Assembly (NCBI RefSeq): GCF_008795985.1
Contig: NZ_VMHP01000002.1
Span: 744,001 to 808,000 of the forward strand
Origin: Marinobacter halotolerans
GTDB taxonomy: Bacteria > Pseudomonadota > Gammaproteobacteria > Pseudomonadales > Oleiphilaceae
Direction: 5' to 3'
Length of the DNA stretch: 64,000 nt
This document shows, piece after piece, positions 1 to 64,000 of the stretch (its first letter is position 1; every line of letters begins with the position of its first letter). The position numbers and the translations under genes are program-made. A model generated the notes under the pieces. That model was not told where the DNA came from. It did not search any database and saw only the letters and a list, made by a program, of their open reading frames with translations.

Positions 1-1203
1 GACCTGTTCAATTACAACGGTGAACAGCCACTTGGCGACCTGCCAGACGATCTCGGCTACGCCGGGTTCCGGGTGCACTATCACAACAACTTCGCGCTGG
101 ATCTGGCGGCGTTTCTGGGGGCCAGCTATTTCCGCGCCGTGGGCTCCGAGATGCAGTACGGCATGTCCGCCCGTGGCCTGGCCATTGATACCGGCATGAA
201 TCGCGAGGAAGAGTTCCCGCGCTTCTCCGAATTCTGGCTGGAGCAGCCTGAGCCGGGCAGCCAGGTTCTGAAAGTCTGGGCGCTTCTTGATTCGCCAAGT
301 ATCACCGGTGCCTACGCGTTCCTTCTGGACCCGGGACGCAACATGGTGATGGACGTGGATGCTGCCCTTTATCCACGAACCGAAGTCGCGCGCGCCGGGA
401 TTGCCCCGCTCACCAGCATGTATCAGGTGGGGGAGAACAGCCAGCGCATGGATTACGACTGGCGCCCGGAGATCCACGATTCCGACGGCCTGGCCATGCA
501 CTCCGGCAGCGGCGAATGGCTCTGGCGGCCCCTGGTGAACCCGCGTAATCTGAATTTCAACAGTTACCAGGACAACAATCCCAGGGGTTTTGGTCTGCTG
601 CAGAGGGACCGGAACTTCGATCACTATCAGGACGACGGCGTGTTCTACGAACGTCGGCCGAGCGTCTGGGTCGAGCCCCGGGGTGACTGGGGGCAGGGCA
701 GTATTGACCTGGTGGAGATTCCCACCGTTGATGAAACCTTCGACAACATCGTCGCCTTCTGGCACCCGGAAAAGCCGCTGCTGCCGGGCCAGGAATACCT
801 GTTCAGCTATCGTCTGCACTGGGGTGAACAGGCGCCGGTCAGGCCCTACGAGCTGGCCACCGTTCAGGCCACAAGAACCGGGTTGGGCGGCGTGATTGGC
901 CAGAAACGCACCTACTTCTCCTGGCGCTTTGCCGTTGACTTCGCCGGCGGGCCTCTGGAAATGCTGGCCCGGAACGTGGATGTCGAGCCGGTGATCACGG
1001 TTAGCCGGGGCGAGGTAGAAGTGACGTCGGCCCGCCCATTGTCTGCAATCAACGGCTACCGGGCGATGTTCGACCTGGTGCCGGGGGATTCCGTCGAGCC
1101 CATCAACATCCGCCTGTACCTGCGGTTAGGGGAGGAAGCGCTTACGGAAACCTGGATCTACCAGTACACGCCGCCGCCCCTGGATGACCGCCGGTTGTAC
1201 TGA
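1..1203 (+). CDS. Periplasmic glucan biosynthesis protein (OpgG/OpgD family), 3' part
   Basis: The reading frame is open from the first base of the window to TGA at 1203, so this is the C-terminal ~400 residues of a longer protein. It matches the MdoG/OpgG-OpgD family, periplasmic proteins needed to build osmoregulated periplasmic glucans. Family-typical stretches are visible, such as GFRVHYHNNF at the start of the window, FPRFSEFWLEQP, and a C-terminal Ig-like half ending in TETWIYQYTPPP. The N-terminus is missing, so Sec-type OpgG and Tat-type OpgD cannot be told apart. The internal GTG at 73 is not the true start. Confidence 0.88.
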   Translation, partial: DLFNYNGEQPLGDLPDDLGYAGFRVHYHNNFALDLAAFLGASYFRAVGSEMQYGMSARGLAIDTGMNREEEFPRFSEFWLEQPEPGSQVLKVWALLDSPSITGAYAFLLDPGRNMVMDVDAALYPRTEVARAGIAPLTSMYQVGENSQRMDYDWRPEIHDSDGLAMHSGSGEWLWRPLVNPRNLNFNSYQDNNPRGFGLLQRDRNFDHYQDDGVFYERRPSVWVEPRGDWGQGSIDLVEIPTVDETFDNIVAFWHPEKPLLPGQEYLFSYRLHWGEQAPVRPYELATVQATRTGLGGVIGQKRTYFSWRFAVDFAGGPLEMLARNVDVEPVITVSRGEVEVTSARPLSAINGYRAMFDLVPGDSVEPINIRLYLRLGEEALTETWIYQYTPPPLDDRRLY

Positions 1204-1214
1204 TTGGCGACAAT
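1203..1214. promoter_or_regulatory. Possible GntR operator, site 1 (imperfect)
   Basis: ATTGGCGACAAT differs by one base from the perfect dyad ATTGTCGACAAT. It overlaps the stop codon of the glucan gene and is the first of three similar sites upstream of the GntR regulator. Weakest of the three. Confidence 0.35.
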
Positions 1215-1235
1215 CTCTGCCTCGTACCTTCCATT

Positions 1236-1247
1236 ATTGTTGACAAT
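1236..1247. promoter_or_regulatory. Predicted GntR operator, site 2
   Basis: ATTGTTGACAAT: the arms ATTGT/ACAAT form an inverted repeat, extendable by T/A on each side. It shares the TTGT-NN-ACAA core with the site at 1288-1299, 52 bp away centre to centre. TTGTNNACAA-type dyads are usual for FCD-class GntR proteins such as the one encoded just downstream. Confidence 0.55.
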
Positions 1248-1287
1248 ATGGGTGGTCAGGCGTAGTTTTGCACGAAATCACGATGGT

Positions 1288-1299
1288 TTTGTCGACAAA
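1288..1299. promoter_or_regulatory. Predicted GntR operator, site 3
   Basis: TTTGTCGACAAA is a perfect 12-bp palindrome ending two bases before the ATG of the GntR gene. Binding there would block transcription or initiation, which fits autoregulation and control of the prp genes. Confidence 0.6.
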
Positions 1300-1301
1300 C
1301 T

Positions 1302-1982
1302 ATGCCTGAACTCCTGTCTCCTACCTATACTCGCGCTGATGAAGCCTTCGATTGTCTGCAAACGGCCATCGTCAAGGGCGACCTGGCCCCCGGCGACAAG
1401 ATCGGCGAGGTGGACCTGTGCGAACGCTTCAACCTGACCCGCGGCCCGTTGCGGGAAGCCCTGGGGCGCCTTGAATCCCGGGGCCTGCTGGTACGCCGCC
1501 CCCACGCCGGCGTGAAGGTGGTGTCGGTCAGCGCATCGGAACTGATGGAGCTTTATCGCATCCGGGAAGTCATGGAAGGCCTGGCCGCGCGTCAGGCCGC
1601 CGAACGCATGACCGACCAGGAAATCATCGACCTGCAGGCCACACTGGACAGCCACGAGCGGATGATTGACGAAGCCCGAGGCCAGGCCTATTACCAGGCA
1701 GAGGGCGATTACGACTTCCACCACCGCATCGCCACCGGCAGTCGCAACACCAAACTGGCGCAGATGCTCCTGGGTGATCTTTACTACATGGTAAGGATGT
1801 ACCGTTACCGTTTAAGCACCTCCACCGGTCGCCCCCACCGGGCGCTGGGTGAACATCGCCGTATCGTCGAGGCCATCGCCGCGCGCGACGGAGAACTCGC
1901 CGAATTCCTGATGAAAAGACACATAAACGCCGCCCGCCTGAACATCGAAAAGAAGATTCAGCAGGGCGAAATCACCATTTAA
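1302..1982 (+). CDS. GntR family (FCD subfamily) regulator of the 2-methylcitrate genes
   Basis: This is a 226-residue protein with an N-terminal winged helix (about residues 10-75; [33 protein letters not shown] is the classic GntR helix-turn-helix region) and a C-terminal all-helical FCD domain that senses a ligand. It starts the co-directional cluster with prpB, prpC, acnD and prpF. By position it is the counterpart of the GntR gene next to prpBC in Pseudomonas, and probably responds to a propionate-derived metabolite (inference). Dyads TTGTNNACAA lie directly upstream, the nearest 2 bp before ATG. Length is normal for the family. Confidence 0.87.
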
Positions 1983-1985
1983 CAC

Positions 1986-2013
1986 GTTGGATTACGGCTT
2001 CGCCTAATCCAAC
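1986..2013. repeat. REP-like inverted repeat, copy 1
   Basis: GTTGGATTA (1986-1994) and TAATCCAAC (2005-2013) pair perfectly around a GC-rich loop with an inner GGC/GCC pair. It lies between the GntR gene and prpB. A nearly identical copy is at 2940-2967. There is no T-run, so it is a dispersed palindromic repeat rather than a classic terminator. Confidence 0.75.
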
Positions 2014-2044
2014 ACCAGAATTCAAATCAGAGAGAGGCAACAAC

Positions 2045-2932
2045 ATGTCCACAAAACTCACCCCCGGCGCCCGCTTCCGCAAAGCCCTGAAAGACAACCA
2101 CCCCCTGCAGATCGTAGGCACCATCAACGCTTACGCCGCCATGATGGCCGAGAAAGTCGGCCACCAGGCCATCTACCTGTCCGGCGGCGGCGTTGCGAAC
2201 GCCTCCTACGGCCTGCCGGACCTGGGCATCACCACCATGAACGATGTGCTCGAAGATGTCCGTCGGATTACCGCAGCCACTGACGTACCGCTGCTGGTGG
2301 ATATCGACACCGGCTGGGGCGGCGCGTTCAACATCGGTCGTACCATCCGCGAGATGGAACGGGCCGGTGCGGCTGCTGTCCATATCGAAGACCAGGTGGC
2401 ACAGAAGCGTTGCGGCCATCGGCCGAACAAGGAAATCGTCTCCCAGGACGAAATGGTCGACCGCATCAAGGCCGCTGTGGATGCCCGTGAGAACGACGAC
2501 TTTTTCATCATGGCCCGGACTGATGCCTTCCAGAAAGAAGGCCTGGAGCCAGCCATCGAGCGCGCCAAAGCCTGCATCGAAGCCGGCGCCGACGGCATCT
2601 TTGCCGAAGCGGTGACCGAGCTTGAGCATTACAAGGCATTCGCCAAAGCCCTCGACGTGCCCATTCTGGCAAACATCACGGAATTCGGTGCCACACCGCT
2701 GTATAACCGGAAAGAGCTGGCCGAGGCCGGCGCCGACATGGTGCTGTACCCGCTGAGCGCCTTCCGTGCCATGAACAAAGCGGCGCTAACGGTGTACCAG
2801 AACATACTCGACAAAGGCGACCAGAAAGACGTGGTGGATCTGATGCAAACCCGCAACGAGCTGTACGAGTTTCTGAACTACCACGATTTCGAACAGAAGC
2901 TGGATCAGCTGTTCCAGCAGAGCAAAGGCTGA
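2045..2932 (+). CDS. prpB: 2-methylisocitrate lyase
   Basis: PrpB splits 2-methylisocitrate into pyruvate and succinate, the last step of the cytosolic 2-methylcitrate cycle for propionyl-CoA. The 295-residue protein has the isocitrate-lyase/PEP-mutase barrel features: YLSGGGVAN near residue 45, DIDTGWGG binding Mg near 86, [13 protein letters not shown] with the catalytic Cys of the KRCGH motif near 122, and ARTDA near 158. ATG follows an AGAGAGAGG ribosome site at about 2030-2038. It is first of the structural genes, and palindromic repeats lie on both sides. Confidence 0.96.
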
Positions 2933-2939
2933 AGTCTGT

Positions 2940-2967
2940 GTTGGATTAGGGCTTCGCCTAATCCAAC
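2940..2967. repeat. REP-like inverted repeat, copy 2
   Basis: TTGGATTA and TAATCCAA arms surround a GGGCTTCGCC centre, nearly identical to the copy at 1986-2013. It begins 8 bp after the prpB stop, in the prpB-prpC spacer. Confidence 0.75.
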
Positions 2968-2993
2968 CTACAAACACAATGGAAACACCGTAG

Positions 2994-3021
2994 GTCGGAT
3001 TAGCCGCAGGCGTAATCCGAC
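2994..3021. repeat. REP-like inverted repeat, variant copy 3
   Basis: GTCGGATTA (2994-3002) pairs with TAATCCGAC (3013-3021). The loop GCCGCAGGCG is the loop of the other type read in the opposite orientation. Two hairpins thus sit side by side between prpB and prpC and may shape the stability of the polycistronic message. Confidence 0.7.
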
Positions 3022-3054
3022 AACCCGGACAGAAATAACGAGGGAGAGACAACA

Positions 3055-4185
3055 ATGGCTGAAGCAAAAAAACTCAGCGGCGCAGGCCTCCGCGGCCAGG
3101 TGGCGGGTGAAACTGCCCTATGTACCGTCGGCAAAAGCGGCGCAGGCCTGACCTACCGCGGTTACGAAATTGCCGACCTGGCGGAAAAAGCCCAGTTCGA
3201 AGAGATTGCCTACCTGTTACTGCGGGGCAAACTGCCAAATCGCAAGGAACTGGATGACTACAAGCGCAAGCTCATCAGAATGCGGGAACTGCCTTATGCG
3301 GTGAAATCCGTTCTTGAGCATATCCCCAAAGACGCCCACCCGATGGACGTAATGCGCACCGGCTGTTCCATGCTGGGCAATCTGGAAACCGAAACCGACT
3401 TCAGCCAGCAGGACGACCGCATCGACCGCATGCTGGCGCTGTTTCCGGCCATCATCACCTACTGGTACCGCTTCGCCCACGAAGGCAAACGCATCGACAC
3501 GGCAAGCGATGTGGACTCCATCGGCGGCCATTTCCTGGAACTGCTGCACGGCAAGAAGCCCAGCGAACTGCACGAGAAGGTGATGAACGTCTCGCTGATC
3601 CTCTACGCCGAGCACGAGTTCAACGCCTCCACCTTCACCGCCCGGGTGTGCGCCTCCACGCTGTCTGATATCCACAGCTGTGTGACCGGCGCTATCGGCA
3701 CCCTGCGAGGCCCCTTGCACGGTGGTGCCAACGAAGCCGCCATGGCCCTGATCCAGAAGTTCAAAACCCCGGACGAAGCCGAAGAAGGCCTGCTGGGCAT
3801 GCTGGAGCGCAAGGAAAAGATCATGGGCTTCGGCCACGCCATCTACAAGGACTCCGATCCGCGCAACGCCATCATCAAGCAGTGGTCGAAAAAGCTGGCA
3901 GAAGAAACCGGCGACACGGTTCTGTACCCGGTTTCCGAGCGCTGTGAAGAAGTCATGTGGCGGGAAAAGAAACTGTTCTGCAACGCAGACTTCTTCCACG
4001 CCTCGGCCTACCACTTCATGGGCATTCCCACGGAGCTGTTCACGCCCATCTTCGTGATGTCCCGCGTGTCCGGCTGGACCGCCCACGTCAAAGAGCAGCG
4101 TGAAAACAACCGCATCATCCGCCCCAGCGCCGATTACACCGGCCCGGCGGACTCGAAGTGGGTGCCGATTGAGGAACGTCCATGA
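3055..4185 (+). CDS. prpC: 2-methylcitrate synthase
   Basis: PrpC condenses propionyl-CoA with oxaloacetate to 2-methylcitrate. The 376-residue protein is a short-type citrate synthase: GLTYRGYEIADLAE near the N-terminus, EHEFNASTFTAR (His ligand) near residue 187, GALGTLRGPLHGGANEAA near 220 and GFGHAIYKDSDPR near 260 with the catalytic His, then FTPIFVMSRVSGWTAH. ATG follows GGGAGAG. The stop codon overlaps the acnD start in an ATGA arrangement, showing translational coupling. Confidence 0.96.
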   Translation: MAEAKKLSGAGLRGQVAGETALCTVGKSGAGLTYRGYEIADLAEKAQFEEIAYLLLRGKLPNRKELDDYKRKLIRMRELPYAVKSVLEHIPKDAHPMDVMRTGCSMLGNLETETDFSQQDDRIDRMLALFPAIITYWYRFAHEGKRIDTASDVDSIGGHFLELLHGKKPSELHEKVMNVSLILYAEHEFNASTFTARVCASTLSDIHSCVTGAIGTLRGPLHGGANEAAMALIQKFKTPDEAEEGLLGMLERKEKIMGFGHAIYKDSDPRNAIIKQWSKKLAEETGDTVLYPVSERCEEVMWREKKLFCNADFFHASAYHFMGIPTELFTPIFVMSRVSGWTAHVKEQRENNRIIRPSADYTGPADSKWVPIEERP

Positions 4186-6779
4186 ACACGAATTACCGCA
4201 AACCCCTGCCAGGCACCGACCTGGACTATTTCGATACCCGCCAGGCCGTAGAAGACATCCAGGCCGGCGCCTACGACAAGCTGCCATACACCTCCAGAAT
4301 CCTGGCGGAGCAACTGGTGCGCCGCTGTGATCCCGAGGTACTGACGGACTCACTGAAGCAGCTGATCGAGCGCAAGCGCGACCTGGATTTCCCCTGGTAC
4401 CCGGCTCGCGTCGTGTGCCACGACATCCTGGGCCAGACCGCACTGGTGGACCTGGCAGGGCTGCGTGATGCCATCGCCGAGAAGGGCGGTGACCCGTCCA
4501 AGGTCAACCCGGTTGTACCCACCCAGCTGATTGTGGACCACTCTCTGGCCGTGGAGCACGCCGGCTTCGAGAAAGACGCGTTCGAGAAGAACCGTCAGAT
4601 TGAAGACCGCCGCAACGACGACCGTTTCCACTTCATCAACTGGACCAAAACCGCCTTCGAGAATGTGGACGTGATTCCCCCCGGCAACGGCATCATGCAC
4701 CAGATCAACCTTGAGAAGATGTCGCCGGTAGTGCAGGCGAGGGAAGGCGTGGCCTATCCTGACACCTGCGTGGGCACCGACAGTCACACGCCCATGGTGG
4801 ATGCCCTGGGCGTCATTTCGGTCGGTGTCGGCGGGCTGGAAGCGGAAAGCGTCATGCTCGGCCGCGCCTCCATGATGCGCCTGCCGGACATCGTGGGTGT
4901 GGAACTTCAAGGCAAGCTCCGCCCCGGCATCACCAGCACCGATATGGTACTGGCTATCACCGAATTCCTGCGCCGGGAACGGGTAGTTGGCGCCTATCTG
5001 GAATTCTACGGTGAAGGCGCCGACAGCCTGACCGTGGGCGACCGCGCCACCATCTCCAACATGACGCCGGAATACGGCGCCACGGCAGCGATGTTCTTCA
5101 TCGACGACCAGACCATCGACTACCTGAAGCTGACCGGTCGGGAAGACGACCAGGTGGCGCTGGTGGAAAAATACGCCAGGCACACCGGGCTCTGGGCCGA
5201 CAGCCTGAAAACCGCGGAATACGAGCGGGTGCTGACGTTTGACCTGTCCACCGTGGAGCGCACACTGGCTGGCCCGTCCAATCCCCATGCCCATCTGCCC
5301 ACCTCCGACCTGGCCAAAGCGGGTATTGCCGGCGCCTGGGAACAGGAAGAGGGCAAAATGCCCGATGGCGCGGTGATCATCGCGGCCATTACCAGCTGTA
5401 CCAACACCTCCAACCCCAGAAACATGGTGGCCGCCGGCCTGATCGCCCGCAACGCCAACAAATTGGGCCTGACCCGCAAGCCCTGGGTGAAATCCTCCCT
5501 GGCACCGGGCTCCAAAACCGTCAAGATGTACCTGGAAGAAGCCAACCTGATGTCCGAGCTGGAAGACCTCGGCTTTGGCGTAGTGGCCTTCGCCTGTACC
5601 ACCTGCAACGGCATGAGCGGCGCCCTGGATCCAAAGATCGCCCAGGAAATCATGGACCGGGACCTGTTCTCCACCGCGGTACTGTCCGGCAACCGGAACT
5701 TCGACGGGCGGATTCACCCCTACGCCAAGCAGGCATTTCTGGCGTCGCCGCCGCTGGTGGTTGCCTACGCCATCGCCGGCACCATCCGCTTCGATATCGA
5801 GAAAGACGCTCTGGGATATGATCAGGACGGCAAGCCCGTCACCCTGAAAGACATCTGGCCGGACGATGCGGAAATCGACGCCATCGTGAAAGCCAGCGTC
5901 AAACCGGAGCAGTTCCGCAGCACCTACATCCCGATGTTCGATGTCACGAAGAAAGAGCAGGCCAAGAGCAACCCGCTCTACGACTGGCGCCCCATGAGCA
6001 CCTACATCCGCCGCCCGCCATACTGGGAAGGCGGCATGGTAGGCGAGAAGGCCCTCAAGGGCATGCGCCCGCTGGCCGTGCTGCCGGACAACATCACCAC
6101 CGACCACCTGTCGCCGTCCAACGCCATCCTGATGGACAGCGCATCTGGTGAATACCTGCACAAAATGGGCGTGCCGGAGGAAGACTTCAATTCCTACGCC
6201 ACCCACCGTGGTGACCACGAGACAGCCCAGCGCGCCACCTTTGCCAACCCGAAACTGTTCAATGAAATGGTCCGGGATGAAAACGGCAAGGTGAAGCAGG
6301 GTTCCCTGGCGCGGATCGAACCGGAAGGCAAGGTCACCCGCATGTGGGAGGCCATTGAAACCTACATGGACCGCAAGCAGCCGTTGATCATCATCGCCGG
6401 CGCCGACTACGGCCAGGGCTCCTCCCGCGACTGGGCCGCCAAGGGCGTCGCCCTGGCGGGTGTGGAAGCCATCGTGGCAGAAGGCTTCGAACGCATCCAC
6501 CGCACAAACCTGGTGGGCATGGGCGTGATGCCGCTGCAGTTCAAGGAGGGCACCACGCGCCATACGCTGAAAATCGATGGCACCGAAACCTTCGATGTGG
6601 AAGGCGCCGTGTCGCCAAGGGCGGAACTGGTACTGACCATTCACCGTGCGAGCGGCGAATCCGAACGCGTGCCGGTAATCTGCAGGCTGGATACGGCGGA
6701 GGAAGTGTCGATCTACAGGGCGGGCGGTGTGCTGCAGCGCTTTGCCGAAGATTTCCTCCAGTCGGAGGGAGCGGCATGA
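4182..6779 (+). CDS. acnD: 2-methylcitrate dehydratase, Fe-S dependent (AcnD)
   Basis: AcnD is an aconitase-like enzyme that dehydrates 2-methylcitrate to 2-methylaconitate and needs PrpF as partner. The 865-residue protein has the aconitase [4Fe-4S] cysteines in SCTNTSNPRN (about residue 406) and FACTTCNGMSG (about 472), DSHTPMVDALG near 204, and the swivelling C-terminal domain with YGQGSSRDWAAKG near 743. It overlaps prpC by 4 bp at its start and prpF by 4 bp at its end, typical of one operon. Confidence 0.95.
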   Translation: MNTNYRKPLPGTDLDYFDTRQAVEDIQAGAYDKLPYTSRILAEQLVRRCDPEVLTDSLKQLIERKRDLDFPWYPARVVCHDILGQTALVDLAGLRDAIAEKGGDPSKVNPVVPTQLIVDHSLAVEHAGFEKDAFEKNRQIEDRRNDDRFHFINWTKTAFENVDVIPPGNGIMHQINLEKMSPVVQAREGVAYPDTCVGTDSHTPMVDALGVISVGVGGLEAESVMLGRASMMRLPDIVGVELQGKLRPGITSTDMVLAITEFLRRERVVGAYLEFYGEGADSLTVGDRATISNMTPEYGATAAMFFIDDQTIDYLKLTGREDDQVALVEKYARHTGLWADSLKTAEYERVLTFDLSTVERTLAGPSNPHAHLPTSDLAKAGIAGAWEQEEGKMPDGAVIIAAITSCTNTSNPRNMVAAGLIARNANKLGLTRKPWVKSSLAPGSKTVKMYLEEANLMSELEDLGFGVVAFACTTCNGMSGALDPKIAQEIMDRDLFSTAVLSGNRNFDGRIHPYAKQAFLASPPLVVAYAIAGTIRFDIEKDALGYDQDGKPVTLKDIWPDDAEIDAIVKASVKPEQFRSTYIPMFDVTKKEQAKSNPLYDWRPMSTYIRRPPYWEGGMVGEKALKGMRPLAVLPDNITTDHLSPSNAILMDSASGEYLHKMGVPEEDFNSYATHRGDHETAQRATFANPKLFNEMVRDENGKVKQGSLARIEPEGKVTRMWEAIETYMDRKQPLIIIAGADYGQGSSRDWAAKGVALAGVEAIVAEGFERIHRTNLVGMGVMPLQFKEGTTRHTLKIDGTETFDVEGAVSPRAELVLTIHRASGESERVPVICRLDTAEEVSIYRAGGVLQRFAEDFLQSEGAA

Positions 6780-7960
6780 AACCCCAGATAAAAATCCCCG
6801 CCGCCTATATGCGCGGCGGCACGTCAAAAGGCGTTTTCTTTCGCCTGCAGGATTTACCTGAGATTGCACAGCAGCCCGGCAAAGCGCGGGATGAACTGCT
6901 TCTGAGGGTCATCGGCAGCCCTGACCCCTACCAGAAACACACCGACGGCATGGGCGGCGCCACCTCCAGCACCAGCAAAGCGGTGATTCTGGCGGCGCCT
7001 ACCGAGCCGGACCACGATGTCGACTACCTGTTCGGCCAGGTCTCCATCGACAAACCCTTCGTCGACTGGAGCGGCAACTGCGGCAACCTGAGCGCCGCTG
7101 TCGGGGCCTTTGCCATTAGCGGCGGATTTGTTAGCCCGGACCGCATTCCGGAGAACGGCACCTGCACGGTACGTATCTGGCAGGCCAATATTCGCAAAAC
7201 GATCATTTCCCATGTGCCCATCACCAACGGCGAAGTGCAGGAAACCGGCGATTTTGAGTTGGACGGCGTGACTTTCCCGGCGGCAGAAATCAAGGTGGAA
7301 TTCATGGACCCGGCGGACGGCGAGGGCGCCATTTTCCCCACCGGCAACCTGATCGACGATCTCGAAGTGCCCGGCCTGGGCTCGCTGCAGGCGACCATGA
7401 TCAACGCCGGCATTCCCACCATCTTCCTCAACGCCGAAGCCATCGGCTTCAAAGGCACCGAATTGCAGGAGGACATCAACAACGACCCGGGCGTGCTGGA
7501 GACATTTGAAACCATTCGTGCCCACGGTGCGGTAAGAATGGGTCTGATAGACAACATCGAACAGGCAGCAAGCCGGCAGCACACGCCGAAGATTGCGTTT
7601 GTCGCGGAACCGACCGATTACCAGGCTTCCAGCGGCAAACAGATCAATGCAGACGACGTGGACCTGCTAGTGCGGGCGCTCTCCATGGGCAAACTCCATC
7701 ACGCGATGATGGGAACCGCCGCCGTGGCGATTGCCACCGCCGCAGCCATTCCCGGAACCGTGGTGAACCTCGCCGCCGGTGGCGGGGACCGCACTGAAGT
7801 CGTGTTCGGTCATCCGTCCGGAACCCTGAAAGTAGGCGCAGAGGCAGAGATCACTGACGGTAACTGGGCGGTGAAGAAGGCGATCATGAGCCGAAGTGCC
7901 CGGATTTTGATGGAGGGCTCGGTGCGGATTCCCGCGTCAGATTTTTTAACAGGTGAATAA
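6776..7960 (+). CDS. prpF: 2-methylaconitate cis-trans isomerase
   Basis: PrpF converts the trans-2-methylaconitate made by AcnD to the cis isomer used by the hydratase. The 394-residue protein begins with the family signature PAAYMRGGTSKGVFF, followed by DGMGGATSSTSK and SGNCGNLSAAVGAFA, and has the duplicated diaminopimelate-epimerase-like fold typical of PrpF. Its ATG overlaps the acnD stop. The last 26 bp overlap a predicted PrsR box for the next gene. Confidence 0.95.
   Translation: MKPQIKIPAAYMRGGTSKGVFFRLQDLPEIAQQPGKARDELLLRVIGSPDPYQKHTDGMGGATSSTSKAVILAAPTEPDHDVDYLFGQVSIDKPFVDWSGNCGNLSAAVGAFAISGGFVSPDRIPENGTCTVRIWQANIRKTIISHVPITNGEVQETGDFELDGVTFPAAEIKVEFMDPADGEGAIFPTGNLIDDLEVPGLGSLQATMINAGIPTIFLNAEAIGFKGTELQEDINNDPGVLETFETIRAHGAVRMGLIDNIEQAASRQHTPKIAFVAEPTDYQASSGKQINADDVDLLVRALSMGKLHHAMMGTAAVAIATAAAIPGTVVNLAAGGGDRTEVVFGHPSGTLKVGAEAEITDGNWAVKKAIMSRSARILMEGSVRIPASDFLTGE
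7935..7951 (+). promoter_or_regulatory. PrsR-type box (weak) for PEP-CTERM gene at 8063
   Basis: CGTCAGATTTTTTAACA matches the window-derived consensus TGTC[G/A]-N6-TTTACA with two mismatches. It lies inside the 3' end of prpF, 56 bp upstream of the -24 GG of the sigma-54 promoter. Confidence 0.4.
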
Positions 7961-8004
7961 AACGCCTGCTTTGTAAATATCTGACATAGGGCGCTTTCCT
8001 TTAT

Positions 8005-8021
8005 CTGGTTTGGTTTTTGCG
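8005..8021 (+). promoter_or_regulatory. Sigma-54 promoter for PEP-CTERM gene at 8063
   Basis: CTGGTTTGGTTTTTGCG has GG (8007-8008) and GC (8019-8020) separated by exactly 10 bases, the invariant -24/-12 geometry of RpoN promoters. It sits 42 bp upstream of the ATG. Confidence 0.6.
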
Positions 8022-8062
8022 TTGTGAAGAATTCATCAATGGAAATCACGGAGGAAGTGACA

Positions 8063-8947
8063 ATGATGAATCACAACGCAAAAAAACTTGCCGCAGCGGT
8101 TAGTTTCAGCCTCTTTGCCGGCAGTGCAGCCGCTGTGCCGTTTTCAGAAATCAGGATCGGTGACAACGACGGGTTTGGCTATGACGCTGACCCCAATTTC
8201 GCGAGCCTCACCGGTGATGGTGGCGCAGCCGATCGGAATTCAGATGGCCATCTGGGTCCTACGGATGTCTTGCCCAGCCACAATGGCGACAGCACCGTTG
8301 CGACCGGTTCCGGTGACGATTTCGATAATCGTAATGGGGAGTCTGTGTCAGGCACTGGTTTTACAGATACGGGAACCCAGGGCACAGAGTTTACCGATAT
8401 CAGCCTGTCCACCAGTTACGATTCGTCTTCCTCGAGCAACCAGGTGTATAACGCAAACGATGGAACGTCAGGTAGCGGAGGTACTTTCCCTGCGGGTTCG
8501 TCCACAAGCCTGCCAAACCAGCCTGGTTTCTCTTTCCTTTTCGAAGTATCACAGTCAGACATTTTGGCTGGGACACCCATCTTCTTTAACATGGTCTTCG
8601 CGGACTATGACGTTACTCCGGCCGCTATCGACTTTGTTTTTGCGTCTGGCAGTAAAACAATTGGCGTCACTCCGCAGAACAACAGCTCCAACGATGGGTT
8701 GATTCAGGGCGCATTCGCCACTCTGGATTTCTATGACGTGTTCACAAACACTGGCAGTGGCATCTGGGGTGGCGAGGTAGCTGTAAACTTCGACGCTCCA
8801 AGGGAGCCTTACACCGCATTTGACTATGTTGAACTGAGTGTGGAACCTCTGGTTGTGGACGTTCCTGAGCCCGGCACTCTGGCGCTTTTTGCGCTAGGCC
8901 TGACAGGGCTTCTGAGTGTGAGAGGTATGTCGCGCAGGGCGGCGTGA
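8063..8947 (+). CDS. PEP-CTERM sorting domain protein (secreted, Asp/Ser-rich)
   Basis: This exported protein of about 294 residues has an N-terminal Sec signal (KKLAAAVSFSLFAGSAAA) and a C-terminal PEP-CTERM anchor: VPEPGTLALFALGLTGL followed by basic residues. XrtA should recognise and process it. The body is acidic and rich in Gly, Ser and Asp, without cysteine and without an enzyme motif. The start at 8063 is preferred over an upstream in-frame start at 8024 because GGAGGA stands 8 bp before it and the signal peptide begins there. It is unrelated to propionate metabolism although it follows prpF. A sigma-54 promoter precedes it and a terminator follows. Confidence 0.9.
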   Translation: MMNHNAKKLAAAVSFSLFAGSAAAVPFSEIRIGDNDGFGYDADPNFASLTGDGGAADRNSDGHLGPTDVLPSHNGDSTVATGSGDDFDNRNGESVSGTGFTDTGTQGTEFTDISLSTSYDSSSSSNQVYNANDGTSGSGGTFPAGSSTSLPNQPGFSFLFEVSQSDILAGTPIFFNMVFADYDVTPAAIDFVFASGSKTIGVTPQNNSSNDGLIQGAFATLDFYDVFTNTGSGIWGGEVAVNFDAPREPYTAFDYVELSVEPLVVDVPEPGTLALFALGLTGLLSVRGMSRRAA

Positions 8948-8978
8948 TGCAGATTGGTTTTGTTTAAGTGGTACGGAA

Positions 8979-9004
8979 AACCGGGGCAGTTGCCCCGGTT
9001 TTTG
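8979..9004. terminator. Rho-independent terminator (bidirectional)
   Basis: AACCGGGGCA and TGCCCCGGTT pair in a strong GC hairpin followed by TTTTG. It lies between two convergent PEP-CTERM genes (8063 and 9021) and can serve both. Confidence 0.88.
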
Positions 9005-9020
9005 TTGTAGCCATGAAATC

Positions 9021-9659
9021 TCAGGCCTTGCGGCGTGAGAGGCCGAGGCCCAGCAGGCCAAGCCCCATCAGGGCCAGGGTTGCTGGCTCCGGAACCGCTG
9101 TGGCGGTGATGCTGAAGCCGGTACGGCCGCCGTGATCTTCTCTAAGCAGCTGCAGGTAGTGGGTGCCAGCGCCCAGGGTTGTTCCAAACGAATACTCCCC
9201 AGCGAAGTCGCCACCGGGTGCCATGGCACCAAAAACGTAGCCGCCGTTGATCCAGGCATAGATTCCGTTGTCGATTCCGATATCAACCGTCACTGTGGCA
9301 GACTCGGTGAGTTCGAACTCATAGATGATCGCAGTCTCGTGGTTCACGGTCCATGTAGCGGGAATGTCCATCAATCCTGACCAATTAGCCGAGAGATTCG
9401 CAGGATCGGTCAGCCAGTTGCCCAGCGCTGGGGTTGAATCCAGAGTCGGCTCGCTCAGCGGATTTTGAAGCGGGTCACCCTCAGAAACGTTTGGTGCAGG
9501 GAAATAAACCGGGTCTGATCCATCGTAGGTTGAATAAAGATCGCCCAGATTATTGTTGTAATAACCCTGTGTGGAACCGTCGATGATCACGGTCGCAGAG
9601 GCAACACTGGCAAAAAGGCTCAGGGCGGCGCCGGCGAGGATTTGATGGGATGTTTTCAT
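9021..9659 (-). CDS. PEP-CTERM sorting domain protein (beta-rich)
   Basis: The 212-residue secreted protein has a signal peptide (MKTSHQILAGAALSLFASVASA) and the sorting signal VPEPATLALMGLGLLGLG with a C-terminal RRKA. The middle (TVNHETAIIYEFELTESATVTVDIGIDNG...) is beta-strand-like with paired glycines and aromatics, resembling carbohydrate-binding folds of this class; no enzyme motif is seen. GGAGTAAG precedes the ATG. It is convergent with the gene at 8063 and divergent from prpD. Its sigma-54 promoter and PrsR box lie in the prpD upstream region. Confidence 0.9.
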   Translation of the reverse strand: MKTSHQILAGAALSLFASVASATVIIDGSTQGYYNNNLGDLYSTYDGSDPVYFPAPNVSEGDPLQNPLSEPTLDSTPALGNWLTDPANLSANWSGLMDIPATWTVNHETAIIYEFELTESATVTVDIGIDNGIYAWINGGYVFGAMAPGGDFAGEYSFGTTLGAGTHYLQLLREDHGGRTGFSITATAVPEPATLALMGLGLLGLGLSRRKA

Positions 9660-9705
9660 AACTTACTCCGTTGACTTCATGGGGATACTACCAACCCAGT
9701 CGTCT

Positions 9706-9723
9706 AAGCAAGTTTGAAGCCAA
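9706..9723 (-). promoter_or_regulatory. Sigma-54 promoter for PEP-CTERM gene at 9659
   Basis: Read on the minus strand, TTGGCTTCAAACTTGCTT is a near-consensus -24/-12 element (TTGGC...TTGCT) with GG-N10-GC spacing. It ends 47 bp upstream of the ATG. Confidence 0.78.
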
Positions 9724-9784
9724 GAAAATAAATCTATTTAAAACATGGCTCTAGGGGGTTTCCTGGTCAAGCTACTCCAGGAAG

Positions 9785-9801
9785 TGTAAATAAAACCGAC
9801 G
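9785..9801 (-). promoter_or_regulatory. PrsR-type box for PEP-CTERM gene at 9659
   Basis: On the minus strand, CGTCGGTTTTATTTACA matches TGTC[G/A]-N6-TTTACA with one mismatch. It lies 64 bp upstream of the -24 GG, the distance seen at several other PEP-CTERM genes in the window. Confidence 0.68.
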
Positions 9802-9875
9802 TATCTGGGTTCGCTGAACTCAGCGGCCAAATAGTCTAGGCTGATAGTAGTGCCAATCGCAGGAGTATCCAGCGT

Positions 9876-11360
9876 ATGACCACCAACGCCGAACAGAACC
9901 AACGCCCTGATTACGATCAGGTGATCCAGCAAATCGCCGATTACACCCTTAATTACCGCATAAGCAGTGAGGAAGCCTGGAACACGGCCCGCTACTGCCT
10001 GATGGACACCCTTGGCTGCGGGCTGCTGGCCCTGCGCTTCCCGGAATGCACCAAACATCTGGGGCCACTCGTGGAAGGCACGCTGGTTCCCCACGGCGCG
10101 CGAGTGCCAGGCACCCAGTTCCGACTGGACCCAGTGAAAGCCGCCTGGGACATTGGCTGTATTATTCGCTGGCTGGATTACAACGACACCTGGCTGGCAG
10201 CAGAGTGGGGGCATCCCTCGGATAACCTGGGCGGCATTCTGGCGGTTGCGGACCATCTCTCCCAGAAGCGCATTGCGGAGGGCTACGCGCCAATCACCGT
10301 AAAATCAGTGCTGGAAGCCATGATCATGGCCCACGAGATCCAGGGCGTGCTAGCGCTGGAAAACTCCTTTAACCGCGTCGGGCTGGATCACGTGGTATTG
10401 GTGAAGGTGGCCTCTACGGCCGTCTGCGCCAAGCTCATGGGCGCCAACCGCGACCAGATGTTGTCCGCCCTGTCCCACGCCTGGGTGGATGGCCAGTCGT
10501 TGCGAACCTATCGGCATGCGCCCAACGCCGGCTCCCGTAAATCCTGGGCGGCTGGTGATGCAACCTCTCGGGCGGTAAGGCTTGCGGACATGGCCATGCG
10601 GGGCGAAATGGGCGTACCGGGTGCCCTGACCGCGCCCCAGTGGGGCTTCTACGATGTATTGTTCAGCAAGACCAACAAAGACCAGAAGCTGAAGCCGGAC
10701 GACAAGCGTCAATTTTCTTTACCACAGGACTTCGGCTCCTACGTGATGGAGAACATCCTGTTCAAGATTTCGTTTCCAGCAGAGTTCCACGCCCAGACCG
10801 CGGCCGAAGCGGCTGTTCAGCTGCACCCCCAGGTGAAGGGCCGGCTTGATGAGATTCAGAAGATCGTGATCACCACCCACGAATCCGCCATCCGCATCAT
10901 CTCCAAGCAGGGCAAGCTGGCCAACCCGGCGGACCGGGACCACTGCCTGCAATACATGACGGCCGTCCCGCTGATATTCGGTTCGCTAACCGCTGAACAC
11001 TATGAAGACGAATTTCACCAGACCCATCCGGAAATCGATCGCCTTCGGGACGTGATGGAAGTCGTGGAAGATCCCCGGTACACCCAGGAATATCTGGAGG
11101 CGGACAAACGTTCGATCGCCAATGCTGTACAGGTGTTTTTCACTGATGGAAGCAGCACGGATCAGGTAGCTGTGGAGTACCCCATCGGACACCGCCGGCG
11201 CAGAGAGGAAGGCATGCCGGAGCTGGAAGCGAAATTCGCAAATAACCTGAGGACCCGTTTCCCGCCGCAGCACTGCGAGCGCATTCTGGAGGCTTGCCGT
11301 GGGGGAGTGGTGCTTGAGCGAATGTCGGTGAATGAGTTCGTGGGATTATTTGTGATTTAA
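9876..11360 (+). CDS. prpD: 2-methylcitrate dehydratase (MmgE/PrpD family)
   Basis: PrpD is the iron-independent dehydratase turning 2-methylcitrate into cis-2-methylaconitate, so it duplicates the AcnD/PrpF route. The 494-residue length suits PrpD. Seen are [43 protein letters not shown] (family signature, about residue 90) and the C-terminal MmgE/PrpD helical domain. ATG follows CAGGAG. In related genomes prpD directly follows prpF; here two PEP-CTERM genes and a terminator lie between, so it needs its own promoter, which I could not pinpoint. Its 3' end recurs in broken form at 12341-12569. Confidence 0.92.
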
Positions 11361-11444
11361 GCTCACTGGAACGCATAATCCTGACCCGGAATCCCGAACT
11401 GCGGCTTTTTTTTGGGGGGGATTACCGTTGAGCATTCGAGAAAT

Positions 11445-11461
11445 CCCCGAGCTTATCGGGG
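11445..11461. terminator. Possible weak hairpin between convergent prpD and PEP-CTERM gene
   Basis: CCCCGA and TCGGGG pair around GCTTA. On the minus strand, downstream of the PEP-CTERM gene, it is followed only by ATTTCTC, so termination strength is doubtful. A run of T and G (11406-11420) lies between it and prpD. Confidence 0.35.
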
Positions 11462-11480
11462 ACCCTTACCAAAAAACATT

Positions 11481-12143
11481 TCAGCTGGATTTTTTTCGGC
11501 GAAGGACTCCCAGTCCAATTAAACCGAGGCTGAACATCGCCAATGTACCCGGTTCGGGAACGGAAACCGTGGGAGGTGTCTCTTCCTGCGCGTCCTGGTT
11601 GCCGAATATTTGTGTCCTTATTTCGATGCTGCCACTAGAGTTGAATTCAGGGAAAGAAAACCCGGTTAAATTCTGGTTTTCTTCCAGTGAACGGATACCG
11701 TTTTCTTCTTTGCCACCCTGGCTGAAGTAATAAGAAACACGTGTCGATATATTTGTCGTTAAGCCAAGCCCGTATGTCTTGCCTGTTTCCAGGAACAGCG
11801 ACAGTGCATCTGACTGTTTGAACGTCAAACCATCGTCCGCGAAAGACTTCTCCCCTTGGTACAGCAAGGTCCCACTGTTCGAGTTTGGTCCCTGATCAAC
11901 GTCATAGATCACAAAATTGACGTCGGCATTCTCGGAAAGGTCAAACTCAATAGAAAAACTGGTCAGGTTGGTTCTTTGGTCAACCTCGAAAAACGAAATG
12001 ATTCCTTGATTTCCTCCAACATTAAAAGTGCGATCGAGGTTATTGCTCTCAAAGAGTAGAGTCGACATCGCGATGCTGGGAGATGCTGCCAGGACCGCCG
12101 TGAGAAGAAATGTTGGGCCTGTTCGGTTAGCAGAAAAAAACAT
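11481..12143 (-). CDS. PEP-CTERM sorting domain protein
   Basis: The 220-residue exported protein has a signal peptide (ending about PSIAMS), a beta-rich body (SIEFDLSENADVNFVIYDVDQG...), and the sorting signal VPEPGTLAMFSLGLIGLG followed by RRKKSS. It has no cysteine and no catalytic motif. ACGGAG stands before the ATG. It is enclosed between prpD and a broken copy of the prpD 3' end. Its own box and sigma-54 promoter are upstream, so it is a single-gene unit. Confidence 0.88.
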   Translation of the reverse strand: MFFSANRTGPTFLLTAVLAASPSIAMSTLLFESNNLDRTFNVGGNQGIISFFEVDQRTNLTSFSIEFDLSENADVNFVIYDVDQGPNSNSGTLLYQGEKSFADDGLTFKQSDALSLFLETGKTYGLGLTTNISTRVSYYFSQGGKEENGIRSLEENQNLTGFSFPEFNSSGSIEIRTQIFGNQDAQEETPPTVSVPEPGTLAMFSLGLIGLGVLRRKKSS

Positions 12144-12188
12144 GTTGGTTCTCCGTCCGTGTTGCTTGCAATGGATTCATTCCAAATG

Positions 12189-12206
12189 GGGCAATTATTG
12201 ATCCAA
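12189..12206 (-). promoter_or_regulatory. Sigma-54 promoter for PEP-CTERM gene at 12143
   Basis: On the minus strand TTGGATCAATAATTGCCC gives GG-N10-GC with TTGG and TTGC intact, 46 bp upstream of the ATG. Confidence 0.7.
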
Positions 12207-12269
12207 GACTACATTAACAAGGTGAAATCAGTAACGTAGGTTATTTTCCAAATAAAAGTTTGTTGTATG

Positions 12270-12286
12270 TGTAAATAATGTCGACA
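12270..12286 (-). promoter_or_regulatory. PrsR-type box for PEP-CTERM gene at 12143
   Basis: On the minus strand TGTCGACATTATTTACA is a full match to TGTC[G/A]-N6-TTTACA, 66 bp upstream of the -24 GG. Confidence 0.75.
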
Positions 12287-12340
12287 TGAATGCACACCTT
12301 CACGAATGTCACATTGATTTGCATGCGCTATTCGTATCAT

Positions 12341-12569
12341 CTTCGGTTCGCCAACTGCTGAACATCACGAAGACGGGTTCCACCAGACCTACCCTGAAAT
12401 CGACCGCCGGCGCAGAGAGGAGGGCAGGCGAGAGCTGGAAGCGAAATTCGCCGCCAACCTGCGAACCCGGTTCCCGCCGCAGCACTGCGAGCGCATTCTG
12501 GAAGCCTGTCGTGGGGGGGTGCTTGAGCAAATATCGGTGAATGAGTTCGTGGGGTTATTTGTGATTTAA
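12341..12569 (+). pseudogene. Broken duplicate of the prpD 3' end
   Basis: Translated in the frame of prpD, this stretch reads FGSPTAEHHEDGFHQTYPEID, jumps, then RRRREEGRRELEAKF...NEFVGLFVI and stops at 12567-12569. It aligns with codons near the prpD C-terminus. Relative to prpD an in-frame block of 153 bp (equivalent to 11040-11192) is missing and one valine codon is lost. The match even continues 12 bp beyond the stop (GCTCACTGGAAC). There is no start codon or ribosome site in this frame. It is a non-functional remnant in the promoter-side flank of a PEP-CTERM gene. Confidence 0.93.
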
Positions 12570-12588
12570 GCTCACTGGAACATAACGT

Positions 12589-12613
12589 AAAAACCCCACC
12601 TCAGTGGGGTTTT
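12589..12613. terminator. Rho-independent terminator (bidirectional)
   Basis: ACCCCAC and GTGGGGT form a stem with CTCA loop, flanked by AAAAA on one side and TTTT on the other. It ends the PEP-CTERM gene at 12639 (minus strand). A decayed relative of this element appears at 13570-13595. Confidence 0.85.
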
Positions 12614-12638
12614 GTAACCGCAGTGGCTAGAGCTGGAA

Positions 12639-13310
12639 TCAGGCTTTGCGCCGGCGAGCCAGCCCAAGTCCTGCCAGGCCGAGACCCAGCAAAGCCAGTG
12701 TGCCAGGCTCTGGTACTTCAGTAATCTTGCCGGAGTACAGTAAACCGAATGGGTTAGACGTTGTATCAGTGCCTGAGCCGACTTGATAGGACACCATCTC
12801 GATGGAATAGGTTCCTGCACCGAGTGAAGTGTTGTAGTTATAGCCTTCGTCAACTTCGCATCCAATCGGGCCATTGGCGCAGGTGGATTGAGTGAAGTTG
12901 GCTCCCTTGATCAGGATTCCATCAAAATAAAAATCAGATGTGTCATCGGTCCAGATCCAGAAATCCAGCAGGCCGCTGGAAGAAAGTGTGAAGGTCTCCG
13001 TTACCTTCATGATTGACTGTTTACCGTCCGAATTTTCAGCGCTGCCAGCCCTTGGAGCAAGAACATCCCCTTGATAGCCGGTGTCGTCGTAGGAAACCCA
13101 CACGGATCCTTCATAAGGATTGTTCTCCGGTGCCCATGAGGGATGTGCATCTACCTCTTGCAACGTACACGAATCGCCAGCCGATCCGCCAAACGCTGCG
13201 CCCAGTTCGCATGATGCTGTTCCACCGCCGGAAACGATCGGTGTGGCTGCTGCAAAGGCGGAAAAGCCTAATCCCAGGGCAGCTACCGCCAACGTTGTTC
13301 TGACCTTCAT
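12639..13310 (-). CDS. PEP-CTERM sorting domain protein (four cysteines)
   Basis: The 223-residue secreted protein has a signal peptide (KVRTTLAVAALGLGFSAFAAA) and the sorting signal VPEPGTLALLGLGLAGLG with LARRRKA at the end. Unlike its neighbours it contains cysteines in SCELG, SCTLQ, STCANG and GCEVDEG, which could form two disulphides. The stretch LLDFWIWTDDTSDFYFDGILI resembles sugar-binding PA14-like or related jelly-roll modules (weak inference). GGGAG precedes the ATG. The gene has its own sigma-54 promoter and box upstream. Confidence 0.9.
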   Translation of the reverse strand: MKVRTTLAVAALGLGFSAFAAATPIVSGGGTASCELGAAFGGSAGDSCTLQEVDAHPSWAPENNPYEGSVWVSYDDTGYQGDVLAPRAGSAENSDGKQSIMKVTETFTLSSSGLLDFWIWTDDTSDFYFDGILIKGANFTQSTCANGPIGCEVDEGYNYNTSLGAGTYSIEMVSYQVGSGTDTTSNPFGLLYSGKITEVPEPGTLALLGLGLAGLGLARRRKA

Positions 13311-13380
13311 GTTATTTCTCCCAAAAGCTTGTTTGTGGCGATTGCTGAAATTTTTCGGGCATCGCCCCTGGGGTAAGGCG

Positions 13381-13398
13381 CTGCGAGTTTTATGCCAG
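13381..13398 (-). promoter_or_regulatory. Sigma-54 promoter for PEP-CTERM gene at 13310
   Basis: On the minus strand CTGGCATAAAACTCGCAG has GG-N10-GC spacing and a consensus TGGCA, 71 bp upstream of the ATG. Confidence 0.7.
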
Positions 13399-13461
13399 AT
13401 TTTATAAAGTAGAGACCCCTAAGGGATTTAAGTCTGTTTGTGGTTGCTTTGTCGTTATATC

Positions 13462-13478
13462 TGTAAAAATTATCGACA
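13462..13478 (-). promoter_or_regulatory. PrsR-type box for PEP-CTERM gene at 13310
   Basis: On the minus strand TGTCGATAATTTTTACA fully matches TGTC[G/A]-N6-TTTACA, 66 bp upstream of the -24 GG. Confidence 0.75.
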
Positions 13479-13623
13479 CAATTCATGCTCACGATGACTT
13501 GTCAGGTATCCCGGATGGGAGATGGGTAGGCCTTTCTTTAGTTGGTTTGTTGTCGTTAAGTCTCTAGAAAACAAAAAACCTACCGCAGTGGAATTTTCTC
13601 AATGAGAGTGCCTGAGCCTGAAA

Positions 13624-13674
13624 TCAGACTTTGCGGCGAAGGGCCAGAACCAGTCCAGCGGCTCCCCGAACTCT
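13624..13674 (-). pseudogene. Decayed PEP-CTERM gene 3' end
   Basis: The minus strand encodes RVRGAAGLVLALRRKV then stop, which resembles the tail of a PEP-CTERM anchor (GLAGLGLARRRKA) but without the PEP motif and with a stop just upstream. The sequence beyond it (13570-13620) aligns by eye with the terminator and 3' end of the gene at 12639 (12590-12640), with the terminator stem eroded. No open gene body remains. This fills part of the 726-bp gap 13311-14036, whose other content is the promoters of the flanking genes. Confidence 0.55.
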
Positions 13675-13855
13675 TCAGTTTGCTGTGACAGAGGATGCTT
13701 TGCATCGTAAGAGCCGATCAGAACCGCGCTGCTGTTATTGCTCGGTGCCGAGTCGAGGGCTGCAGTGTCTTCAAAATTCTTCAATAAATGATTCTGGGTT
13801 TAAGAATATAAGCCCTCCTCGCCTGGAACATCGCCGGTCTGGCTCAAAAGTGGTG

Positions 13856-13872
13856 TGTCAACATCCTTTACA
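13856..13872 (+). promoter_or_regulatory. PrsR-type box for PEP-CTERM gene at 14037
   Basis: TGTCAACATCCTTTACA fully matches TGTC[G/A]-N6-TTTACA. Here the distance to the -24 GG is longer, 84 bp. Confidence 0.68.
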
Positions 13873-13953
13873 GAAGCTCTTCATGAAATGTTTGGTCGAA
13901 AATTAACCAGGTGAAATCGAAGCCTTTTCTAGCGATGGCATGCGGGTTGCTAT

Positions 13954-13970
13954 CTGGCTTGTCGAGAGCA
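13954..13970 (+). promoter_or_regulatory. Sigma-54 promoter for PEP-CTERM gene at 14037
   Basis: CTGGCTTGTCGAGAGCA has GG (13956-13957) and GC (13968-13969) 10 bases apart and a good TGGC, but the -12 half is GAGC rather than TTGC. Confidence 0.58.
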
Positions 13971-14036
13971 AGGCTTTCCCAAAAGGACGGGGGCTTTGAC
14001 CACCCACAAAGAAGACGTCATGCAGAGGTGAAAAGG

Positions 14037-14828
14037 ATGAACAGATCCATCGGTTTGTTAATGGGAGCGGTTGTCGCAAGCACTTTTTCTCTGAGTGCAA
14101 CGGGAGCGGAAATCAAGTTTGATGAAAAAAACTACTTTCTGCCGGGCGACCCGACTGACTATGGGGTAGAGGTGAAGTCACCGACACTCTATTACCCGGA
14201 TTTTTCGGTAAGCGCTGGCTATTCCAACAAGAATCTGGCGGACGGTGTTTCCTTCAATCGCGACACGGACATAACAACAGGCGATAACGTAAAGGTCTGG
14301 AGGGATACCGGTCCGGCACATGGTGGTCTTGGTGTCGAATCGGGCTTGACTGGTGATAGTGACAACTTTGAAGGCAGTCTTAATAATAACGTCAACAACG
14401 ACGAGGTTCTGTTTTTTGACTTCAAGAGCATCGTAAGCCTCACGAAAGTCTGGTTGAACGCAGGCGATGATGGAAATCCGGGCAATGTGAGCCCTGGCAA
14501 CAATAGCCACCAGGATTTCTTCACCTCAGATGCAAGCGATGTGTTTGATGTGTTCTTTTCCAATGACGGAAAAAATTACACCTCGATCATGGGCAACACA
14601 GCCCCCCAGGATAGTGGATTCGGACTGGAGCTGTTAACTGTGCTGGATTCTTTGGGTAGCAGTGTTGAGTCGAAATGGTTTGCAGTTTCCCATGTTGGCC
14701 CTGTTGATTCGGTAGGCGGCTACATCGAGAAGATCGAGTACGCAAGCGTACCCGAGCCAGGTACCCTCGCTCTGCTGGGTCTTGGCCTTGCCGGTCTGGG
14801 CCTGTCCCGCAGGCGCAAGCAGGCCTGA
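14037..14828 (+). CDS. PEP-CTERM sorting domain protein
   Basis: This is an exported protein of 263 residues. The start at 14037 is chosen over an in-frame start at 13911 because AGAGGTG lies 6 bp upstream and a clean signal peptide begins here (MNRSIGLLMGAVVASTFSLSATGA); the sigma-54 promoter also falls inside the longer reading frame. The body carries VLFFDFKSIVSLTKVWLNAGDDGNPG, reminiscent of beta-sandwich discoidin-like folds (weak). The tail is VPEPGTLALLGLGLAGLG followed by SRRRKQA. A strong terminator follows, so it is monocistronic. Confidence 0.9.
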   Translation: MNRSIGLLMGAVVASTFSLSATGAEIKFDEKNYFLPGDPTDYGVEVKSPTLYYPDFSVSAGYSNKNLADGVSFNRDTDITTGDNVKVWRDTGPAHGGLGVESGLTGDSDNFEGSLNNNVNNDEVLFFDFKSIVSLTKVWLNAGDDGNPGNVSPGNNSHQDFFTSDASDVFDVFFSNDGKNYTSIMGNTAPQDSGFGLELLTVLDSLGSSVESKWFAVSHVGPVDSVGGYIEKIEYASVPEPGTLALLGLGLAGLGLSRRRKQA

Positions 14829-14845
14829 TATCAGGCTGTAAAATC

Positions 14846-14884
14846 CACCGACAACCCGGAAGGAATCCGGGTTGTCGGTTTTAT
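14846..14884 (+). terminator. Strong rho-independent terminator
   Basis: A perfect 14-bp stem (14847-14860 with 14866-14879) with AGGAA loop, followed by TTTTATTT. It separates the PEP-CTERM gene from the exopolysaccharide operon. Confidence 0.92.
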
Positions 14885-14911
14885 TTATGTGCGGTTAGGC
14901 TTTAAGTTGTC

Positions 14912-14931
14912 GTTGCGGCGGTTGCCGCAAC
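14912..14931. promoter_or_regulatory. Inverted repeat in leader of the exopolysaccharide operon
   Basis: GTTGCGGC and GCCGCAAC are perfectly complementary with a GGTT spacer. There is no T-run, so it is not a terminator. It may be an operator or an RNA hairpin upstream of the first eps gene. Confidence 0.35.
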
Positions 14932-14972
14932 CGTAAATTGCAGTAAACTGCTATCCACAAAGTTTGTAGCTG

Positions 14973-14989
14973 GACGCATCGGATGCGTC
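14973..14989. promoter_or_regulatory. Palindrome just upstream of the exopolysaccharide operon
   Basis: GACGCATC-G-GATGCGTC is a perfect 8+8 dyad with one central base, 33 bp before the first start codon. It suits a dimeric repressor or activator site; no binder can be named. Confidence 0.4.
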
Positions 14990-15021
14990 TGATCTTATTG
15001 TGAATAGCACAAGGAGTTGAC

Positions 15022-16434
15022 GTGGCCCACGTCAGACTGTTCAGACACTACATACATCTTCCTTATGTCATTCTTGGCCTGATCGACTTTCTGGTCCTGG
15101 TCTTCGCCTTTGCTCTGGCTGTTTTCTTCAAATATTTCGGCGATCTGTCTTTTTTCGGCGAAAATCTTCAGTTTGTGCTGCCATCCGCGGCGGTGTTCGG
15201 GCTCTTCAACCTGCTGGTGATGATCTCCCTGGGTGTTCATCAGTCCCGTATCGAAGACGGTATGTCGGGCATGATGTTGCGCACCATCATGTCCCTGATC
15301 GTGGGCATTCCATTATGTGGTTTCGGTTATCTGGTGGCCTCTGACTGGCTCTGGTACCTGGGGTCCAGCAATGTTTTGACGACCGGCACCGTGTTCGGCG
15401 TGTTTCTGCTTGGCGCCGTGCGCTCGCTTTTCTTCGCCACTGCTGGCAAGGAACGGTTCAAACGCAAGGTGCTGGTACTCGGGGCCGGGTTCCGGGCCCG
15501 GCAGATCCTGGAAGACCTCAAAACGCCCTTTAACCGCAAAGGTTTCACGCTTTCAGGTTTTGTTGCCCTGCCGGACGAGCCCGTGGAAGTGGCCCGGGAA
15601 AGCTTGCTGAATATTCCCACAACCATTCACCAGTACATTCTCAAGTACCCGGTAAACGAAATCGTGGTCGCCGTGGACGACCGCCGCAAAGGCCTGCCGA
15701 TGGAAGACCTTCTGGAGTGCAAGATGGAAGGCGTAAAAATCGTCGATGGCGCCACCTTCTATGAGCGCGAATCCCGCAAGGTGGCCCTGGAAATGGTCAC
15801 CCGGGGCTGGTTGGTGTTCTCTGACGGCTTCACCGTGTCTTCGGTATTCGGGATTGGAAAGCGTTCACTGGACATTCTTTCGGCTTCGGTGCTGCTTTTG
15901 GCGGGTGCTCCGCTGATGCTGCTTACCGTTATTGCCATTAAAATAGAAGACGGGCTCAAAGCCCCGGTGCTTTACAGCCAGGAGCGGGTCGGACTGAACG
16001 GCAAGGTATTCAACGTTTACAAGTTCCGGTCCATGATTACTGATGCGGAAAAAGACGGCGCCGTATGGGCAAGCAAGAACGATGCGCGGGTCACCAAAGT
16101 AGGTGAGTTTATCCGCAAGGTCAGAGTCGATGAGCTCCCGCAGATCTTCAACGTGCTCAATGGCAGTATGGCTTTTGTGGGCCCCAGGCCTGAGCGCCCT
16201 GTGTTTGTCGAGCGGCTTTCGGAAAAGATCCCCTTTTATACTGAACGCCACAGAGTCAAACCCGGGCTGACCGGCTGGGCACAATTATGCTTCGCCTATG
16301 CGGACAATGAGGAAGACACCCGGGAAAAGCTGAGATACGACCTCTACTACATCAAGAATCAGAGCCTGCTTCTTGATTTGCTGGTTATAATTCAGACAGT
16401 AGAAGTGGTATTGTTCAAGAAGGGATCAAGGTAG
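15022..16434 (+). CDS. XrtA-system polyprenyl-phosphate sugar phosphotransferase (EpsB-like)
   Basis: This enzyme should start each exopolysaccharide repeat by moving a sugar-1-phosphate to undecaprenyl phosphate at the inner membrane. The 470-residue protein has about five hydrophobic segments in the first 140 residues, a CoA-binding/nucleotide-sugar-like middle domain, and a C-terminal bacterial sugar transferase domain (KRSLDILSASVLLL, SQERVGLNGKVFNVYKFRSM, VDELPQIFNVLNG, MAFVGPRPERP, KPGLTGWAQ). It resembles the sugar transferase subfamily tied to PEP-CTERM loci. GTG start after AAGGAG. It opens a run of seven co-directional core genes. Confidence 0.92.
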   Translation: MAHVRLFRHYIHLPYVILGLIDFLVLVFAFALAVFFKYFGDLSFFGENLQFVLPSAAVFGLFNLLVMISLGVHQSRIEDGMSGMMLRTIMSLIVGIPLCGFGYLVASDWLWYLGSSNVLTTGTVFGVFLLGAVRSLFFATAGKERFKRKVLVLGAGFRARQILEDLKTPFNRKGFTLSGFVALPDEPVEVARESLLNIPTTIHQYILKYPVNEIVVAVDDRRKGLPMEDLLECKMEGVKIVDGATFYERESRKVALEMVTRGWLVFSDGFTVSSVFGIGKRSLDILSASVLLLAGAPLMLLTVIAIKIEDGLKAPVLYSQERVGLNGKVFNVYKFRSMITDAEKDGAVWASKNDARVTKVGEFIRKVRVDELPQIFNVLNGSMAFVGPRPERPVFVERLSEKIPFYTERHRVKPGLTGWAQLCFAYADNEEDTREKLRYDLYYIKNQSLLLDLLVIIQTVEVVLFKKGSR

Positions 16435-16493
16435 TTTCGGGACCAGCTCTCCCCGAGACATGGAAACAGACACGGAACCAGAGAGGATTGACA

Positions 16494-17138
16494 ATGTCAT
16501 CGAAGTATTCACGTTGGGGGCTGCTGATGTCCCTGGCAGCGGTAGCTTTTATTGCCGGCTGTGCCACTAACTCCCCCTCCTCAAGCGAGAAAATCCAGCA
16601 GGCTCTGAACCTGGAGACAACCAACAGCGTCGACCAGTACATTTTAGGGCCGACTGACGTTGTGCGCGTATCTGTCTGGCGTAACCCGGATCTGAGTATT
16701 TCAGTGCCAGTTCGCCCCGACGGCAAAATCTCGGTACCCCTGATCGGTGATGTGCACGCAACTGGTGAGACGCCAGAAGGCCTGGCAGACCAGATAGAAA
16801 CTGGGTTGTCCGGCTATATTCGGGAGCCGCAGGTCAGTGTTGTGGTAACCAGCATGGGCAGCCATGAATACATTGATCGTGTAAGAGTCACCGGCGCAGT
16901 CAAGAGCCCCTTGTCCGTGCCGCATCGTGCTGGAATGACGGTACTCGATATGTACCTGACTGCGGGCGGTGGAAACCAGTTTGCAGCCGCAAACGATGCG
17001 ATGCTCTACCGACCGATGGGCGGGGAAGTCGTCGCGATTCCGGTCCGGCTTGATGACATTCTGAATAAAGGCGACATTGAAACGAATTATGCAATGCGTC
17101 CAGGAGACATACTTGCTGTGCCGGAACGAAGCTTCTGA
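16494..17138 (+). CDS. XrtA-system polysaccharide export lipoprotein (Wza/OPX family)
   Basis: This outer-membrane export protein has 214 residues. A lipoprotein signal ends at Cys23 (IAGC). A Poly_export domain follows (YILGPTDVVRVSVWRNPDLSISVPVRPDGKISVPLIGDV) and then a SLBB domain (VRVTGAVKSPLSVPHRAGMTVLDMYLTAGG). It should form the secretin-like exit for the polymer. ATG at 16494 is favoured over TTG at 16488 because AGAGGA lies 6 bp before it. It lacks the large C-terminal helix region of E. coli Wza, typical of the short XrtA type, so another protein probably spans the outer membrane. Confidence 0.92.
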   Translation: MSSKYSRWGLLMSLAAVAFIAGCATNSPSSSEKIQQALNLETTNSVDQYILGPTDVVRVSVWRNPDLSISVPVRPDGKISVPLIGDVHATGETPEGLADQIETGLSGYIREPQVSVVVTSMGSHEYIDRVRVTGAVKSPLSVPHRAGMTVLDMYLTAGGGNQFAAANDAMLYRPMGGEVVAIPVRLDDILNKGDIETNYAMRPGDILAVPERSF

Positions 17139-17203
17139 TCCGTTAATGAAACCAGTAACGTTCCGCACCCCCCCCGGGTGAACATTAGTGTGAGTATTCG
17201 AAT

Positions 17204-18730
17204 ATGGCATTGCCACTATCCAGTTTACCGGTAGAAATTCTCAGGGAAATCCGCTCCCGCAAATGGCAGGTATTCCTGGCGTTTGTGATTGTGAGCTTTG
17301 TGGTGCTCGCTGCCGGTTTTGTCTGGCCTTACAAGTACAAGTCTGAAGTTGTGATCTTTGTCGATGACCAGAACATCATCCGGCCGCTTATGGAAGGCAG
17401 CGCAATTACCACAAAGGTCAGTGATCAGGTCTCCTCTGCGCGGCAAACACTGTCCAACAGGGACGCTTTGACAGAGGTAGCGACCGACCCCGGTATCTGG
17501 GGTTCGGGGTCTCAGACCGTCGATCAGGCAACGATCGAATCACGCATAGGGGCCTTGCGCGCCAATCTGGAAGTTAGCCGGGTCGGCGGAGGTTATTTCT
17601 CGATTGGTTATGTGTCGGAGTCGCCTGCTGAGGCATTTCGTATTGCGCAGCGCCTCGGCCAGTTGTTCATATCGGAAAGCTCCCAGAAGAAGCGCGTTGA
17701 AAGCCGCAGCGCCTATGATTTCATAGACAAGCAGGTAAAAAGCTATGAGCAGCAGTTGGCCCAGGTAGAACAAAGGCTTCAGAACTTCCTCTCGGAAAAT
17801 AAAGAAGGAACAGAAGAAGAAGCACGAACCAGAATGGGCAATCTCAAGTCTCAACTGGAACTGGCTGAGCTGGAGAGAACGGAGCTGCAGGCAAGAGTTG
17901 AGTCGCTTCAGGAACAACTGAACAATATCGATCCAACGCTCCGCCAGGGCAGAACCGCCGATGCTTATCAGCAAAGAATTAGCGATATGGAGGCGAAGCT
18001 TGACGATCTCAGGCTGCGCTATCTCGATACCTATCCGGACATTGTGATCCTTAAAGAGCAGATCGCGGAGCTGCGTAAACAGAGGGAGAGGGCTCTGGAA
18101 GAAGGACAAGGCGTTAGCGAAGCTGTCTCTGGCCAGGAAGTCGTAAACCCTATCTATCAGGACATTCGCTCCTCTCTGTCGAAAACACGGGCAGACCTCG
18201 AGACCACCACAACCCGCATTAATTCGCTCCAGCGTCTGATCGCAGAACAGGAACAGCGGATGGACCGGATACAGGAAAACAAAACCCAGTACTCGGAAAT
18301 AACCCGGGATATGAAAGTTAATACCCAGATCTACAACGATCTGCTGAAGCGCAGGGAAAGAGCACGAGTTTCCATGCACCTGGATATCGAGGGTCAGGGC
18401 CTTAACTATGAAATCTACGAATCGGCCCAGTACCCCACTCAGCCTTCCGGCGTTAAGTTTCCGATGTTCGCGCTCGCCGGCATTTTCCTGGGCGCGTTCG
18501 CACCTTTCGGTGCCATTGCCGGCCTGCTTCAGATTGATCCGCGGGTACGCGCCCGCCAGCAACTTGAGGAAGACGTGGGCCTGCCAGTACTCGCGGAAAT
18601 TCCGCAAGTGCGCACCCCTTACGAGAAACGTCGGGACCGTTGGGTGACCGTCACCATTTCTGTATTTGCCGTAGTATCAGTAGCCGCATACGTTGGCATC
18701 GCAGCGGCTGCGCTGTTGGGAGTTATTTAA
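17204..18730 (+). CDS. XrtA-system polysaccharide chain-length determinant (Wzz-like)
   Basis: This inner-membrane polysaccharide co-polymerase has 508 residues. The first membrane helix is at about 22-42 (VFLAFVIVSFVVLAAGFVW), a long periplasmic coiled-coil region spans about 160-380 (many Glu/Gln/Arg heptads such as EQQLAQVEQRLQNFLSENKE), and one helix lies near 418-445 with another at the C-terminus (about 480-505). It sets polymer length together with the cytoplasmic kinase-like protein encoded next; the stop TAA shares one base with the next ATG. The Shine-Dalgarno sequence is weak. Confidence 0.9.
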   Translation: MALPLSSLPVEILREIRSRKWQVFLAFVIVSFVVLAAGFVWPYKYKSEVVIFVDDQNIIRPLMEGSAITTKVSDQVSSARQTLSNRDALTEVATDPGIWGSGSQTVDQATIESRIGALRANLEVSRVGGGYFSIGYVSESPAEAFRIAQRLGQLFISESSQKKRVESRSAYDFIDKQVKSYEQQLAQVEQRLQNFLSENKEGTEEEARTRMGNLKSQLELAELERTELQARVESLQEQLNNIDPTLRQGRTADAYQQRISDMEAKLDDLRLRYLDTYPDIVILKEQIAELRKQRERALEEGQGVSEAVSGQEVVNPIYQDIRSSLSKTRADLETTTTRINSLQRLIAEQEQRMDRIQENKTQYSEITRDMKVNTQIYNDLLKRRERARVSMHLDIEGQGLNYEIYESAQYPTQPSGVKFPMFALAGIFLGAFAPFGAIAGLLQIDPRVRARQQLEEDVGLPVLAEIPQVRTPYEKRRDRWVTVTISVFAVVSVAAYVGIAAAALLGVI

Positions 18731-19662
18731 TGGTGGACTATAAACACGGCAGAACCGGTTCAAGTAAAAATGTTGAAGAAGGCATTTTCGATAAAGCGCG
18801 TGACCAGCAACAGGAGCCGGAGGACGGCGAAACGCGGGACAGCGCGGAACTGAAGCTGCGTGACGATAGCAATCTGGATCGGCGCCCCCAACATAACGGA
18901 TCATACCTTGATGGCGATGATTCGCGCATGCTGGTGCCCAGTTCGCTGGAGCTAGGCGCGGGCGCTGTTGACAAGTACGTTATCAGCAAACAGATCGTCA
19001 AGATGCAGGAGCCACGCAGGCTGACCCCTGACGATCTGGACGAGCGCCGTATTGTCTATCCCGAATCCCGCAACCGGGATCTGGTTAACCGGTTCCGTCA
19101 CCTGAGGACCAAGCTGCTGGAACTCTCGGGGGGGAACAACTTTACCATGGTCGTAACCGGCACCAGCGAGGGTGCGGGTACCTCCTTCATGGCTCTGAAC
19201 CTTGCAGCGGCGTTTGCTTTTGATCAGTCCAAAACAGCACTGATTATCGATTGCAACCTTCGCAACCCCACGCTGCACTCGCAGTTGGACCTTGCGGCGG
19301 AAACCGGCCTGACCGATTTCCTGGAAGATTCGGATTACGATATCGGCAAAATCATCTACCCGACAGGCATACCACGCCTTCGGCTGGTGCCCGCAGGCAG
19401 CCAACGGGAAGATGCCTCAGAGTTTTTCACTTCGTTCCGTATGAAGCAGTTCCTGCAAGCCATTCGTCGCCGTTATCCCGACCGTTTTATTGTGCTGGAT
19501 ACCGCGCCCATCAGCGATTCACCGGATGCCCGCATTCTCGGGGACCTGTGTGACTATTCCATGCTCGTTGTGCCCCATGGGAAAATCACCAGTGCGTCCG
19601 TGGAGACTGCGGCTCGGGCCTTTGATCCGGATAAGTTCGTAGGAGCCGTTATCAATGGATAG
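18730..19662 (+). CDS. XrtA-associated BY-kinase homologue with degenerate Walker A
   Basis: By family this is the cytoplasmic tyrosine autokinase partner of the chain-length protein (CpsD/Wzc C-domain class). It has 310 residues: a poorly conserved acidic N-terminal region (1-100), then the P-loop domain. The expected GxxGxGK[ST] reads GTSEGAGTSF (144-153), with Thr151 where the essential Lys should be. Walker A' reads LIIDCNLRNP (second acidic residue replaced by Asn). Walker B FIVLDTAP is kept. There is no C-terminal tyrosine cluster: it ends FVGAVING. It may be an inactive scaffold. The start at 18730 overlaps the previous stop; the next gene overlaps it by 8 bp. Confidence 0.88.
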   Translation: MVDYKHGRTGSSKNVEEGIFDKARDQQQEPEDGETRDSAELKLRDDSNLDRRPQHNGSYLDGDDSRMLVPSSLELGAGAVDKYVISKQIVKMQEPRRLTPDDLDERRIVYPESRNRDLVNRFRHLRTKLLELSGGNNFTMVVTGTSEGAGTSFMALNLAAAFAFDQSKTALIIDCNLRNPTLHSQLDLAAETGLTDFLEDSDYDIGKIIYPTGIPRLRLVPAGSQREDASEFFTSFRMKQFLQAIRRRYPDRFIVLDTAPISDSPDARILGDLCDYSMLVVPHGKITSASVETAARAFDPDKFVGAVING

Positions 19663-20941
19663 GTCAATCGGGGCAGGGACGCTCCGGCGCAGGCTGACAG
19701 TGCTACTCGCCGGCCTCCTGATTCTGGCACCACTGAGTACCCATGCACAGCTGCGAATCAGCGGCAACCAGTCCGCTCGTTTTACAGACAATGCAGCAAA
19801 AACACCGACAAACGAACAGAGTGACCTTGAGAGCACCACCTCACTAACCGCTGTCTACGAATCCGACCCCGGAAGGTGCAACGCCACTTTTTCCGGTACT
19901 GTTGGTTACTCCATCTGGCTGGACGAGTCGTTTGATAACGAAACCAACGCCAACATGAACCTGAACAGCGAATGCGAACTGTCCCCCGGTTTCTACTGGG
20001 ACCTGGATAACAACCTGCGTGAGGTTCGCCAGGACAGCACTCAGAGCGATACCCCGGCGAACCGCACTAGGAAAAACGTGTTTAGTACCGGCCCCCGATA
20101 CGTCTGGCGCCTGGGAACACTTGATACCGTTACCTTCAGCAGTCGTTATGAAGACACCGAGTTCGAAGAACCGGAAGAAACGGACAGCGAGCGATACGTG
20201 GGCCAGGTAGCATGGTCCCATCTGTTCAGCCCCACACTGACCGGCGGTGTCAGCGGGTCTTACACCAGCACCGAGCTTGATACCGGGGCTGAGGTAAACG
20301 TCCAGACAGTTCGGCTTACATCCAGCAAACAGTGGGCGACCACGTCATTTTCAGGCTCCATTGGCGTCAGTGAAATCGAAACCGAGGTAGGGAACGTCTC
20401 ACAGAAGAGCGACGGACTTGTCGGTCAGCTAGAATTGACGCGAACGCTGAACCCCAGCACCCGCTGGTATATCCGCGCTTCCCGCGAACTTACGGACCGC
20501 ACCTCCGACATTGATATCCAGTTTGGAGAATTTGATTTCGGTTTTAACGAAAGCATTTCCGTTGAGACAACGACCGTTGCGACCGGCCTGACTAAAAGCT
20601 TTTCGGACCAGGGCAACCTGAATATTGAGGTGTTTGCTAACCAATCCGACCAGCTTGAAAGCGATCAGTTGGAAGAGCAGGTGGGGCTCAACCTCGGTTA
20701 CTCGAGGCCCATCACCGGACGGCTCAGTGGCAATGCCCGCCTCGGGTATCGTTATCTAACCTTCGAAGAGAACCAATCGGATGACGCAACAGCCAATGTG
20801 CGTGTGGGCCTCAGTTATCAGGCAAGTCGCGAACTCAGCTTCTCAGGTCAGCTGGGCCATGAACGCAAAACCAGTGATGTCAGCAGTCGGGAATATGACG
20901 AGTCCTTTGTATTGATTTCAGTAGGATACCGGTTCCGTTAA
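19655..20941 (+). CDS. XrtA-system outer membrane beta-barrel protein
   Basis: The 428-residue protein has a signal peptide (ending THAQ) and repeated amphipathic beta-strand pairs through its whole length, closing with FVLISVGYRFR, a C-terminal barrel signature. It corresponds to the conserved uncharacterised outer-membrane protein encoded in PEP-CTERM exopolysaccharide loci. A role in secretion of the polymer across the outer membrane is inferred, which would fit the short export lipoprotein encoded at 16494. Its ATG lies within the end of the kinase-like gene. Confidence 0.82.
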   Translation: MDRSIGAGTLRRRLTVLLAGLLILAPLSTHAQLRISGNQSARFTDNAAKTPTNEQSDLESTTSLTAVYESDPGRCNATFSGTVGYSIWLDESFDNETNANMNLNSECELSPGFYWDLDNNLREVRQDSTQSDTPANRTRKNVFSTGPRYVWRLGTLDTVTFSSRYEDTEFEEPEETDSERYVGQVAWSHLFSPTLTGGVSGSYTSTELDTGAEVNVQTVRLTSSKQWATTSFSGSIGVSEIETEVGNVSQKSDGLVGQLELTRTLNPSTRWYIRASRELTDRTSDIDIQFGEFDFGFNESISVETTTVATGLTKSFSDQGNLNIEVFANQSDQLESDQLEEQVGLNLGYSRPITGRLSGNARLGYRYLTFEENQSDDATANVRVGLSYQASRELSFSGQLGHERKTSDVSSREYDESFVLISVGYRFR

Positions 20942-20973
20942 CGGGCCAGCGACTTTAACAAGGTATTGAACTC

Positions 20974-21882
20974 ATGGCAGACCAAATCGACAACGCACTC
21001 ACCATCGATGTGGAAGACTACTTCCAGGTTGCTGCACTGGCTGAGGCCGTGCGTCGTGAAGACTGGCATTCCATGGAATACCGGGTAGAGGCCAACACCA
21101 ACCGGTTGCTGGAACTGCTGGACCGACATAATACCCGGGCGACCTTCTTTACCCTGGGCTGGGTGGCAGAAAAGTCACCCCAACTGGTGCGGAATATTCA
21201 GAAAGCTGGCCATGAAGTGGCCAGTCATGGCTACAGCCATCAATTGATCTACAACCAGACACCAGAGGTTTTCCGCGACGAAACTCGCCGCTCCAAGCAG
21301 ATTCTGGAAGACATCACCGGCGAGCCCATTACCGGTTACCGCGCAGCCAGTTACTCCATCACCAACCAGTCACGCTGGGCCCTGGATATACTCGCCGAAG
21401 AAGGCTTCGTGTGGGATTCCTCGATTTTCCCGGTACACCATGACCGCTACGGCATGCCCGGTACCCCGCGGTGGCCACACAGGCTGAAGACCGACCAGGG
21501 CCACGAACTGGCCGAGTTCCCCCTGAGCACCCTGAAATTCCCCGGTTACACGCTGCCCATTGCTGGTGGAGGCTATTTCCGGCTGTTTCCTTACTGGTTC
21601 AGCCGCTGGGGCCTGGGAAGTATCAACCGCCAGGGACAGCCCTTCGTGTTCTACCTGCACCCATGGGAAGTAGACCCGGAACAGCCGCGGCTGGACGTAA
21701 AGTGGTTCTCCCGCTTCCGGCACTACAACAATCTGGACGTTTGTGAGCACAGGCTGGACCAGTTGCTGGGGCACTTCCGGTTCACCGCCATGGGTGACGT
21801 ACTCAAAAACCTGCAACTACTGGAAGGGGAAGGGTCGGCCAGGGTTAGCGAACAGAAGGTGGAATCCGCATCACCATGCTAG
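20974..21882 (+). CDS. XrtA-system polysaccharide deacetylase
   Basis: This is a NodB-fold carbohydrate esterase of 302 residues. Motif 1 is LTIDVEDYFQ (about 9-18) with DVED replacing the usual DDG, as is characteristic of the PEP-CTERM-linked subfamily. Motif 2 is ASHGYSHQLI with the zinc histidines. A GYRAASYSI motif and a C-terminal extension WEVDPEQPR follow. It should remove acetyl groups from the exopolysaccharide or a precursor. No signal peptide is evident. It overlaps the next gene by 7 bp. Confidence 0.93.
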   Translation: MADQIDNALTIDVEDYFQVAALAEAVRREDWHSMEYRVEANTNRLLELLDRHNTRATFFTLGWVAEKSPQLVRNIQKAGHEVASHGYSHQLIYNQTPEVFRDETRRSKQILEDITGEPITGYRAASYSITNQSRWALDILAEEGFVWDSSIFPVHHDRYGMPGTPRWPHRLKTDQGHELAEFPLSTLKFPGYTLPIAGGGYFRLFPYWFSRWGLGSINRQGQPFVFYLHPWEVDPEQPRLDVKWFSRFRHYNNLDVCEHRLDQLLGHFRFTAMGDVLKNLQLLEGEGSARVSEQKVESASPC

Positions 21883-23033
21883 TGCTTCTGTTCTGGGTAT
21901 CGTTTTTGCTCCTGTTTTACATCTATTTTGGCTATCCACTGTTGGCCAGAATGCTTTCCTCTGCGCGGCCCAGGCCCGTAAACGCCACCCTCGGATACCA
22001 GCCAAAGGTCTCCATCCTGATTGCGGCCTACAACGAAGCAAAGGATATCGAAACTACCCTGCAGAACAAACTGGCGCTTGACTACCCGCCGGAAAAGCTG
22101 GAAGTGCTGGTGATCTCGGACGAATCCAGCGATGGCACAGACGAGATCGTAGAGCGCATAGCCAACGGTGCGCGCTCCAGTGTCCGGCTGTTTCGTCAGG
22201 TACCCCGGCAGGGCAAGACCGCTGGCCTGAATACCCTGGTTCCGGAAACCACCGGCGATATCCTGCTGTTTTCAGACGCAAACTCCCAATGGGATACCCA
22301 GGCCGTCAACAGGCTGTGCAGCAACTTTGCCGACCCGCAGGTGGGCTATGTCACCGGCAAAATGGTCTATGTCAACGAGGACGGCTCCCTGGTGGGGGAT
22401 GGCTGCAGCGCCTACATGAAATATGAAAACTGGCTGCGCCAGCAGGAAACCCGTGTCGGCTCAGTAGTGGGTGTGGATGGCGGCATCGACGGTATGCGCA
22501 AAACGCTCTATCAACCCCTGAACGCAGATCAATTGCCGGATTTTGTACAACCGCTGAAAGTGGTGGAACAGGGTTACCGCGTTATTTACGAACCGGAAGC
22601 ACTGCTCAAAGAAGAAGCCCTAAACGACAGTGAAAGCGAATTCAGCATGCGGGTGCGCGTCAGCCTGCGGGCACTCTGGGCCCTCAAAAACATGCGCCAC
22701 TTGATGAACCCATTCCGGGACCCGATTTTCGCCTGGCAATTGATCTCCCATAAGCTGCTGCGTTACACCGCCTTCGTGCCACTGTTCACCCTGGCCGTTA
22801 GTACCCTGTTGCTGGCCCCTACGCGGGGTATTTACACGCTGGCTGCCATCGGCTTGGTTGTCTTTGCCGCACTGGCCTGGACAGGACACAAGCGGGAAGG
22901 AGAGGGCAGATGCTTATCCGCAGCCTACTCGATACCGTATTACTTCATGCTTCTGAACATTGCTTCCTACAAGGCAACGAGCGCGTTCCTTAAGGGTGAG
23001 AAGAAGGTTGTCTGGAATCCAAGGAAGGGGTAA
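21876..23033 (+). CDS. Membrane glycosyltransferase family 2
   Basis: The 385-residue processive-type GT2 has an N-terminal membrane helix (LLFWVSFLLLFYIYFGYPLL), a GT-A catalytic core (VSILIAAYNEAKDIETTLQN near 48, ISDESSDGTDEIV, LFSDANSQWD as the DxD-like metal site, GVDGGIDGMRKTLYQ) and three C-terminal hydrophobic segments from about 285. Likely adds sugars to a lipid-linked intermediate on the cytoplasmic side. It starts within the end of the deacetylase gene. Confidence 0.92.
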   Translation: MLVLLFWVSFLLLFYIYFGYPLLARMLSSARPRPVNATLGYQPKVSILIAAYNEAKDIETTLQNKLALDYPPEKLEVLVISDESSDGTDEIVERIANGARSSVRLFRQVPRQGKTAGLNTLVPETTGDILLFSDANSQWDTQAVNRLCSNFADPQVGYVTGKMVYVNEDGSLVGDGCSAYMKYENWLRQQETRVGSVVGVDGGIDGMRKTLYQPLNADQLPDFVQPLKVVEQGYRVIYEPEALLKEEALNDSESEFSMRVRVSLRALWALKNMRHLMNPFRDPIFAWQLISHKLLRYTAFVPLFTLAVSTLLLAPTRGIYTLAAIGLVVFAALAWTGHKREGEGRCLSAAYSIPYYFMLLNIASYKATSAFLKGEKKVVWNPRKG

Positions 23034-23091
23034 CCGGGAGCTGTTTTCATGTAGTTTTCTGTTACAGCGATTGAAATCTGAAGGTTAAATA

Positions 23092-24117
23092 ATGGAAGAA
23101 GGTAACCGGCCAGTGCGGTGGCTGACTAACTGCTCCCCTCTGGTCAACTGTGAAGATCATGGAAAGCGATTTATTTGTGAAACGGTACCTGACGATATCG
23201 GGGGGCTCTCGCGCCTCTGGATATTGTTCAGAGGGCTTTTCCGGAACCAGGTTGCCGTTATTCACCAGTCTGGCAAAGACATCGTAATTCTAGTCATTTT
23301 TAACAAAGTGTTTTTCCGCGGCACGCGCAAGATCGTTGGAATTGATTTTCAGTTTGCGCGGCCCGAGCCCGGCAAGGTGGGAAGGCTCAAGGCCTTGGTT
23401 TGGAAGTGGGCTTGGTCGAACGTTAACCTCGTTATTGCCCACATGCGTTTCATTAAAGAACTGAATCGTTTTTACGGCATTACAGAAGAAAACTTCATGT
23501 TCGTCCCATTTAAGATCAATGGCTTTGAGACTATTGATGCAGAGAATATTTCTGACGAAGGATATGTGTTTACAGGGGGCTACTCGCGGCGGGATTACCG
23601 TACGTTTTGTGCTGCCATGGCCATGCTCCCTGATATTCCGGCAAAGTTGGTGACCCTTAATCCGGAAGCTCTTCGCGTGCATGGTGTAAACGATAAGGAT
23701 ATTCGTGCCCCGCAGAATGTTGAAGTCATCAGGCATGATCAGAACCCGCAAACCTGGCAGAGATTTGTCGGTAAGTCCCGCTGTGTTGTCATCCCAATTT
23801 CAGAGGAGACAATTTGTTCTAATGGAATCAGTGTTTGTTTGAATGCCATGGGCCTGCGTAAACCCGTCGTCATTTCAAGATCTCCCGCAGTTGATGGGAT
23901 ATTTGAAAGCGGAAGGGAATGCGTCATCGTGGATTTTAAGGATCCAGAGGGCACGGCGTCCGCTATCCGAAAGCTTTGGGACGACACAGCCTTCAGAGAG
24001 CAACTGGCAGAGCAGGGGTACAGTGCTGCCAAGGAGTTTGGTGGCGTAAATGCTTTGATGGAACGGATCGCCCAGGCTGTACTTGCCTCTCCGGTGGTCT
24101 CATCAAAAGCAGATTAG
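23092..24117 (+). CDS. Glycosyltransferase, GT-B fold (group 1-like)
   Basis: This 341-residue protein is probably a retaining sugar transferase of the exopolysaccharide pathway. A GT-B C-terminal half is visible: VIPISEETICSNGISVCLNAMGLRKPVVISRSPAVDGIFESGRECVIVDFKDPEGTASAI, matching the donor-binding end of GT4 enzymes. The N-terminal half is divergent with an IVGIDFQFARPEP stretch. ATG follows GAAGG. The AT content is higher than in the preceding core genes, and the variable part of the locus starts here. Confidence 0.78.
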   Translation: MEEGNRPVRWLTNCSPLVNCEDHGKRFICETVPDDIGGLSRLWILFRGLFRNQVAVIHQSGKDIVILVIFNKVFFRGTRKIVGIDFQFARPEPGKVGRLKALVWKWAWSNVNLVIAHMRFIKELNRFYGITEENFMFVPFKINGFETIDAENISDEGYVFTGGYSRRDYRTFCAAMAMLPDIPAKLVTLNPEALRVHGVNDKDIRAPQNVEVIRHDQNPQTWQRFVGKSRCVVIPISEETICSNGISVCLNAMGLRKPVVISRSPAVDGIFESGRECVIVDFKDPEGTASAIRKLWDDTAFREQLAEQGYSAAKEFGGVNALMERIAQAVLASPVVSSKAD

Positions 24118-24128
24118 GGAATTCAAGT

Positions 24129-25262
24129 ATGGATAACGAGACTACTGATATCTGCATCCTGATGGATTACTACCGCGACCCATGGGCTGGTACCGAGAGC
24201 CAGGTCTTTAAGCTGGTGCAGGGTCTTCTCGAGAGGGGTGTAGGAGTCAGATTTGTGGTGCTGAGGGGGTCAGAATATACCCAAAATGGCCGTTTCCCTG
24301 TGCCCGTTGAGGTTTTGAATGTCGGGAAGATTGCAAGTTTAGGCAGTTTTTTGAAAATGTATCGACTTGGGCGATCTTTGAGGAAGCAAGGCACTGGTCT
24401 GGTTCATGTATTTTTCAATGACGCGTCCGTACTGGCTCCGCCGATAATGAAGGTTTTGGGTATTCCTTGCCTCATTTCGCGTCGTGATATGGGGTTCTGG
24501 TATACCGCTGCATACCGAAGAATTTTGCCGATCACTGGCCGCTTCGTTACGGCCGCCATCTGTAACAGTCAGGCAGTCGCAAAAGTAACCGAGGAAGTGG
24601 AATGTCTGTCTGAATCGAAGCTGAGTGTGATTTACAACGGCTATCCGGAATTGAAAGCTCAGAGCCCGGAGCCACGCATTCTGACTGTTAATGAAAAAGC
24701 TTTGAAAGTCGGTATTGTAGCGAACCTTAGACCAATTAAACGCATTGGTGATGCCATAGAGTCAGTTGCTTTGGCACGTTCGAAAGGCATTGAAATTGAG
24801 CTTCATGTAATAGGTGGTGGAGACGATGAGCCCTACCGCAGGCAGGCCACCCGCCTGGGGATCGAGGCTGCGTGCAATTTTTGGGGTCAACAGACACAGG
24901 TTGATGATTTTATTGCGGGCTTCGACATTGCGTTGCTGACCTCTGAGTCTGAGGGATTTTCCAATTCAATTATTGAATATATGCGAAACGCCAAACCAGT
25001 TATCTGTACGGATACTGGCGGGAATAGCGAGATAGTTGAACATGGAATTAATGGATACCTCTATCCAGTTGGCGATGTAGAAAGCCTGGCATCGAGACTG
25101 GTTGAACTGGCACATGAACCTGAGCGCAGAGCACAAATGGGCCAAGCGGGCCAGGGAAAGGTGTTGAGCGCCTATTCTGTGGAGCGCATGCTTGATGAGC
25201 ATTTGGCACTTTATGGACGCATAACCGGCAAGAGAATCACGGAGAATCTCAGCCATGCTTGA
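24129..25262 (+). CDS. Glycosyltransferase family 4
   Basis: The 377-residue GT-B enzyme has DYYRDPWAGTESQVFKLVQGLLERG at the N-terminus (donor-side loop after beta1), KVGIVANLRPIKRIGDAIESVALA in the hinge, and SESEGFSNSIIEYMRNAKPVICTDTGGNSEIVEHGINGYL, the E-x7-E donor-binding motif. The start is set at 24129 (MDNETTD) rather than further upstream inside the previous gene. It overlaps the following gene by 8 bp. Confidence 0.93.
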   Translation: MDNETTDICILMDYYRDPWAGTESQVFKLVQGLLERGVGVRFVVLRGSEYTQNGRFPVPVEVLNVGKIASLGSFLKMYRLGRSLRKQGTGLVHVFFNDASVLAPPIMKVLGIPCLISRRDMGFWYTAAYRRILPITGRFVTAAICNSQAVAKVTEEVECLSESKLSVIYNGYPELKAQSPEPRILTVNEKALKVGIVANLRPIKRIGDAIESVALARSKGIEIELHVIGGGDDEPYRRQATRLGIEAACNFWGQQTQVDDFIAGFDIALLTSESEGFSNSIIEYMRNAKPVICTDTGGNSEIVEHGINGYLYPVGDVESLASRLVELAHEPERRAQMGQAGQGKVLSAYSVERMLDEHLALYGRITGKRITENLSHA

Positions 25263-26595
25263 TACGCTGTCCAGGTACGTTTTTTACCCGCTCTGGGATT
25301 TAAAAGATCGAAGCAAGAGACTTGACCATTGGCGGGCGCTCGAGAAGCAGCAGTGGTGGAGCCCCAAAGCGGTATCCGAACTGCAGTGGGCGCGACTGCG
25401 AGCATTGGTTGCTCATGCAGGGAAGCACAGCCCGTTTTACCGTGATCTTTTTGCCCGCATCGAGTTTGATGGTGAGAACCTGTTTTCCACCCAGGCCTTT
25501 CAGCAATTGCCGGTGACCACCAAAGCCGATATCCGTAACGGAACTGATCGCTTTATTAGCGAAACTCACCAGAAAGATAGGCTCGTCATCGCCAAAACTG
25601 GTGGTTCTACAGGCGTGTCGCTGAATCTATATTTTGATGAGGAATGTCAGGAAAAGCGCAACGCAGCCCAACTTATGGCCGACCGCTGGGCTGGCTGGGA
25701 ACTCGGGATGAAAAAAGCGGCTGTCTGGGGAAATCCCCCTGTGCCGGCTACCATCAAACAAAAGCTTCGGCACCATTTGCTCGATCGGACAATTTATCTC
25801 GATACCATGGATCTAAATGATCAGAGCATGGGGGATTTTGTCGAGCTCTGGCGTAAAGAAAAGCCTCGTGCGGTCTTCGGTCATGCCCATTCGATCTATC
25901 TTTTTGCCCGCTATCTTCTGGATAACGACATTCGAACGCTTCGTCCGGATGGAATCGTAGCGACATCGATGATGTTGCTCGACCATGAGCGCACTGCTAT
26001 CGAGAAAGCGTTCGATTGTGCTGTCACCAATCGCTATGGCTGTGAAGAGGTTGGGTTGATTGCTTGTGAGTGCGAGCAACACTACGGAATGCACCTGAAT
26101 CTTCCTCATGCCTATGTCGAATTCCTGGACGAGAATAATGACCCGGTAAAACCGGGTGAGCCCGGTAAAATTGTGGTGACTGATCTGAACAATTACGCCA
26201 TGCCGCTAATTCGCTATCGCGTTGAGGATGTTGGCGTACCAAGCGATCGGGTGTGCAGCTGCGGCCGTGGTTTGCCATTGATGGAGCGACTGGAGGGCAG
26301 GGTGGCTGATTTCCTCGTCAAGCCAGGTGGTGGCCGGGTAGCGGGGATTTCCCTGGTTGAGCGAACGCTGACTAAGGTTCCCGGAGTCGAGCAGATGCAG
26401 CTCGTCCAGGAATCACTGGATAGGATCGAGATAAATCGTGTTAAGGGTCAGGATTACAGTAACCAAACCGACGAAGCCCTGATTCGGGAATTTCGTGACG
26501 TCTTTGATAGCAGCGTAGATCTGGTAATTAACGACGTTGACCGAATCGCCCAGGAAGCTTCCGGAAAATACCGCTTTTCGATTTGCAAGGTTTGA
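25255..26595 (+). CDS. CapK / phenylacetate-CoA ligase-like adenylating enzyme
   Basis: This is a 446-residue AMP-binding family protein. Seen are KTGGSTGVSLNLYFD (phosphate-binding loop, about 116-130), RYGCEEVGLIACEC (about 260) and the C-terminal PLIRYRVEDVG...RVCSCGRGLP(L/I)MERLEGR motif. Homologues called CapK occur in capsule loci and are thought to activate an acyl or other carboxylate group for transfer to the polysaccharide, though the substrate is not established. It overlaps the preceding GT4 gene. Confidence 0.88.
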   Translation: MLDTLSRYVFYPLWDLKDRSKRLDHWRALEKQQWWSPKAVSELQWARLRALVAHAGKHSPFYRDLFARIEFDGENLFSTQAFQQLPVTTKADIRNGTDRFISETHQKDRLVIAKTGGSTGVSLNLYFDEECQEKRNAAQLMADRWAGWELGMKKAAVWGNPPVPATIKQKLRHHLLDRTIYLDTMDLNDQSMGDFVELWRKEKPRAVFGHAHSIYLFARYLLDNDIRTLRPDGIVATSMMLLDHERTAIEKAFDCAVTNRYGCEEVGLIACECEQHYGMHLNLPHAYVEFLDENNDPVKPGEPGKIVVTDLNNYAMPLIRYRVEDVGVPSDRVCSCGRGLPLMERLEGRVADFLVKPGGGRVAGISLVERTLTKVPGVEQMQLVQESLDRIEINRVKGQDYSNQTDEALIREFRDVFDSSVDLVINDVDRIAQEASGKYRFSICKV

Positions 26596-26597
26596 GT

Positions 26598-27485
26598 ATG
26601 CAACAACCGCTCGTCAGCGTGGTGATCGCCACCTATAACATGGCCCAGTACCTGCCGGATGCTGTGGATTCGGTACTGGCCCAAAAGGACTGGGACAACC
26701 TTGAGGTAGTGATCGTTGATGACGGCTCTGCGGATGATACCGAAGACCGAATGACTCGCTTTAGCGAGGATAGTCGTGTTCGGTATATTCGCACCGAGAA
26801 TCGTGGGCAGCCCAAGGCCAAGAACCGTGGCATCTATGAGGCGCGAGGTGAGTTCATTGCCTTTTGTGACGCTGATGATATCTGGCAGCCTGATAAGCTC
26901 GCGATGCAGATGCCCGTGTTTCAGGATGAGGACGTAGGTGTTGTTTACAGCGAAGTTGCGTACATCAACCACAAGGGAAGCAGCATACCCAAGGAGCCAA
27001 GTACTGATCGGGAAAGTGGTTGGGTGACCTCTCATCTTGTTATCAGAAATTTTGTTCCTTTTGGCACCGCCGTGATGCGCCGAAGCTGTATTGAACGCCA
27101 GGGAACGTTCGACGAGGACCTTCCCATGGGCATTGACTGGGACCTGTGGCTCCGGTTCTCGGTGGCCTGGAAGTTTGTGTACGTTCCTGAGGTCACATAT
27201 CTGTACAGGATCTGGCCAGGCCAAATGTCAAAGAATTATAGGGGCCGCTACGACAATGCCTTCAAGATCCTGAATAAATTTCTGAAATCGAATCCAGGGG
27301 CGGTACCCTCTGCAATCGTCTCTCGTGCGTGGGCTGATATGTATGTTGGGCGGGCAATGTGTATAGCCCAGGCTGAGAGGAGCATTATTGAACCAATGCG
27401 AGACCTCATCCGCGGGCTTCGCTTTGATGTTACTTACTATCCGGCCTGGAAATCCCTGGCCAAGCTCTTTCTGCGCCGTGTGTAG
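26598..27485 (+). CDS. Glycosyltransferase family 2
   Basis: This 295-residue cytosolic GT-A enzyme has VSVVIATYNMAQYLPDAVDSVLAQ at its N-terminus, VIVDDGSADDTED (nucleotide site), NRGQPKAKNRGI, and FCDADDIWQPDKL with the DxD metal site near residue 96. An aromatic-rich acceptor region GIDWDLWLRFS follows. ATG at 26598 is chosen over a TTG 15 bp upstream, which lies inside the previous gene. Confidence 0.92.
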   Translation: MQQPLVSVVIATYNMAQYLPDAVDSVLAQKDWDNLEVVIVDDGSADDTEDRMTRFSEDSRVRYIRTENRGQPKAKNRGIYEARGEFIAFCDADDIWQPDKLAMQMPVFQDEDVGVVYSEVAYINHKGSSIPKEPSTDRESGWVTSHLVIRNFVPFGTAVMRRSCIERQGTFDEDLPMGIDWDLWLRFSVAWKFVYVPEVTYLYRIWPGQMSKNYRGRYDNAFKILNKFLKSNPGAVPSAIVSRAWADMYVGRAMCIAQAERSIIEPMRDLIRGLRFDVTYYPAWKSLAKLFLRRV

Positions 27486-27500
27486 CACCGGGATGTGTTG

Positions 27501-28484
27501 ATGACGCTAAATGATCTGATCTATCGCTTTGCTAGACCCCTTGGCGGGCTTCAGGTGGCGAAATATCTTGCCCGCCGGCACCCGCGTATTCTGATGTACC
27601 ACCGAATCTCACAGAACCCTGCAGATGGCGCAATTTGTGTTGATAATTTTCGCCAGCAAATGCAGACGATAAAGCGCGAACTCAACCCTATAAGCCTGGA
27701 TGAGTTGATATCTGCTCATCAGCAGGATGCTGTGCCGGATAACGCGGTGGTCATCACTTTTGACGATGGTTACGCTGATTTCTACGAACATGCCTTCCCG
27801 GTGCTGAAAAAAGAAGGCCTGCCCTCTACATTGTTTGTGACCACAGGCTTTGTAAATGGACAGCTTTGGCTTTGGCCTGATCGTCTTCGTTACTGTGTTG
27901 ACCAGACGACTTGTGACCACATCAGTGTCCCCGAGATCAATAAGACGATATCGATTTCAGGGAGTCGACATGAAGCCTGGAATACCCTGGCAGATCATTG
28001 TCTGGAACTGCCTGATCAGGAAAAGAACAATTTCATACAGAGAGTTGCGGACCAACTCCAGGTGGCATTGCCGGCCTCTGCTCCTGGCCGATATCAGGGG
28101 CTGAATTGGGACCAGGTGAGGGAAGTCAGTCGCGCGGGTATCGAAATTGGCAGCCACTCTGTCAGCCATCCGATTCTGACAAGCCTTGATCCGACAGAAC
28201 TGGAAAATGAACTGGTTATGTCCCGCGAGACCATAGAGCGAGAGATCGGCCAGCGTGTGAAGGCTTTCTGCTATCCGAACGGCCAGCCGATAGACTTTAA
28301 TGAACGGGTAAAGTCTGCGGTCCGTGCGGCTGGTTACGAATACGCCCTGGCTGCTTTTCCAGGCCGTGAAACCTTGAAAGACCCTTGGGCTATTCACCGG
28401 TATCCAGGCAGTATTTCTACCTCGATGTTCGAGAAAACCGTTTATGGCTTTAGTTACCTCAGGCTTCAGTACCATGCGTCCTGA
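27501..28484 (+). CDS. Polysaccharide deacetylase (NodB fold)
   Basis: The protein of about 327 residues is a second deacetylase in the locus, of the classical type: VVITFDDGYADFYEHAFPVLKKEGLPSTLFV (motif 1 with TFDDG), GIEIGSHSVSHPILTSL (motif 2 SHxxxH), and FCYPNGQPIDF (motif 3). No strong signal peptide is visible. Alternative in-frame starts GTG 27495 and TTG 27498 exist; ATG 27501 is the most likely, 8 bp after CGGGA. Its 3' end overlaps the next gene. Confidence 0.9.
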   Translation: MTLNDLIYRFARPLGGLQVAKYLARRHPRILMYHRISQNPADGAICVDNFRQQMQTIKRELNPISLDELISAHQQDAVPDNAVVITFDDGYADFYEHAFPVLKKEGLPSTLFVTTGFVNGQLWLWPDRLRYCVDQTTCDHISVPEINKTISISGSRHEAWNTLADHCLELPDQEKNNFIQRVADQLQVALPASAPGRYQGLNWDQVREVSRAGIEIGSHSVSHPILTSLDPTELENELVMSRETIEREIGQRVKAFCYPNGQPIDFNERVKSAVRAAGYEYALAAFPGRETLKDPWAIHRYPGSISTSMFEKTVYGFSYLRLQYHAS

Positions 28485-29619
28485 GCTGAAAGGGCTAAAG
28501 GTGCTTCACCTGATCGACAGCGGGGGGCTATATGGCGCCGAAAAGATGCTTCTGGCCCTCGCAAAAGAACAGATTCGCCAAGGGTTTGAGCCTATGATTC
28601 TGAGTGCCGGCGAGCATGGAGTCAATGAAAAGCCCCTGGAGGCTGAAGCTAAACGGCTTAACATACCGGTGATGCCCTTCCGTATGAAGCCGGGTCTCAA
28701 TTTCAAACAGGCTTGGAAAATATTGAGGTGGGCACGGGAGCAACGCTACCAACTTCTCCATTCACATGGTTTCAAATTTAATGTCCTTCTTGGGATGTTC
28801 CCAAGAAACATTAGCCGCATTCCAATAGTCACCACCCTACACGGATACGTTCATGCTCCTCGATTTTCAAATCTCTGGCTCTATCAGCAAGTCGATCAAC
28901 TCGCTATCCGTCGCATGAAGGGCGTAGTACTTGTCGGAGCGGCAATGAAGAAGGAATTCCCCGGTAAACTGTCTAGTGGCCATGCCGTGGTTATCCCAAA
29001 TGGGTTGGATCTTTCAGCACTTGAGATGTCATCGCTTGCTTTGATGGATGAACCATTCAAATCTTTTTTCGCAAGCCATGAACCCGTTATTCTTGGAATC
29101 GGCCGGCTTTCCAAAGAGAAAGGGTTTGATAGATTAATTTCAGCATTCTCTGAGTTCAAAAAGGACTTCCCGAGATCTGGACTAGTTATTGTTGGTGAAG
29201 GTGGATGCCGGCAACAACTTGAAGAATTAGTGAGCCAGTTAAGCGTAGAAGAAGATGTGCTTATGCCTGGTTACTGTAGCTATGTCCCAGTTCTCTTGAG
29301 ACATTCGCAGGCACTAGTTATGCCTTCCCTATCGGAAGGACTGCCAATAACTCTCCTTGAAGCCATGTCGTTAAAAGTCCCAGTGGTTGCGTCTGCGGTT
29401 GGAGAAATACCAAGGGTTTTGAGTGATGGAGAGGGCGGTACTTTACTAGGCAATATTGAGCCCGATACAATTTCTAAGGCAATTAAAAATATAATAGCCA
29501 ATAAAACAAATTCTTGCAGACAAATAAAAATATCACATGAGGTGGTAAATAAAAAATATTCATCCGTTGCTATGTCCCGCAATTATTTGGAATTTTATAA
29601 AAAAGTTCTTGCTTTTTAA
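28474..29619 (+). CDS. Glycosyltransferase family 4
   Basis: This GT-B enzyme has about 381 residues: LHLIDSGGLYGAEKMLLALAKEQ (acceptor-side glycine loop), LHSHGFKFNVLLG, ILGIGRLSKEKGFDRLISAF (hinge), VIVGEGGCRQQLEELV and MPSLSEGLPITLLEAMSLKVPVVASAVGEIPRVLSDGEGG (donor E-x7-E). The start at 28474 is preferred; an in-frame ATG at 28444 lies deeper in the upstream gene. The 3' third becomes strikingly AT-rich, the edge of a low-GC patch. Confidence 0.92.
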   Translation: MRPELKGLKVLHLIDSGGLYGAEKMLLALAKEQIRQGFEPMILSAGEHGVNEKPLEAEAKRLNIPVMPFRMKPGLNFKQAWKILRWAREQRYQLLHSHGFKFNVLLGMFPRNISRIPIVTTLHGYVHAPRFSNLWLYQQVDQLAIRRMKGVVLVGAAMKKEFPGKLSSGHAVVIPNGLDLSALEMSSLALMDEPFKSFFASHEPVILGIGRLSKEKGFDRLISAFSEFKKDFPRSGLVIVGEGGCRQQLEELVSQLSVEEDVLMPGYCSYVPVLLRHSQALVMPSLSEGLPITLLEAMSLKVPVVASAVGEIPRVLSDGEGGTLLGNIEPDTISKAIKNIIANKTNSCRQIKISHEVVNKKYSSVAMSRNYLEFYKKVLAF

Positions 29620-29692
29620 AATAAACAGAGAACTTTTCTAATTCTTTTTACAGCCTTAATTCAAAGCATTCCCGACTGTATTAAAATATTTA

Positions 29693-29698
29693 TATAAT
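29693..29698 (+). promoter_or_regulatory. Possible -10 element before AT-rich glycosyltransferase gene
   Basis: TATAAT occurs in the 118-bp AT-rich gap 29620-29737, 40 bp before the ATG at 29738. No matching -35 at 16-18 bp is seen, so this is tentative. Confidence 0.25.
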
Positions 29699-29737
29699 AA
29701 CGTTACAACTATTTTCATTTTCTATTGGAGGCGTTAA

Positions 29738-30703
29738 ATGAGAAAGGGTGGAGTATTTATAAGTTGGGAAACGCATACTCGTAGTAGAACTATTTCAAAA
29801 AAACTTAATGTTAGATTATTTGAAATAGTTGTTCCTGGAAACCTCTTCAAGCGATATTTGGTTTCTACTTTTAAGACTTGTTTTATCATTCGACGTTCTG
29901 ATCCATCAGTGATAATAATACAAAATCCGTCAATTGTTCTGGCACTAATCACGTTGCTCTTCTTCTCTCGAAACCGAAAGATAGTTATGGATGCACATAA
30001 TTCTGCCGTTTATCCGATGGAAGGCCGAAATAAATTTCTTAATGGGTTTGCACAATTTCTTCTGCGTCAGAGTGATCTCGTTATAGTGACTAACCACGCT
30101 TTATACGATACGCTTTTCACTCTTGGGGCTAAACCATTTGTACTATCAGATCCGATACCAACACCGCCTATTGGAAATAGAAAAATCATTGATATAAACC
30201 CCGAGATACCCGAGGTTGTTTTTATATGCACTTGGGCGCCAGATGAGCCCTACTTGGAGTTTTTAGGAGCGGCTAAGTTACTGGAAAATGAGTCGATATC
30301 GATAAAAGTCACGGGCAGACCGCCAGAAATCATCAAAAATAAATCGATGCCAAGCAATCTAAAGCTAATGGGATTTGTATCTGATCGTGACTACTGGGAA
30401 CTTTTAACCAATGCTGCAGTCGTAGTCGACCTTACCACTCGTGAAAATTGCCTGGTCTGTGGGGCTTATGAGGCCGCAGCTGTTGGCGCGCCTTGTGTAG
30501 TCAGCAATACTCTTGCTACCAGGGAAACGTTCACGAGTGGATACGTATGTGTTGAGAACAAAGCCAATGACATCGCTGAAGGGATCCTGTTCGCTTTGGT
30601 GAATCAAAGAGAACTTAGAAATGCTGTCGCCGATTTTAAGGCGAGCTATACGTCCATTATCCGTCAAAAAGTTGACGAATTGAGTGGCGAACTTGGAATC
30701 TAG
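29738..30703 (+). CDS. Putative GT-B glycosyltransferase, AT-rich
   Basis: The 321-residue protein is likely a sugar transferase: MDAHNSAVYPMEGRNKFLNGFAQFLLRQSDLVIVTNHAL resembles the acceptor domain of GT-B enzymes, and LMGFVSDRDYWELLTNAAVVVDLTTRENCLVCGAYEAAAVGAPCVVSNT resembles the donor domain with the Glu in GAYEAAAVG. TTGGAGG stands before the ATG. Base composition is clearly more AT-rich than the core operon, suggesting recent acquisition. Confidence 0.78.
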   Translation: MRKGGVFISWETHTRSRTISKKLNVRLFEIVVPGNLFKRYLVSTFKTCFIIRRSDPSVIIIQNPSIVLALITLLFFSRNRKIVMDAHNSAVYPMEGRNKFLNGFAQFLLRQSDLVIVTNHALYDTLFTLGAKPFVLSDPIPTPPIGNRKIIDINPEIPEVVFICTWAPDEPYLEFLGAAKLLENESISIKVTGRPPEIIKNKSMPSNLKLMGFVSDRDYWELLTNAAVVVDLTTRENCLVCGAYEAAAVGAPCVVSNTLATRETFTSGYVCVENKANDIAEGILFALVNQRELRNAVADFKASYTSIIRQKVDELSGELGI

Positions 30704-30788
30704 ATCCTTGTAGACCCCCGTCGCTTTATAAGATCATTCGTAAATTGAGAGTGGTTTGGAGAGGTCTACTGTGGACGGGAGTGAATTG

Positions 30789-31883
30789 ATGTTGAATAAA
30801 TGCTTTTACGATATACCTATTTGTTTAGCGATTGCTTGCCTTCCCTCGCTAGTGTTGGCTCAGCCTGTCGTAAGTGGGATGGAAGGGACGGTCGCAGACG
30901 GCCAAACACTGACGATTTCTGGCCAAGGATTTGGCGAGTTTAATGGTCGCATCGTTTCATGGGATGACTTTGAAAATCAAGCGATCGGAAATACGGTTCA
31001 CGGAAGCAAATCGAAGATCGGAGCTGGCTGGTCAACTCAATTTGGCTATCAAGGAGATGCCATAGTTTTTGACAATACACATTCGGTCAGCGGTAACAAA
31101 TCCGTTAAAATCGAATGGGGATTGGAGCCCGGCTCAACTATGAAAGGGTTTGGTTGGTCGAACCAAGGACCAATAACGAACATCTACATAAGTTATTGGC
31201 GGTTTATGCAAGGGGACTATAGTGCTGCTGACGGTGATAATCACAAGCAGTTTTATTTATTCGGCACAAATGACGGGTGGCCTCAGTTTATGCCCCTGAT
31301 TCCTGCCAGACAGACGTACTGGGGAATTTATAACAATTCTGGGCAATTTTCTTCCCGAGCAAGCGGAATAAGGGAGAAGAATACTGAAAATTGGGTTTAT
31401 TCAAACACCATCAATGAGTTTCAACGTTGGGAGTGGCACATTGAGTTGAATGCGCCAGCAGATGCTTACAATGATTCTGTAAGGGGGTGGATGGATGGTG
31501 TGCTTGGTTTTAACTTTGATGACTATCGGACTGGACGTGTTGACGGAGCGTTCGATGACTTTCGCCTTGGGCACATGGCGATGGGTTTCATGGATACAGC
31601 AAAAGCGTGGTTTGACGATTTATACGTAGCGACTACCCCGGCCCGAGTCGAAATCTGTGCCGTTGATGTTTGGGAGAACTGTGGGAAAACAAAGGTGCTA
31701 CAAGTTGTTGATCCTGCTAAATGGAGTCCGAGCACAATAACCATTGAAATTCGCGGATCTGAGAGATTCTCCGGACAGAATGGATTTGCGTATGTCGTGG
31801 ATTCAGAGGGTAATGTGTCCGAGCCTTACAGTCTCAGATCAGGTGTCGCGCCACAGCCACCTTCAGCACTGAAGGTTAATTGA
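30789..31883 (+). CDS. Secreted protein with TIG-like and lectin/lyase-like domains
   Basis: The 364-residue protein starts with a Sec signal (MLNKCFYDIPICLAIACLPSLVLAQ). Residues about 28-60 (SGMEGTVADGQTLTISGQGFGEFNGRIVSWDDFE) look like an IPT/TIG immunoglobulin-type repeat, and the following 230 residues form a concanavalin-like beta-sandwich candidate (GWSNQGPITNIYISYWRFMQGDY, EFQRWEWHIELNAP, DDFRLGHMAMGFMDTAKAWFDDLYVA), seen in carbohydrate-binding or polysaccharide-lyase-like proteins. No catalytic residues can be assigned and there is no PEP-CTERM tail. Possibly binds or trims the exopolysaccharide. Start at 30789 after GGGAGTG. Confidence 0.75.
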   Translation: MLNKCFYDIPICLAIACLPSLVLAQPVVSGMEGTVADGQTLTISGQGFGEFNGRIVSWDDFENQAIGNTVHGSKSKIGAGWSTQFGYQGDAIVFDNTHSVSGNKSVKIEWGLEPGSTMKGFGWSNQGPITNIYISYWRFMQGDYSAADGDNHKQFYLFGTNDGWPQFMPLIPARQTYWGIYNNSGQFSSRASGIREKNTENWVYSNTINEFQRWEWHIELNAPADAYNDSVRGWMDGVLGFNFDDYRTGRVDGAFDDFRLGHMAMGFMDTAKAWFDDLYVATTPARVEICAVDVWENCGKTKVLQVVDPAKWSPSTITIEIRGSERFSGQNGFAYVVDSEGNVSEPYSLRSGVAPQPPSALKVN

Positions 31884-32022
31884 CTGGCTCGTTAATTACG
31901 CTTTTGCTGGTAAGTAAAAAACAATTTTTTCGATTGAGCGGGCGGGCCGCTATACCTCGTTCCTGCTATTAGTTCAGCAAGCGGAGAAGAATCTCGCTCT
32001 CTCCTTGCTGGACAAATAAGCG

Positions 32023-33387
32023 CTACTGGGTCGATGTATGTGGCGATAACTCTCTGCCGGGTTCTGTTTTTTTGCCTGAAAGCACGGTGTAAGAAGATTT
32101 TCTGTTCTCTTCTGTAATTCGCCAAAGAGATATTGTGATACCTGCAGCGAACCACCAATAGATCTCGTAGGTGTCCATTCCGAATAGTCCGAGGAAAAGC
32201 CTTGCAAATATGAATGCGACAACAGCTTTGGAGCATGCGCGGACAAATTGACTACTTCCGTCCTCAAAATCGGGTGACGTGGTGACATGCGTTTGGATAG
32301 TCCGATTGGTACGAATAATAACCATTAAAAAATAGCCAAACGCGATAACTCCTATGATGCTTAGGTTAGTTAGAAGCTCTAGGTACAGATTGTGAGTATC
32401 TTGCATTCGACCAAACATTTCGGCGCGAACGCTTGGAAATGCCGACACACCTATGCCCCATGGATGGCTAACAAAAACAGCAACCGCATCTTTAAGTATT
32501 TGGATGCGTTTCTCGGCAGATGCGCCCTGTTCTTCCTGAAGGGTAAAGATTGACTCAAATCGGGTGATGTATTCGGGTGGAAGAAAGGAAATTGCAATTG
32601 GTGCAGCAACCATTAGAATCGCAAGAAGCTTCAGTTTTCCAGTTCCTTTCTTTTCCCACCAGAAATAGGCGATAAGCAGCCCAGTGGCCACATAGCCTGT
32701 CCGAGATCCTGTGAACACAATTATGATGGTGCAGCCCACAAGAAGCCCGGCAAGAGCCAGTTTCTGCAGTTTGTTGGCGACGGGAAAGAGATAATAAATA
32801 AATGGCAGGCACCCTACGGCCATGCCACTGAAGGAATTTGGGTGAGCATATAGCCCTGTTGACCCATGCAACCGCGGTATACCCTGATTCATCCACACCA
32901 TTGAACCGGATAGCCATCCAACGAATCCCTCCTGCCCAAGTTTCAGCATAGCGAGAAGAAAGGCACCGACAGCCATTTTCAGAGCCCAGGGCGTTCGAAT
33001 GAAGGCGGCAAAGAAGAGTGCGAGCATCGAGAATTTGACGACCCGCTCGTAGAAAACCGTCCAGGACTGTGAGTGGTCATAAGAAAAAATTGTGTAGAAA
33101 GCCAGAACACCAAAAAAGAAGCAGATTGGCTTTTTCAGCGGTGTTGGTGAAAGCCGTTCGTTCAGTAGACGGATTACCGCGCAGACAATCAGGAAAGTGC
33201 CGAGCAAGAATTCGAAACGGATTGCCCCGAGTATGCTGACCCGATGACCGAGCTGGAGGTACCACGCGAAAACGAAAACGCAGGTACAGATTACTAGGAA
33301 TCTGCTTTCCTTTGCGTGATGATTGAGAGCGCTGTTACCACTTTTTATGGCAGCGCCACGATAATTGTTGGCAGGTGGCATAGTCAT
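32023..33387 (-). CDS. O-antigen ligase/polymerase family membrane protein (Wzy/WaaL-like)
   Basis: The 454-residue protein has about 11-12 hydrophobic helices and the O-antigen ligase-type region: a large periplasmic loop containing AVAVFVSHPWGIGVSAFPSVRAEMFGRMQDTHNLYLELLTNLSIIG, where H and R residues of the family motif (HN-x-YLE) lie. In XrtA loci this type is the likely polymerase (or ligase) of exopolysaccharide repeat units on the periplasmic side. It is on the opposite strand to the preceding genes and convergent with the secreted protein gene. Confidence 0.88.
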   Translation of the reverse strand: MTMPPANNYRGAAIKSGNSALNHHAKESRFLVICTCVFVFAWYLQLGHRVSILGAIRFEFLLGTFLIVCAVIRLLNERLSPTPLKKPICFFFGVLAFYTIFSYDHSQSWTVFYERVVKFSMLALFFAAFIRTPWALKMAVGAFLLAMLKLGQEGFVGWLSGSMVWMNQGIPRLHGSTGLYAHPNSFSGMAVGCLPFIYYLFPVANKLQKLALAGLLVGCTIIIVFTGSRTGYVATGLLIAYFWWEKKGTGKLKLLAILMVAAPIAISFLPPEYITRFESIFTLQEEQGASAEKRIQILKDAVAVFVSHPWGIGVSAFPSVRAEMFGRMQDTHNLYLELLTNLSIIGVIAFGYFLMVIIRTNRTIQTHVTTSPDFEDGSSQFVRACSKAVVAFIFARLFLGLFGMDTYEIYWWFAAGITISLWRITEENRKSSYTVLSGKKTEPGRELSPHTSTQ

Positions 33388-33412
33388 TGACGCTCGCTAT
33401 TCAAGTCGAGTC

Positions 33413-34159
33413 TCAAGAGAGATCCCGTTTTGGAAGCAAGCGGTGCCTGAGCGCCTGAAGCTTGGAGCCGTTATAATTTCTCCAAAACCAGGCCATTAAC
33501 CGCAGGTAGTTCTTTTTGGGATGCCAGATAAAAATGGGGATTAGCTGTCGAGAGATGGCGCATTCCATTTTTTGATAGGGAGTGAGTTCCGGAAATACGC
33601 TCTCCAGGAAGTCATTCACTTTTACATCCAGTACTAGATGGGTTCTGGGTTCATCTCCATCGTTACGGACATAATGCTTCTTGGAGAAGTTAACGTAGTA
33701 GAGGCGCCCCTCCTTAAGGTGATAGTTATTTCCATTAACAATGAATTTTACTTTGTCGTTGGTCACTATCGGAATATGAAGCCGGACTTGCCCGAAAGCG
33801 TAATCGGACACTTCGCTGTAAGTGTCCCTATGTTCTTTGATGATGCTGCCAGGCATCAGTTTCATGATCCTGATTCTGCCGTGGGGGCAATCGAACGCAT
33901 CCAAAATCTCGTTGAAATAGGGCAATTTTTCTACGTAACGCGTGCGCTTGTATTCGCCCCACTTACCTATTCGTTGCGATTCCGCACCGTCAGCGCTTCC
34001 GTCATGAGATACAAGGGGGATTGTGGTCCATCCGTCGGCAAGAGCTTCATCGTAGTGGGAAAGCCAGTTTTCGTTCTCCAGTTCCTGGAGCTCTTTTCGC
34101 ATGCGCTCCACATCAAACTTCATTGGAAATCGATCGGTTAAGTCGTAATGCTCGAACAT
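33413..34159 (-). CDS. Aspartyl/asparaginyl beta-hydroxylase-like dioxygenase
   Basis: The 248-residue protein belongs to the Fe(II)/2-oxoglutarate AspH family. The facial triad is visible as H110-x-D112 (IIKEHRDTYSE) and H162 (KKHYVRNDGDEPRTHLVLD). It begins at 34159 because GGGAGGG lies 5 bp upstream; the longer in-frame extension has no support. It lies in tandem just upstream of the polymerase gene on the same strand (25-bp gap). The hydroxylated substrate is unknown; it could be a protein, lipid or sugar-linked group. Confidence 0.85.
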   Translation of the reverse strand: MFEHYDLTDRFPMKFDVERMRKELQELENENWLSHYDEALADGWTTIPLVSHDGSADGAESQRIGKWGEYKRTRYVEKLPYFNEILDAFDCPHGRIRIMKLMPGSIIKEHRDTYSEVSDYAFGQVRLHIPIVTNDKVKFIVNGNNYHLKEGRLYYVNFSKKHYVRNDGDEPRTHLVLDVKVNDFLESVFPELTPYQKMECAISRQLIPIFIWHPKKNYLRLMAWFWRNYNGSKLQALRHRLLPKRDLS

Positions 34160-34356
34160 GGTTCCCTCCCTCAATATTTCAGGCCAAGTCCCCCAAGTGG
34201 GTAGCGCACAGCCGAACGATTTGATTATGTGCCAGGCCGAGATTGCAACGTCTAATTGCTGTATTCTAGCGCCATTAGCTGGGGTATGACAGCCTATAGA
34301 GCCGCCAGATTTCATCGGTTTCTAATATCAGAGCTTAAATTTTTTACCAGGGATTT

Positions 34357-34377
34357 TTTACCTTTCAGAAGGGTAAA
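34357..34377 (+). promoter_or_regulatory. Hairpin overlapping the leader of the GNAT-like gene
   Basis: TTTACC (34357-34362) and GGTAAA (34372-34377) are complementary and directly abut the AGAGGTG ribosome site of the next gene. ATTTTTTACC is also directly repeated just upstream. It could modulate translation; no T-run in the gene's own direction. Confidence 0.25.
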
Positions 34378-34386
34378 GAGGTGTAA

Positions 34387-35379
34387 ATGAGTCTGTTCCA
34401 AACGAATGCGTGGCAGAAGGCCTGGTGGGCAGAATGGGCTGACACACCGGGTGCAACATTGGTTTCAGAGGGTGGTAACGGTCGCTCTGGACTATACGTG
34501 CATGGTTATCGGCATGGCCTCCCGGTGAAGACCCAGTGCATGCAATACGTTGGTACAAGTTACCGAAAGTTCTCGGCCCCGCGGACCGAATACAATACGC
34601 TGGGCCATCTGAATGACCTGCCTGCTGTTCTGACTGAGCTGGAGCAGGCTCAATGGACAGAAGCAGTATTCTCGGACTTGAAGTCTGAATCTGAAGAACA
34701 GCAAATGATGCAGAGCTGGGCTCGGAAGCATGGTTGGCTCTTGCGGGAGATATACCAGGATGTGGCCTACGGCATTGCTGCGACTGGAGCGTTTGAAGAT
34801 TATTTGGGCACTCTGGGTAAAAATACCCGGTTAAAGCTCTTTAATCGCCGAAAAATGTTCGAATCCCTTGGCGATGTGGCAGAGGAAAACTTCTGGCCTT
34901 ACAGGGCGAAAGAATTCTTTGAGTTACTGAACGGCTTTCACGAGGTGCGATGGGGTAGTCCTTGTTTTAGTCACCGAAGTGTTGCGTTTCATCTAGATTT
35001 TCTGGGCCGGGCCGCTGCAGACGAAATTCATCCACTTCTCATGGTTCTGCACATAGACCAACGTCCGGTATCTGTGCTCTACAATGCTTTGTTCCGTGGC
35101 TGCGTATACAATATCCAGGCTGGTTTTGATGAGAATTTTCACAGGAAAATAGCGCTTGGAACTCTTCACCTTGGCTATTCCATCGAATCGGCTATTCGGG
35201 ATCCCTCGGTTCAGTATTTTGATCTCCTGGCGGGTGAGGGTAAAAATACGAACTACAAGGTGAACCTCGCGACTGACCAGGAATCATTGGTTACCTTTAT
35301 GATCGTAAGAAACCGCCTGTTCGAGTTGCTTTATCGTACTAAAGACGCAATCACACGTTTGAAGAGGAAGGCGCGGTAA
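34387..35379 (+). CDS. FemAB/GNAT-type acyltransferase-like protein
   Basis: The 330-residue protein matches the GNAT/FemAB-like class (Acetyltransf_6 type) found in exopolysaccharide loci: a poorly conserved N-half with SDLKSESEEQQMMQSWARKHGW, a YLGTLGKNTRLKLFNRRKMFE motif near residue 140, then HPLLMVLHIDQRPVSVLYNALFRGCVYNIQAGFDENFHRKIALGTLHLGYSIESAIRDPSVQYFDLLAGE, the acyl-CoA or aminoacyl binding core. It probably acylates or aminoacylates a sugar or protein. It is divergent from the hydroxylase gene across a 227-bp spacer. Confidence 0.82.
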   Translation: MSLFQTNAWQKAWWAEWADTPGATLVSEGGNGRSGLYVHGYRHGLPVKTQCMQYVGTSYRKFSAPRTEYNTLGHLNDLPAVLTELEQAQWTEAVFSDLKSESEEQQMMQSWARKHGWLLREIYQDVAYGIAATGAFEDYLGTLGKNTRLKLFNRRKMFESLGDVAEENFWPYRAKEFFELLNGFHEVRWGSPCFSHRSVAFHLDFLGRAAADEIHPLLMVLHIDQRPVSVLYNALFRGCVYNIQAGFDENFHRKIALGTLHLGYSIESAIRDPSVQYFDLLAGEGKNTNYKVNLATDQESLVTFMIVRNRLFELLYRTKDAITRLKRKAR

Positions 35380-35453
35380 TTTTGGATGCGTCCGTGTAGA
35401 ATCCTAGCGGACGTAAACTAGTGTTTTTGTTCTTGCGCCAGGTTATATCCGTT

Positions 35454-36392
35454 ATGTCAGTAAATATCAGTGTTGTCATTCCTTGCTTCAATGCTTCTGC
35501 TTATATTGCCCAGACCATCAGTTCAGTGTTTTCTCAGGATCGGGATGACGTTGAAGTTATCGTGATTGATGATAAGTCGACCGATGACACCCGGGGTATT
35601 GTTGAGCAGTTGGCTCGTGAATATCCCGGCCCAGTCCGGGTCGTTTGCGGCGCGGGTAAGGGGCCGGCAGCTGCGCGAAACGTTGGCATTTCAGAGGCTG
35701 GAGGGGCCTATGTCGCTTTCCTTGATGCTGACGATCTTTGGCTGCCTCATAAACTTGAAAAACAGTTCAGGAGGCTGGAAGAAGCTGGTGAGGAAGGGTT
35801 GGTTTACACCGACCGCTCTTGGGTGGATGGAAATGGTGAAATGCTTTCTGAATCGCCTTTGCAGGAAACCTTCCCTGAAGGATACGTATTCACCGACATG
35901 ATTGCAGGGAATTACCTGGTAACCTCGTCAGTGTTAGTGCCAAAAGAAGCGCTAGTCAGGGTAGGCGGTTTCAGCGAGGCCAAAGAGTTTACGAATTGTC
36001 AGGATTACCATCTTTGGTTGCGACTGGCTGAAATAATTCCCTTCTATGCTGTAAAAGAACCACTCATAAAATATCGGGTCCACGATAACAACCGACATAA
36101 AAATGTTCGGCCGCGTTACGTTGGGCTGGTGGCCTGCCTTGAATACGCTAAAGGAAGTTCTTTTTGGAAAACTCATTCCCGCAAGCCTTTTGAGGCTCTC
36201 TTGAAGCAACGTTTGGGAGCTTTTCACGGTAGCTATGCCAGGACTTTCTTTAGGCAGGGCGATTTCCGTTGGGCCTGGCACGCTGCACTGTCAGGGCTTC
36301 GTTGCGGGATGCTTGATTGGCGGCTGCTGATCATCGCCGGTGTTGGGTGGTTGCCGGAAAATATTCTTCGTCGTCTTGCGGCTCTCAAATAA
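35454..36392 (+). CDS. Glycosyltransferase family 2
   Basis: This 312-residue GT-A enzyme shows ISVVIPCFNASAYIAQTISSVFSQ, VIVIDDKSTDDTRGIVEQL, GPAAARNVGISEAGGAYVAFLDADDLWLPHKLEKQF (DxD) and NCQDYHLWLRLAE. ATG at 35454 is chosen over GTG 35421 because the GT fold begins right there. It is followed after 12 bp by the unknown gene at 36405. Confidence 0.92.
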   Translation: MSVNISVVIPCFNASAYIAQTISSVFSQDRDDVEVIVIDDKSTDDTRGIVEQLAREYPGPVRVVCGAGKGPAAARNVGISEAGGAYVAFLDADDLWLPHKLEKQFRRLEEAGEEGLVYTDRSWVDGNGEMLSESPLQETFPEGYVFTDMIAGNYLVTSSVLVPKEALVRVGGFSEAKEFTNCQDYHLWLRLAEIIPFYAVKEPLIKYRVHDNNRHKNVRPRYVGLVACLEYAKGSSFWKTHSRKPFEALLKQRLGAFHGSYARTFFRQGDFRWAWHAALSGLRCGMLDWRLLIIAGVGWLPENILRRLAALK

Positions 36393-36404
36393 GGACATCT
36401 GTCA

Positions 36405-37616
36405 GTGAAGACCAGTAATTTGTCGTCCCTGCTTAATGAAGCGTCTAGTTTTGTATTATCCAATCGGGTTGGTGATTCTTTTCAATTCCGTATGTCTTCC
36501 GAGGGCCAGGTTACCCTTTATTCCTCTGTTTTTGCGGTAATGACGTTGCACTATACGGGCGCTTTGCGCCGGTTTTCTGACCACGAAAAGAGCGAATGGG
36601 CTGCATACATTAACGGCTTTCAGGATCCTGAGACGGGCATCTATAGGGCTCCAGAGATTTTTGAAGGTCAGATCAAGGGCGGCGGGCACAATCAGGAGCA
36701 TCTGGCGCTTCATCTGGCAGCCCATATTCTTCCCGCGCTCGATTTACTGGGCAGCAGACCGCAATATGAACTTACTTTTGCAGAAAAATTCCTGGACATA
36801 GAGACTCTAAAAGGATGGTTATCAGCGCGGGATTGGTCTGAGGCCTGGCTGGAGGGCAACAACCTTCTTTTCGTGGGCCAACTGCTTGTGCATCTGAGAG
36901 AAAACGGGAGCCAGCAAGCAGAACAAGCCCTCGAGGTGTTCATGGAATGGCTGGATGACCAGGTTGACCCTGAGACCGGTCTTTGGGGTACAAATGGGTT
37001 CTGCGACAAATACGCTGCGATCTACGGCGGTTATCACCAGCTCTTGCTTTACTACTATTTGGGGCGTCCGCTCATTGCTCCTGATAACTTGATTGATACG
37101 GCTCTGTCGATCCAGCACGTGGATGGAGGTTATTCTCGTTGGAATGGCGGCGGAACCTGCCAGGATGTCGATGCGGTCGATATCCTGGTTAATCTCTATA
37201 AATTGACTGGCCATCGCCGCCGGGATATTCGGCGTAGCCTACGTCGCAATTATGCGTCAGTTATGAGGCGAAAAACGATTGAGGGCGGTTTCTGTGACAG
37301 GCTGGGGCATGAGTTCAACCACATGGGGATGGAAATGACGAGGACTCCGCCAGACCGAGCTAATATGTTTTCAACATGGTTTGGCGTCCATACTGTTCAG
37401 TTAATGGCTGAGATCTTTAAACAGGATCAGTCTGATTGTGAAGGTTTCGACCGTTTAATAAATTTCAACCGCTCATGTTCGATGGGATGGCATCGGAAGA
37501 AACCTTGTGGTGAGCTCCCTTCATCATCTCTGGTTGAGTGTATCTCAGATTGGCTAGTGATCCGTGTGCAGGAGTCGGTTGTCCGGCTTTATCGTCTGAA
37601 GCAGAGGTTGAGGTAA
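36405..37616 (+). CDS. Unknown protein with alpha/alpha-toroid-like repeats
   Basis: I do not recognise a named family for this 403-residue protein. It is a soluble helical protein without signal peptide. Repeated blocks of the type DPETGIYRAPE (near 73), DPETGLWGTNGFCDKYAAIYGGYHQLLLYYY (near 190) and HVDGGYSRWNGGGTCQDVDAVDILVNLY (near 240) recall the paired-helix barrels of prenyltransferase/terpene-cyclase and glycan-processing proteins. Invariant-looking Asp, His, Gly and Trp residues sit at the loop ends. GTG start. It lies between two GT2 genes, so a role in polymer assembly or modification is likely but unproven. Confidence 0.6.
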   Translation: MKTSNLSSLLNEASSFVLSNRVGDSFQFRMSSEGQVTLYSSVFAVMTLHYTGALRRFSDHEKSEWAAYINGFQDPETGIYRAPEIFEGQIKGGGHNQEHLALHLAAHILPALDLLGSRPQYELTFAEKFLDIETLKGWLSARDWSEAWLEGNNLLFVGQLLVHLRENGSQQAEQALEVFMEWLDDQVDPETGLWGTNGFCDKYAAIYGGYHQLLLYYYLGRPLIAPDNLIDTALSIQHVDGGYSRWNGGGTCQDVDAVDILVNLYKLTGHRRRDIRRSLRRNYASVMRRKTIEGGFCDRLGHEFNHMGMEMTRTPPDRANMFSTWFGVHTVQLMAEIFKQDQSDCEGFDRLINFNRSCSMGWHRKKPCGELPSSSLVECISDWLVIRVQESVVRLYRLKQRLR

Positions 37617-37650
37617 GGGAGCTTTCGCTTCGCAATGATGGAGAATTGCA

Positions 37651-38646
37651 ATGTCTGAGGCAGAGTGGATGAGCGGTGATCTGAATCCTGAACTGAGTAT
37701 CGTTATTCCGTGCTTTAACGCCGGAGAGTACCTGCCCTCAACGCTGGAGTCTCTCAAACCGCTAATGATAGCAGGTGTTGAAATCATTCTTGTGGATGAT
37801 GGATCCACAGACAACACTCGAGAAGTCGTAGAGCCTTTCCTTGGGGAGAATGTTCGGTACTATACTCAGAGAAATAGTGGTGGCCCCGCCTCACCCCGCA
37901 ATGTAGGAATTCAAAGAGCTAGGGGCAGTTTTATTGGTCTCTTCGATTCTGATGATATCTCAATTAGCGGTCATTTCATTCACGCTATCAAGCTAATGAA
38001 GGATCACCCAACCGTGGGCATGATCTGCGGAAACTTCGATATTTCAGACGAGACGCTTAAGATCGAGCGACCTCGTGTGCTTGACGAATACAGTGCATTG
38101 CAGAATGTTCTCGTTCAGAAAGTGGAAACTGGCGCATGGCTCTTGAGAGGAGATACGGCATTTAGTGTTCTTTTACAGAAAAATTTTGTTGGGACCTCCA
38201 GTGTAATAATCCGAAAGAAGGCATTTGAACGGGTCGGCTATTTTGACCAGTCGCTTAAAAACCTTGATGATCGGGATATGTGGCTTCGCGTGGCAAGACA
38301 CTACGACGTGATTTACAGGGATGAACCCACCTATATTTATCGCAGCGTCGCTACAAGTATTTCCAAACAAGGTATAGAAAGGCAAGGGTTGGAGAGGACG
38401 AGCGTGGGTAAAAAATTAATTTCTGAGGGCCTGTCGCCCATCCATCGCAAATTGGCTAGACAGTGGATTGGCCGGAATTATCTTGAGGTTGGCTACTGCC
38501 GTTTTAAGCTCGAACAGAAGTCCGCTGCTCGAGACGTTTTTCTCAAGAGCTTTATTTATGCGCCCTCTTGGTCAGCATTCAAAGGCATTGTAAAAAGCCT
38601 TCTGCCGCGCAGCGCCTACCTTTCAATAAAAAGACTTAAGCCCTGA
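37651..38646 (+). CDS. Glycosyltransferase family 2
   Basis: This is a 331-residue GT-A enzyme. Core motifs are LSIVIPCFNAGEYLPSTLESL, IILVDDGSTDNTREVVEPF, NSGGPASPRNVGIQRARGSFIGLFDSDDISISGHF (DSDD metal site) and NLDDRDMWLRVARHYDV. It ends 10 bp before the end of the convergent flippase gene, with no room for a strong terminator. Confidence 0.92.
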   Translation: MSEAEWMSGDLNPELSIVIPCFNAGEYLPSTLESLKPLMIAGVEIILVDDGSTDNTREVVEPFLGENVRYYTQRNSGGPASPRNVGIQRARGSFIGLFDSDDISISGHFIHAIKLMKDHPTVGMICGNFDISDETLKIERPRVLDEYSALQNVLVQKVETGAWLLRGDTAFSVLLQKNFVGTSSVIIRKKAFERVGYFDQSLKNLDDRDMWLRVARHYDVIYRDEPTYIYRSVATSISKQGIERQGLERTSVGKKLISEGLSPIHRKLARQWIGRNYLEVGYCRFKLEQKSAARDVFLKSFIYAPSWSAFKGIVKSLLPRSAYLSIKRLKP

Positions 38647-38656
38647 CTTTCGTCTT

Positions 38657-40204
38657 TTACGGAGAGCCCCTCATTTTTGGGATCCGTCGAGTTATTGTGT
38701 CGGGCAGCATTTTTCTTATATACCCCCATTCCTCACGGCTGAGACTCAGCAGGAGCAGTGCCCAGTAAATTATGCTGATGGCTATACCGCTCGCTATTAG
38801 GGTCAAAAGGCTGTCGATAATAATAAAGTTTAAGACGACATTTTGAGCAAGCACAGTCGCGAGGAAAAGCAAAAGAAGGGGCTTCAGTATGTTGCTGTAT
38901 AGGCGGAGTATTGATAGTTCAATCTGCTTTTGAATGATTAAGGGAAGTACAATGGTTCGAGTAAATAAGCCAGGTAACGCAAGCGCTGCAGCTGCACCAA
39001 TGATACCGAGCTCAAGAACAGCAAGCGACAAATAAACAAGTGGCAGTGATATAGCCGCCTCGATCATTGTCAAATAAGCCATAATGCGGGGTTTGGATAT
39101 GGCCAAAAGTACGTTGTTGAGGGGTAAAAAAGTAAAACCTACGATGCGGCCAATCATCATAATAGAGAGGATGTAATAAGCCTGCTGAAATTGGAATTCG
39201 CCCCCCATCCAGATCCGAATTAGCGGCTCCCCGAGCAGCAAAAGGGTATAAGCTGCATATGCACCTAAAAGCAGATTGATGCGAACAAAAAGGATGGCCT
39301 TACTTCGAAGGCCTTCGTGATCCCCGCGGGCTTCATAGGCGGCGAACACCGGAGTAGACATTCCTGTCGCTTTTGATAAAAATTGAAAACTGTACTCAGC
39401 CAGACGAGCAGCCACATAGTAGACCGTCAATGGCCCCGTGCCAATAAAGGCCGCTATCATAAATATGTCTGCTTTTCCTTTTAGAAGGTTCGTGAAGTCT
39501 ATTAAAAAAGCCCAGCCGCTGTAACCGGCAAGGGAGCGGATAGTCGACTTATCGATAAAACTGTATTTTAGCTTTAGTGGTTTGAATAAGTACCGCGCGA
39601 TAAAGAGAGTTGCAAGGTCACTGAGTAGCGAGCCCCCAAACTGGACAAGGGCAACCGCCACGAGTTTATAACCACTAAGTAGGGCTGCGATGGTGCAGGC
39701 TGTTGCAATAATCTTTATTGCAATCCGTGTCCATGCCATCAGGTCGTAGCGCACATACGCCGTTGCGATACCTGCAAAGGCTTTGAATGGAAAAGCAATT
39801 GCCAGACTTAGTCCAGCCAAAAATATCAATAACTGAACCATTTCCACATTGGAGGGATCTTCCACCCAAATAGGCGAAATCCAGACAATACCCAAGGTTA
39901 CGGTAAGGACAAGTAGAGACAGGCCTGTGTAGATTACCAGCGCAGAGTTAATGACTCGGTTTGCTGATGCGTCATCACCTTTACTAATAAACCTTGCCAT
40001 AAAGCGCGTGACGGCTGTTGCAAAGCCGAAATCAAAAAGGTAAAGACTGGCGGTAAAGCCGCCGACCAAGATCCAGACCCCGTATAAAGATTCACCAAGT
40101 TGCCCGATCATGAATGGCAGCATGAAAAAACCGACGCCAATGTTTACAAGCGTCATTAACGTCTGGGCCACAGAACCATGGAAAAGCTTTTTTGCTAGTG
40201 ACAT
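38657..40204 (-). CDS. Oligosaccharide flippase (Wzx-like, MOP superfamily)
   Basis: This 515-residue integral membrane protein has about 14 helices, beginning LFHGSVAQTLMTLVNIGVGFFMLPFMIGQLGESLYGVWILVGG, a typical polysaccharide-biosynthesis (PST/Wzx) N-terminus. It should flip lipid-linked repeat units to the periplasm, where the polymerase at 32023 acts. First gene read after the three minus-strand glycosyltransferase genes, with a 206-bp gap upstream. Confidence 0.9.
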   Translation of the reverse strand: MSLAKKLFHGSVAQTLMTLVNIGVGFFMLPFMIGQLGESLYGVWILVGGFTASLYLFDFGFATAVTRFMARFISKGDDASANRVINSALVIYTGLSLLVLTVTLGIVWISPIWVEDPSNVEMVQLLIFLAGLSLAIAFPFKAFAGIATAYVRYDLMAWTRIAIKIIATACTIAALLSGYKLVAVALVQFGGSLLSDLATLFIARYLFKPLKLKYSFIDKSTIRSLAGYSGWAFLIDFTNLLKGKADIFMIAAFIGTGPLTVYYVAARLAEYSFQFLSKATGMSTPVFAAYEARGDHEGLRSKAILFVRINLLLGAYAAYTLLLLGEPLIRIWMGGEFQFQQAYYILSIMMIGRIVGFTFLPLNNVLLAISKPRIMAYLTMIEAAISLPLVYLSLAVLELGIIGAAAALALPGLFTRTIVLPLIIQKQIELSILRLYSNILKPLLLLFLATVLAQNVVLNFIIIDSLLTLIASGIAISIIYWALLLLSLSREEWGYIRKMLPDTITRRIPKMRGSP

Positions 40205-40222
40205 AAAATGCGGGCTCCTTCG

Positions 40223-40411
40223 CTAGCCCGGGTTTCCGAAAAAAAAGTGCCAGCATTGGCGATTCAGAATGCCGGAAAGAAATCTAAACGAGTGATCTCT
40301 TGAGCTCTTTATCAGGCACATGATTGTTTGCTTCCTTGTCGGCAGAGAAAATATGAGAATTGCTTGATCCGATCTAAGCTTTTTGCCCATCAGCCGAATT
40401 TTAAATGTCAT
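40223..40411 (-). CDS. Possible small basic ORF coupled to upstream glycosyltransferase gene
   Basis: An open frame of 62 codons starts with ATG overlapping the stop of the GT2 gene (TAATG). The product is basic and aromatic-rich without a recognisable motif, and base use is ordinary for the region. The overlap suggests coupling, but it may simply be chance or a remnant in the flippase-GT spacer. Confidence 0.2.
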   Translation of the reverse strand: MTFKIRLMGKKLRSDQAILIFSLPTRKQTIMCLIKSSRDHSFRFLSGILNRQCWHFFFGNPG

Positions 40412-41349
40412 TAGCTGTTCTGACTTTGGTTAAGTTTTCTCGCGCGCCCAATCTTACGCCCCTCACGTAAGCCACCGATAGTCATGGCCAGATGAACCAT
40501 CTTAATCGCTCCCTCTTTTTGTCTACCAAGAACCAGGCAAAAAAGGCATTTGAGGATTTGGATGCACGCTCGACGGAGACCAAAGGAGGGGTAACCAAAA
40601 ATTTTGATCCCTCCTTGCGCTTCTATCGGGAAGTTGCGGCCAATGCGAATATACCTTGAAAATACTGGCCCTATTTTGATCTGATTCGCCCGAACTATGT
40701 GCTTGACGCAGGCGTCAGGTATGAACATGATGCCTTCGCCCTGCGCAGCAACCTCCTCTGCGAAGGCCGTATCTTCTCCACCGGTTGAAGCTCCCTCTCC
40801 ACAGAAATTGACTCCGGGAGTTTCCGCAAAACGTGTTTGGGTAATGGCTGAACGGCGAACCATCAAGTTAGCCCCTTTCACTGTTCCAGGAGAAACAGCC
40901 TGTTCCGTCAAATCAACGTGTGTGCCTGCATAGGAGAGTCCTTCATCTGCTAGGTGCCTTAGCCAGCCAGGCGGTGGCGCATCCCACTCATGACGTACTT
41001 GGCCCGCAAATATGACAAATCCAGGGTGACGCTTTGCAGCCTCCACATAGGCTATGAGCCAGTTTGACTCCGGAATTATGTCGTCATCAGTGAACACAAT
41101 GAGATCACCCTGTGCGTGCTCAATGCCTCTGTTAAGCGCGAAGGATTTTCCCTGACGAGGCTCACGAAGCACCGACATAGGAAGTTTAGAGGTGTAAGTC
41201 TCCAAGATATTAATTGTTTCGTCTGTGCTTGCATTTTCAACCACGATAACCTCGAGCCCTTCGGCAGGCCGGGTTAGACGAGTAAGTGCATGAAGCGTCC
41301 GGGCTAGGGTGCTTGCTCCGTTATGACTAGGCAGTATTAGTGTAACCAT
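40411..41349 (-). CDS. Glycosyltransferase family 2
   Basis: This 312-residue GT-A enzyme has VTLILPSHNGASTLARTLHALTRL, VIVVENASTDETINILE, PRQGKSFALNRGIEHAQGDLIVFTDDDIIPESNWL (DDD metal site) and GANLMVRRSAI followed by GEDTAFAEEVAAQGEGI. It is most like the other minus-strand GT2 at 41466 in motif layout (QGK-FALN, FTDDDI), so the two are probably paralogues. Confidence 0.92.
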   Translation of the reverse strand: MVTLILPSHNGASTLARTLHALTRLTRPAEGLEVIVVENASTDETINILETYTSKLPMSVLREPRQGKSFALNRGIEHAQGDLIVFTDDDIIPESNWLIAYVEAAKRHPGFVIFAGQVRHEWDAPPPGWLRHLADEGLSYAGTHVDLTEQAVSPGTVKGANLMVRRSAITQTRFAETPGVNFCGEGASTGGEDTAFAEEVAAQGEGIMFIPDACVKHIVRANQIKIGPVFSRYIRIGRNFPIEAQGGIKIFGYPSFGLRRACIQILKCLFCLVLGRQKEGAIKMVHLAMTIGGLREGRKIGRARKLNQSQNS

Positions 41350-41465
41350 GAATAAATCGTTAGACCCTGTGGTAATCGCGCAACTTGAGAGGTTCCGGAA
41401 AGTAGCTCTAAGGCAGTCCTGACGTTGTTATATAAAGCGTCACCGAATTTTACTCATGGGATACG

Positions 41466-42425
41466 CTACCTTCCGCCACCGTTCTTTTCAGCAGGTGGTA
41501 CTCTCTGGCTAGATAATTTTCTATTTTCGTAAATTGCCCCGCGATAAAAATTGGAATTCCATAAGCCTTTGAGCATAGTCTCTTCATTTCCAGACAAAAT
41601 GCCTAGTATTTTTATGAGCCAACCCTCGACTAGTGCTCGATACTGCCACCTTGGAGCCCCAAAGACTATGGGCATGTTTGATCGATCCCTTCGTTTATGA
41701 TCGTTGAATGCATTGGCTCTCCCAAAGCGCTGCGCGCGCCCCGCAAGCCATTTATGAGATAACTGTTCTGGTCTTATTTGATGCTTAACGACGATTGAAT
41801 CCTCAAACCAAAAAAGATGTCCCGCTTCCGCCAAGCGAAAGTTTAACTCGGTCTCGCTTCCCATAATATAGCTGCCAATGCTTGGACCTATGCATTCATT
41901 AAATCGAGCACCTTTTTTAAAAACATCCGATCGTATTGCCATGTTTGCACCCCAAACCATTCCGGGATCCGTTGGTCCCGAGTGCATATCTTCTTTGTGA
42001 AGAGAATAAGCAGGTCCTAGAGGAATCGTCTTTACAATAGCTTCTGGCTTGTCATCCGGCCAATGTGGAATGATTTTTCCACCAAACACCGTGTAGTCCA
42101 ACTTGTTTGTTAATAGTCGTTCGTAACCAAGAAGCAAGTCTGGCGATGCAAGGATGTCGTCGTCCGTGAATACAATGATTTCTCCTAAACAATAAGGTAA
42201 AGCTAGATTTAGCGCGAAGTTTTTACCTTGTTTAGGTTGATGCAAAAGCTTTAAGGGTAGCTTTTTTTTATAAGAATTTATGATCGCAGACGAATTATCT
42301 GTGCTGGCATTGTCAACAGCGATGATCTCCCAGCCGCCTTGGGGCGGTGTAAGCGTAGTGAGGCTCTCAAGCATTGATGGTAGTGTTCGGGAGCCGTTAA
42401 AGGTTGAGAACGCGAGTGTAATCAT
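41466..42425 (-). CDS. Glycosyltransferase family 2
   Basis: This 319-residue GT-A enzyme shows ITLAFSTFNGSRTLPSMLESLTTL, IIAVDNASTDNSSAIINSY, PKQGKNFALNLALPYCLGEIIVFTDDDILASPDLLLGY and MGSETELNFRLAEAGHLFWFEDSIVVKHQI. It shares motif layout with the next gene on the same strand (40411). Base composition is noticeably AT-richer than the core operon. Confidence 0.92.
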   Translation of the reverse strand: MITLAFSTFNGSRTLPSMLESLTTLTPPQGGWEIIAVDNASTDNSSAIINSYKKKLPLKLLHQPKQGKNFALNLALPYCLGEIIVFTDDDILASPDLLLGYERLLTNKLDYTVFGGKIIPHWPDDKPEAIVKTIPLGPAYSLHKEDMHSGPTDPGMVWGANMAIRSDVFKKGARFNECIGPSIGSYIMGSETELNFRLAEAGHLFWFEDSIVVKHQIRPEQLSHKWLAGRAQRFGRANAFNDHKRRDRSNMPIVFGAPRWQYRALVEGWLIKILGILSGNEETMLKGLWNSNFYRGAIYENRKLSSQRVPPAEKNGGGR

Positions 42426-42476
42426 TGATCACCATTTTTTCGTAAATAGAGAGCCACCCTAAATTAATTATCATTT

Positions 42477-43445
42477 TTACTGAATTTGTTTTTTTAAGAC
42501 TTCCCATGTATTATAAGCGTTAAAAACATTCTCGATTTTCAGATCATTTTTATCATTTCTAAGGTTCTCGTGATGAAGGGCGATTTCCTGTGTGTCACGA
42601 ATTGTAATAACGTTTTTATGATTCATTATATCCGATTCTACCTTCTTGCATTGAACTCTATTAAGGAGACTCATTGCTTTGAACCATATGTCGTCTGCAC
42701 CGGGAGCAAGCGCCAGGAAGGCTTCTTCGTTAAAAACCTCATCGTTCAAAGAGTTTGGGGGATATAAAACGCCGCCGACACCTGTTGGGAATACCAGTAG
42801 ACCAGGTTCAATGATACCACTCTCTAAATCCCAGTTTTTATAACGCGCGAGTTTTCCGTTATCGCCAAATTTCATGTAGTGCATTCTGTAACAATGTATG
42901 AAATTTGGGTCCCGAATATAGGATTCATAAAGTTTTCGGAGGAAGCTTCTTGGATAAATTAAGTCGTCGTCAACAGTGACTATAAGATCGTTTGGGTATT
43001 CTTTTAAAGCAGGTATGAGCTTATTATAGGGTCCAATGGGCTTTTTATAGCTTATTTTTAGTCCTCTGTCTGTTAAATTTATTAAGTCTTTTGGTAAATT
43101 TGATGCATCAAAATCTGAATCATCTAAATAAAGGGAAATTCTGTCCGCCTTCAATTCTTGATCCATTAAAGATTGAATTGTTAAATGAACTCTATCAACT
43201 CTGTAAGAATGACTTGTCAGGCTTATCGTTATATTTTTTTCTCTTTCTAGTTTGTTGAGTCCATGATCTTTACTTAGGTAAGATGAGTTCAAGGTATTTA
43301 TATATATTAAATTTTTTTCATTCTGTTTTTTTATTTCCTCTAACGAATTTATTTTGCCTTGAAGCTCAAGACCGATAACGTGAATTTTTCTTATATAAAA
43401 CGGAAAAAATAATAATGTTTTTAGAAAATTTATAACGTTTTTCAT
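42477..43445 (-). CDS. Putative GT2-like glycosyltransferase, very AT-rich
   Basis: The protein of about 322 residues has EKNITISLTSHSYRVDRVHLTIQSLMDQELKADRISLYLDDSDF, DLIVTVDDDLIYPRSFLRKLYESYI (DDD metal site) and FPTGVGGVLYPPNSL, then APGADDIWFKAMSLL with an acidic catalytic candidate. This layout fits a GT-A sugar transferase of a less common family. An N-terminal helix with coiled-coil stretch (GLELQGKINSLEEIKKQNEKNL) precedes it. Start at 43445 is chosen for AAGGA upstream; a longer start at 43502 is possible. Strong A+T bias suggests transfer. Confidence 0.75.
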   Translation of the reverse strand: MKNVINFLKTLLFFPFYIRKIHVIGLELQGKINSLEEIKKQNEKNLIYINTLNSSYLSKDHGLNKLEREKNITISLTSHSYRVDRVHLTIQSLMDQELKADRISLYLDDSDFDASNLPKDLINLTDRGLKISYKKPIGPYNKLIPALKEYPNDLIVTVDDDLIYPRSFLRKLYESYIRDPNFIHCYRMHYMKFGDNGKLARYKNWDLESGIIEPGLLVFPTGVGGVLYPPNSLNDEVFNEEAFLALAPGADDIWFKAMSLLNRVQCKKVESDIMNHKNVITIRDTQEIALHHENLRNDKNDLKIENVFNAYNTWEVLKKQIQ

Positions 43446-43838
43446 CCTGAATCCTTGTTCCTGTTTCGACGCTTTTATTTTTTCGATGGCATAATAATTC
43501 ACGCTGATTCTCTGCTTGCTGTGATGAATTTGGCGGCGTCACAGCGTCTTTGAGTTTATTAAACGAATTCTTTCGATGTTAGCGTAAAAATTGGTCTGGT
43601 CGCTACTCTTTAATCGCCAGAGGTTTTGGTTAACTCCACCAAGTTATGCTACGTCGCAGTAGTGAAATTTGTGAGCTGTGAGTGCTATTATAGCTCCAGT
43701 TTTACGATTGCAACGCATTTAGGTTTTTTCGCGGCTCATGTGCTTTTGGCTGGCGCTAACCAATTGATACGTATAGAGTAACATCATGCCTTGGAGGCTT
43801 CCAACGGCCAATTCATTTTTTCAGGGATGTAAAGCTCA
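43446..43838. other. 393-bp divergent intergenic region upstream of xrtA
   Basis: No gene is seen. It separates the AT-rich minus-strand glycosyltransferase from xrtA. The only promoter-like sign is an extended -10 (TG-C-TATTAT, 43683-43691) pointing to xrtA, without a clear -35. No sigma-54 promoter or PrsR box was found here, in contrast to the PEP-CTERM genes. Confidence 0.4.
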
Positions 43839-45407
43839 ATGAGCGTCGGGTGGAGTCGAATTTCTTACAGTATTAGAGCCTGTTTCCCCTTTGTTATTAT
43901 CCTCGTCGCGCTGGCTTCACTGTTGTGGAGTACAGTGGCTGGTGTAGTGAATCGGTGGTTTAAATATGATGAAGCATACTCCCATGGTTTTCTACTACTT
44001 GGGGTCTCCATTTTGCTTGTGGCTCGTTCGGCTAGGCGCCATTCGGTAACGCTAGGCTTCTATCCCATATGGTTAGTGCCCTTCGCCTTTGCTTTGGCAG
44101 CATACAGTCTGGGCGAAATTATGAGGGTACAGGCACTCAGTGAGCTGACGATTGTTCCGTTGATTCTGGGTGCCGCCGCCATACTTCTTGGTTGGAACCA
44201 AGTGAAACAGTTCATTATTCCGGTAGGCATTCTTTTTCTTGCGGTACCCTTCTGGGACTATTTGTCATGGACGCTTCAAATCATGACTGTCGAAGTAAAC
44301 CGACTATTACTAGGTCTTTTTGATATTAATTTTCGGGTAGAAGGTATTTTTGTTCATCTGATCGACATCGGTATTTTCGAGGTTGCAAATGGTTGTTCCG
44401 GTCTCCGCTATTTACTGGTTGGGCAGCTGCTTGCTCTAATTTATGGTGAGCTTAATCTTAAGCGTGTTACATCCAGACTCTGGCTTTACCTGGTCGCTGT
44501 CGGGCTGGGGCTCGTCGCTAACTGGATTCGTGTGTTCGTGATTATCTATGTTGGCCACGAGAGCAATATGCAAAGCAATCTTATCAATGAGCATGACGAT
44601 TTCGGCTGGATGGTTTTTGCTGTCACTCTCATTCCTTTATTTATCGTCGGACGATTATTGGAAAAAAAGGAGTCGAACGGAGAAATTGAAGCCAACAATA
44701 AAAGCCTGACTCCCAGTCCCGTATTAGCTAGTTCTTCTTCGGGAAATCCTTCGATAGCGGTTGCAGCGATCGGAGCATTACTTTTCCTCACTTGGATTGC
44801 CTTGCCTGCTGCCCCAGAATCTCGCGAAGTTGGAGCGTTTAAGCACGATGCAGTGTTAGTTTCAGAGGAGCTATGGCTTCCGTTGTTTTCTCGCAGTCTT
44901 GCCGGCTGGACTCCGATTGTCGAGCGGCCGGATCGTTTGTTGGAGCGTAGTTATGTAAGTCGAGAGGGGTTAAGTCCTGCAGGCGACCCCAATGAAACTC
45001 TTTTAGTTGGGTTGTATAGTTATGATGCTCAATGGGCCGGGCATGAGCTGGTACATTACAACAACCGGCTTTACTCATCCTCGGGTTTTGTAGTTCAGGA
45101 TGTTTTTGACATTACTTCTATCGAAGGGGTGCCTATGTCCGGAATGACAATCAAGCGCCTCGGCTCGGAGGACTTTATTCATCTGGCATTTGCTTATTAT
45201 GTGGAGGGCAGTTGGGAAAACAATGAACTTGAAGCAAAGCTGGCGCAACTGCCTGGAATACTCAACAGGCGGACAGATGCCTCTTTGCTTGTTGTGGCGT
45301 TACAATGTGTTGATTGCAATGCACAGGAACGGCTGGCGACATTGAGCCCCAAGATTCATTTAAGGGCGGAAGAATATCTTGATCAGCTTTATCTGCAAAA
45401 GGATTAA
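43839..45407 (+). CDS. xrtA: Exosortase A fused to EpsI domain (XrtA)
   Basis: XrtA is the inner-membrane transpeptidase-like enzyme that processes PEP-CTERM proteins. The 522-residue protein has about eight helices in residues 15-275. The catalytic triad is present: Cys186 (EVANGCSGLRYL), Arg231 (ANWIRVFVI) and His252 (NEHDDFGW). After a hydrophobic segment near 310-330 the C-terminal ~190 residues form the EpsI (DUF3485-type) periplasmic domain. It stands alone between the glycosyltransferases and two PEP-CTERM genes and is followed by a terminator. Its likely substrates are the seven PEP-CTERM proteins here. Confidence 0.95.
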   Translation: MSVGWSRISYSIRACFPFVIILVALASLLWSTVAGVVNRWFKYDEAYSHGFLLLGVSILLVARSARRHSVTLGFYPIWLVPFAFALAAYSLGEIMRVQALSELTIVPLILGAAAILLGWNQVKQFIIPVGILFLAVPFWDYLSWTLQIMTVEVNRLLLGLFDINFRVEGIFVHLIDIGIFEVANGCSGLRYLLVGQLLALIYGELNLKRVTSRLWLYLVAVGLGLVANWIRVFVIIYVGHESNMQSNLINEHDDFGWMVFAVTLIPLFIVGRLLEKKESNGEIEANNKSLTPSPVLASSSSGNPSIAVAAIGALLFLTWIALPAAPESREVGAFKHDAVLVSEELWLPLFSRSLAGWTPIVERPDRLLERSYVSREGLSPAGDPNETLLVGLYSYDAQWAGHELVHYNNRLYSSSGFVVQDVFDITSIEGVPMSGMTIKRLGSEDFIHLAFAYYVEGSWENNELEAKLAQLPGILNRRTDASLLVVALQCVDCNAQERLATLSPKIHLRAEEYLDQLYLQKD

Positions 45408-45453
45408 CCGATAGGGTTTTGATGAACTGTCATACACATGACCAAAAATAAAA

Positions 45454-45480
45454 AACGGCACCCTCGGGTGCCATTTTTTA
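45454..45480. terminator. Bidirectional rho-independent terminator
   Basis: GGCACC and GGTGCC pair around CTCG, with A5 before and T6 after. It is shared by convergent xrtA and the PEP-CTERM gene at 45496. Confidence 0.9.
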
Positions 45481-45495
45481 TGTAGCGTAGACCGA

Positions 45496-46104
45496 TTAAG
45501 CTTTGCGCTTACGAGCCACACCCAGACCTACCAGACCGAGACCCAGAAGCGCAAGGGTACCTGGCTCAGGCACTTCAACCTGGCTAACGCGGATAACCAT
45601 GTCGTCGTGGTTGTCGTCATTATTATTGCCGTCATCATCGAACGCCAGGAACAGATCGCCGCTAAATTTAGTGGAACTGGTCGCAACGAAGAAATTAACA
45701 AGCGCCGTGTTTGTCGGGTTGCTACCATTTACAGCCGAGCCGTTCACCGGACTCATGAAAGAAAAGTCCAGCACGCCATCTGCAAACGTGGCAACGTGGG
45801 ACTGCCCGGCAGCAAATGTGTTGTTACTGAACACTTCGACGCCGTTTACAAAGAATTTGTTGTTGAAGCTTGCTTCAAAACCCAGAAATTCGAACATAAC
45901 GGTCGTACTGCCAACAGATTTCAGGTCGGCACCGAAACCGTATGGGGCGACTTCAGTAACGCTACCGAGAATGTCGTTGGTGACGCCTGGGACTGCTTGA
46001 GGAATTGTTCCACCAATTCCGTCTTCAACAATCAGCGCCGCGTTAGCTGCAAAAGACAGGCCCAAGCCAAGCGCCAGTGCAGTTACGGTGTTAGTGATTT
46101 TCAT
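45496..46104 (-). CDS. PEP-CTERM sorting domain protein with DDNHDDM motif
   Basis: This 202-residue secreted protein has a signal peptide (MKITNTVTALALGLGLSFAANA), a beta-rich body (TTVMFEFLGFEASFNNKFFVNG), an acidic block LAFDDDGNNNDDNHDDMVI just before the anchor, and the sorting signal VPEPGTLALLGLGLVGLG plus ARKRKA. The acidic block may bind calcium. Start at 46104 follows AAAGGAG; the longer frame to 46131 has no support. The gene at 46420 is a close relative, sharing the acidic motif and the tail. Confidence 0.92.
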   Translation of the reverse strand: MKITNTVTALALGLGLSFAANAALIVEDGIGGTIPQAVPGVTNDILGSVTEVAPYGFGADLKSVGSTTVMFEFLGFEASFNNKFFVNGVEVFSNNTFAAGQSHVATFADGVLDFSFMSPVNGSAVNGSNPTNTALVNFFVATSSTKFSGDLFLAFDDDGNNNDDNHDDMVIRVSQVEVPEPGTLALLGLGLVGLGVARKRKA

Positions 46105-46154
46105 CTTTGTTGCTCCTTTAATTCTTGCCAAGGGTACTGCTCCTTTCTAATAAG

Positions 46155-46172
46155 AAGCATGACCTATGCCAC
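46155..46172 (-). promoter_or_regulatory. Sigma-54 promoter for PEP-CTERM gene at 46104
   Basis: On the minus strand GTGGCATAGGTCATGCTT has GG-N10-GC and TGGCA...TGC, 51 bp upstream of the ATG. Confidence 0.72.
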
Positions 46173-46235
46173 AAACTGATTTGCTATCAAAAACAGAAAG
46201 TTGGATTTCCTATGCGGGAGCTAAAAAACGCATGA

Positions 46236-46252
46236 TGTAAAGAAGGCTGACA
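46236..46252 (-). promoter_or_regulatory. PrsR-type box for PEP-CTERM gene at 46104
   Basis: On the minus strand TGTCAGCCTTCTTTACA fully matches TGTC[G/A]-N6-TTTACA, 66 bp upstream of the -24 GG. It lies at the end of the decayed prsT fragment. Confidence 0.74.
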
Positions 46253-46254
46253 GT

Positions 46255-46369
46255 CTCCAGCATTTATTGCTGAGCTTTCCAGTATCTTTCCGTCCTCGAG
46301 CAGAATCCACTCATCGAAATCCATAACCGTCGCGCTGGCGGGGCTTAGCTTGAGAGCTCGGTAGACAAG
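46255..46369 (-). pseudogene. Decayed fragment of prsT (TPR protein) 3' region
   Basis: The minus strand reads LVYRALKLSPASATVMDFDEWILLEDGKILESS, which aligns with AERAYKLSPNNAAVVDTYGWILFKGGKIEESLP near the C-terminus of PrsT encoded at 47285-49981. A stop codon lies directly upstream and no start is present. Beyond ILESS the sequence jumps to DNA resembling the region just after the real prsT gene, including the PrsR box, so the last part of the gene was deleted. It lies between two related PEP-CTERM genes. Confidence 0.85.
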
Positions 46370-46374
46370 CTAGT

Positions 46375-46398
46375 AAAAAACGGCACCCGAAGGTGCCG
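46375..46398 (-). terminator. Rho-independent terminator of PEP-CTERM gene at 46420
   Basis: On the minus strand CGGCACC-TTCG-GGTGCCG is followed by TTTTTT. Stem sequence is nearly that of the terminator at 45454, as expected for a duplicated gene unit. Confidence 0.9.
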
Positions 46399-46419
46399 CT
46401 TACAAGTAGTGCTATACGG

Positions 46420-47079
46420 TTAGGCTTTGCGCTTACGAGCAACACCAAGACCTACCAGGCCCAGACCCAGAAGTGCCAGCGTACCTGGTTCCGGAATCTG
46501 AGAAGCTTTGACCATTATGAGCATGTCATCATGGTTGTCGTCGATTTGATTATTGTCATCCAGACTGAGGATCATGTAGTCCTCTCCACCCTCAAAGATG
46601 GTGAAGTTGAATTCTGGAGCTAGGTTACCGCTACCAAGGTTCGATACTGATCCGGCAAATGCTCCGCCGCTTTTAACGGACGAGAATCCGAAATCAATAT
46701 TACCGAGACCCCCTGAGTAAACGGTACTCCAAGTTGAGCCAAGCGCTGATGTGCCAGTGTTGAACCTTTCAATACCTTCATAAAGGAAAGAGTTGGTGTT
46801 GGCAGCCTCTTTACCAAGGTATGTAAAGGTCAGTCTGAAAGGGCCAGTTGAAGTTGATACAACTGAGTGATCCAGCAGTACTGAGTCACCTGCGAAGTAG
46901 AGCTGAGGGCCCAAAAATGTGCCCTGACCGTCTCCGTTCGTATAGCTGTTGTCAGCTGCAACTGCGGATGGTGTTGCCGCAGGTGCGGTGTTTGGGGCTA
47001 CATCAATGAACGCAGCCTGAGCAACACCTGACAAGCCGGTAATCGCTGTGCAGAGAAGAGCCTGAGTAAATTTTTTCAT
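46420..47079 (-). CDS. PEP-CTERM sorting domain protein with DDNHDDM motif
   Basis: The 219-residue protein has a signal peptide (MKKFTQALLCTAITGLSGVAQAA), a beta-rich body, the acidic block LSLDDNNQIDDNHDDMLIM near the end, and the sorting signal IPEPGTLALLGLGLVGLG plus ARKRKA. GGAGGAG lies before ATG 47079; an in-frame upstream start at 47097 is unlikely. It directly follows prsT in the same direction but has its own sigma-54 promoter and box. It is a paralogue of the gene at 45496. Confidence 0.92.
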   Translation of the reverse strand: MKKFTQALLCTAITGLSGVAQAAFIDVAPNTAPAATPSAVAADNSYTNGDGQGTFLGPQLYFAGDSVLLDHSVVSTSTGPFRLTFTYLGKEAANTNSFLYEGIERFNTGTSALGSTWSTVYSGGLGNIDFGFSSVKSGGAFAGSVSNLGSGNLAPEFNFTIFEGGEDYMILSLDDNNQIDDNHDDMLIMVKASQIPEPGTLALLGLGLVGLGVARKRKA

Positions 47080-47129
47080 GTCGAAACACTCCTCCATTGA
47101 GTGGTTTGGCTAATACGCCAATTTATCGA

Positions 47130-47147
47130 CAGCATGCGCCATGCCAA
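47130..47147 (-). promoter_or_regulatory. Sigma-54 promoter for PEP-CTERM gene at 47079
   Basis: On the minus strand TTGGCATGGCGCATGCTG closely fits the -24/-12 consensus (TTGGCA...TGCT) with GG-N10-GC spacing, 51 bp upstream of the ATG. Confidence 0.78.
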
Positions 47148-47197
47148 ATCCCAAGGCTTTGTTTCTACAAAACAAAAAATGGGATGTGAAGGTCGCA

Positions 47198-47214
47198 TGT
47201 AAAAGAATTCGACA
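47198..47214 (-). promoter_or_regulatory. PrsR-type box for PEP-CTERM gene at 47079
   Basis: On the minus strand TGTCGAATTCTTTTACA fully matches TGTC[G/A]-N6-TTTACA, 53 bp upstream of the -24 GG. Confidence 0.75.
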
Positions 47215-47284
47215 TTGCATCTGTTGCGTGTTCAATGCTTTTCAGATTCGTCAGACTGAAGCCAGTCTGTTCAATAATTGCCAG

Positions 47285-49981
47285 TCAGCCCTGGCCGCTA
47301 ATCCTCTGAAGGATTTGCTTTGCTTCGCCATCACGGCCAACAGCCTGATACGCCTCCGCCAAATGCATCGCAATCTCCTGAGAATCCGGCTGCAACTCAT
47401 GCGCCTTCTCCAGGATTGGCAGGCTTTCCTCGATCTTGCCGCCTTTGAACAGTATCCACCCATAAGTATCCACAACCGCCGCGTTGTTCGGGCTCAGTTT
47501 ATAGGCCCTTTCGGCCAGTTCCGTGGCGCGCTCATCGTTCTGCTCGTGGTAGATCCAGGCGAGGTTGTTCAGTGCCACCACGTTGTTGGGCGCCACTTCC
47601 ACCAGCTTGGCGTAGGTCTGCGCTGCCGCGTCTGTGTCGCCGCTCTGCTGCTGCAGGATGGCCAGGTTGGTCAGCAGGGTGTCCGAGTTGGGGAAGCGCT
47701 CCCGGGCGGCCTCCAGGCTTTCCAGTGCTTTGGTTTCCTGCCCGTCGCGGGTCAGGGCCTGGGCGTAGGACACTTCCAGTTCGGCAGTGCGCTGTTTCTC
47801 CAGTGCCAGCTGGTATAGGTCGGCAGCCTGTTTGTGTTTGTCCTGCTGCTGGAGGTATCTGGCTTCCACCACGAAAGGCGCTGCGGATTCGGGGTGGCTT
47901 TGCTTGACGTCGCTGAGGATCTCCCGGGCGTTCTGGGTGTTGTCCTGAGCGAAAGCGACGATGGCGGCCTGCAGGCCAATCTGTTCGTTTTCCGGAAACA
48001 GCACGCGACCGCGCCGGAGAATGTTCATGGCGTCTTCCAGGCGATCCCGTTGTGCCATTTGTGAGGCGATGCCGTGGTACACGGTGGCCACCAGGTTGGC
48101 GGCTGGTGCCGGTTCGTTCTCGTTTTCACGTTCCAGCAGGCCGGCGGTCAGTTCGTCGGCTTTGCTCTGGTTACCTTCAATCAGCGCGGATTCCAGCAGG
48201 ACCAGCCTGGGGCCGATGGCTTCTGGCTGTTCTTTCTGTAGGTCTTCCATCAGAGCAGTAATTTCCGGGCGCTCCGTCACGGCACTCAGGCCGCGCAGTG
48301 CCTGCTGGTTGTCAGGCTGTAGTTTGATGGCCCGGATGAAGAAGTTTTTTGCCTGTTCGGACTGCTCTTGTGAGAGGGCCAGATTGCCCAGGGAGACCAG
48401 CGGCGCAGCGCTGTTCGGATCGGCTTTGGCGGCCTGGTTGAAATAGGATTCGGCTTGGTCTGGATTGCCCGATCGCGCGGCGACATTGCCCAGCGCGATC
48501 ATGGCGCTGATGTTGCCGGGCTGTTGATTCAACCAGGCTTCGGCGGCCTTACGGGCGGCGGGAAGATCGTTATTGGCGGCATGGGCCTGAAGCAGCAGCA
48601 ACCTGGCCTGGTCCAGCTCAGGATCGTTCTGGATGACCGTCTGTATTTCGCCAATGGCTTTGTCGGCCTGGCCTTCCTGGGTCAGATAGGCGGCGTAACG
48701 AAGCCTCAGGCTGTTGTTCTCGGGGGCCAGCTCCAGGGCCCGCTCGATCATCTGTTCGCCGCTTTGCTTGTCACCGCTGACCAGCGATGCGATGCCTACC
48801 AGGGCCAGGGTTTCCGGGTCGGAATTCTGGTCTTCAAGGCCGGCAAGGACTTCTTTGGCGCCGTCCGGGTTGCGCAGCTGCAGGCGGGTGGCGGCCAGCA
48901 GTTTCTGGGCCTGTTCGGATTCTTCCAGTGCGGCCAGGGGTTCCAGCAGGGCTTCGGCTTCTTCCGGCCGGCCCTGACGGTAGCGGATGATACCCAGCAT
49001 CAGCGCTGCCTGTTCATGGCTGGGCGCCTGGGCCAGGGTTTCTTCCAGGTAGCGGGCGGCGGTGGTCAGGTCGCCTTCGTTGAATGCTTCCTGCGCGGCC
49101 ACCAGGTTGCTGCGGATGGTGCCCGGTGCCGACTTGGCGAGGATTTCCTCGTACACAAAGGCCTCGGCGGCCTTACCCTGTTGGCGCAGCACGTCAATCA
49201 GCGCCGACATGGTTTCAAATTTGCGATAGGTCATCACGTCGTACTGGCCAATGGTTTCCAGGGCAGTGATGTAGGCCTGTTCCGCATCGGCCCAGCGCTT
49301 TTCGGAGTGGGCAAGGCGGGCTTTCCAGAGTGCCAGTTCGGCGTTCTGGGGATCGATTTCGTTGGCTTTCTGAATGTACTCCGCAACTTCGCTTTCATTG
49401 CCTTTACTGAAAGCAACTTTGGACAGCCCGATAAGAGGCTCTACGGTGTTCGGCGCCAGGTCGCGCGCGGATTCATACGCCAGGCGCGCGTCGTCGGCAT
49501 CTTCGGATGCCAGCAGGATGTGCCCCCTTAACAGGGCGGCCTCTGACTGCTGGGCCCGGTCGGCATCTTCGATACTGTCGAGGGCGTTAAGCGCGTCTTC
49601 AAACTCACCCTGCATCAGGTTGGCTTCGGCACGCACCAGGGCTGCATCATTCAGGTTCTGCTGGCTGATATTGGCCGGGTCGATTTTTTCCATCAGGGCA
49701 TCGAGCTGGCGCTCGGCGTTACGGGCATCGCCGGCGGTCAACAGGTTGTTGATTATCACCAGGTAGGGTTCTACGCGGCCGGGTTGCATCTCGATAGCGC
49801 TGCGGGCTTCCAGTGTGCTGGCTTTCAGCTCCCCCTGGCGCTGGAAAAAGCGGGACTGATCCACGTGGCTGAGGTACTGGATCTGTTCCTGGCTCATCTC
49901 ATCGTTTCCACCGCATCCGGCCAGTGACATCGAGATGGCGACGCTCAGAAGGGTGGCTTTAAACACTGGAAATGATTTCAT
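47285..49981 (-). CDS. prsT: PEP-CTERM system TPR-repeat lipoprotein
   Basis: This 898-residue secreted lipoprotein has a lipobox ending at Cys23 (SLAGC) and then about 20 or more tetratricopeptide repeats down to the C-terminus (for example VVALNNLAWIYHEQNDERATELAERAYKLSPNNAAVVDTYGWILFKGG). PrsT accompanies PrsK and PrsR in exosortase A genomes; a scaffold role for exopolysaccharide or PEP-CTERM assembly at the envelope is inferred. It follows prsR by 15 bp, so they are co-transcribed. A fragment of its 3' region is repeated at 46255-46369. Confidence 0.95.
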   Translation of the reverse strand: MKSFPVFKATLLSVAISMSLAGCGGNDEMSQEQIQYLSHVDQSRFFQRQGELKASTLEARSAIEMQPGRVEPYLVIINNLLTAGDARNAERQLDALMEKIDPANISQQNLNDAALVRAEANLMQGEFEDALNALDSIEDADRAQQSEAALLRGHILLASEDADDARLAYESARDLAPNTVEPLIGLSKVAFSKGNESEVAEYIQKANEIDPQNAELALWKARLAHSEKRWADAEQAYITALETIGQYDVMTYRKFETMSALIDVLRQQGKAAEAFVYEEILAKSAPGTIRSNLVAAQEAFNEGDLTTAARYLEETLAQAPSHEQAALMLGIIRYRQGRPEEAEALLEPLAALEESEQAQKLLAATRLQLRNPDGAKEVLAGLEDQNSDPETLALVGIASLVSGDKQSGEQMIERALELAPENNSLRLRYAAYLTQEGQADKAIGEIQTVIQNDPELDQARLLLLQAHAANNDLPAARKAAEAWLNQQPGNISAMIALGNVAARSGNPDQAESYFNQAAKADPNSAAPLVSLGNLALSQEQSEQAKNFFIRAIKLQPDNQQALRGLSAVTERPEITALMEDLQKEQPEAIGPRLVLLESALIEGNQSKADELTAGLLERENENEPAPAANLVATVYHGIASQMAQRDRLEDAMNILRRGRVLFPENEQIGLQAAIVAFAQDNTQNAREILSDVKQSHPESAAPFVVEARYLQQQDKHKQAADLYQLALEKQRTAELEVSYAQALTRDGQETKALESLEAARERFPNSDTLLTNLAILQQQSGDTDAAAQTYAKLVEVAPNNVVALNNLAWIYHEQNDERATELAERAYKLSPNNAAVVDTYGWILFKGGKIEESLPILEKAHELQPDSQEIAMHLAEAYQAVGRDGEAKQILQRISGQG

Positions 49982-49996
49982 GGCCCTGTTCCTTTT

Positions 49997-51388
49997 TTAC
50001 CGCGGGTCTTGTTGTAATGTCCCTGACTGCTCTGAAGATGTTTCGATCCGGTATTTGTCTGTCAGGTTGTAGAGTGTTGGCCGGGTTATTCCCAGCATCC
50101 GTGATGCCTGTGCCATATTGAAGTGACTGCACTGCAATGCCTGAACAATGGCGGCGCGTTCGGCTCGTTCCCGTACCTGACGCAGGTTCAGCTGGTCTTC
50201 AGGTTCGTCGACGCCACAACTGAGTTCCAGGTCAGCAGCTGTCACGCGCTTGCCGTCGGCCATGATGGTCGCGCGCTTCACCTTGTTGATCATTTCGCGG
50301 ACGTTGCCCGGCCAGGGGTGGGCGTTGATGGCCGCAATGGCGTCTTCAGAGAAGGCCAGGTTGGGGCGGTCCATCTGTTTGCCCAGGGATTTGAGCAGGG
50401 ACTGGGCGATCACCAGGCAATCGCCGTCACGGTCCCGCAGTGCCGGGACGTCCAGGGTTATTTCGCTGATCCGGTAATACAGGTCTTCGCGGAACTCGCC
50501 CCTGTCGATCAGATCCTGCACGTTACGGTGGGTGGCGCACACCACGCGCACGTCGACTGGTATGGGTTTTACCGAGCCCACCCGGTCTACCACCCGTTCC
50601 TGCAGGAAGCGCAGCAGCTTGGCCTGCAGTGCCATGGGCATATCGCCGATCTCATCCAGGAAAAGGGTGCCGCCATTGGCGCTTTCGATTTTGCCTTTCT
50701 TGCTGGCAGTGGCGCCGGTGAAGGAGCCTTTCTCGAACCCGAACAGTTCGCTTTCCAGCAGGTTTTCCGGGATTGCTGCACAGTTGATGGCGGCAAAGGG
50801 CTGGTCTGAGCGATGGCTGAGGTCATGAAGGCCCCGGGCCAGCAGTTCCTTGCCAGTGCCGGTTTCACCGGTGATCAGGGTGGTGACATCCGTGGGGGCG
50901 ACTTTTTCCAGGGTGCGGCAGATGTTGAGCATCTGGGAACTGGCCGCAACGATGCCTTTGATGCTGGTGCCATTGCGATGGGTAGACAGTTCCCGGTTGT
51001 CCCTTTCAAGTTCTGCCAGGCGGAAGGCCCGGTTGACCACAAAGGTGAGGATGTCGGCGTCCAGGGGTTTCTGGTAGAAGTCGCTGGCGCCCATGCCGAT
51101 GGCTTTGACGGCGTTTTCTTTTTCTTCCCGGCCGGTGACCACGATGACTTTGGCCATGGGGGCCAGGCGAAGGATGTCTTCCAGCAGCTTGAAGCCTTCG
51201 GTAGCGCCGCCCGGATCCGGCGGCAGGCCAAGGTCCAGGGTGATGACTTCCGGTTCCAGGCGTCGGAGCGCGGTCAGCGCCGCTTCCCGGTCGGCGGCCA
51301 CGGCCACGTCGAGATCGTCACTGAAGCACCAGCGCATCTGGCTCTGAAGCCCTGGGTCGTCTTCAACTATTAAGAGTCGTCTACTCAC
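49997..51388 (-). CDS. prsR: PEP-CTERM-box response regulator, sigma-54 activator
   Basis: The 463-residue NtrC-type regulator has a receiver domain with phospho-acceptor Asp52 (TLDLGLPPD), an AAA+ domain with Walker A GETGTGKE (174-181), GSFTGA (221-226) as the sigma-54 contact loop (usual form GAFTGA), Walker B GGTLFLDEI, and a C-terminal Fis-type helix-turn-helix (NMAQASRMLGITRPTLYNLTDKY). It should activate RpoN promoters such as the seven found upstream of PEP-CTERM genes. GTG start. Its partner kinase PrsK is encoded 113 bp upstream. Confidence 0.96.
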   Translation of the reverse strand: MSRRLLIVEDDPGLQSQMRWCFSDDLDVAVAADREAALTALRRLEPEVITLDLGLPPDPGGATEGFKLLEDILRLAPMAKVIVVTGREEKENAVKAIGMGASDFYQKPLDADILTFVVNRAFRLAELERDNRELSTHRNGTSIKGIVAASSQMLNICRTLEKVAPTDVTTLITGETGTGKELLARGLHDLSHRSDQPFAAINCAAIPENLLESELFGFEKGSFTGATASKKGKIESANGGTLFLDEIGDMPMALQAKLLRFLQERVVDRVGSVKPIPVDVRVVCATHRNVQDLIDRGEFREDLYYRISEITLDVPALRDRDGDCLVIAQSLLKSLGKQMDRPNLAFSEDAIAAINAHPWPGNVREMINKVKRATIMADGKRVTAADLELSCGVDEPEDQLNLRQVRERAERAAIVQALQCSHFNMAQASRMLGITRPTLYNLTDKYRIETSSEQSGTLQQDPR

Positions 51389-51501
51389 AACGGCAGAAAG
51401 TCCTTTTTGTTTCTCTGGAGCGTTTTATCGAATCCTGAACCCCGATTCTTGCCCGAACATTGACACTTTGCAATGGTTGACTGAGTTACTGTAGCCGTTC
51501 G

Positions 51502-53649
51502 TCAATCATTTGGCATCCGCTCTGTACTATCACCTGACGCTTTAAGCGGTTCAATACGATGAATTTCCGGCATTCTGGGGCCGTGAACGGCCGCGCGCAC
51601 CAGCGGAAACCGTATGGAAAAACAGGAGCCCACGCCCGGTTCGCTGGTGACGTCGATGTTGCCGCCCACGTTACGCACATATTCCCGGGCCTGGTAGGCC
51701 CCGATGCCCATGCCGGTCAGGCCTTTGGTACTTTCGAACGGCTTGAACAGGCGTCTTTCGATAAAGTCTTCAGTCATCCCGGCACCTGTGTCCTGAATAA
51801 AAAGCACCACGTTATCGCGGGCGGTTTTCAGGGTTAGGGTGATTTCACCCTCTGGCGGTGTGGCGTCCTGGGCATTCTGGATCAGGTGGCCGAGTATGCT
51901 GTAAAGCTGTTCGGTATCGGCATTGATAAATATGCTTTCCGGGTGGCTGGTCACCCGAGGGGCGGGGCGGCCTTTGGCGTACTGCTCGGCTATGGCATCC
52001 ACCACCTCGCCCAGTTCAAGCACTTGTGTTTCCAGGGTGGCGTCGGCGGGCCTGCGGATATGGTCCACCAGGCCGGCCATTTTCCTGACCGCGTGGTCGG
52101 TGGTCTTGATCATGTCGTCGATGAAATCGGGGTTATTCCGGTGCCTGGGGGCGTTTTTGACCAGCAGTGACAGCTGTGCAATCAGGGTTTTCAGGTCGTG
52201 AACCATAAAGGCGGAGGCCTTGCTGACCGCTTCGAACTGCATGGCCTGGGAAAGCCGGTTCTGGGCGTCGGCCTGGGCCAGCAGGTTGCAGGTCTGCCGG
52301 GCTACAACTTTTACCAGGTCAAAGTTCTCCCAGTTCAGCTCCACCCGGGCGTAGGGGTTGCCGATAGCGGCGATGCCGTAGAGATCGTTGCTCAGATAAA
52401 GCGGGATCACCAGCCAGACTCCGCTGATCTGGGAGATGGGGTCGGGGATCTCCAGCAGGTTGTAGCGCACCGGGTCGTTTTGATATTCGTGCAGGTCTAC
52501 AATCCACTCGCGCTCCCCGAAAAATCTCACTAGTTCGGAGTTGGCATCAATGGTGGTGTATTTTGGCGGAGCCAGGTTTATCGCGCCCTTGAGGACGAAA
52601 TCACCCCGGTCTCCTTTTACCCATATGGCGCCGGCATTGCTTTCCACCAAACCTGCAAGAATGCGGATCACCCGTTCCGGGAGCGGCGGGTTATCGCTGA
52701 GGTCGGCCAGCTCCCGGGTCATTTTCAGCCACTCGTCCCGGTAGTCGTATTTGTAGTCAAAGAAGTTCTGGCCGATGAACACCATCAACCTTGCCCGGAC
52801 CCGGCGGGAAGAGGCCAGCGCAGCCAGAAAGATAAGTGCTGCAGACAGGAACAGCACTCGCAAGGCCTCGCCCCAGTCGCCGCCCATCACCTGCACGTAA
52901 TAGCCGCCGATCGCCAGGAACAGCAGGTAACCACCGGCCAGAATCAGTGCGCCGGCATGGAAAACGGCGGACCGGGACAGCTGGAAATCCACCGGCTGCT
53001 TGCGGGTGTTGATCACGTTGACGGCGAACAACGGCACAATGGCGGCATTGACCAGGCCGCGGGCATCCCAGAAAGACGTTGCCACCTGGCCGAACAGCAG
53101 GGCGTCGGCGTACATGAAGAAGTCATAGGCAAACAGGCTGGCAACGGCAATGCAGACGTACTTCATGCTTGATCGGCGGAAGGAGACCGAGTTACGCCAG
53201 ATCTGCTCCACCAGCGACAGGCCCAGAAGCGACAGGGCAATTTGTCCCAGTACTTTGGTTTTGCCGTCCAGGAGGGTGGTTCCCATGGCGTATTCCAGCG
53301 CGCCGGAGCCGAGCAGGGCAATAATCAATACCAGGGTGGCGGTCGCCATGATGCGCCTGAGCCTGCCCTTGATGTTTCCGGAGCGGAAGGCGTCGCGGAG
53401 CAGGGCGAACAGAACGGTAATGAGGGCGGCGTCCCGCAACAGTTCCAGCAGGTAGCGGGCGAAAAACCCCGGCTGCTGCCACAGCGACTGGGTAACAAGG
53501 GAAGTCGCCCATAGCGCCGAGACCAGGGATGCCAGAAAGATGGAGCGGTCAATGTCCCGCCGCAGATACCGTGTTGCCACAAGCCCGGCCAGCAGCGCAT
53601 AGGCGATGGCTGCGGTGGCGTAACTGATCAGGCCTAAATCGTTGAGCAT
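51502..53649 (-). CDS. prsK: PEP-CTERM system sensor histidine kinase
   Basis: This 715-residue inner-membrane sensor has about eight to ten N-terminal helices (residues 5-275), a GAF-like domain (about 315-465) and a transmitter: the phospho-accepting His484 in FMVHDLKTLIAQ, N box LIQNAQDATP, G boxes IQDTGAGM and GMGIGAYQ. It should phosphorylate PrsR. The signal is unknown. It lies 27 bp after the SDR gene and 113 bp before prsR. Confidence 0.95.
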   Translation of the reverse strand: MLNDLGLISYATAAIAYALLAGLVATRYLRRDIDRSIFLASLVSALWATSLVTQSLWQQPGFFARYLLELLRDAALITVLFALLRDAFRSGNIKGRLRRIMATATLVLIIALLGSGALEYAMGTTLLDGKTKVLGQIALSLLGLSLVEQIWRNSVSFRRSSMKYVCIAVASLFAYDFFMYADALLFGQVATSFWDARGLVNAAIVPLFAVNVINTRKQPVDFQLSRSAVFHAGALILAGGYLLFLAIGGYYVQVMGGDWGEALRVLFLSAALIFLAALASSRRVRARLMVFIGQNFFDYKYDYRDEWLKMTRELADLSDNPPLPERVIRILAGLVESNAGAIWVKGDRGDFVLKGAINLAPPKYTTIDANSELVRFFGEREWIVDLHEYQNDPVRYNLLEIPDPISQISGVWLVIPLYLSNDLYGIAAIGNPYARVELNWENFDLVKVVARQTCNLLAQADAQNRLSQAMQFEAVSKASAFMVHDLKTLIAQLSLLVKNAPRHRNNPDFIDDMIKTTDHAVRKMAGLVDHIRRPADATLETQVLELGEVVDAIAEQYAKGRPAPRVTSHPESIFINADTEQLYSILGHLIQNAQDATPPEGEITLTLKTARDNVVLFIQDTGAGMTEDFIERRLFKPFESTKGLTGMGIGAYQAREYVRNVGGNIDVTSEPGVGSCFSIRFPLVRAAVHGPRMPEIHRIEPLKASGDSTERMPND

Positions 53650-53676
53650 GGCGCGCGTCCTGCGTGCAAAGCCGGG

Positions 53677-54624
53677 TCAGACCGGCTCTTTGTTTTCCCG
53701 GTAGAACCGGAATATTTCCTTGAGCGGTCGTTTGGGTTTGAAGCCGAATTCCCGTGCGAACGCTCTGCCGTCAATGACGACAGGATACTTGAAAAACGCC
53801 ATCAGATACGACGGAAAACTTCGCAGACGCAGGGTCTTCAATATCAGCTTCGGCAACAACGGTGGAATCGACGGTATCGGCACCGTTTTGCAGCCGCAGA
53901 GCTTCAGCGCGTGCTGATAGGCTACCCAGTCTTCCGGTGCCACATTGAAGATGCCGCGCTGGGTCTTGTTATAGGCCAGCACGATGGCATCGGCCATGTC
54001 GTCAATGTGAATGAACTGCATCATCGGTGAAAAGCCCGCCAGTACGGGCGCGTTCTGGCTGGCCAGCAAAGTGCTGATGGAGTTGCGCACGCCGGGGCCG
54101 ACGATGTTGCAGGGGCGCAGCACCGTGATGTTCAGGTCCGGATAGCGCCACAGGTAGATGTTGGCTAGGTTTTCCAGCTCTACTGAATCGATCAGGTCGG
54201 CACTCAGCCCGGCGCTTTTCAGGGGCGCTTCCTCGTCGATCAGGGCGGGGTTGTAGGCCACGGCACCGTAGACGTGGAAGGTGGACAGCACGACCACCCG
54301 GCTAATGCCGTACTTGTGGCTCAGATCCAGCAGCTTCTGGGTGCCCAGCACGTTGGCGTTATAGCGTCGCATGCGGGTGAGCTGGCTGGACATGATGCGG
54401 CCCAGGTGAATCACGCCGTCGAATTTGTAGCGCCGGAACAGGTCTTCAAAGGACCGCTGGTTGAAGTCGATGCAATAGCTGGGGATGTCGTCCCCCAGGT
54501 AAACCTGCTCGCGGAAATCCACGGCGACGATATCGCAGTGGTCCCGCAGCCGGTTGATCACCTGCTGGGCCAGGGCACCGGCCGCGCCGGTTATCAGAAT
54601 GTGCTGTCTTCTTTGTTCTGTCAT
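53677..54624 (-). CDS. NAD-dependent epimerase/dehydratase (extended SDR)
   Basis: The 315-residue Rossmann protein starts with HILITGAAGALAQQVINRL (glycine-rich NAD site). In place of the usual YxxxK, the active-site region reads STFHVYGAVAYNPALIDEEAPL, with a Tyr but a divergent Lys, so activity is uncertain. Later FIHIDDMADAIVLAYN is the typical extended-SDR loop. It could work on sugars or lipids. The start overlaps the acyltransferase stop (TGATG). Confidence 0.82.
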   Translation of the reverse strand: MTEQRRQHILITGAAGALAQQVINRLRDHCDIVAVDFREQVYLGDDIPSYCIDFNQRSFEDLFRRYKFDGVIHLGRIMSSQLTRMRRYNANVLGTQKLLDLSHKYGISRVVVLSTFHVYGAVAYNPALIDEEAPLKSAGLSADLIDSVELENLANIYLWRYPDLNITVLRPCNIVGPGVRNSISTLLASQNAPVLAGFSPMMQFIHIDDMADAIVLAYNKTQRGIFNVAPEDWVAYQHALKLCGCKTVPIPSIPPLLPKLILKTLRLRSFPSYLMAFFKYPVVIDGRAFAREFGFKPKRPLKEIFRFYRENKEPV

Positions 54625-55439
54625 CAGAAAAGCCTTTTGCGTTCGCTTAGCCCGGTATCGATCAGCTCGCTGATGGCTGCTTTTACATGCTCCACCCGCT
54701 CGGTTACCTGCTCTTCGGGGATTTCCCGGTTATCGAATCGGAGGGGGTCGCCTACGTTCAGGTGGACCTTGGCCGGGAACACCACCGGCAGCGCCACCGG
54801 TGCATAGGGAATACCCAGCATCCTCGCCAGGGGCTTGATGTTGGCAATGGCCGGGATGGTTTCCTCGCAGCCCACCACGCCCACCGGCACAATCGGGGCG
54901 TTGTATTTCATCGCCAGGTGCATAAAACCGTTGCCGAAGCGTTTGAGCTGGTAGCGGTCCTGATAGAGTTTGCCCGAACCCCGCACGCCCTCGGGAAAAA
55001 CGATCACCGCTTCGCCGTTGGCCAGCATCTTGGCGCAGTTGGTGGGGTCGCCCAGTACCGCGCCGAACTCGTTGAGCAGGTTGCCGAGATAAGGCACGGT
55101 GGGGAAGAACCGCTCGATCATGGCCCGGGGTATGCGCGGGTTCCGTTTGCGGGATGCCAGGGCATAGCCGATTAGCAGACCGTCGATGGGCAGCTGTCCG
55201 CTGTGATTAGCAACGATCAGCACCGGGCCTTCGGCGGGTATCTTGTCGATGCCGGTGGTTTCAACCCGGAAGTATTTCTCGTAGAGCTGGTGAGCCATTG
55301 AAAAGCCCAGCTTCATCGATTCGTTGTTAAAGCCCCAGGGGTCATACCCCAGCGAACCGATGGGTTTGCGGATGCGGTCGATCTGGTTGCTCAGTTCTTC
55401 CGGCACCAGTTTTGATCGCAGGTAGGATGTCAGGCCCAT
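54624..55439 (-). CDS. 1-acyl-glycerol-phosphate-like acyltransferase (PlsC family)
   Basis: This membrane-associated acyltransferase has 271 residues. The catalytic motif I is VANHSGQLPIDG (NHSGQLPxD form), motif III is FPEGVRGSGKLY, and motif IV is VPVGVVGCEE. These match the lysophospholipid/DAPAT acyltransferase clan. Start at 55439 is chosen with GGGAGAA upstream; the TTG at 55451 is less likely. It is upstream of the SDR and prsK in one minus-strand group, so a link to envelope lipid supply is possible. Confidence 0.9.
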   Translation of the reverse strand: MGLTSYLRSKLVPEELSNQIDRIRKPIGSLGYDPWGFNNESMKLGFSMAHQLYEKYFRVETTGIDKIPAEGPVLIVANHSGQLPIDGLLIGYALASRKRNPRIPRAMIERFFPTVPYLGNLLNEFGAVLGDPTNCAKMLANGEAVIVFPEGVRGSGKLYQDRYQLKRFGNGFMHLAMKYNAPIVPVGVVGCEETIPAIANIKPLARMLGIPYAPVALPVVFPAKVHLNVGDPLRFDNREIPEEQVTERVEHVKAAISELIDTGLSERKRLF

Positions 55440-55454
55440 GAGTTCTCCCAAAAC

Positions 55455-56429
55455 TTAACGTCGGCCAATCATAACGCCAATGGTGTGGCTTTGCCCTTCA
55501 TTGAGCACGCGGTAGTCCGATAGCGCGTTGGCGGTTTCCACACACAGCATATGTTGCCAGGCGGAGTCGGGGAAATCCGACAAACGTGCCGCTTTCTCCG
55601 GCCCCGGGTTCCACACCACTGTCGAATCGCTGCCCACCGCATCCACTGTGCTGGTGTGGCCGGGCGTGATTATCTCAAGCGGCTGGCCGCTCAGGTAGAT
55701 GCGGTCGGTTTCGCCGGGGAAATCCACAGGCCCGCGCTGGGTGAAGTCGCTCCAGTTCTCCACGGCATCGGTATATTCGCAGCCGTCCAGGCCTTCGATC
55801 CGGGTGCCAATAATGTCGGCGGTGGGCAGATAGGTGTGCAGTGCCTGGGTCATGGCCAGGGGCTGGGTTGCCAGGTTGGTGGTAGTCAGCGCAATACGGA
55901 AGCCGGCGGCGGAGAAGCTAAAGGTCAACAGACACAGGGCACTGCCGGTCCAGGCATCGGCAAAATCCTGGTTGGCCAGAAGCGACAGGCTGACTTCCAC
56001 TTCCCTGGCGGTTTCCCTTACATCCTCCAGTTTCCACAGGGCAGTGCGGGCAAAGCCGTGGGATGCACCTGTGAGGATGCGTCGGCGGACTTCCGGCGGG
56101 TTTCTGTCGGGAACCCCAAACCAGGGCCAGCAGATTGGCACGCCACCTCGAATGGCATGGCCCGGTTTGAAAATGGCCTTGTCGCTGAGCCACAGCCAGT
56201 TGGACTGGTGGCGCGGTGTGAATTCGGTGAGATGGGCGCCTTGTATAAATAGCCTCGCCTCGAAAAGAGGGTGGTGTACCTCCAGAGCCTCAAGTTGGCC
56301 GACGGTGGTCCATCGGGTAAATGACCATTGACCGGGTTTAAGTGGCACAGATTGCCTCGTTGTTGTGGTTTCGGCATTTTCGTATCTGCAGGGTAAATTA
56401 AAACGTCGTGCCGGGCGAGAATCGGGCAT
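55455..56429 (-). CDS. D-hexose-6-phosphate mutarotase (YeaD family)
   Basis: This 324-residue aldose-1-epimerase-like enzyme interconverts anomers of hexose phosphates. The family pattern RGGVPICWPWFG...ASHGFAR (about residues 95-130) gives the His catalytic residue, and later YLPTADIIGTRIEGLDG and VWNPGPEKAARLSDFPDSAWQHMLCVETAN match YeaD proteins. It is the first gene of the minus-strand group that ends in prsT, divergent from the oxygenase at 56481. Confidence 0.9.
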   Translation of the reverse strand: MPDSRPARRFNLPCRYENAETTTTRQSVPLKPGQWSFTRWTTVGQLEALEVHHPLFEARLFIQGAHLTEFTPRHQSNWLWLSDKAIFKPGHAIRGGVPICWPWFGVPDRNPPEVRRRILTGASHGFARTALWKLEDVRETAREVEVSLSLLANQDFADAWTGSALCLLTFSFSAAGFRIALTTTNLATQPLAMTQALHTYLPTADIIGTRIEGLDGCEYTDAVENWSDFTQRGPVDFPGETDRIYLSGQPLEIITPGHTSTVDAVGSDSTVVWNPGPEKAARLSDFPDSAWQHMLCVETANALSDYRVLNEGQSHTIGVMIGRR

Positions 56430-56480
56430 AGAATCGCTAACTATGTTTTCTCTCTGTGATTCTCGCCGGGGCGCCGTTCA

Positions 56481-57164
56481 ATGACTCTTTCCACCGCATC
56501 TGTTTTGCAGCCAGTCGGCAACCCGGTTGCCCCTGAGGGTGACTGGCTTGATGCGCTGGCTGACGGGTTGAGCGAGCACGGCTGGCTAAGCCTTGATGCC
56601 CGGCCGCTGCTGGGTGACGAGCTGCTGGCCTCGCTGTGCGAGGAAGTGCAGATTCTGGATCGAACCGATGCCTTGAGAGTGGCCGGAATCGGCCGTGGCC
56701 TGGATAAAACCCGGGACCGTTCGGTGCGGCGGGACAAGATTGCCTGGCTACAGGGAGAGACGGCTGCTCAGGCAGGCCTGTTTCAGGTATTCGAGACCAT
56801 TCGCTGCGGGCTTAACCAGCAGTTGTTCCTGGGGCTGAAGCGTTTTGAAACCCATTACGCCACCTATCATCCCGGCGACTTTTACCGGAAACACGTAGAC
56901 AGCTTCCAGGGCAGGGCATCGCGGGTGGTCAGCGTGGTGCTGTATCTCAATGAAAACTGGCAGCAGGCAGACGGTGGCGAACTGCAGGTATTCAACCGCG
57001 ACAGCGAGCAGGAAATCTGCGGACGGGTATCGCCGGAACTGGGGCGACTGGCGGTTTTCATGAGTGAGGAAATCCCTCACGAAGTGCTGCCGGCGAACCG
57101 TACCCGCTACAGTGTGGCCTGCTGGTTCCGCCAGGATGAGATTCCGCTGCCTTTGAGTTTATAA
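56481..57164 (+). CDS. 2OG-Fe(II) oxygenase (SM-20 / prolyl 4-hydroxylase-like)
   Basis: This 227-residue protein has the facial triad HxD...H: H138-x-D140 in FYRKHVDSF and H200 in EEIPHEVL, with R208 for 2-oxoglutarate (RTRYSVACWF). The segment SVVLYLNENWQQADGGELQVF is typical of the P4Hc/SM-20 class. The substrate is unknown; bacterial homologues act on proteins such as translation factors (known for some members). Divergent from the mutarotase gene with only 51 bp between. Confidence 0.9.
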   Translation: MTLSTASVLQPVGNPVAPEGDWLDALADGLSEHGWLSLDARPLLGDELLASLCEEVQILDRTDALRVAGIGRGLDKTRDRSVRRDKIAWLQGETAAQAGLFQVFETIRCGLNQQLFLGLKRFETHYATYHPGDFYRKHVDSFQGRASRVVSVVLYLNENWQQADGGELQVFNRDSEQEICGRVSPELGRLAVFMSEEIPHEVLPANRTRYSVACWFRQDEIPLPLSL

Positions 57165-57170
57165 AGCTCG

Positions 57171-57199
57171 TTGTAGTGAACGGGGGCTTTTGCTACTAT
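57171..57199 (+). promoter_or_regulatory. Promoter of the SRP RNA gene
   Basis: TTGTAG (57171-57176) and TACTAT (57194-57199) lie 17 bp apart, about 37 bp before the mature 4.5S RNA start. This fits a sigma-70 promoter with a short 5' leader. Confidence 0.6.
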
Positions 57200-57236
57200 G
57201 CGCGCCGTTCTGAGGGATTCCAATCCCGGACGTTAT

Positions 57237-57349
57237 GGTGGCTCCATCGGTGCCTCCGCAACGATAAACCGTGAACCCGGTCAGGCCCGGAAGGGAGCAG
57301 CCGAAGCGGTGGACTTGTGTGCCGGAGTGTTGCTGGTGGAGTCACCCCC
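57237..57349 (+). ncRNA. ffs: Signal recognition particle 4.5S RNA
   Basis: A short hairpin RNA of about 113 nt that binds Ffh for co-translational targeting of membrane proteins. The ends GGTGGCTCCA and TGGAGTCACC pair (57237-57246 with 57337-57346). The conserved apical region reads GTCAGGCCCGGAAGGGAGCA (57280-57299), almost identical to E. coli, and the 3' side GTGTGCCGGAGTGTTGCTGG matches the Ffh-binding stem. It is a lone housekeeping gene between two short coding genes. The exact ends are estimated. Confidence 0.95.
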
Positions 57350-57432
57350 AGATTCTCCCCCCGTAATTTCCAGATTTCTCCGCATGTTATAGAATGTCGC
57401 CTTCTCGAATGGATGATCGATAAGGATGTCTC

Positions 57433-57879
57433 GTGCTGATAAGGATATGCCTCGCTTTTCTCGTGTTTATCTCTGCCTCCGTGAATGCCGAAATCTATCG
57501 CTGGGTTGATGACCAGGGCCGGACTCATTTCGGTGATCGTCCCTCGCCGCAGGCCACCGCGAAAAGGCTGAGTGAAGACTCCGAGCCCGTTGGGACAAGC
57601 CGCTCCGTTGAGCAGCGCCAGGAAGGTATCCGGAAATTCCTCGACCAACGACAGCGTGAGCGGGATAGCGCGCAGGCTGCCAAGGCCAGGGCCGAAGAGA
57701 AGCAGGCCAAACTTGCGTCCCATTGCCGCGAGCTTCGGGCCCGTCTGATACATATGGACCGAATCTCTACTTTCTATGATCTCGACGAAAAGGGAGAGCA
57801 GGTGTTTGTCAGCGAGGCCGAAAACAGAAAGCTTCGCGAGCGTTTCCGGGCAAAAGTTGAGGCGACCTGCGGGCGTTAA
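57433..57879 (+). CDS. Exported DUF4124-domain protein
   Basis: This 148-residue protein has a signal peptide (MLIRICLAFLVFISASVNA), then EIYRWVDDQGRTHFGDRPS, the hallmark of the DUF4124 family, and a charged helical tail likely forming a coiled coil (about 50-110). Function unknown. GTG start follows TAAGGAT. Confidence 0.88.
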   Translation: MLIRICLAFLVFISASVNAEIYRWVDDQGRTHFGDRPSPQATAKRLSEDSEPVGTSRSVEQRQEGIRKFLDQRQRERDSAQAAKARAEEKQAKLASHCRELRARLIHMDRISTFYDLDEKGEQVFVSEAENRKLRERFRAKVEATCGR

Positions 57880-57945
57880 CCGACTTCTTATCAACCCATG
57901 ACCATGCTAAGGTTAAGCCCGTTTTTTAGCGGCAGTTGATGGAAT

Positions 57946-59784
57946 ATGAGCTATCAGGTTCTCGCCCGAAAATGGCGCCCCAATACCTTCGAGGACATGG
58001 TTGGCCAGGAGCATGTGCTTCAGGCCCTGATTCACGCGTTGGACAATCAGCGCCTTCACCATGCCTATCTGTTTACCGGCACCCGGGGCGTGGGCAAAAC
58101 CACCATCGGCCGCCTGCTTGCCCGATGCCTGAACTGTGAAACCGGGGTTACCTCGAAGCCCTGCGGTACCTGCTCAAGCTGCCAGGAAATCCAGGAAGGG
58201 CGATTTGTTGATCTGATTGAAATCGACGCGGCGTCGCGCACCGGCGTGGACGATATGCGGGAACTGACGGATAACGTCCAGTACGCGCCCACTCGAGGCC
58301 GCTTCAAGGTATACCTGATCGACGAAGTGCACATGCTGTCGAATCAGTCCTTCAACGCTTTCCTGAAAACCCTCGAAGAGCCCCCGGAGCACGTCAAGTT
58401 CCTGCTGGCTACTACCGATCCCCAGAAACTGCCGGTGACCGTTCTATCCCGCTGTCTGCAGTTCAATCTCAAGCGCATGACGCCGGAGCACATTGCCGGC
58501 CATCTTCGCCATGTACTGACCCAGGAAGGCATTCCGTTTGAAGAGCCAGCACTTTGGTTATTGGCCAGGGCCGCCGATGGCAGCATGCGGGACGCGCTAA
58601 GCCTGACCGATCAGGCCATTGCCTTTGGCAACCAGACCCTGAACGGCAGTGACGTCAGCAATATGCTGGGCACCATTGATCAGGGCGATATCGCCCGACT
58701 GGTGGACGCACTGGTGGCCGAGGATGGCCCGGCGTTGCTGTCGGAGATTCAGCGCATATCGGATTTCGCGCCGGATTACAGCATCATTCTTGCGGACCTT
58801 CTGTCGCTGTTTCACCGGGTTACCATGGAGCAGGTGGTGCCGGGCAGCGCAGATAATGCCCTGGGGGATGCGACCATGGTGCAGAGCCTGGCCAGGCAGG
58901 TCAGTGCCGAGGATGCCCAGCTTTTCTATCAGGCTGCCCTGATGGGGCGGAAAGACCTGGCGGTGACGCCGGATGCCCGCATGGGTTTCGAGATGACCCT
59001 GTTGCGGATGCTGGCTTTTCGTCCGGGCGCTGACCGGCGCGGGCCACCGGCTGGCGGCGCCACGCCATCGCGCACCGAGGGTGAAAGCCGGGACGACCCC
59101 GAGCCGGCACCGCAGCAGGAACAGGCTCCTCAGCCAGCACTAGCGCCGGAGCCCGAGCCAGCCCCGGAACCCGAGCCAGTACCCGAAGCCGAACAGCCCC
59201 CTGAGCCGGAGCCTGTGCCTGTGCCTGAGCCAGCACCGGAACCGGCGGAAGAACCGCCGCCCTGGGAACCGGATTACGAACCCGCCCCGGAGCCCGATCC
59301 GGCACCGCCGCTGAATATGGAAGCGGTTGACGATCAAGCTCAGCCAGAATCACAGCCTGAGCCCGAACTAGAGGCAGAGCCAGAGGCAGCGCCAGAGCCA
59401 GAGCCATCGGACTTCTCCTGGGAACGGGATTTTCGCAGCCTGAATATTGTCGGTATGCCCGGTAACCTGGCCAGCAACGCCGCCATGACCCGCTCGGGCA
59501 ACGACATTGTGCTAACGCTGGATGAAGGGCACGCACGGCTTTTGAACGATCGTCATAAGGAAAAAATCCTCGAGGCGTTGAGGAATCGGTTTGGCGACGC
59601 CATAAACGTTAAAATAACGGAAGGTGAGACCAACGGCAGAACGCCGGCGGCCTGGGAAGAAAGCCAACGCCAGGCAAGGCAGGCGGCGGCGGAAGAGGCG
59701 ATTAATAGCGATCCGCTGGTCAAGTCTATTGTCGAACGTTTCGAGGCACGGGTTGTCGAAGGCAGCATCCGGCCGAGCAAGTAG
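57946..59784 (+). CDS. dnaX: DNA polymerase III subunit tau (gamma/tau)
   Basis: This is the clamp-loader ATPase with 612 residues. Walker A GTRGVGKT (45-52), a four-cysteine zinc knuckle (Cys64, 73, 76, 79), DEVHMLSNQSFNAFLKTLEEPP, and SRCLQFNLKR sensor region are present. A long Pro/Glu-rich linker (about residues 370-490, repeated PEPE and PAPEP) leads to the tau C-terminal domain that touches the polymerase. I saw no long A-run slippery site mid-gene, so a frameshift-made short gamma form is unlikely. It starts the dnaX-ybaB-recR group. Confidence 0.96.
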   Translation: MSYQVLARKWRPNTFEDMVGQEHVLQALIHALDNQRLHHAYLFTGTRGVGKTTIGRLLARCLNCETGVTSKPCGTCSSCQEIQEGRFVDLIEIDAASRTGVDDMRELTDNVQYAPTRGRFKVYLIDEVHMLSNQSFNAFLKTLEEPPEHVKFLLATTDPQKLPVTVLSRCLQFNLKRMTPEHIAGHLRHVLTQEGIPFEEPALWLLARAADGSMRDALSLTDQAIAFGNQTLNGSDVSNMLGTIDQGDIARLVDALVAEDGPALLSEIQRISDFAPDYSIILADLLSLFHRVTMEQVVPGSADNALGDATMVQSLARQVSAEDAQLFYQAALMGRKDLAVTPDARMGFEMTLLRMLAFRPGADRRGPPAGGATPSRTEGESRDDPEPAPQQEQAPQPALAPEPEPAPEPEPVPEAEQPPEPEPVPVPEPAPEPAEEPPPWEPDYEPAPEPDPAPPLNMEAVDDQAQPESQPEPELEAEPEAAPEPEPSDFSWERDFRSLNIVGMPGNLASNAAMTRSGNDIVLTLDEGHARLLNDRHKEKILEALRNRFGDAINVKITEGETNGRTPAAWEESQRQARQAAAEEAINSDPLVKSIVERFEARVVEGSIRPSK

Positions 59785-59821
59785 TTCGGAAAGCAAAGCA
59801 TTCTGACAGAGGGTATGAGCG

Positions 59822-60142
59822 ATGAATAATATGGGCGATTTGATGCAGAAGGCCCAGAAGATGCAGGAAGAAATGCAGAAGGCCCAGGAAGAGGCGGCCA
59901 AGGCGGAAATCACCGGTGAAGCCGGTGCCGGCCTGGTAAAAGTCACCATGAACGGTCGCCACGACGTGCGTAAGGTGGATATTGATCCGTCGTTGCTGAG
60001 CGAGGACAAGGAAGTTCTGGAAGACCTGCTGGCAGCGGCCATCAATGATGCGGTGCGCCGGGTGGAAGAGAACCAGAAAGAGAAGATGTCCGGAATGATG
60101 TCAGGCATGGGTATGCCCCCTGGCTTCAAGATGCCGTTCTGA
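59822..60142 (+). CDS. YbaB/EbfC nucleoid-associated protein
   Basis: The 106-residue DNA-binding protein has a Met/Gln/Glu-rich N-terminal helix ([23 protein letters not shown]), the domain core [47 protein letters not shown], and a Met/Gly tail [14 protein letters not shown]. Standard neighbour of dnaX and recR. Confidence 0.95.
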
Positions 60143-60164
60143 TCGGGCCGAATGAGGAAAATCC

Positions 60165-60767
60165 ATGGCGTTTAGCCCACTGGTAGACGAATTGGTGGAG
60201 TCGTTGCGTTGCCTGCCGGGGGTTGGCCAGAAAACGGCCCAGCGTATGGCGTTTCATCTGCTTGAGCGGGGCCGGTCCGGCGGGTCGCGCCTGTCGGAGG
60301 CGCTGGATAAGGCCATGACCGGCGTTCGCCGGTGTGATAGCTGTCAGAACTTCTCCGATACGCCTGTCTGCGGTATCTGCCAGACTCCCGAGCGGCGCAA
60401 TGGCACTCTCTGTGTAGTGGAAAGCCCCTCTGATCTGCTGGCAATCGAACAGGCCGGCGATTACCGGGGCAGCTACTTCGTGCTGATGGGCCACCTGTCG
60501 CCCATTGACGGCGTGGGCCCGGAAGAGATCGGCATTGAACGGCTGCTGTCCCGCATCGGCGAGGAGGGCGTGACCGAGCTGATTCTGGCCACCAATCCCA
60601 CGGTGGAAGGCGAGGCAACGGCTCACTACATTGCCGACCGTCTGGATGGAAGAAACATCCTGATTACCCGGCTGGCCCACGGTATCCCGGTGGGTGGTGA
60701 GCTTGGGTACGTCGATGGCTTCACCCTGACCCACGCGTTTCGCGGCCGCAAACCGCTGTCAGATTAA
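60165..60767 (+). CDS. recR: Recombination protein RecR
   Basis: RecR works with RecO to load RecA at gaps. The 200-residue protein has an N-terminal helix-hairpin-helix ([20 protein letters not shown]), the C4 zinc finger [16 protein letters not shown] (near 61), and a Toprim domain ([17 protein letters not shown], near 81). It lies 22 bp after ybaB. Confidence 0.96.
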
Positions 60768-60803
60768 ATCCCCAACGAGCTTTTATATGGACGTTACCTT
60801 TTA

Positions 60804-61910
60804 ATGGGTGTTACCTGGATTACCGACCCGGCGGCACTCGACCAATGGCTTGAGGCCAACCCGGACGAACCCCTGGCCCTGGACACGGAGTTCGAGCGGG
60901 TAAGCACCTTCTATCCAATTCCCGGACTGGTTCAGCTCGGCCTGGGTGACGAGTTCCGCCTGGTTGACCCATCCGTGGCCGAGGCCAGCGCCGGTTTCAG
61001 GTCGATTCTTGCCGACCCGGGTCGGCGTAAGCTTTTGTACGCCATGAGTGAAGACCTGGAACTGTTCAGGCACTGGCTGTCGCTGGAACCGGCGGGCTTG
61101 ATCGACCTGCAGATCGGTGCGGCCATGGCCGGCGCCGGTTTTTCCATGGGTTACGCGAGGCTGGTTGAGCAGCTCTTCGGCGAGACGCTGGATAAATCCG
61201 CCACCCGCTCCGACTGGTTGTCACGGCCCCTGTCTGCCGCCCAGGAAGAGTACGCAACAGACGACATCCGGTTTTTGAGGCCGATTTACGAGTGGGTCTG
61301 GAAAGAGCTTGAGCAGAAAGGACTGGTGGATGCGCTGATTGAGGAATCCACCCGGTTTGCGGAGGACCTGGCCAGCCAGGATGATCCGGAAAATCATTAC
61401 CGCAAATTGCGGGGCGGCTGGACACTCAGCCGGCAGCAGCAGGGTGTGTTGAAATCCCTGGTTTACTGGCGGGAAACGGAATCCCGCAAGCGGGACCGGC
61501 CACGAGGCCGGGTAGTGGCGGATGCGCAGCTGATCGCCATTGCCGAGAAGCTTCCGGATTCGGTTCGCGCGCTATCCAACGTGCAGGGCCTGCCGTCAGT
61601 GGTGGTTCGTCGCTACGGTGAACAGATGATCGAGCTGATTCGTGTGGCAGCCAGTGAAGATAACTCTACAATAGAGGTAATCCAGCCGCCGCTGTCCCGG
61701 CAGGATCAGATGCTCTACAAACAACTCAAGCGCTTGATGGTGGAGGCAGCCGATGCGCGGGATATTCCCGTTGAGCTGCTGGCGCCCCGTAAAAGGCTGG
61801 AAGCGGTGGTTCAGACCCGCGACCTGGGCGCCGGCCTGTTCGGTGACGGCTGGCGGCAGCAAGTGATTGCGCCGGTCCAAAGCAGACTTCAGGAAGTATT
61901 GGCGCCATGA
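60804..61910 (+). CDS. rnd: Ribonuclease D
   Basis: This 368-residue exonuclease trims tRNA 3' ends. DEDD motifs are ALDTEFERV (DxE near 26-28), an Asp in the ALSEDLELFR region, and YATDDIRFLRPIYEWV near 155. A HRDC domain follows (KLPDSVRALSNVQGLPSVVVRRYGEQMI). It overlaps the ycgL homologue by 4 bp. Confidence 0.94.
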   Translation: MGVTWITDPAALDQWLEANPDEPLALDTEFERVSTFYPIPGLVQLGLGDEFRLVDPSVAEASAGFRSILADPGRRKLLYAMSEDLELFRHWLSLEPAGLIDLQIGAAMAGAGFSMGYARLVEQLFGETLDKSATRSDWLSRPLSAAQEEYATDDIRFLRPIYEWVWKELEQKGLVDALIEESTRFAEDLASQDDPENHYRKLRGGWTLSRQQQGVLKSLVYWRETESRKRDRPRGRVVADAQLIAIAEKLPDSVRALSNVQGLPSVVVRRYGEQMIELIRVAASEDNSTIEVIQPPLSRQDQMLYKQLKRLMVEAADARDIPVELLAPRKRLEAVVQTRDLGAGLFGDGWRQQVIAPVQSRLQEVLAP

Positions 61911-62212
61911 GCGAAAAAACATTTGTATCGGTATTTCGCAGCAGCAAAAAGCCGGGTACCTATCTGTTCGTTCGGCGCGGCCAGGTATGGGAAGATCTGC
62001 CGGACAGCCTGAAGGGCATTTTTGGCAAACCGGTTCATTCCATGGATCTGGTGCTGACCAACGAACGGAAACTGGCCCGAACCGACGGGCGGCAGGTGCT
62101 TCAGGCAATTGAAGACAAGGGGTTCTTTCTGCAGATGTCGGATGAGCAGAGCGGCTATGTGGTGGATTTTCGCCGCAAACCCGAGCAGCAAAAGGGTGAA
62201 AGTGACGGATGA
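61907..62212 (+). CDS. YcgL domain protein
   Basis: This 101-residue protein matches the small YcgL family: [28 protein letters not shown]...[12 protein letters not shown]. Function unknown; the gene is standard next to rnd and ycgN in gammaproteobacteria. It overlaps both neighbours by 4 bp, so the three form one unit. Confidence 0.92.
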
Positions 62213-62655
62213 TTGCAGAGATTCCCTTCTGGCAGCGCAAGCGTCTGGATGAAATGACCGCCGCTGAATGGGAATCCCTGTGCGATGGCTGCGGCAAGTG
62301 CTGCCTGGCCAAACTGGAAGATGAAGACACCGGCGAGGTCTATTACACCGACCTGGTCTGCCGTTACATGGATCAGGGCACCTGCGGTTGTACCGTCTAC
62401 CCGCAGCGGCTTGAAAAGGTGCTCGCCTGCACTGTGCTGACGCCAGACAACCTGGCGGATTTTCACTGGTTGCCCTATACCTGTGCCTATCGCAGGCTGG
62501 CGGAAGGCCGGCCACTGGCGGACTGGCATCCGCTGCGCTCCGGGGACCCGAACTCGGTTCACGAGGCAGGGGTTTCGGTCCGGCACCGGGTGCTGTCAGA
62601 AGCAGAAGTGCCGGAAGAAGATTGGGAAGAACACATTATTCACTGGGTTATATAA
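62209..62655 (+). CDS. YcgN cysteine-cluster protein
   Basis: The 148-residue protein has a cysteine cluster CDGCGKCC (near 25-32) and later C residues [28 protein letters not shown], matching the YcgN/UPF0153 zinc- or iron-cluster family. Function unknown. It starts at 62209 overlapping the ycgL homologue and is followed after 3 bp by the small membrane gene. Confidence 0.92.
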
Positions 62656-62658
62656 ATT

Positions 62659-63003
62659 ATGCTGGATGCTCAAGCCAATTTGGCCTACGGCCTGTTCTGG
62701 GCGCTTTACGCGGTTGCCTTCGTGGTTTTCTTCTATGCGATTTCGCGCCTTTTCCGGATCATTCCGGTTTATGGCATCCGCACGCTGTTACAGGCCGCCC
62801 TTGTGGTGATACTGCTGACGCCGGTTGAATCCAGCGAGGTTGATGGCTGGTGGATTCCGGCCTGGCTCCACGGCGGGTACGAAACCATTCTTGGCAATAC
62901 CGATGAGGCGGGCAGGGCGATGCTTAACCTGGGCATTGCGGCTATCATCATGCTGCTGGTCTGGGTACTGGATATGGTCCGTTACCGTCTGGTCAAACGC
63001 TGA
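62659..63003 (+). CDS. Small inner-membrane protein, unknown
   Basis: The 114-residue protein has about three hydrophobic stretches: FWALYAVAFVVFFYAISRLF, LLQAALVVILLTPVE and LGIAAIIMLLVWVLDMVRY, with a short hydrophilic loop (WWIPAWLHGGYETILGNTDEAG). I do not recognise a named family. The stop shares a base with the ATG of the VWA gene, so they are coupled and probably act together. Confidence 0.75.
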   Translation: MLDAQANLAYGLFWALYAVAFVVFFYAISRLFRIIPVYGIRTLLQAALVVILLTPVESSEVDGWWIPAWLHGGYETILGNTDEAGRAMLNLGIAAIIMLLVWVLDMVRYRLVKR

Positions 63004-64000
63004 TGCCTGCCTTCCTGCTGCTGATGTTTTTTGTGTTTGCGCCACAGAGCCACGCTCAGGAAGCGCAAACCCTGCAGTTGCCCGAGCAGGGGGATGTTCG
63101 CATCATTGTGGATATCTCCGGGTCGATGAAAGAAAACGACCCGCGCAATCTTCGTCAGCCCGCCGTAAGACTGCTTGCCAGAATGATCCCGGCAGGGGCG
63201 GAAGCCGGTGTCTGGACGTTTGGCCAGTGGGTTAACATGCTGGTGCCCCACGGCACTGTGGACGAAGCCTGGCGCCAGAACGCTCTTGCCCTGTCGGAGA
63301 AAATCAATTCCGTTGCCCTGCGGACCAACCTCGGCGAAGCCCTGGAAAAGGCCAGCGATGACTGGATTGGCGGCGCGGACCTGAGCAACACCGACTTTAT
63401 TCTGCTCACCGATGGCAGGGTGGATATATCCGGCGACCCGGAGGTAAACGCCAAAGAACGCGAACGGATTCTGGGCCCCTTGTTGGACCGGCTGACCGCC
63501 CGTGGCGCCACCTTGCACACTGTGGCCCTGTCTGAAGAGGCCGACCTGAAGATGCTTGAGGCGCTGGCCACCGAATCTGGTGGGCACTTCTCACTGGCGT
63601 CGTCCGCCGAGGGCCTGAATCAGGCATTCCTCAAATCCCTGAACGCGGCGGTGCCCCAGGACCAGATTCCTCTGACCGACGAAGGCTTTACCGTCGACCA
63701 GGGCGTTGAGGAATTCACCGCGCTTATTTTCTGGGGCGAGAATGAAACATCCGCGACCCGCGCGCTGACACTGACCAATCCCGGTGGCGAGCGTTTCACC
63801 CAGGGCGCTGCGCCTGGGAATATGCGCTGGGCGGCGGAAACCGGTTATGACCTGATTACCGTGACCGACCCGCAGGCGGGGCAATGGCAGATCGACGGCG
63901 AGCTGGGTGAGGGCAGCCGGGTAACGGTCGTCAGTGACCTGCGCATGGTGGTCAGCCCGATACCGCCAACCTTTAATCCGGACGAGCCGATTGCCCTTAA
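63003..64000 (+). CDS. Secreted VWA-domain protein, 5' part (runs off window)
   Basis: The frame is open from ATG 63003 to the last base of the window, giving 332 residues so far. A signal peptide (MPAFLLLMFFVFAPQSHAQ) is followed by a von Willebrand A domain with the MIDAS motif D37-x-S39-x-S41 (IIVDISGSMKEND), a conserved Thr near RTNLGEAL and LLTDGRVDISGD. After the domain come beta-rich segments (VTDPQAGQWQIDGELGEGSRVTVVSDLR). A TIGR03503-type (VWA) protein is a plausible match. It is coupled to the small membrane gene before it. Confidence 0.85.
   Translation, partial: MPAFLLLMFFVFAPQSHAQEAQTLQLPEQGDVRIIVDISGSMKENDPRNLRQPAVRLLARMIPAGAEAGVWTFGQWVNMLVPHGTVDEAWRQNALALSEKINSVALRTNLGEALEKASDDWIGGADLSNTDFILLTDGRVDISGDPEVNAKERERILGPLLDRLTARGATLHTVALSEEADLKMLEALATESGGHFSLASSAEGLNQAFLKSLNAAVPQDQIPLTDEGFTVDQGVEEFTALIFWGENETSATRALTLTNPGGERFTQGAAPGNMRWAAETGYDLITVTDPQAGQWQIDGELGEGSRVTVVSDLRMVVSPIPPTFNPDEPIAL

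Follow-up and report, generated by a model that had tools for sequence, protein, structure and literature searches.

Phased, orientation-locked boxes upstream of sigma-54-type promoters of PEP-CTERM genes in Marinobacter halotolerans and other genomes: a probable PrsR regulon

PEP-CTERM genes in the 64,000-nucleotide window of Marinobacter halotolerans DNA (the whole stretch that was analysed) are preceded by a box and a −24/−12 element, and across genomes the distance between the two forms a comb, the box keeps one orientation, and a third element occupies a set position in the spacer. We consider it very probable that PrsR binds this box and, through a DNA loop whose geometry is fixed, drives the PEP-CTERM genes via sigma-54. 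Both the box and the sigma-54 regulon were already known: for 99 of 167 PEP-CTERM genes of proteobacteria, mostly single-gene units, Haft et al. (2006; PMC1569441) reported a 17-nucleotide motif ending in TTTACA and a second motif with −24 (GG) and −12 (GC) elements, and they named PrsK, PrsT and PrsR, a sigma-54 response regulator. Their spacer had a mean of 62.8 nucleotides (SD, 10.6; range, 32 to 92), and the window has the same motif with gaps of 51 to 64, inside that range, although the end point of the gap may differ slightly. Relative to the 2006 description, the phased spacing and single orientation look new, as do the third element, resembling a bend site, that often lies in the spacer and, in this genus, the presence of the box ahead of a further regulator gene. 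The section of that paper on the regulatory site gives the spacing only as mean, SD and range; a term search of its main text (without figures) returned neither IHF nor "orientation," and the sole occurrence of "helical" was in the title of a reference.

All seven PEP-CTERM genes of the window (Table 1) matched PF07589 above the cut-off at the C terminus, accounting for 7 of the 17 such places in the genome (22 places were detected; 5 under the cut-off were dropped). As the earlier note on this DNA had claimed, prsK and prsR lie in the same window, both above the cut-offs of their models, and prsT is there too. The prsR gene adjoins prsK on the same strand, and its product matched PF00072 (receiver), PF00158 (sigma-54 AAA+) and PF02954 (Fis-type HTH) above the cut-offs. 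The exosortase scored 185 bits against the XrtA model, under the cut-off of 208.

Table 1. Features of the window, by position. Gap, distance from the end of the box to the T of TGG; box and promoter names denote predicted elements.
Feature	Position	Strand	Sequence	Remarks
prpF	6776-7960			TIGR02334; 3' end contains 7935 box
Weak PrsR-like box	7935..7951	+	CGTCAGATTTTTTAACA	2 mismatches; gap 54; within prpF 3' end
IHF-like element	7974..7986	+	TAAATATCTGACA	−32 from TGG; 1 mismatch to relaxed consensus
−24/−12 element	8006..8021	+	TGGTTTGGTTTTTGCG	PEP-CTERM gene 1
PEP-CTERM gene 1	8063..8947	+		ATG start picked by eye
PEP-CTERM gene 2	9021..9659	-		PF07589
−24/−12 element	9707..9722	-	TGGCTTCAAACTTGCT	PEP-CTERM gene 2
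PrsR box	9785..9801	-	CGTCGGTTTTATTTACA	1 mismatch; gap 62
PEP-CTERM gene 3	11481..12143	-		PF07589
−24/−12 element	12190..12205	-	TGGATCAATAATTGCC	PEP-CTERM gene 3
IHF-like element	12226..12238	-	TACGTTACTGATT	at −33; 1 mismatch to relaxed consensus (L025)
PrsR box	12270..12286	-	TGTCGACATTATTTACA	exact; gap 64
PEP-CTERM gene 4	12639..13310	-		PF07589
−24/−12 element	13382..13397	-	TGGCATAAAACTCGCA	PEP-CTERM gene 4
PrsR box	13462..13478	-	TGTCGATAATTTTTACA	exact; gap 64
PrsR box	13856..13872	+	TGTCAACATCCTTTACA	exact; gap 63
IHF-like element	13904..13916	+	TAACCAGGTGAAA	at −32; 1 mismatch to relaxed consensus
−24/−12 element	13936..13951	+	TGGCATGCGGGTTGCT	score 19/19; supersedes 13954 of the earlier note
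PEP-CTERM gene 5	14037..14828	+		ATG start picked by eye; listed GTG 13911 would overlap promoter
Exact box match	14837..14853	-		terminator-like repeat after PEP-CTERM gene 5; probably chance
Exosortase, EpsH family	43839..45407	+		TIGR02602, 130 bits (cut-off 105.6)
PEP-CTERM gene 6	45496..46104	-		ATG start picked by eye
−24/−12 element	46156..46171	-	TGGCATAGGTCATGCT	PEP-CTERM gene 6
IHF-like element	46191..46203	-	CAACTTTCTGTTT	at −32; 1 mismatch to relaxed consensus
PrsR box	46236..46252	-	TGTCAGCCTTCTTTACA	exact; gap 64
PEP-CTERM gene 7	46420..47097	-		adjoins prsT, own promoter (predicted); alternative start 47079 plausible
−24/−12 element	47131..47146	-	TGGCATGGCGCATGCT	PEP-CTERM gene 7
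PrsR box	47198..47214	-	TGTCGAATTCTTTTACA	exact; gap 51
prsT	47285..49981	-		TIGR02917, 410 bits (cut-off 312)
prsR	49997..51388	-		TIGR02915, 667 bits (cut-off 502.6)
prsK	51502..53649	-		TIGR02916, 656 bits (cut-off 300)

Six exact matches to TGTCRN6TTTACA were found in the window, compared to 0.03 expected from 100 dinucleotide shuffles. The pattern scan recovered all five that had been reported, each ahead of a PEP-CTERM gene, and a sixth that had been missed (at 14837); the boxes at 9785 and 7935 carried one and two mismatches, respectively, as previously counted. With five exact boxes at PEP-CTERM genes, at gaps of 51 to 64 from a −24/−12 element, a chance or low-complexity origin of the window boxes has a negligible probability overall and is ruled out for those exact boxes that stand ahead of genes. 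It may apply to the 7935 box, which is not significant alone because, with up to two mismatches allowed, the window holds 43 matches and shuffles yield 22. The gap of 54 is 1 bp beyond the 50-to-53 range of 12 other genes, yet within 2 bp of the comb described below; therefore, spacing does not exclude this box, and a reading of it as off-phase was rejected: it is merely weak. The GG-N10-GC element lies downstream of the box at all seven genes. Because gene 1 has only a weak box, the claim of a box at every one of the seven is better put as six, perhaps seven. For the box at 13856, the element previously placed at 13954 scored 15.5/19 and was replaced by the one in Table 1; the odd 84-bp distance reported for this box is thereby gone. 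The match at 14837, for which the best −24/−12 element in the scan scored 13/19, sits in a terminator-like repeat and was taken as probably chance.

A genome-wide pattern search, a simpler form of the matrix scan that had been proposed, placed hits ahead of other PEP-CTERM genes. Eight of the 14 exact boxes in the genome are upstream of such genes, and 14 of the 17 PEP-CTERM genes have a box with at most one mismatch paired with a −24/−12 element; the gene at C2:696354 had no good pair. The exact boxes at C1:409375, 501769 and 1824611 and at C2:1040278 were taken as chance, with no −24/−12 element above 14.5/19 in the scan, and each overlaps a mechanically called open reading frame of at least 80 amino acids on one strand. 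The 7935 box is outside the pair counts because the stretch examined in this genome began past it, and two mismatches would fail in any case. These results support the PrsR regulon as the interpretation of the window.

Other genomes were sampled at the level of the order (59 PF07589 places, 1 at a contig edge left out) and the class (100 of 113 places outside the M. halotolerans genome, with 9 omitted for contig edges, very short frames or one near duplication, plus 4 more). A pair was present at 112 of the 175 PEP-CTERM genes examined in all, compared to none with the box read backwards, none with three shuffled boxes and two on the opposite strand. Among 26 new loci, 6 came from genomes already sampled and were left out; 11 of the remaining 20 genes had a pair, all within 2 bp of the comb (here the −24/−12 threshold was 14 rather than 15, and all 11 scored at least 16). 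In two genomes from further away in the phylum, none of five PEP-CTERM genes had one. Loci around PrsR relatives were tried and rejected as a further set of promoters. Of 80, 11 reached at least 48% identity, and one pair turned up in the 0.37 Mb of strand that these 11 (5.8 to 21 kb) covered, not clearly more than in 67 control loci, which held two forward and five mirrored pairs in 2.2 Mb.

The box followed prsR. In a comparison of 145 genomes, with the presence of prsR judged by TIGR02915, the 54 genomes with prsR had 415 boxes versus 171 for the backwards pattern, and the 91 genomes without it had no excess in aggregate (226 versus 216). Counting against the link, two of the latter were rich in boxes (G114, 83% complete, 9 versus 1; G055, 100% complete, 7 versus 1). 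At the thresholds used, 58 of 167 PEP-CTERM genes in prsR-containing genomes lacked a pair, and 3 of 8 in genomes without detected PrsR had one, 2 of those 3 genomes being less than 80% complete. It is possible in principle that another Fis-type activator binds the box while PrsR merely travels along: 11 proteins of the genome besides PrsR gave strong matches to the PrsR model over its sigma-54 activator portion, and the proposed link between PrsR and the box is one of association. However, the box excess tracks TIGR02915 across the 145 genomes, and only one protein in this genome passes the cut-off of that model. Furthermore, DAP-chip with DVUA0057, a predicted PEP-CTERM regulator of Desulfovibrio vulgaris, enriched for the five PEP-CTERM genes that had been predicted as its targets (PMC3333781), a report in which no binding motif was validated for these regulators. 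Thus, a different activator seems very improbable. In Aquincola, transcription of pepA depends on RpoN1 and begins at a −24/−12 element, and supplying prsK-prsR on a plasmid failed to bring back flocs (PMC9850573). The DVUA0057 targets and the RpoN1 dependence of pepA speak for PrsR and sigma-54 as the explanation; the statement on binding motifs in the D. vulgaris report and the floc result in Aquincola speak against it.

The gaps between box and −24 formed a comb with a best period of 10.99 bp (genome bootstrap, 10.8 to 11.2), with peaks near 52, 63, 74, 85, 96 and 106 over a full span of 41 to 108. Of 112 gaps, 111 were within a quarter period of the comb, and the vector strength was 0.84, compared to maxima of 0.39 in a null of 2,000 and 0.29 in one of 5,000. 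Gaps above 110 disappeared once only the best −24/−12 element per gene was kept; a few gaps fell between peaks when the box could have two mismatches and the −24/−12 threshold was tightened. A comb could also be inherited, the regulon being real and a few ancestral promoters of fixed spacing having been copied with no helical rule, and gaps of 63 and 64 do dominate (44 of 112) and two loci (L068 and L069) are near duplicates. However, the side peaks occur in 25 genomes, the troughs are empty among the 112 gaps, and single genes from each of 33 genomes still gave a median vector strength of 0.81, which makes simple inheritance improbable.

The exact forward box was present at 66 of 175 genes and the exact mirrored box at none; this nearly palindromic box is orientation-locked.

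The consensus for IHF is WATCARNNNNTTR. Its exact, unrelaxed form was found between box and −24 in 21 of 107 spacers, compared to 0.7 expected from dinucleotide shuffles, and in 2 of 105 equal stretches upstream of the box. Fifteen of the 21 exact sites were on the reverse strand, centred at −25 to −27, and in the common spacing classes the site is about 20 to 32 bp above the −24. The element was scarce in the 50-to-53 class (2 of 12) and absent from the 85-to-108 class (0 of 13). Four of the seven window promoters have an IHF-like element, by the relaxed consensus with one mismatch only, and three do not. From its sequence, this third element is probably an IHF bend site. A rather less likely reading is an AT-rich promoter contact (e.g., by alpha-CTD) or a site for another bending protein: the stretch directly above −24 is AT-rich in general, and the consensus was relaxed with examples already in view. 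The number of exact unrelaxed sites and the position and orientation shared by 15 of them argue instead for IHF. In IHF-assisted sigma-54 promoters, such as nifH activated by NifA, a bend site lies between the activator site and −24, the same position as the third element here. Of three papers retrieved for PEP-CTERM together with integration host factor, none concerned PEP-CTERM promoters, judging by titles and abstract openings.

The closest likeness for the comb is the LuxO-qrr system of Vibrio, in which 61 natural enhancers of an NtrC-type activator have loop lengths clustered about 11 bp apart (PMC4740811). That system has another activator, tandem sites and loops of about 80 to 120 bp, whereas here a single asymmetric box stands at gaps of 41 to 108 before many genes in 33 genomes. 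Periodic AT content is seen only there; 42 spacers examined here gave no clear autocorrelation peak at 10 to 11 bp.

Outside the window, the box also precedes the gene for a regulator with a VpsR domain (PF20161, 55 bits; cut-off, 23.7). VpsR-type regulators are linked to c-di-GMP. The box was found ahead of 18 of 18 homologues examined, from 18 genomes of the genus (the other 13 of 31 had no match at an E value of 1e-120), and the predicted promoter repeats the arrangement of box, third element and −24/−12, its −12 being degenerate (mostly TGAA). Co-occurrence of this gene with prsR within the genus was set aside as uninformative, prsR being in 30 of the 31 genomes; the sole genome without prsR also had no VpsR-type match. 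Among 79 other genomes of the order, PF20161 was detected in 4 (3 of 49 with prsR and 1 of 30 without).

In the proposed mechanism, PrsK would phosphorylate PrsR, the NtrC-type activator encoded beside it, and phosphorylated PrsR on the box would contact RNA polymerase-sigma54 waiting at −24/−12, so that each PEP-CTERM gene would be driven, and its transcription started, from its own promoter. The contact would be made via a tight loop, with the box in one orientation and on one helix face relative to −24, and in the commonest spacing classes with the DNA bent, probably by IHF, between box and −24. We lean towards a wider proposal in which PrsR enhancers are rigid and stereospecific, with one orientation, one helix face and, where the spacing is of a common class, a bend site, probably for IHF, centred 26 bp above −24, and in which PrsR has taken over the VpsR-domain gene in the genus, linking PEP-CTERM sorting and a second, VpsR-type matrix programme in one cascade. 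More than 100 natural examples of one activator at quantised distances make rules of helical phase and orientation for sigma-54 enhancers testable, and the VpsR-type target hints at how the genus may coordinate its exosortase surface proteins with the control of exopolysaccharide.

Exact matches to the 17-nt box (TGTCRN6TTTACA, the predicted PrsR site upstream of PEP-CTERM genes) numbered six in the window, compared to 0.03 expected from shuffles. The pattern search recovered all five exact boxes listed in an earlier note on this sequence, as well as a sixth, at 14837, that was absent from that list. The boxes at 9785 and 7935 had one and two mismatches, respectively, as previously described. 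A GG-N10-GC element, the predicted sigma-54 (-24/-12) promoter, followed the box at each of the seven PEP-CTERM genes in the window, as the note had proposed; for the box at 13856, however, the element assigned at 13954 was replaced by a better-scoring one. The box at 7935, which lies inside prpF, is weak; its gap (box end to the T of TGG) of 54 is at most 2 bp off the comb of spacing classes, about 11 bp apart, described below.

Positions of boxes, promoter elements and the VpsR-domain gene (C1, own-genome contig; L347, examined locus)
Feature	Position	Strand	Sequence or spacing	Context
Exact box	14837-14853	(-)		terminator-like repeat 3' of the fifth PEP-CTERM gene; without a good -24/-12
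-24/-12 of box 13856	13936-13951		TGGCATGCGGGTTGCT; gap 63	best-scoring element
Box before VpsR-domain activator gene	C1:1012893		64 bp above TGGCACG	
VpsR-domain activator gene	L347 7129-8505 (own genome C1:1013128)			box upstream

At window positions 3055-12581, a methylcitrate (prp) gene group is interspersed with PEP-CTERM genes, in the order 2-methylcitrate synthase, acnD, prpF, two PEP-CTERM genes, and prpD (9876-11360). Stretches from the 3' part of prpD are repeated ∼1.2 to 1.4 kb downstream at 81 to 91% identity (10974-11372 and 12339-12581), so that prpD and a prpD remnant flank PEP-CTERM gene 3 (11481-12143), a sign of local duplication.

The whole genome contained 14 exact boxes and 1 match to the backwards pattern. 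Eight of the 14 were upstream of PEP-CTERM genes and one was upstream of a gene for a VpsR-domain regulator; the remaining five (14837 and four overlapping mechanical open frames) look like chance matches. A box with no more than one mismatch, paired with a -24/-12 that scored 15 or more out of 19, was present at 14 of the 17 PEP-CTERM genes in the genome. In this form of the test, the association anticipated for PEP-CTERM genes outside the window was borne out genome-wide. Two genes, the one behind the 7935 box and C2:1172772, had a two-mismatch box, and no good box/-24/-12 pair was found at C2:696354. One PrsR exceeded the TIGR02915 cut-off in the genome. The sigma-54 contact loop of PrsR (window 49997-51388) is GSFTGA, compared to GAFTGA in the other 20 aligned PrsR proteins.

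PrsR was present in 54 of 145 genomes surveyed in the order and absent from 91. Exact boxes outnumbered backwards-pattern controls in the genomes with prsR (415 versus 171) but not appreciably in those without it (226 versus 216), a difference in box excess with a Mann-Whitney P value of 2e-15, uncorrected for relatedness of the genomes. Taken over all genomes, the box is linked to PrsR. However, there were two counter-examples without prsR: G114 (83% complete; 9 boxes versus 1 control) and G055 (100% complete, no PrsR over the cut-off; 7 exact boxes versus 1 control). In four genomes (G008, G134, G034, and G078) many PF07589 tails were VPVP-, VPAP-, or VPLP-like in place of PEP, and box and promoter were still kept at some genes of these genomes. 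A locus of Malonomonas rubra (L256) has an exact box at 2109 and, 93 bp below it, a -24/-12; a regulator with 44% identity to PrsR is encoded nearby.

Spacing was evaluated in 175 PEP-CTERM genes (17 from this genome, 58 of 59 from 12 prsR-containing genomes of the order, and 100 of 113 from the class), pairing a box (≤1 mismatch) with a -24/-12 within 20 to 150 bp with no spacing preference. Pairs were found in 112 genes; controls gave 0 (backwards box), 2 (opposite strand), and 0 (three shuffles). With one spacing counted per gene, the gaps were 41 (1 gene), 50 to 53 (12), 61 to 66 (60), 72 to 76 (26), 85 to 87 (4), 95 to 97 (5), and 105 to 108 (4), with none between peaks among the 112 genes. 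The best period was 10.99 bp (genome bootstrap, 10.8 to 11.2), with a vector strength of 0.84, compared to ≤0.39 in 2,000 jittered and ≤0.29 in 5,000 smoothed sets; 111 of 112 gaps were within a quarter-period, the exception being one gap of 66. Vector strength was 0.85 without the main peak (n = 52) and 0.81 with one gene per genome (33). Accepting two box mismatches and requiring a -24/-12 score of 16 or more gave 125 pairs, a few of which fell between peaks. A phylum search yielded 20 further PEP-CTERM genes, 11 with a pair, all ≤2 bp off the comb (P = 9e-5; when restricted to the five not in the main peak, P = 0.011). Section 7 of Haft et al. gives the spacer as a mean of 62.8 (SD, 10.6) and a range only (PMC1569441). 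Vibrio LuxO-qrr enhancers, clustered ∼11 bp apart, provide a precedent (PMC4740811).

The logo of 114 boxes is an imperfect palindrome, with TGTCRR on the far side and TTTACA on the promoter side. The same procedure applied to the mirrored pattern found exact forward boxes in 66 genes and exact mirrored boxes in none. With ≤1 mismatch there were 114 forward and 3 mirrored boxes, the latter all at promoters that also had a forward box, and one being a symmetric site. At two mismatches (130 versus 32) the test is blurred by symmetric sites and chance. A symmetric dimer should be indifferent to orientation; therefore, the promoter side of the box must matter.

A third element, resembling the IHF consensus WATCARNNNNTTR, was found between box and promoter. 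Exact matches occurred in 21 of 107 spacers of 50 to 110 bp (0.7 expected from dinucleotide shuffles) and in 2 of 105 equal control stretches upstream of the box; with ≤1 mismatch the counts were 63 of 107 (19.8 expected) and 14 of 105. Fifteen of the 21 exact sites were on the reverse strand, centred 25 to 27 bp above TGG, and six were elsewhere. The distance of this element to the promoter was constant while the box shifted. A relaxed form (≤1 mismatch) was present at -33 to -31 in 32 of 59 promoters of class 61-66, 15 of 23 of class 72-76, 2 of 12 of class 50-53, and 0 of 13 of class 85-108; at eight control offsets, the totals for all classes combined were 0 to 6. Because the relaxed form was picked after examples had been viewed, the unrelaxed counts carry the weight. 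Four of the seven window promoters had the relaxed form with one mismatch; three were without it.

The VpsR-domain activator (PF20161, 55 bits) had homologues (E, 1e-120) in 18 of 31 genomes of the genus, all 18 preceded by the box (exact in 15, with one mismatch in 2, and with two in 1) at a gap of 63 to 66 to TGGYAY. Seventeen had the relaxed third element (≤1 mismatch) at -32 or -33. Among the nine most divergent homologues (49 to 56% protein identity), agreement was 92% in the box, 100% in TGG, and 60% in the third element, compared to 44 to 51% in other flanks and 43% at random. The -12 position was TGAA in 10 of 18, and GC in only 3. With GC this rare at the -12, the site is at most a candidate sigma-54 promoter. 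In the activator, GAFTHA replaces the GAFTGA of sigma-54 activators. The link looks genus-level, because PF20161 was found in only 4 of 79 genomes outside the genus. The following gene (L347, 8498-9598) matches PF13557.

The box, the sigma-54 promoter, and the PrsR link are already known (PMC1569441). In the open-access PMC listings searched, no account of the comb, orientation, IHF, or VpsR link was found for the PrsR/PEP-CTERM system, and a term search of the Haft main text found neither IHF nor orientation (PMC1569441). Two published results support the mechanism proposed below. In Desulfovibrio vulgaris, DAP-chip with DVUA0057 enriched five predicted PEP-CTERM targets, with no motif validation according to that paper (PMC3333781). 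In Aquincola, the pepA start is RpoN1-dependent and the predicted enhancer is also there; plasmid-borne prsK-prsR did not restore flocs (PMC9850573).

The elements are present in a set order, spacing, and orientation, and are associated with prsR. In the most likely reading, which we infer from these elements, PrsK would phosphorylate PrsR, and PrsR would bind the box; a tight loop with a defined geometry, in many cases assisted by an IHF-type bend, would bring it to the sigma-54 polymerase. Each PEP-CTERM gene would be driven from its own promoter.
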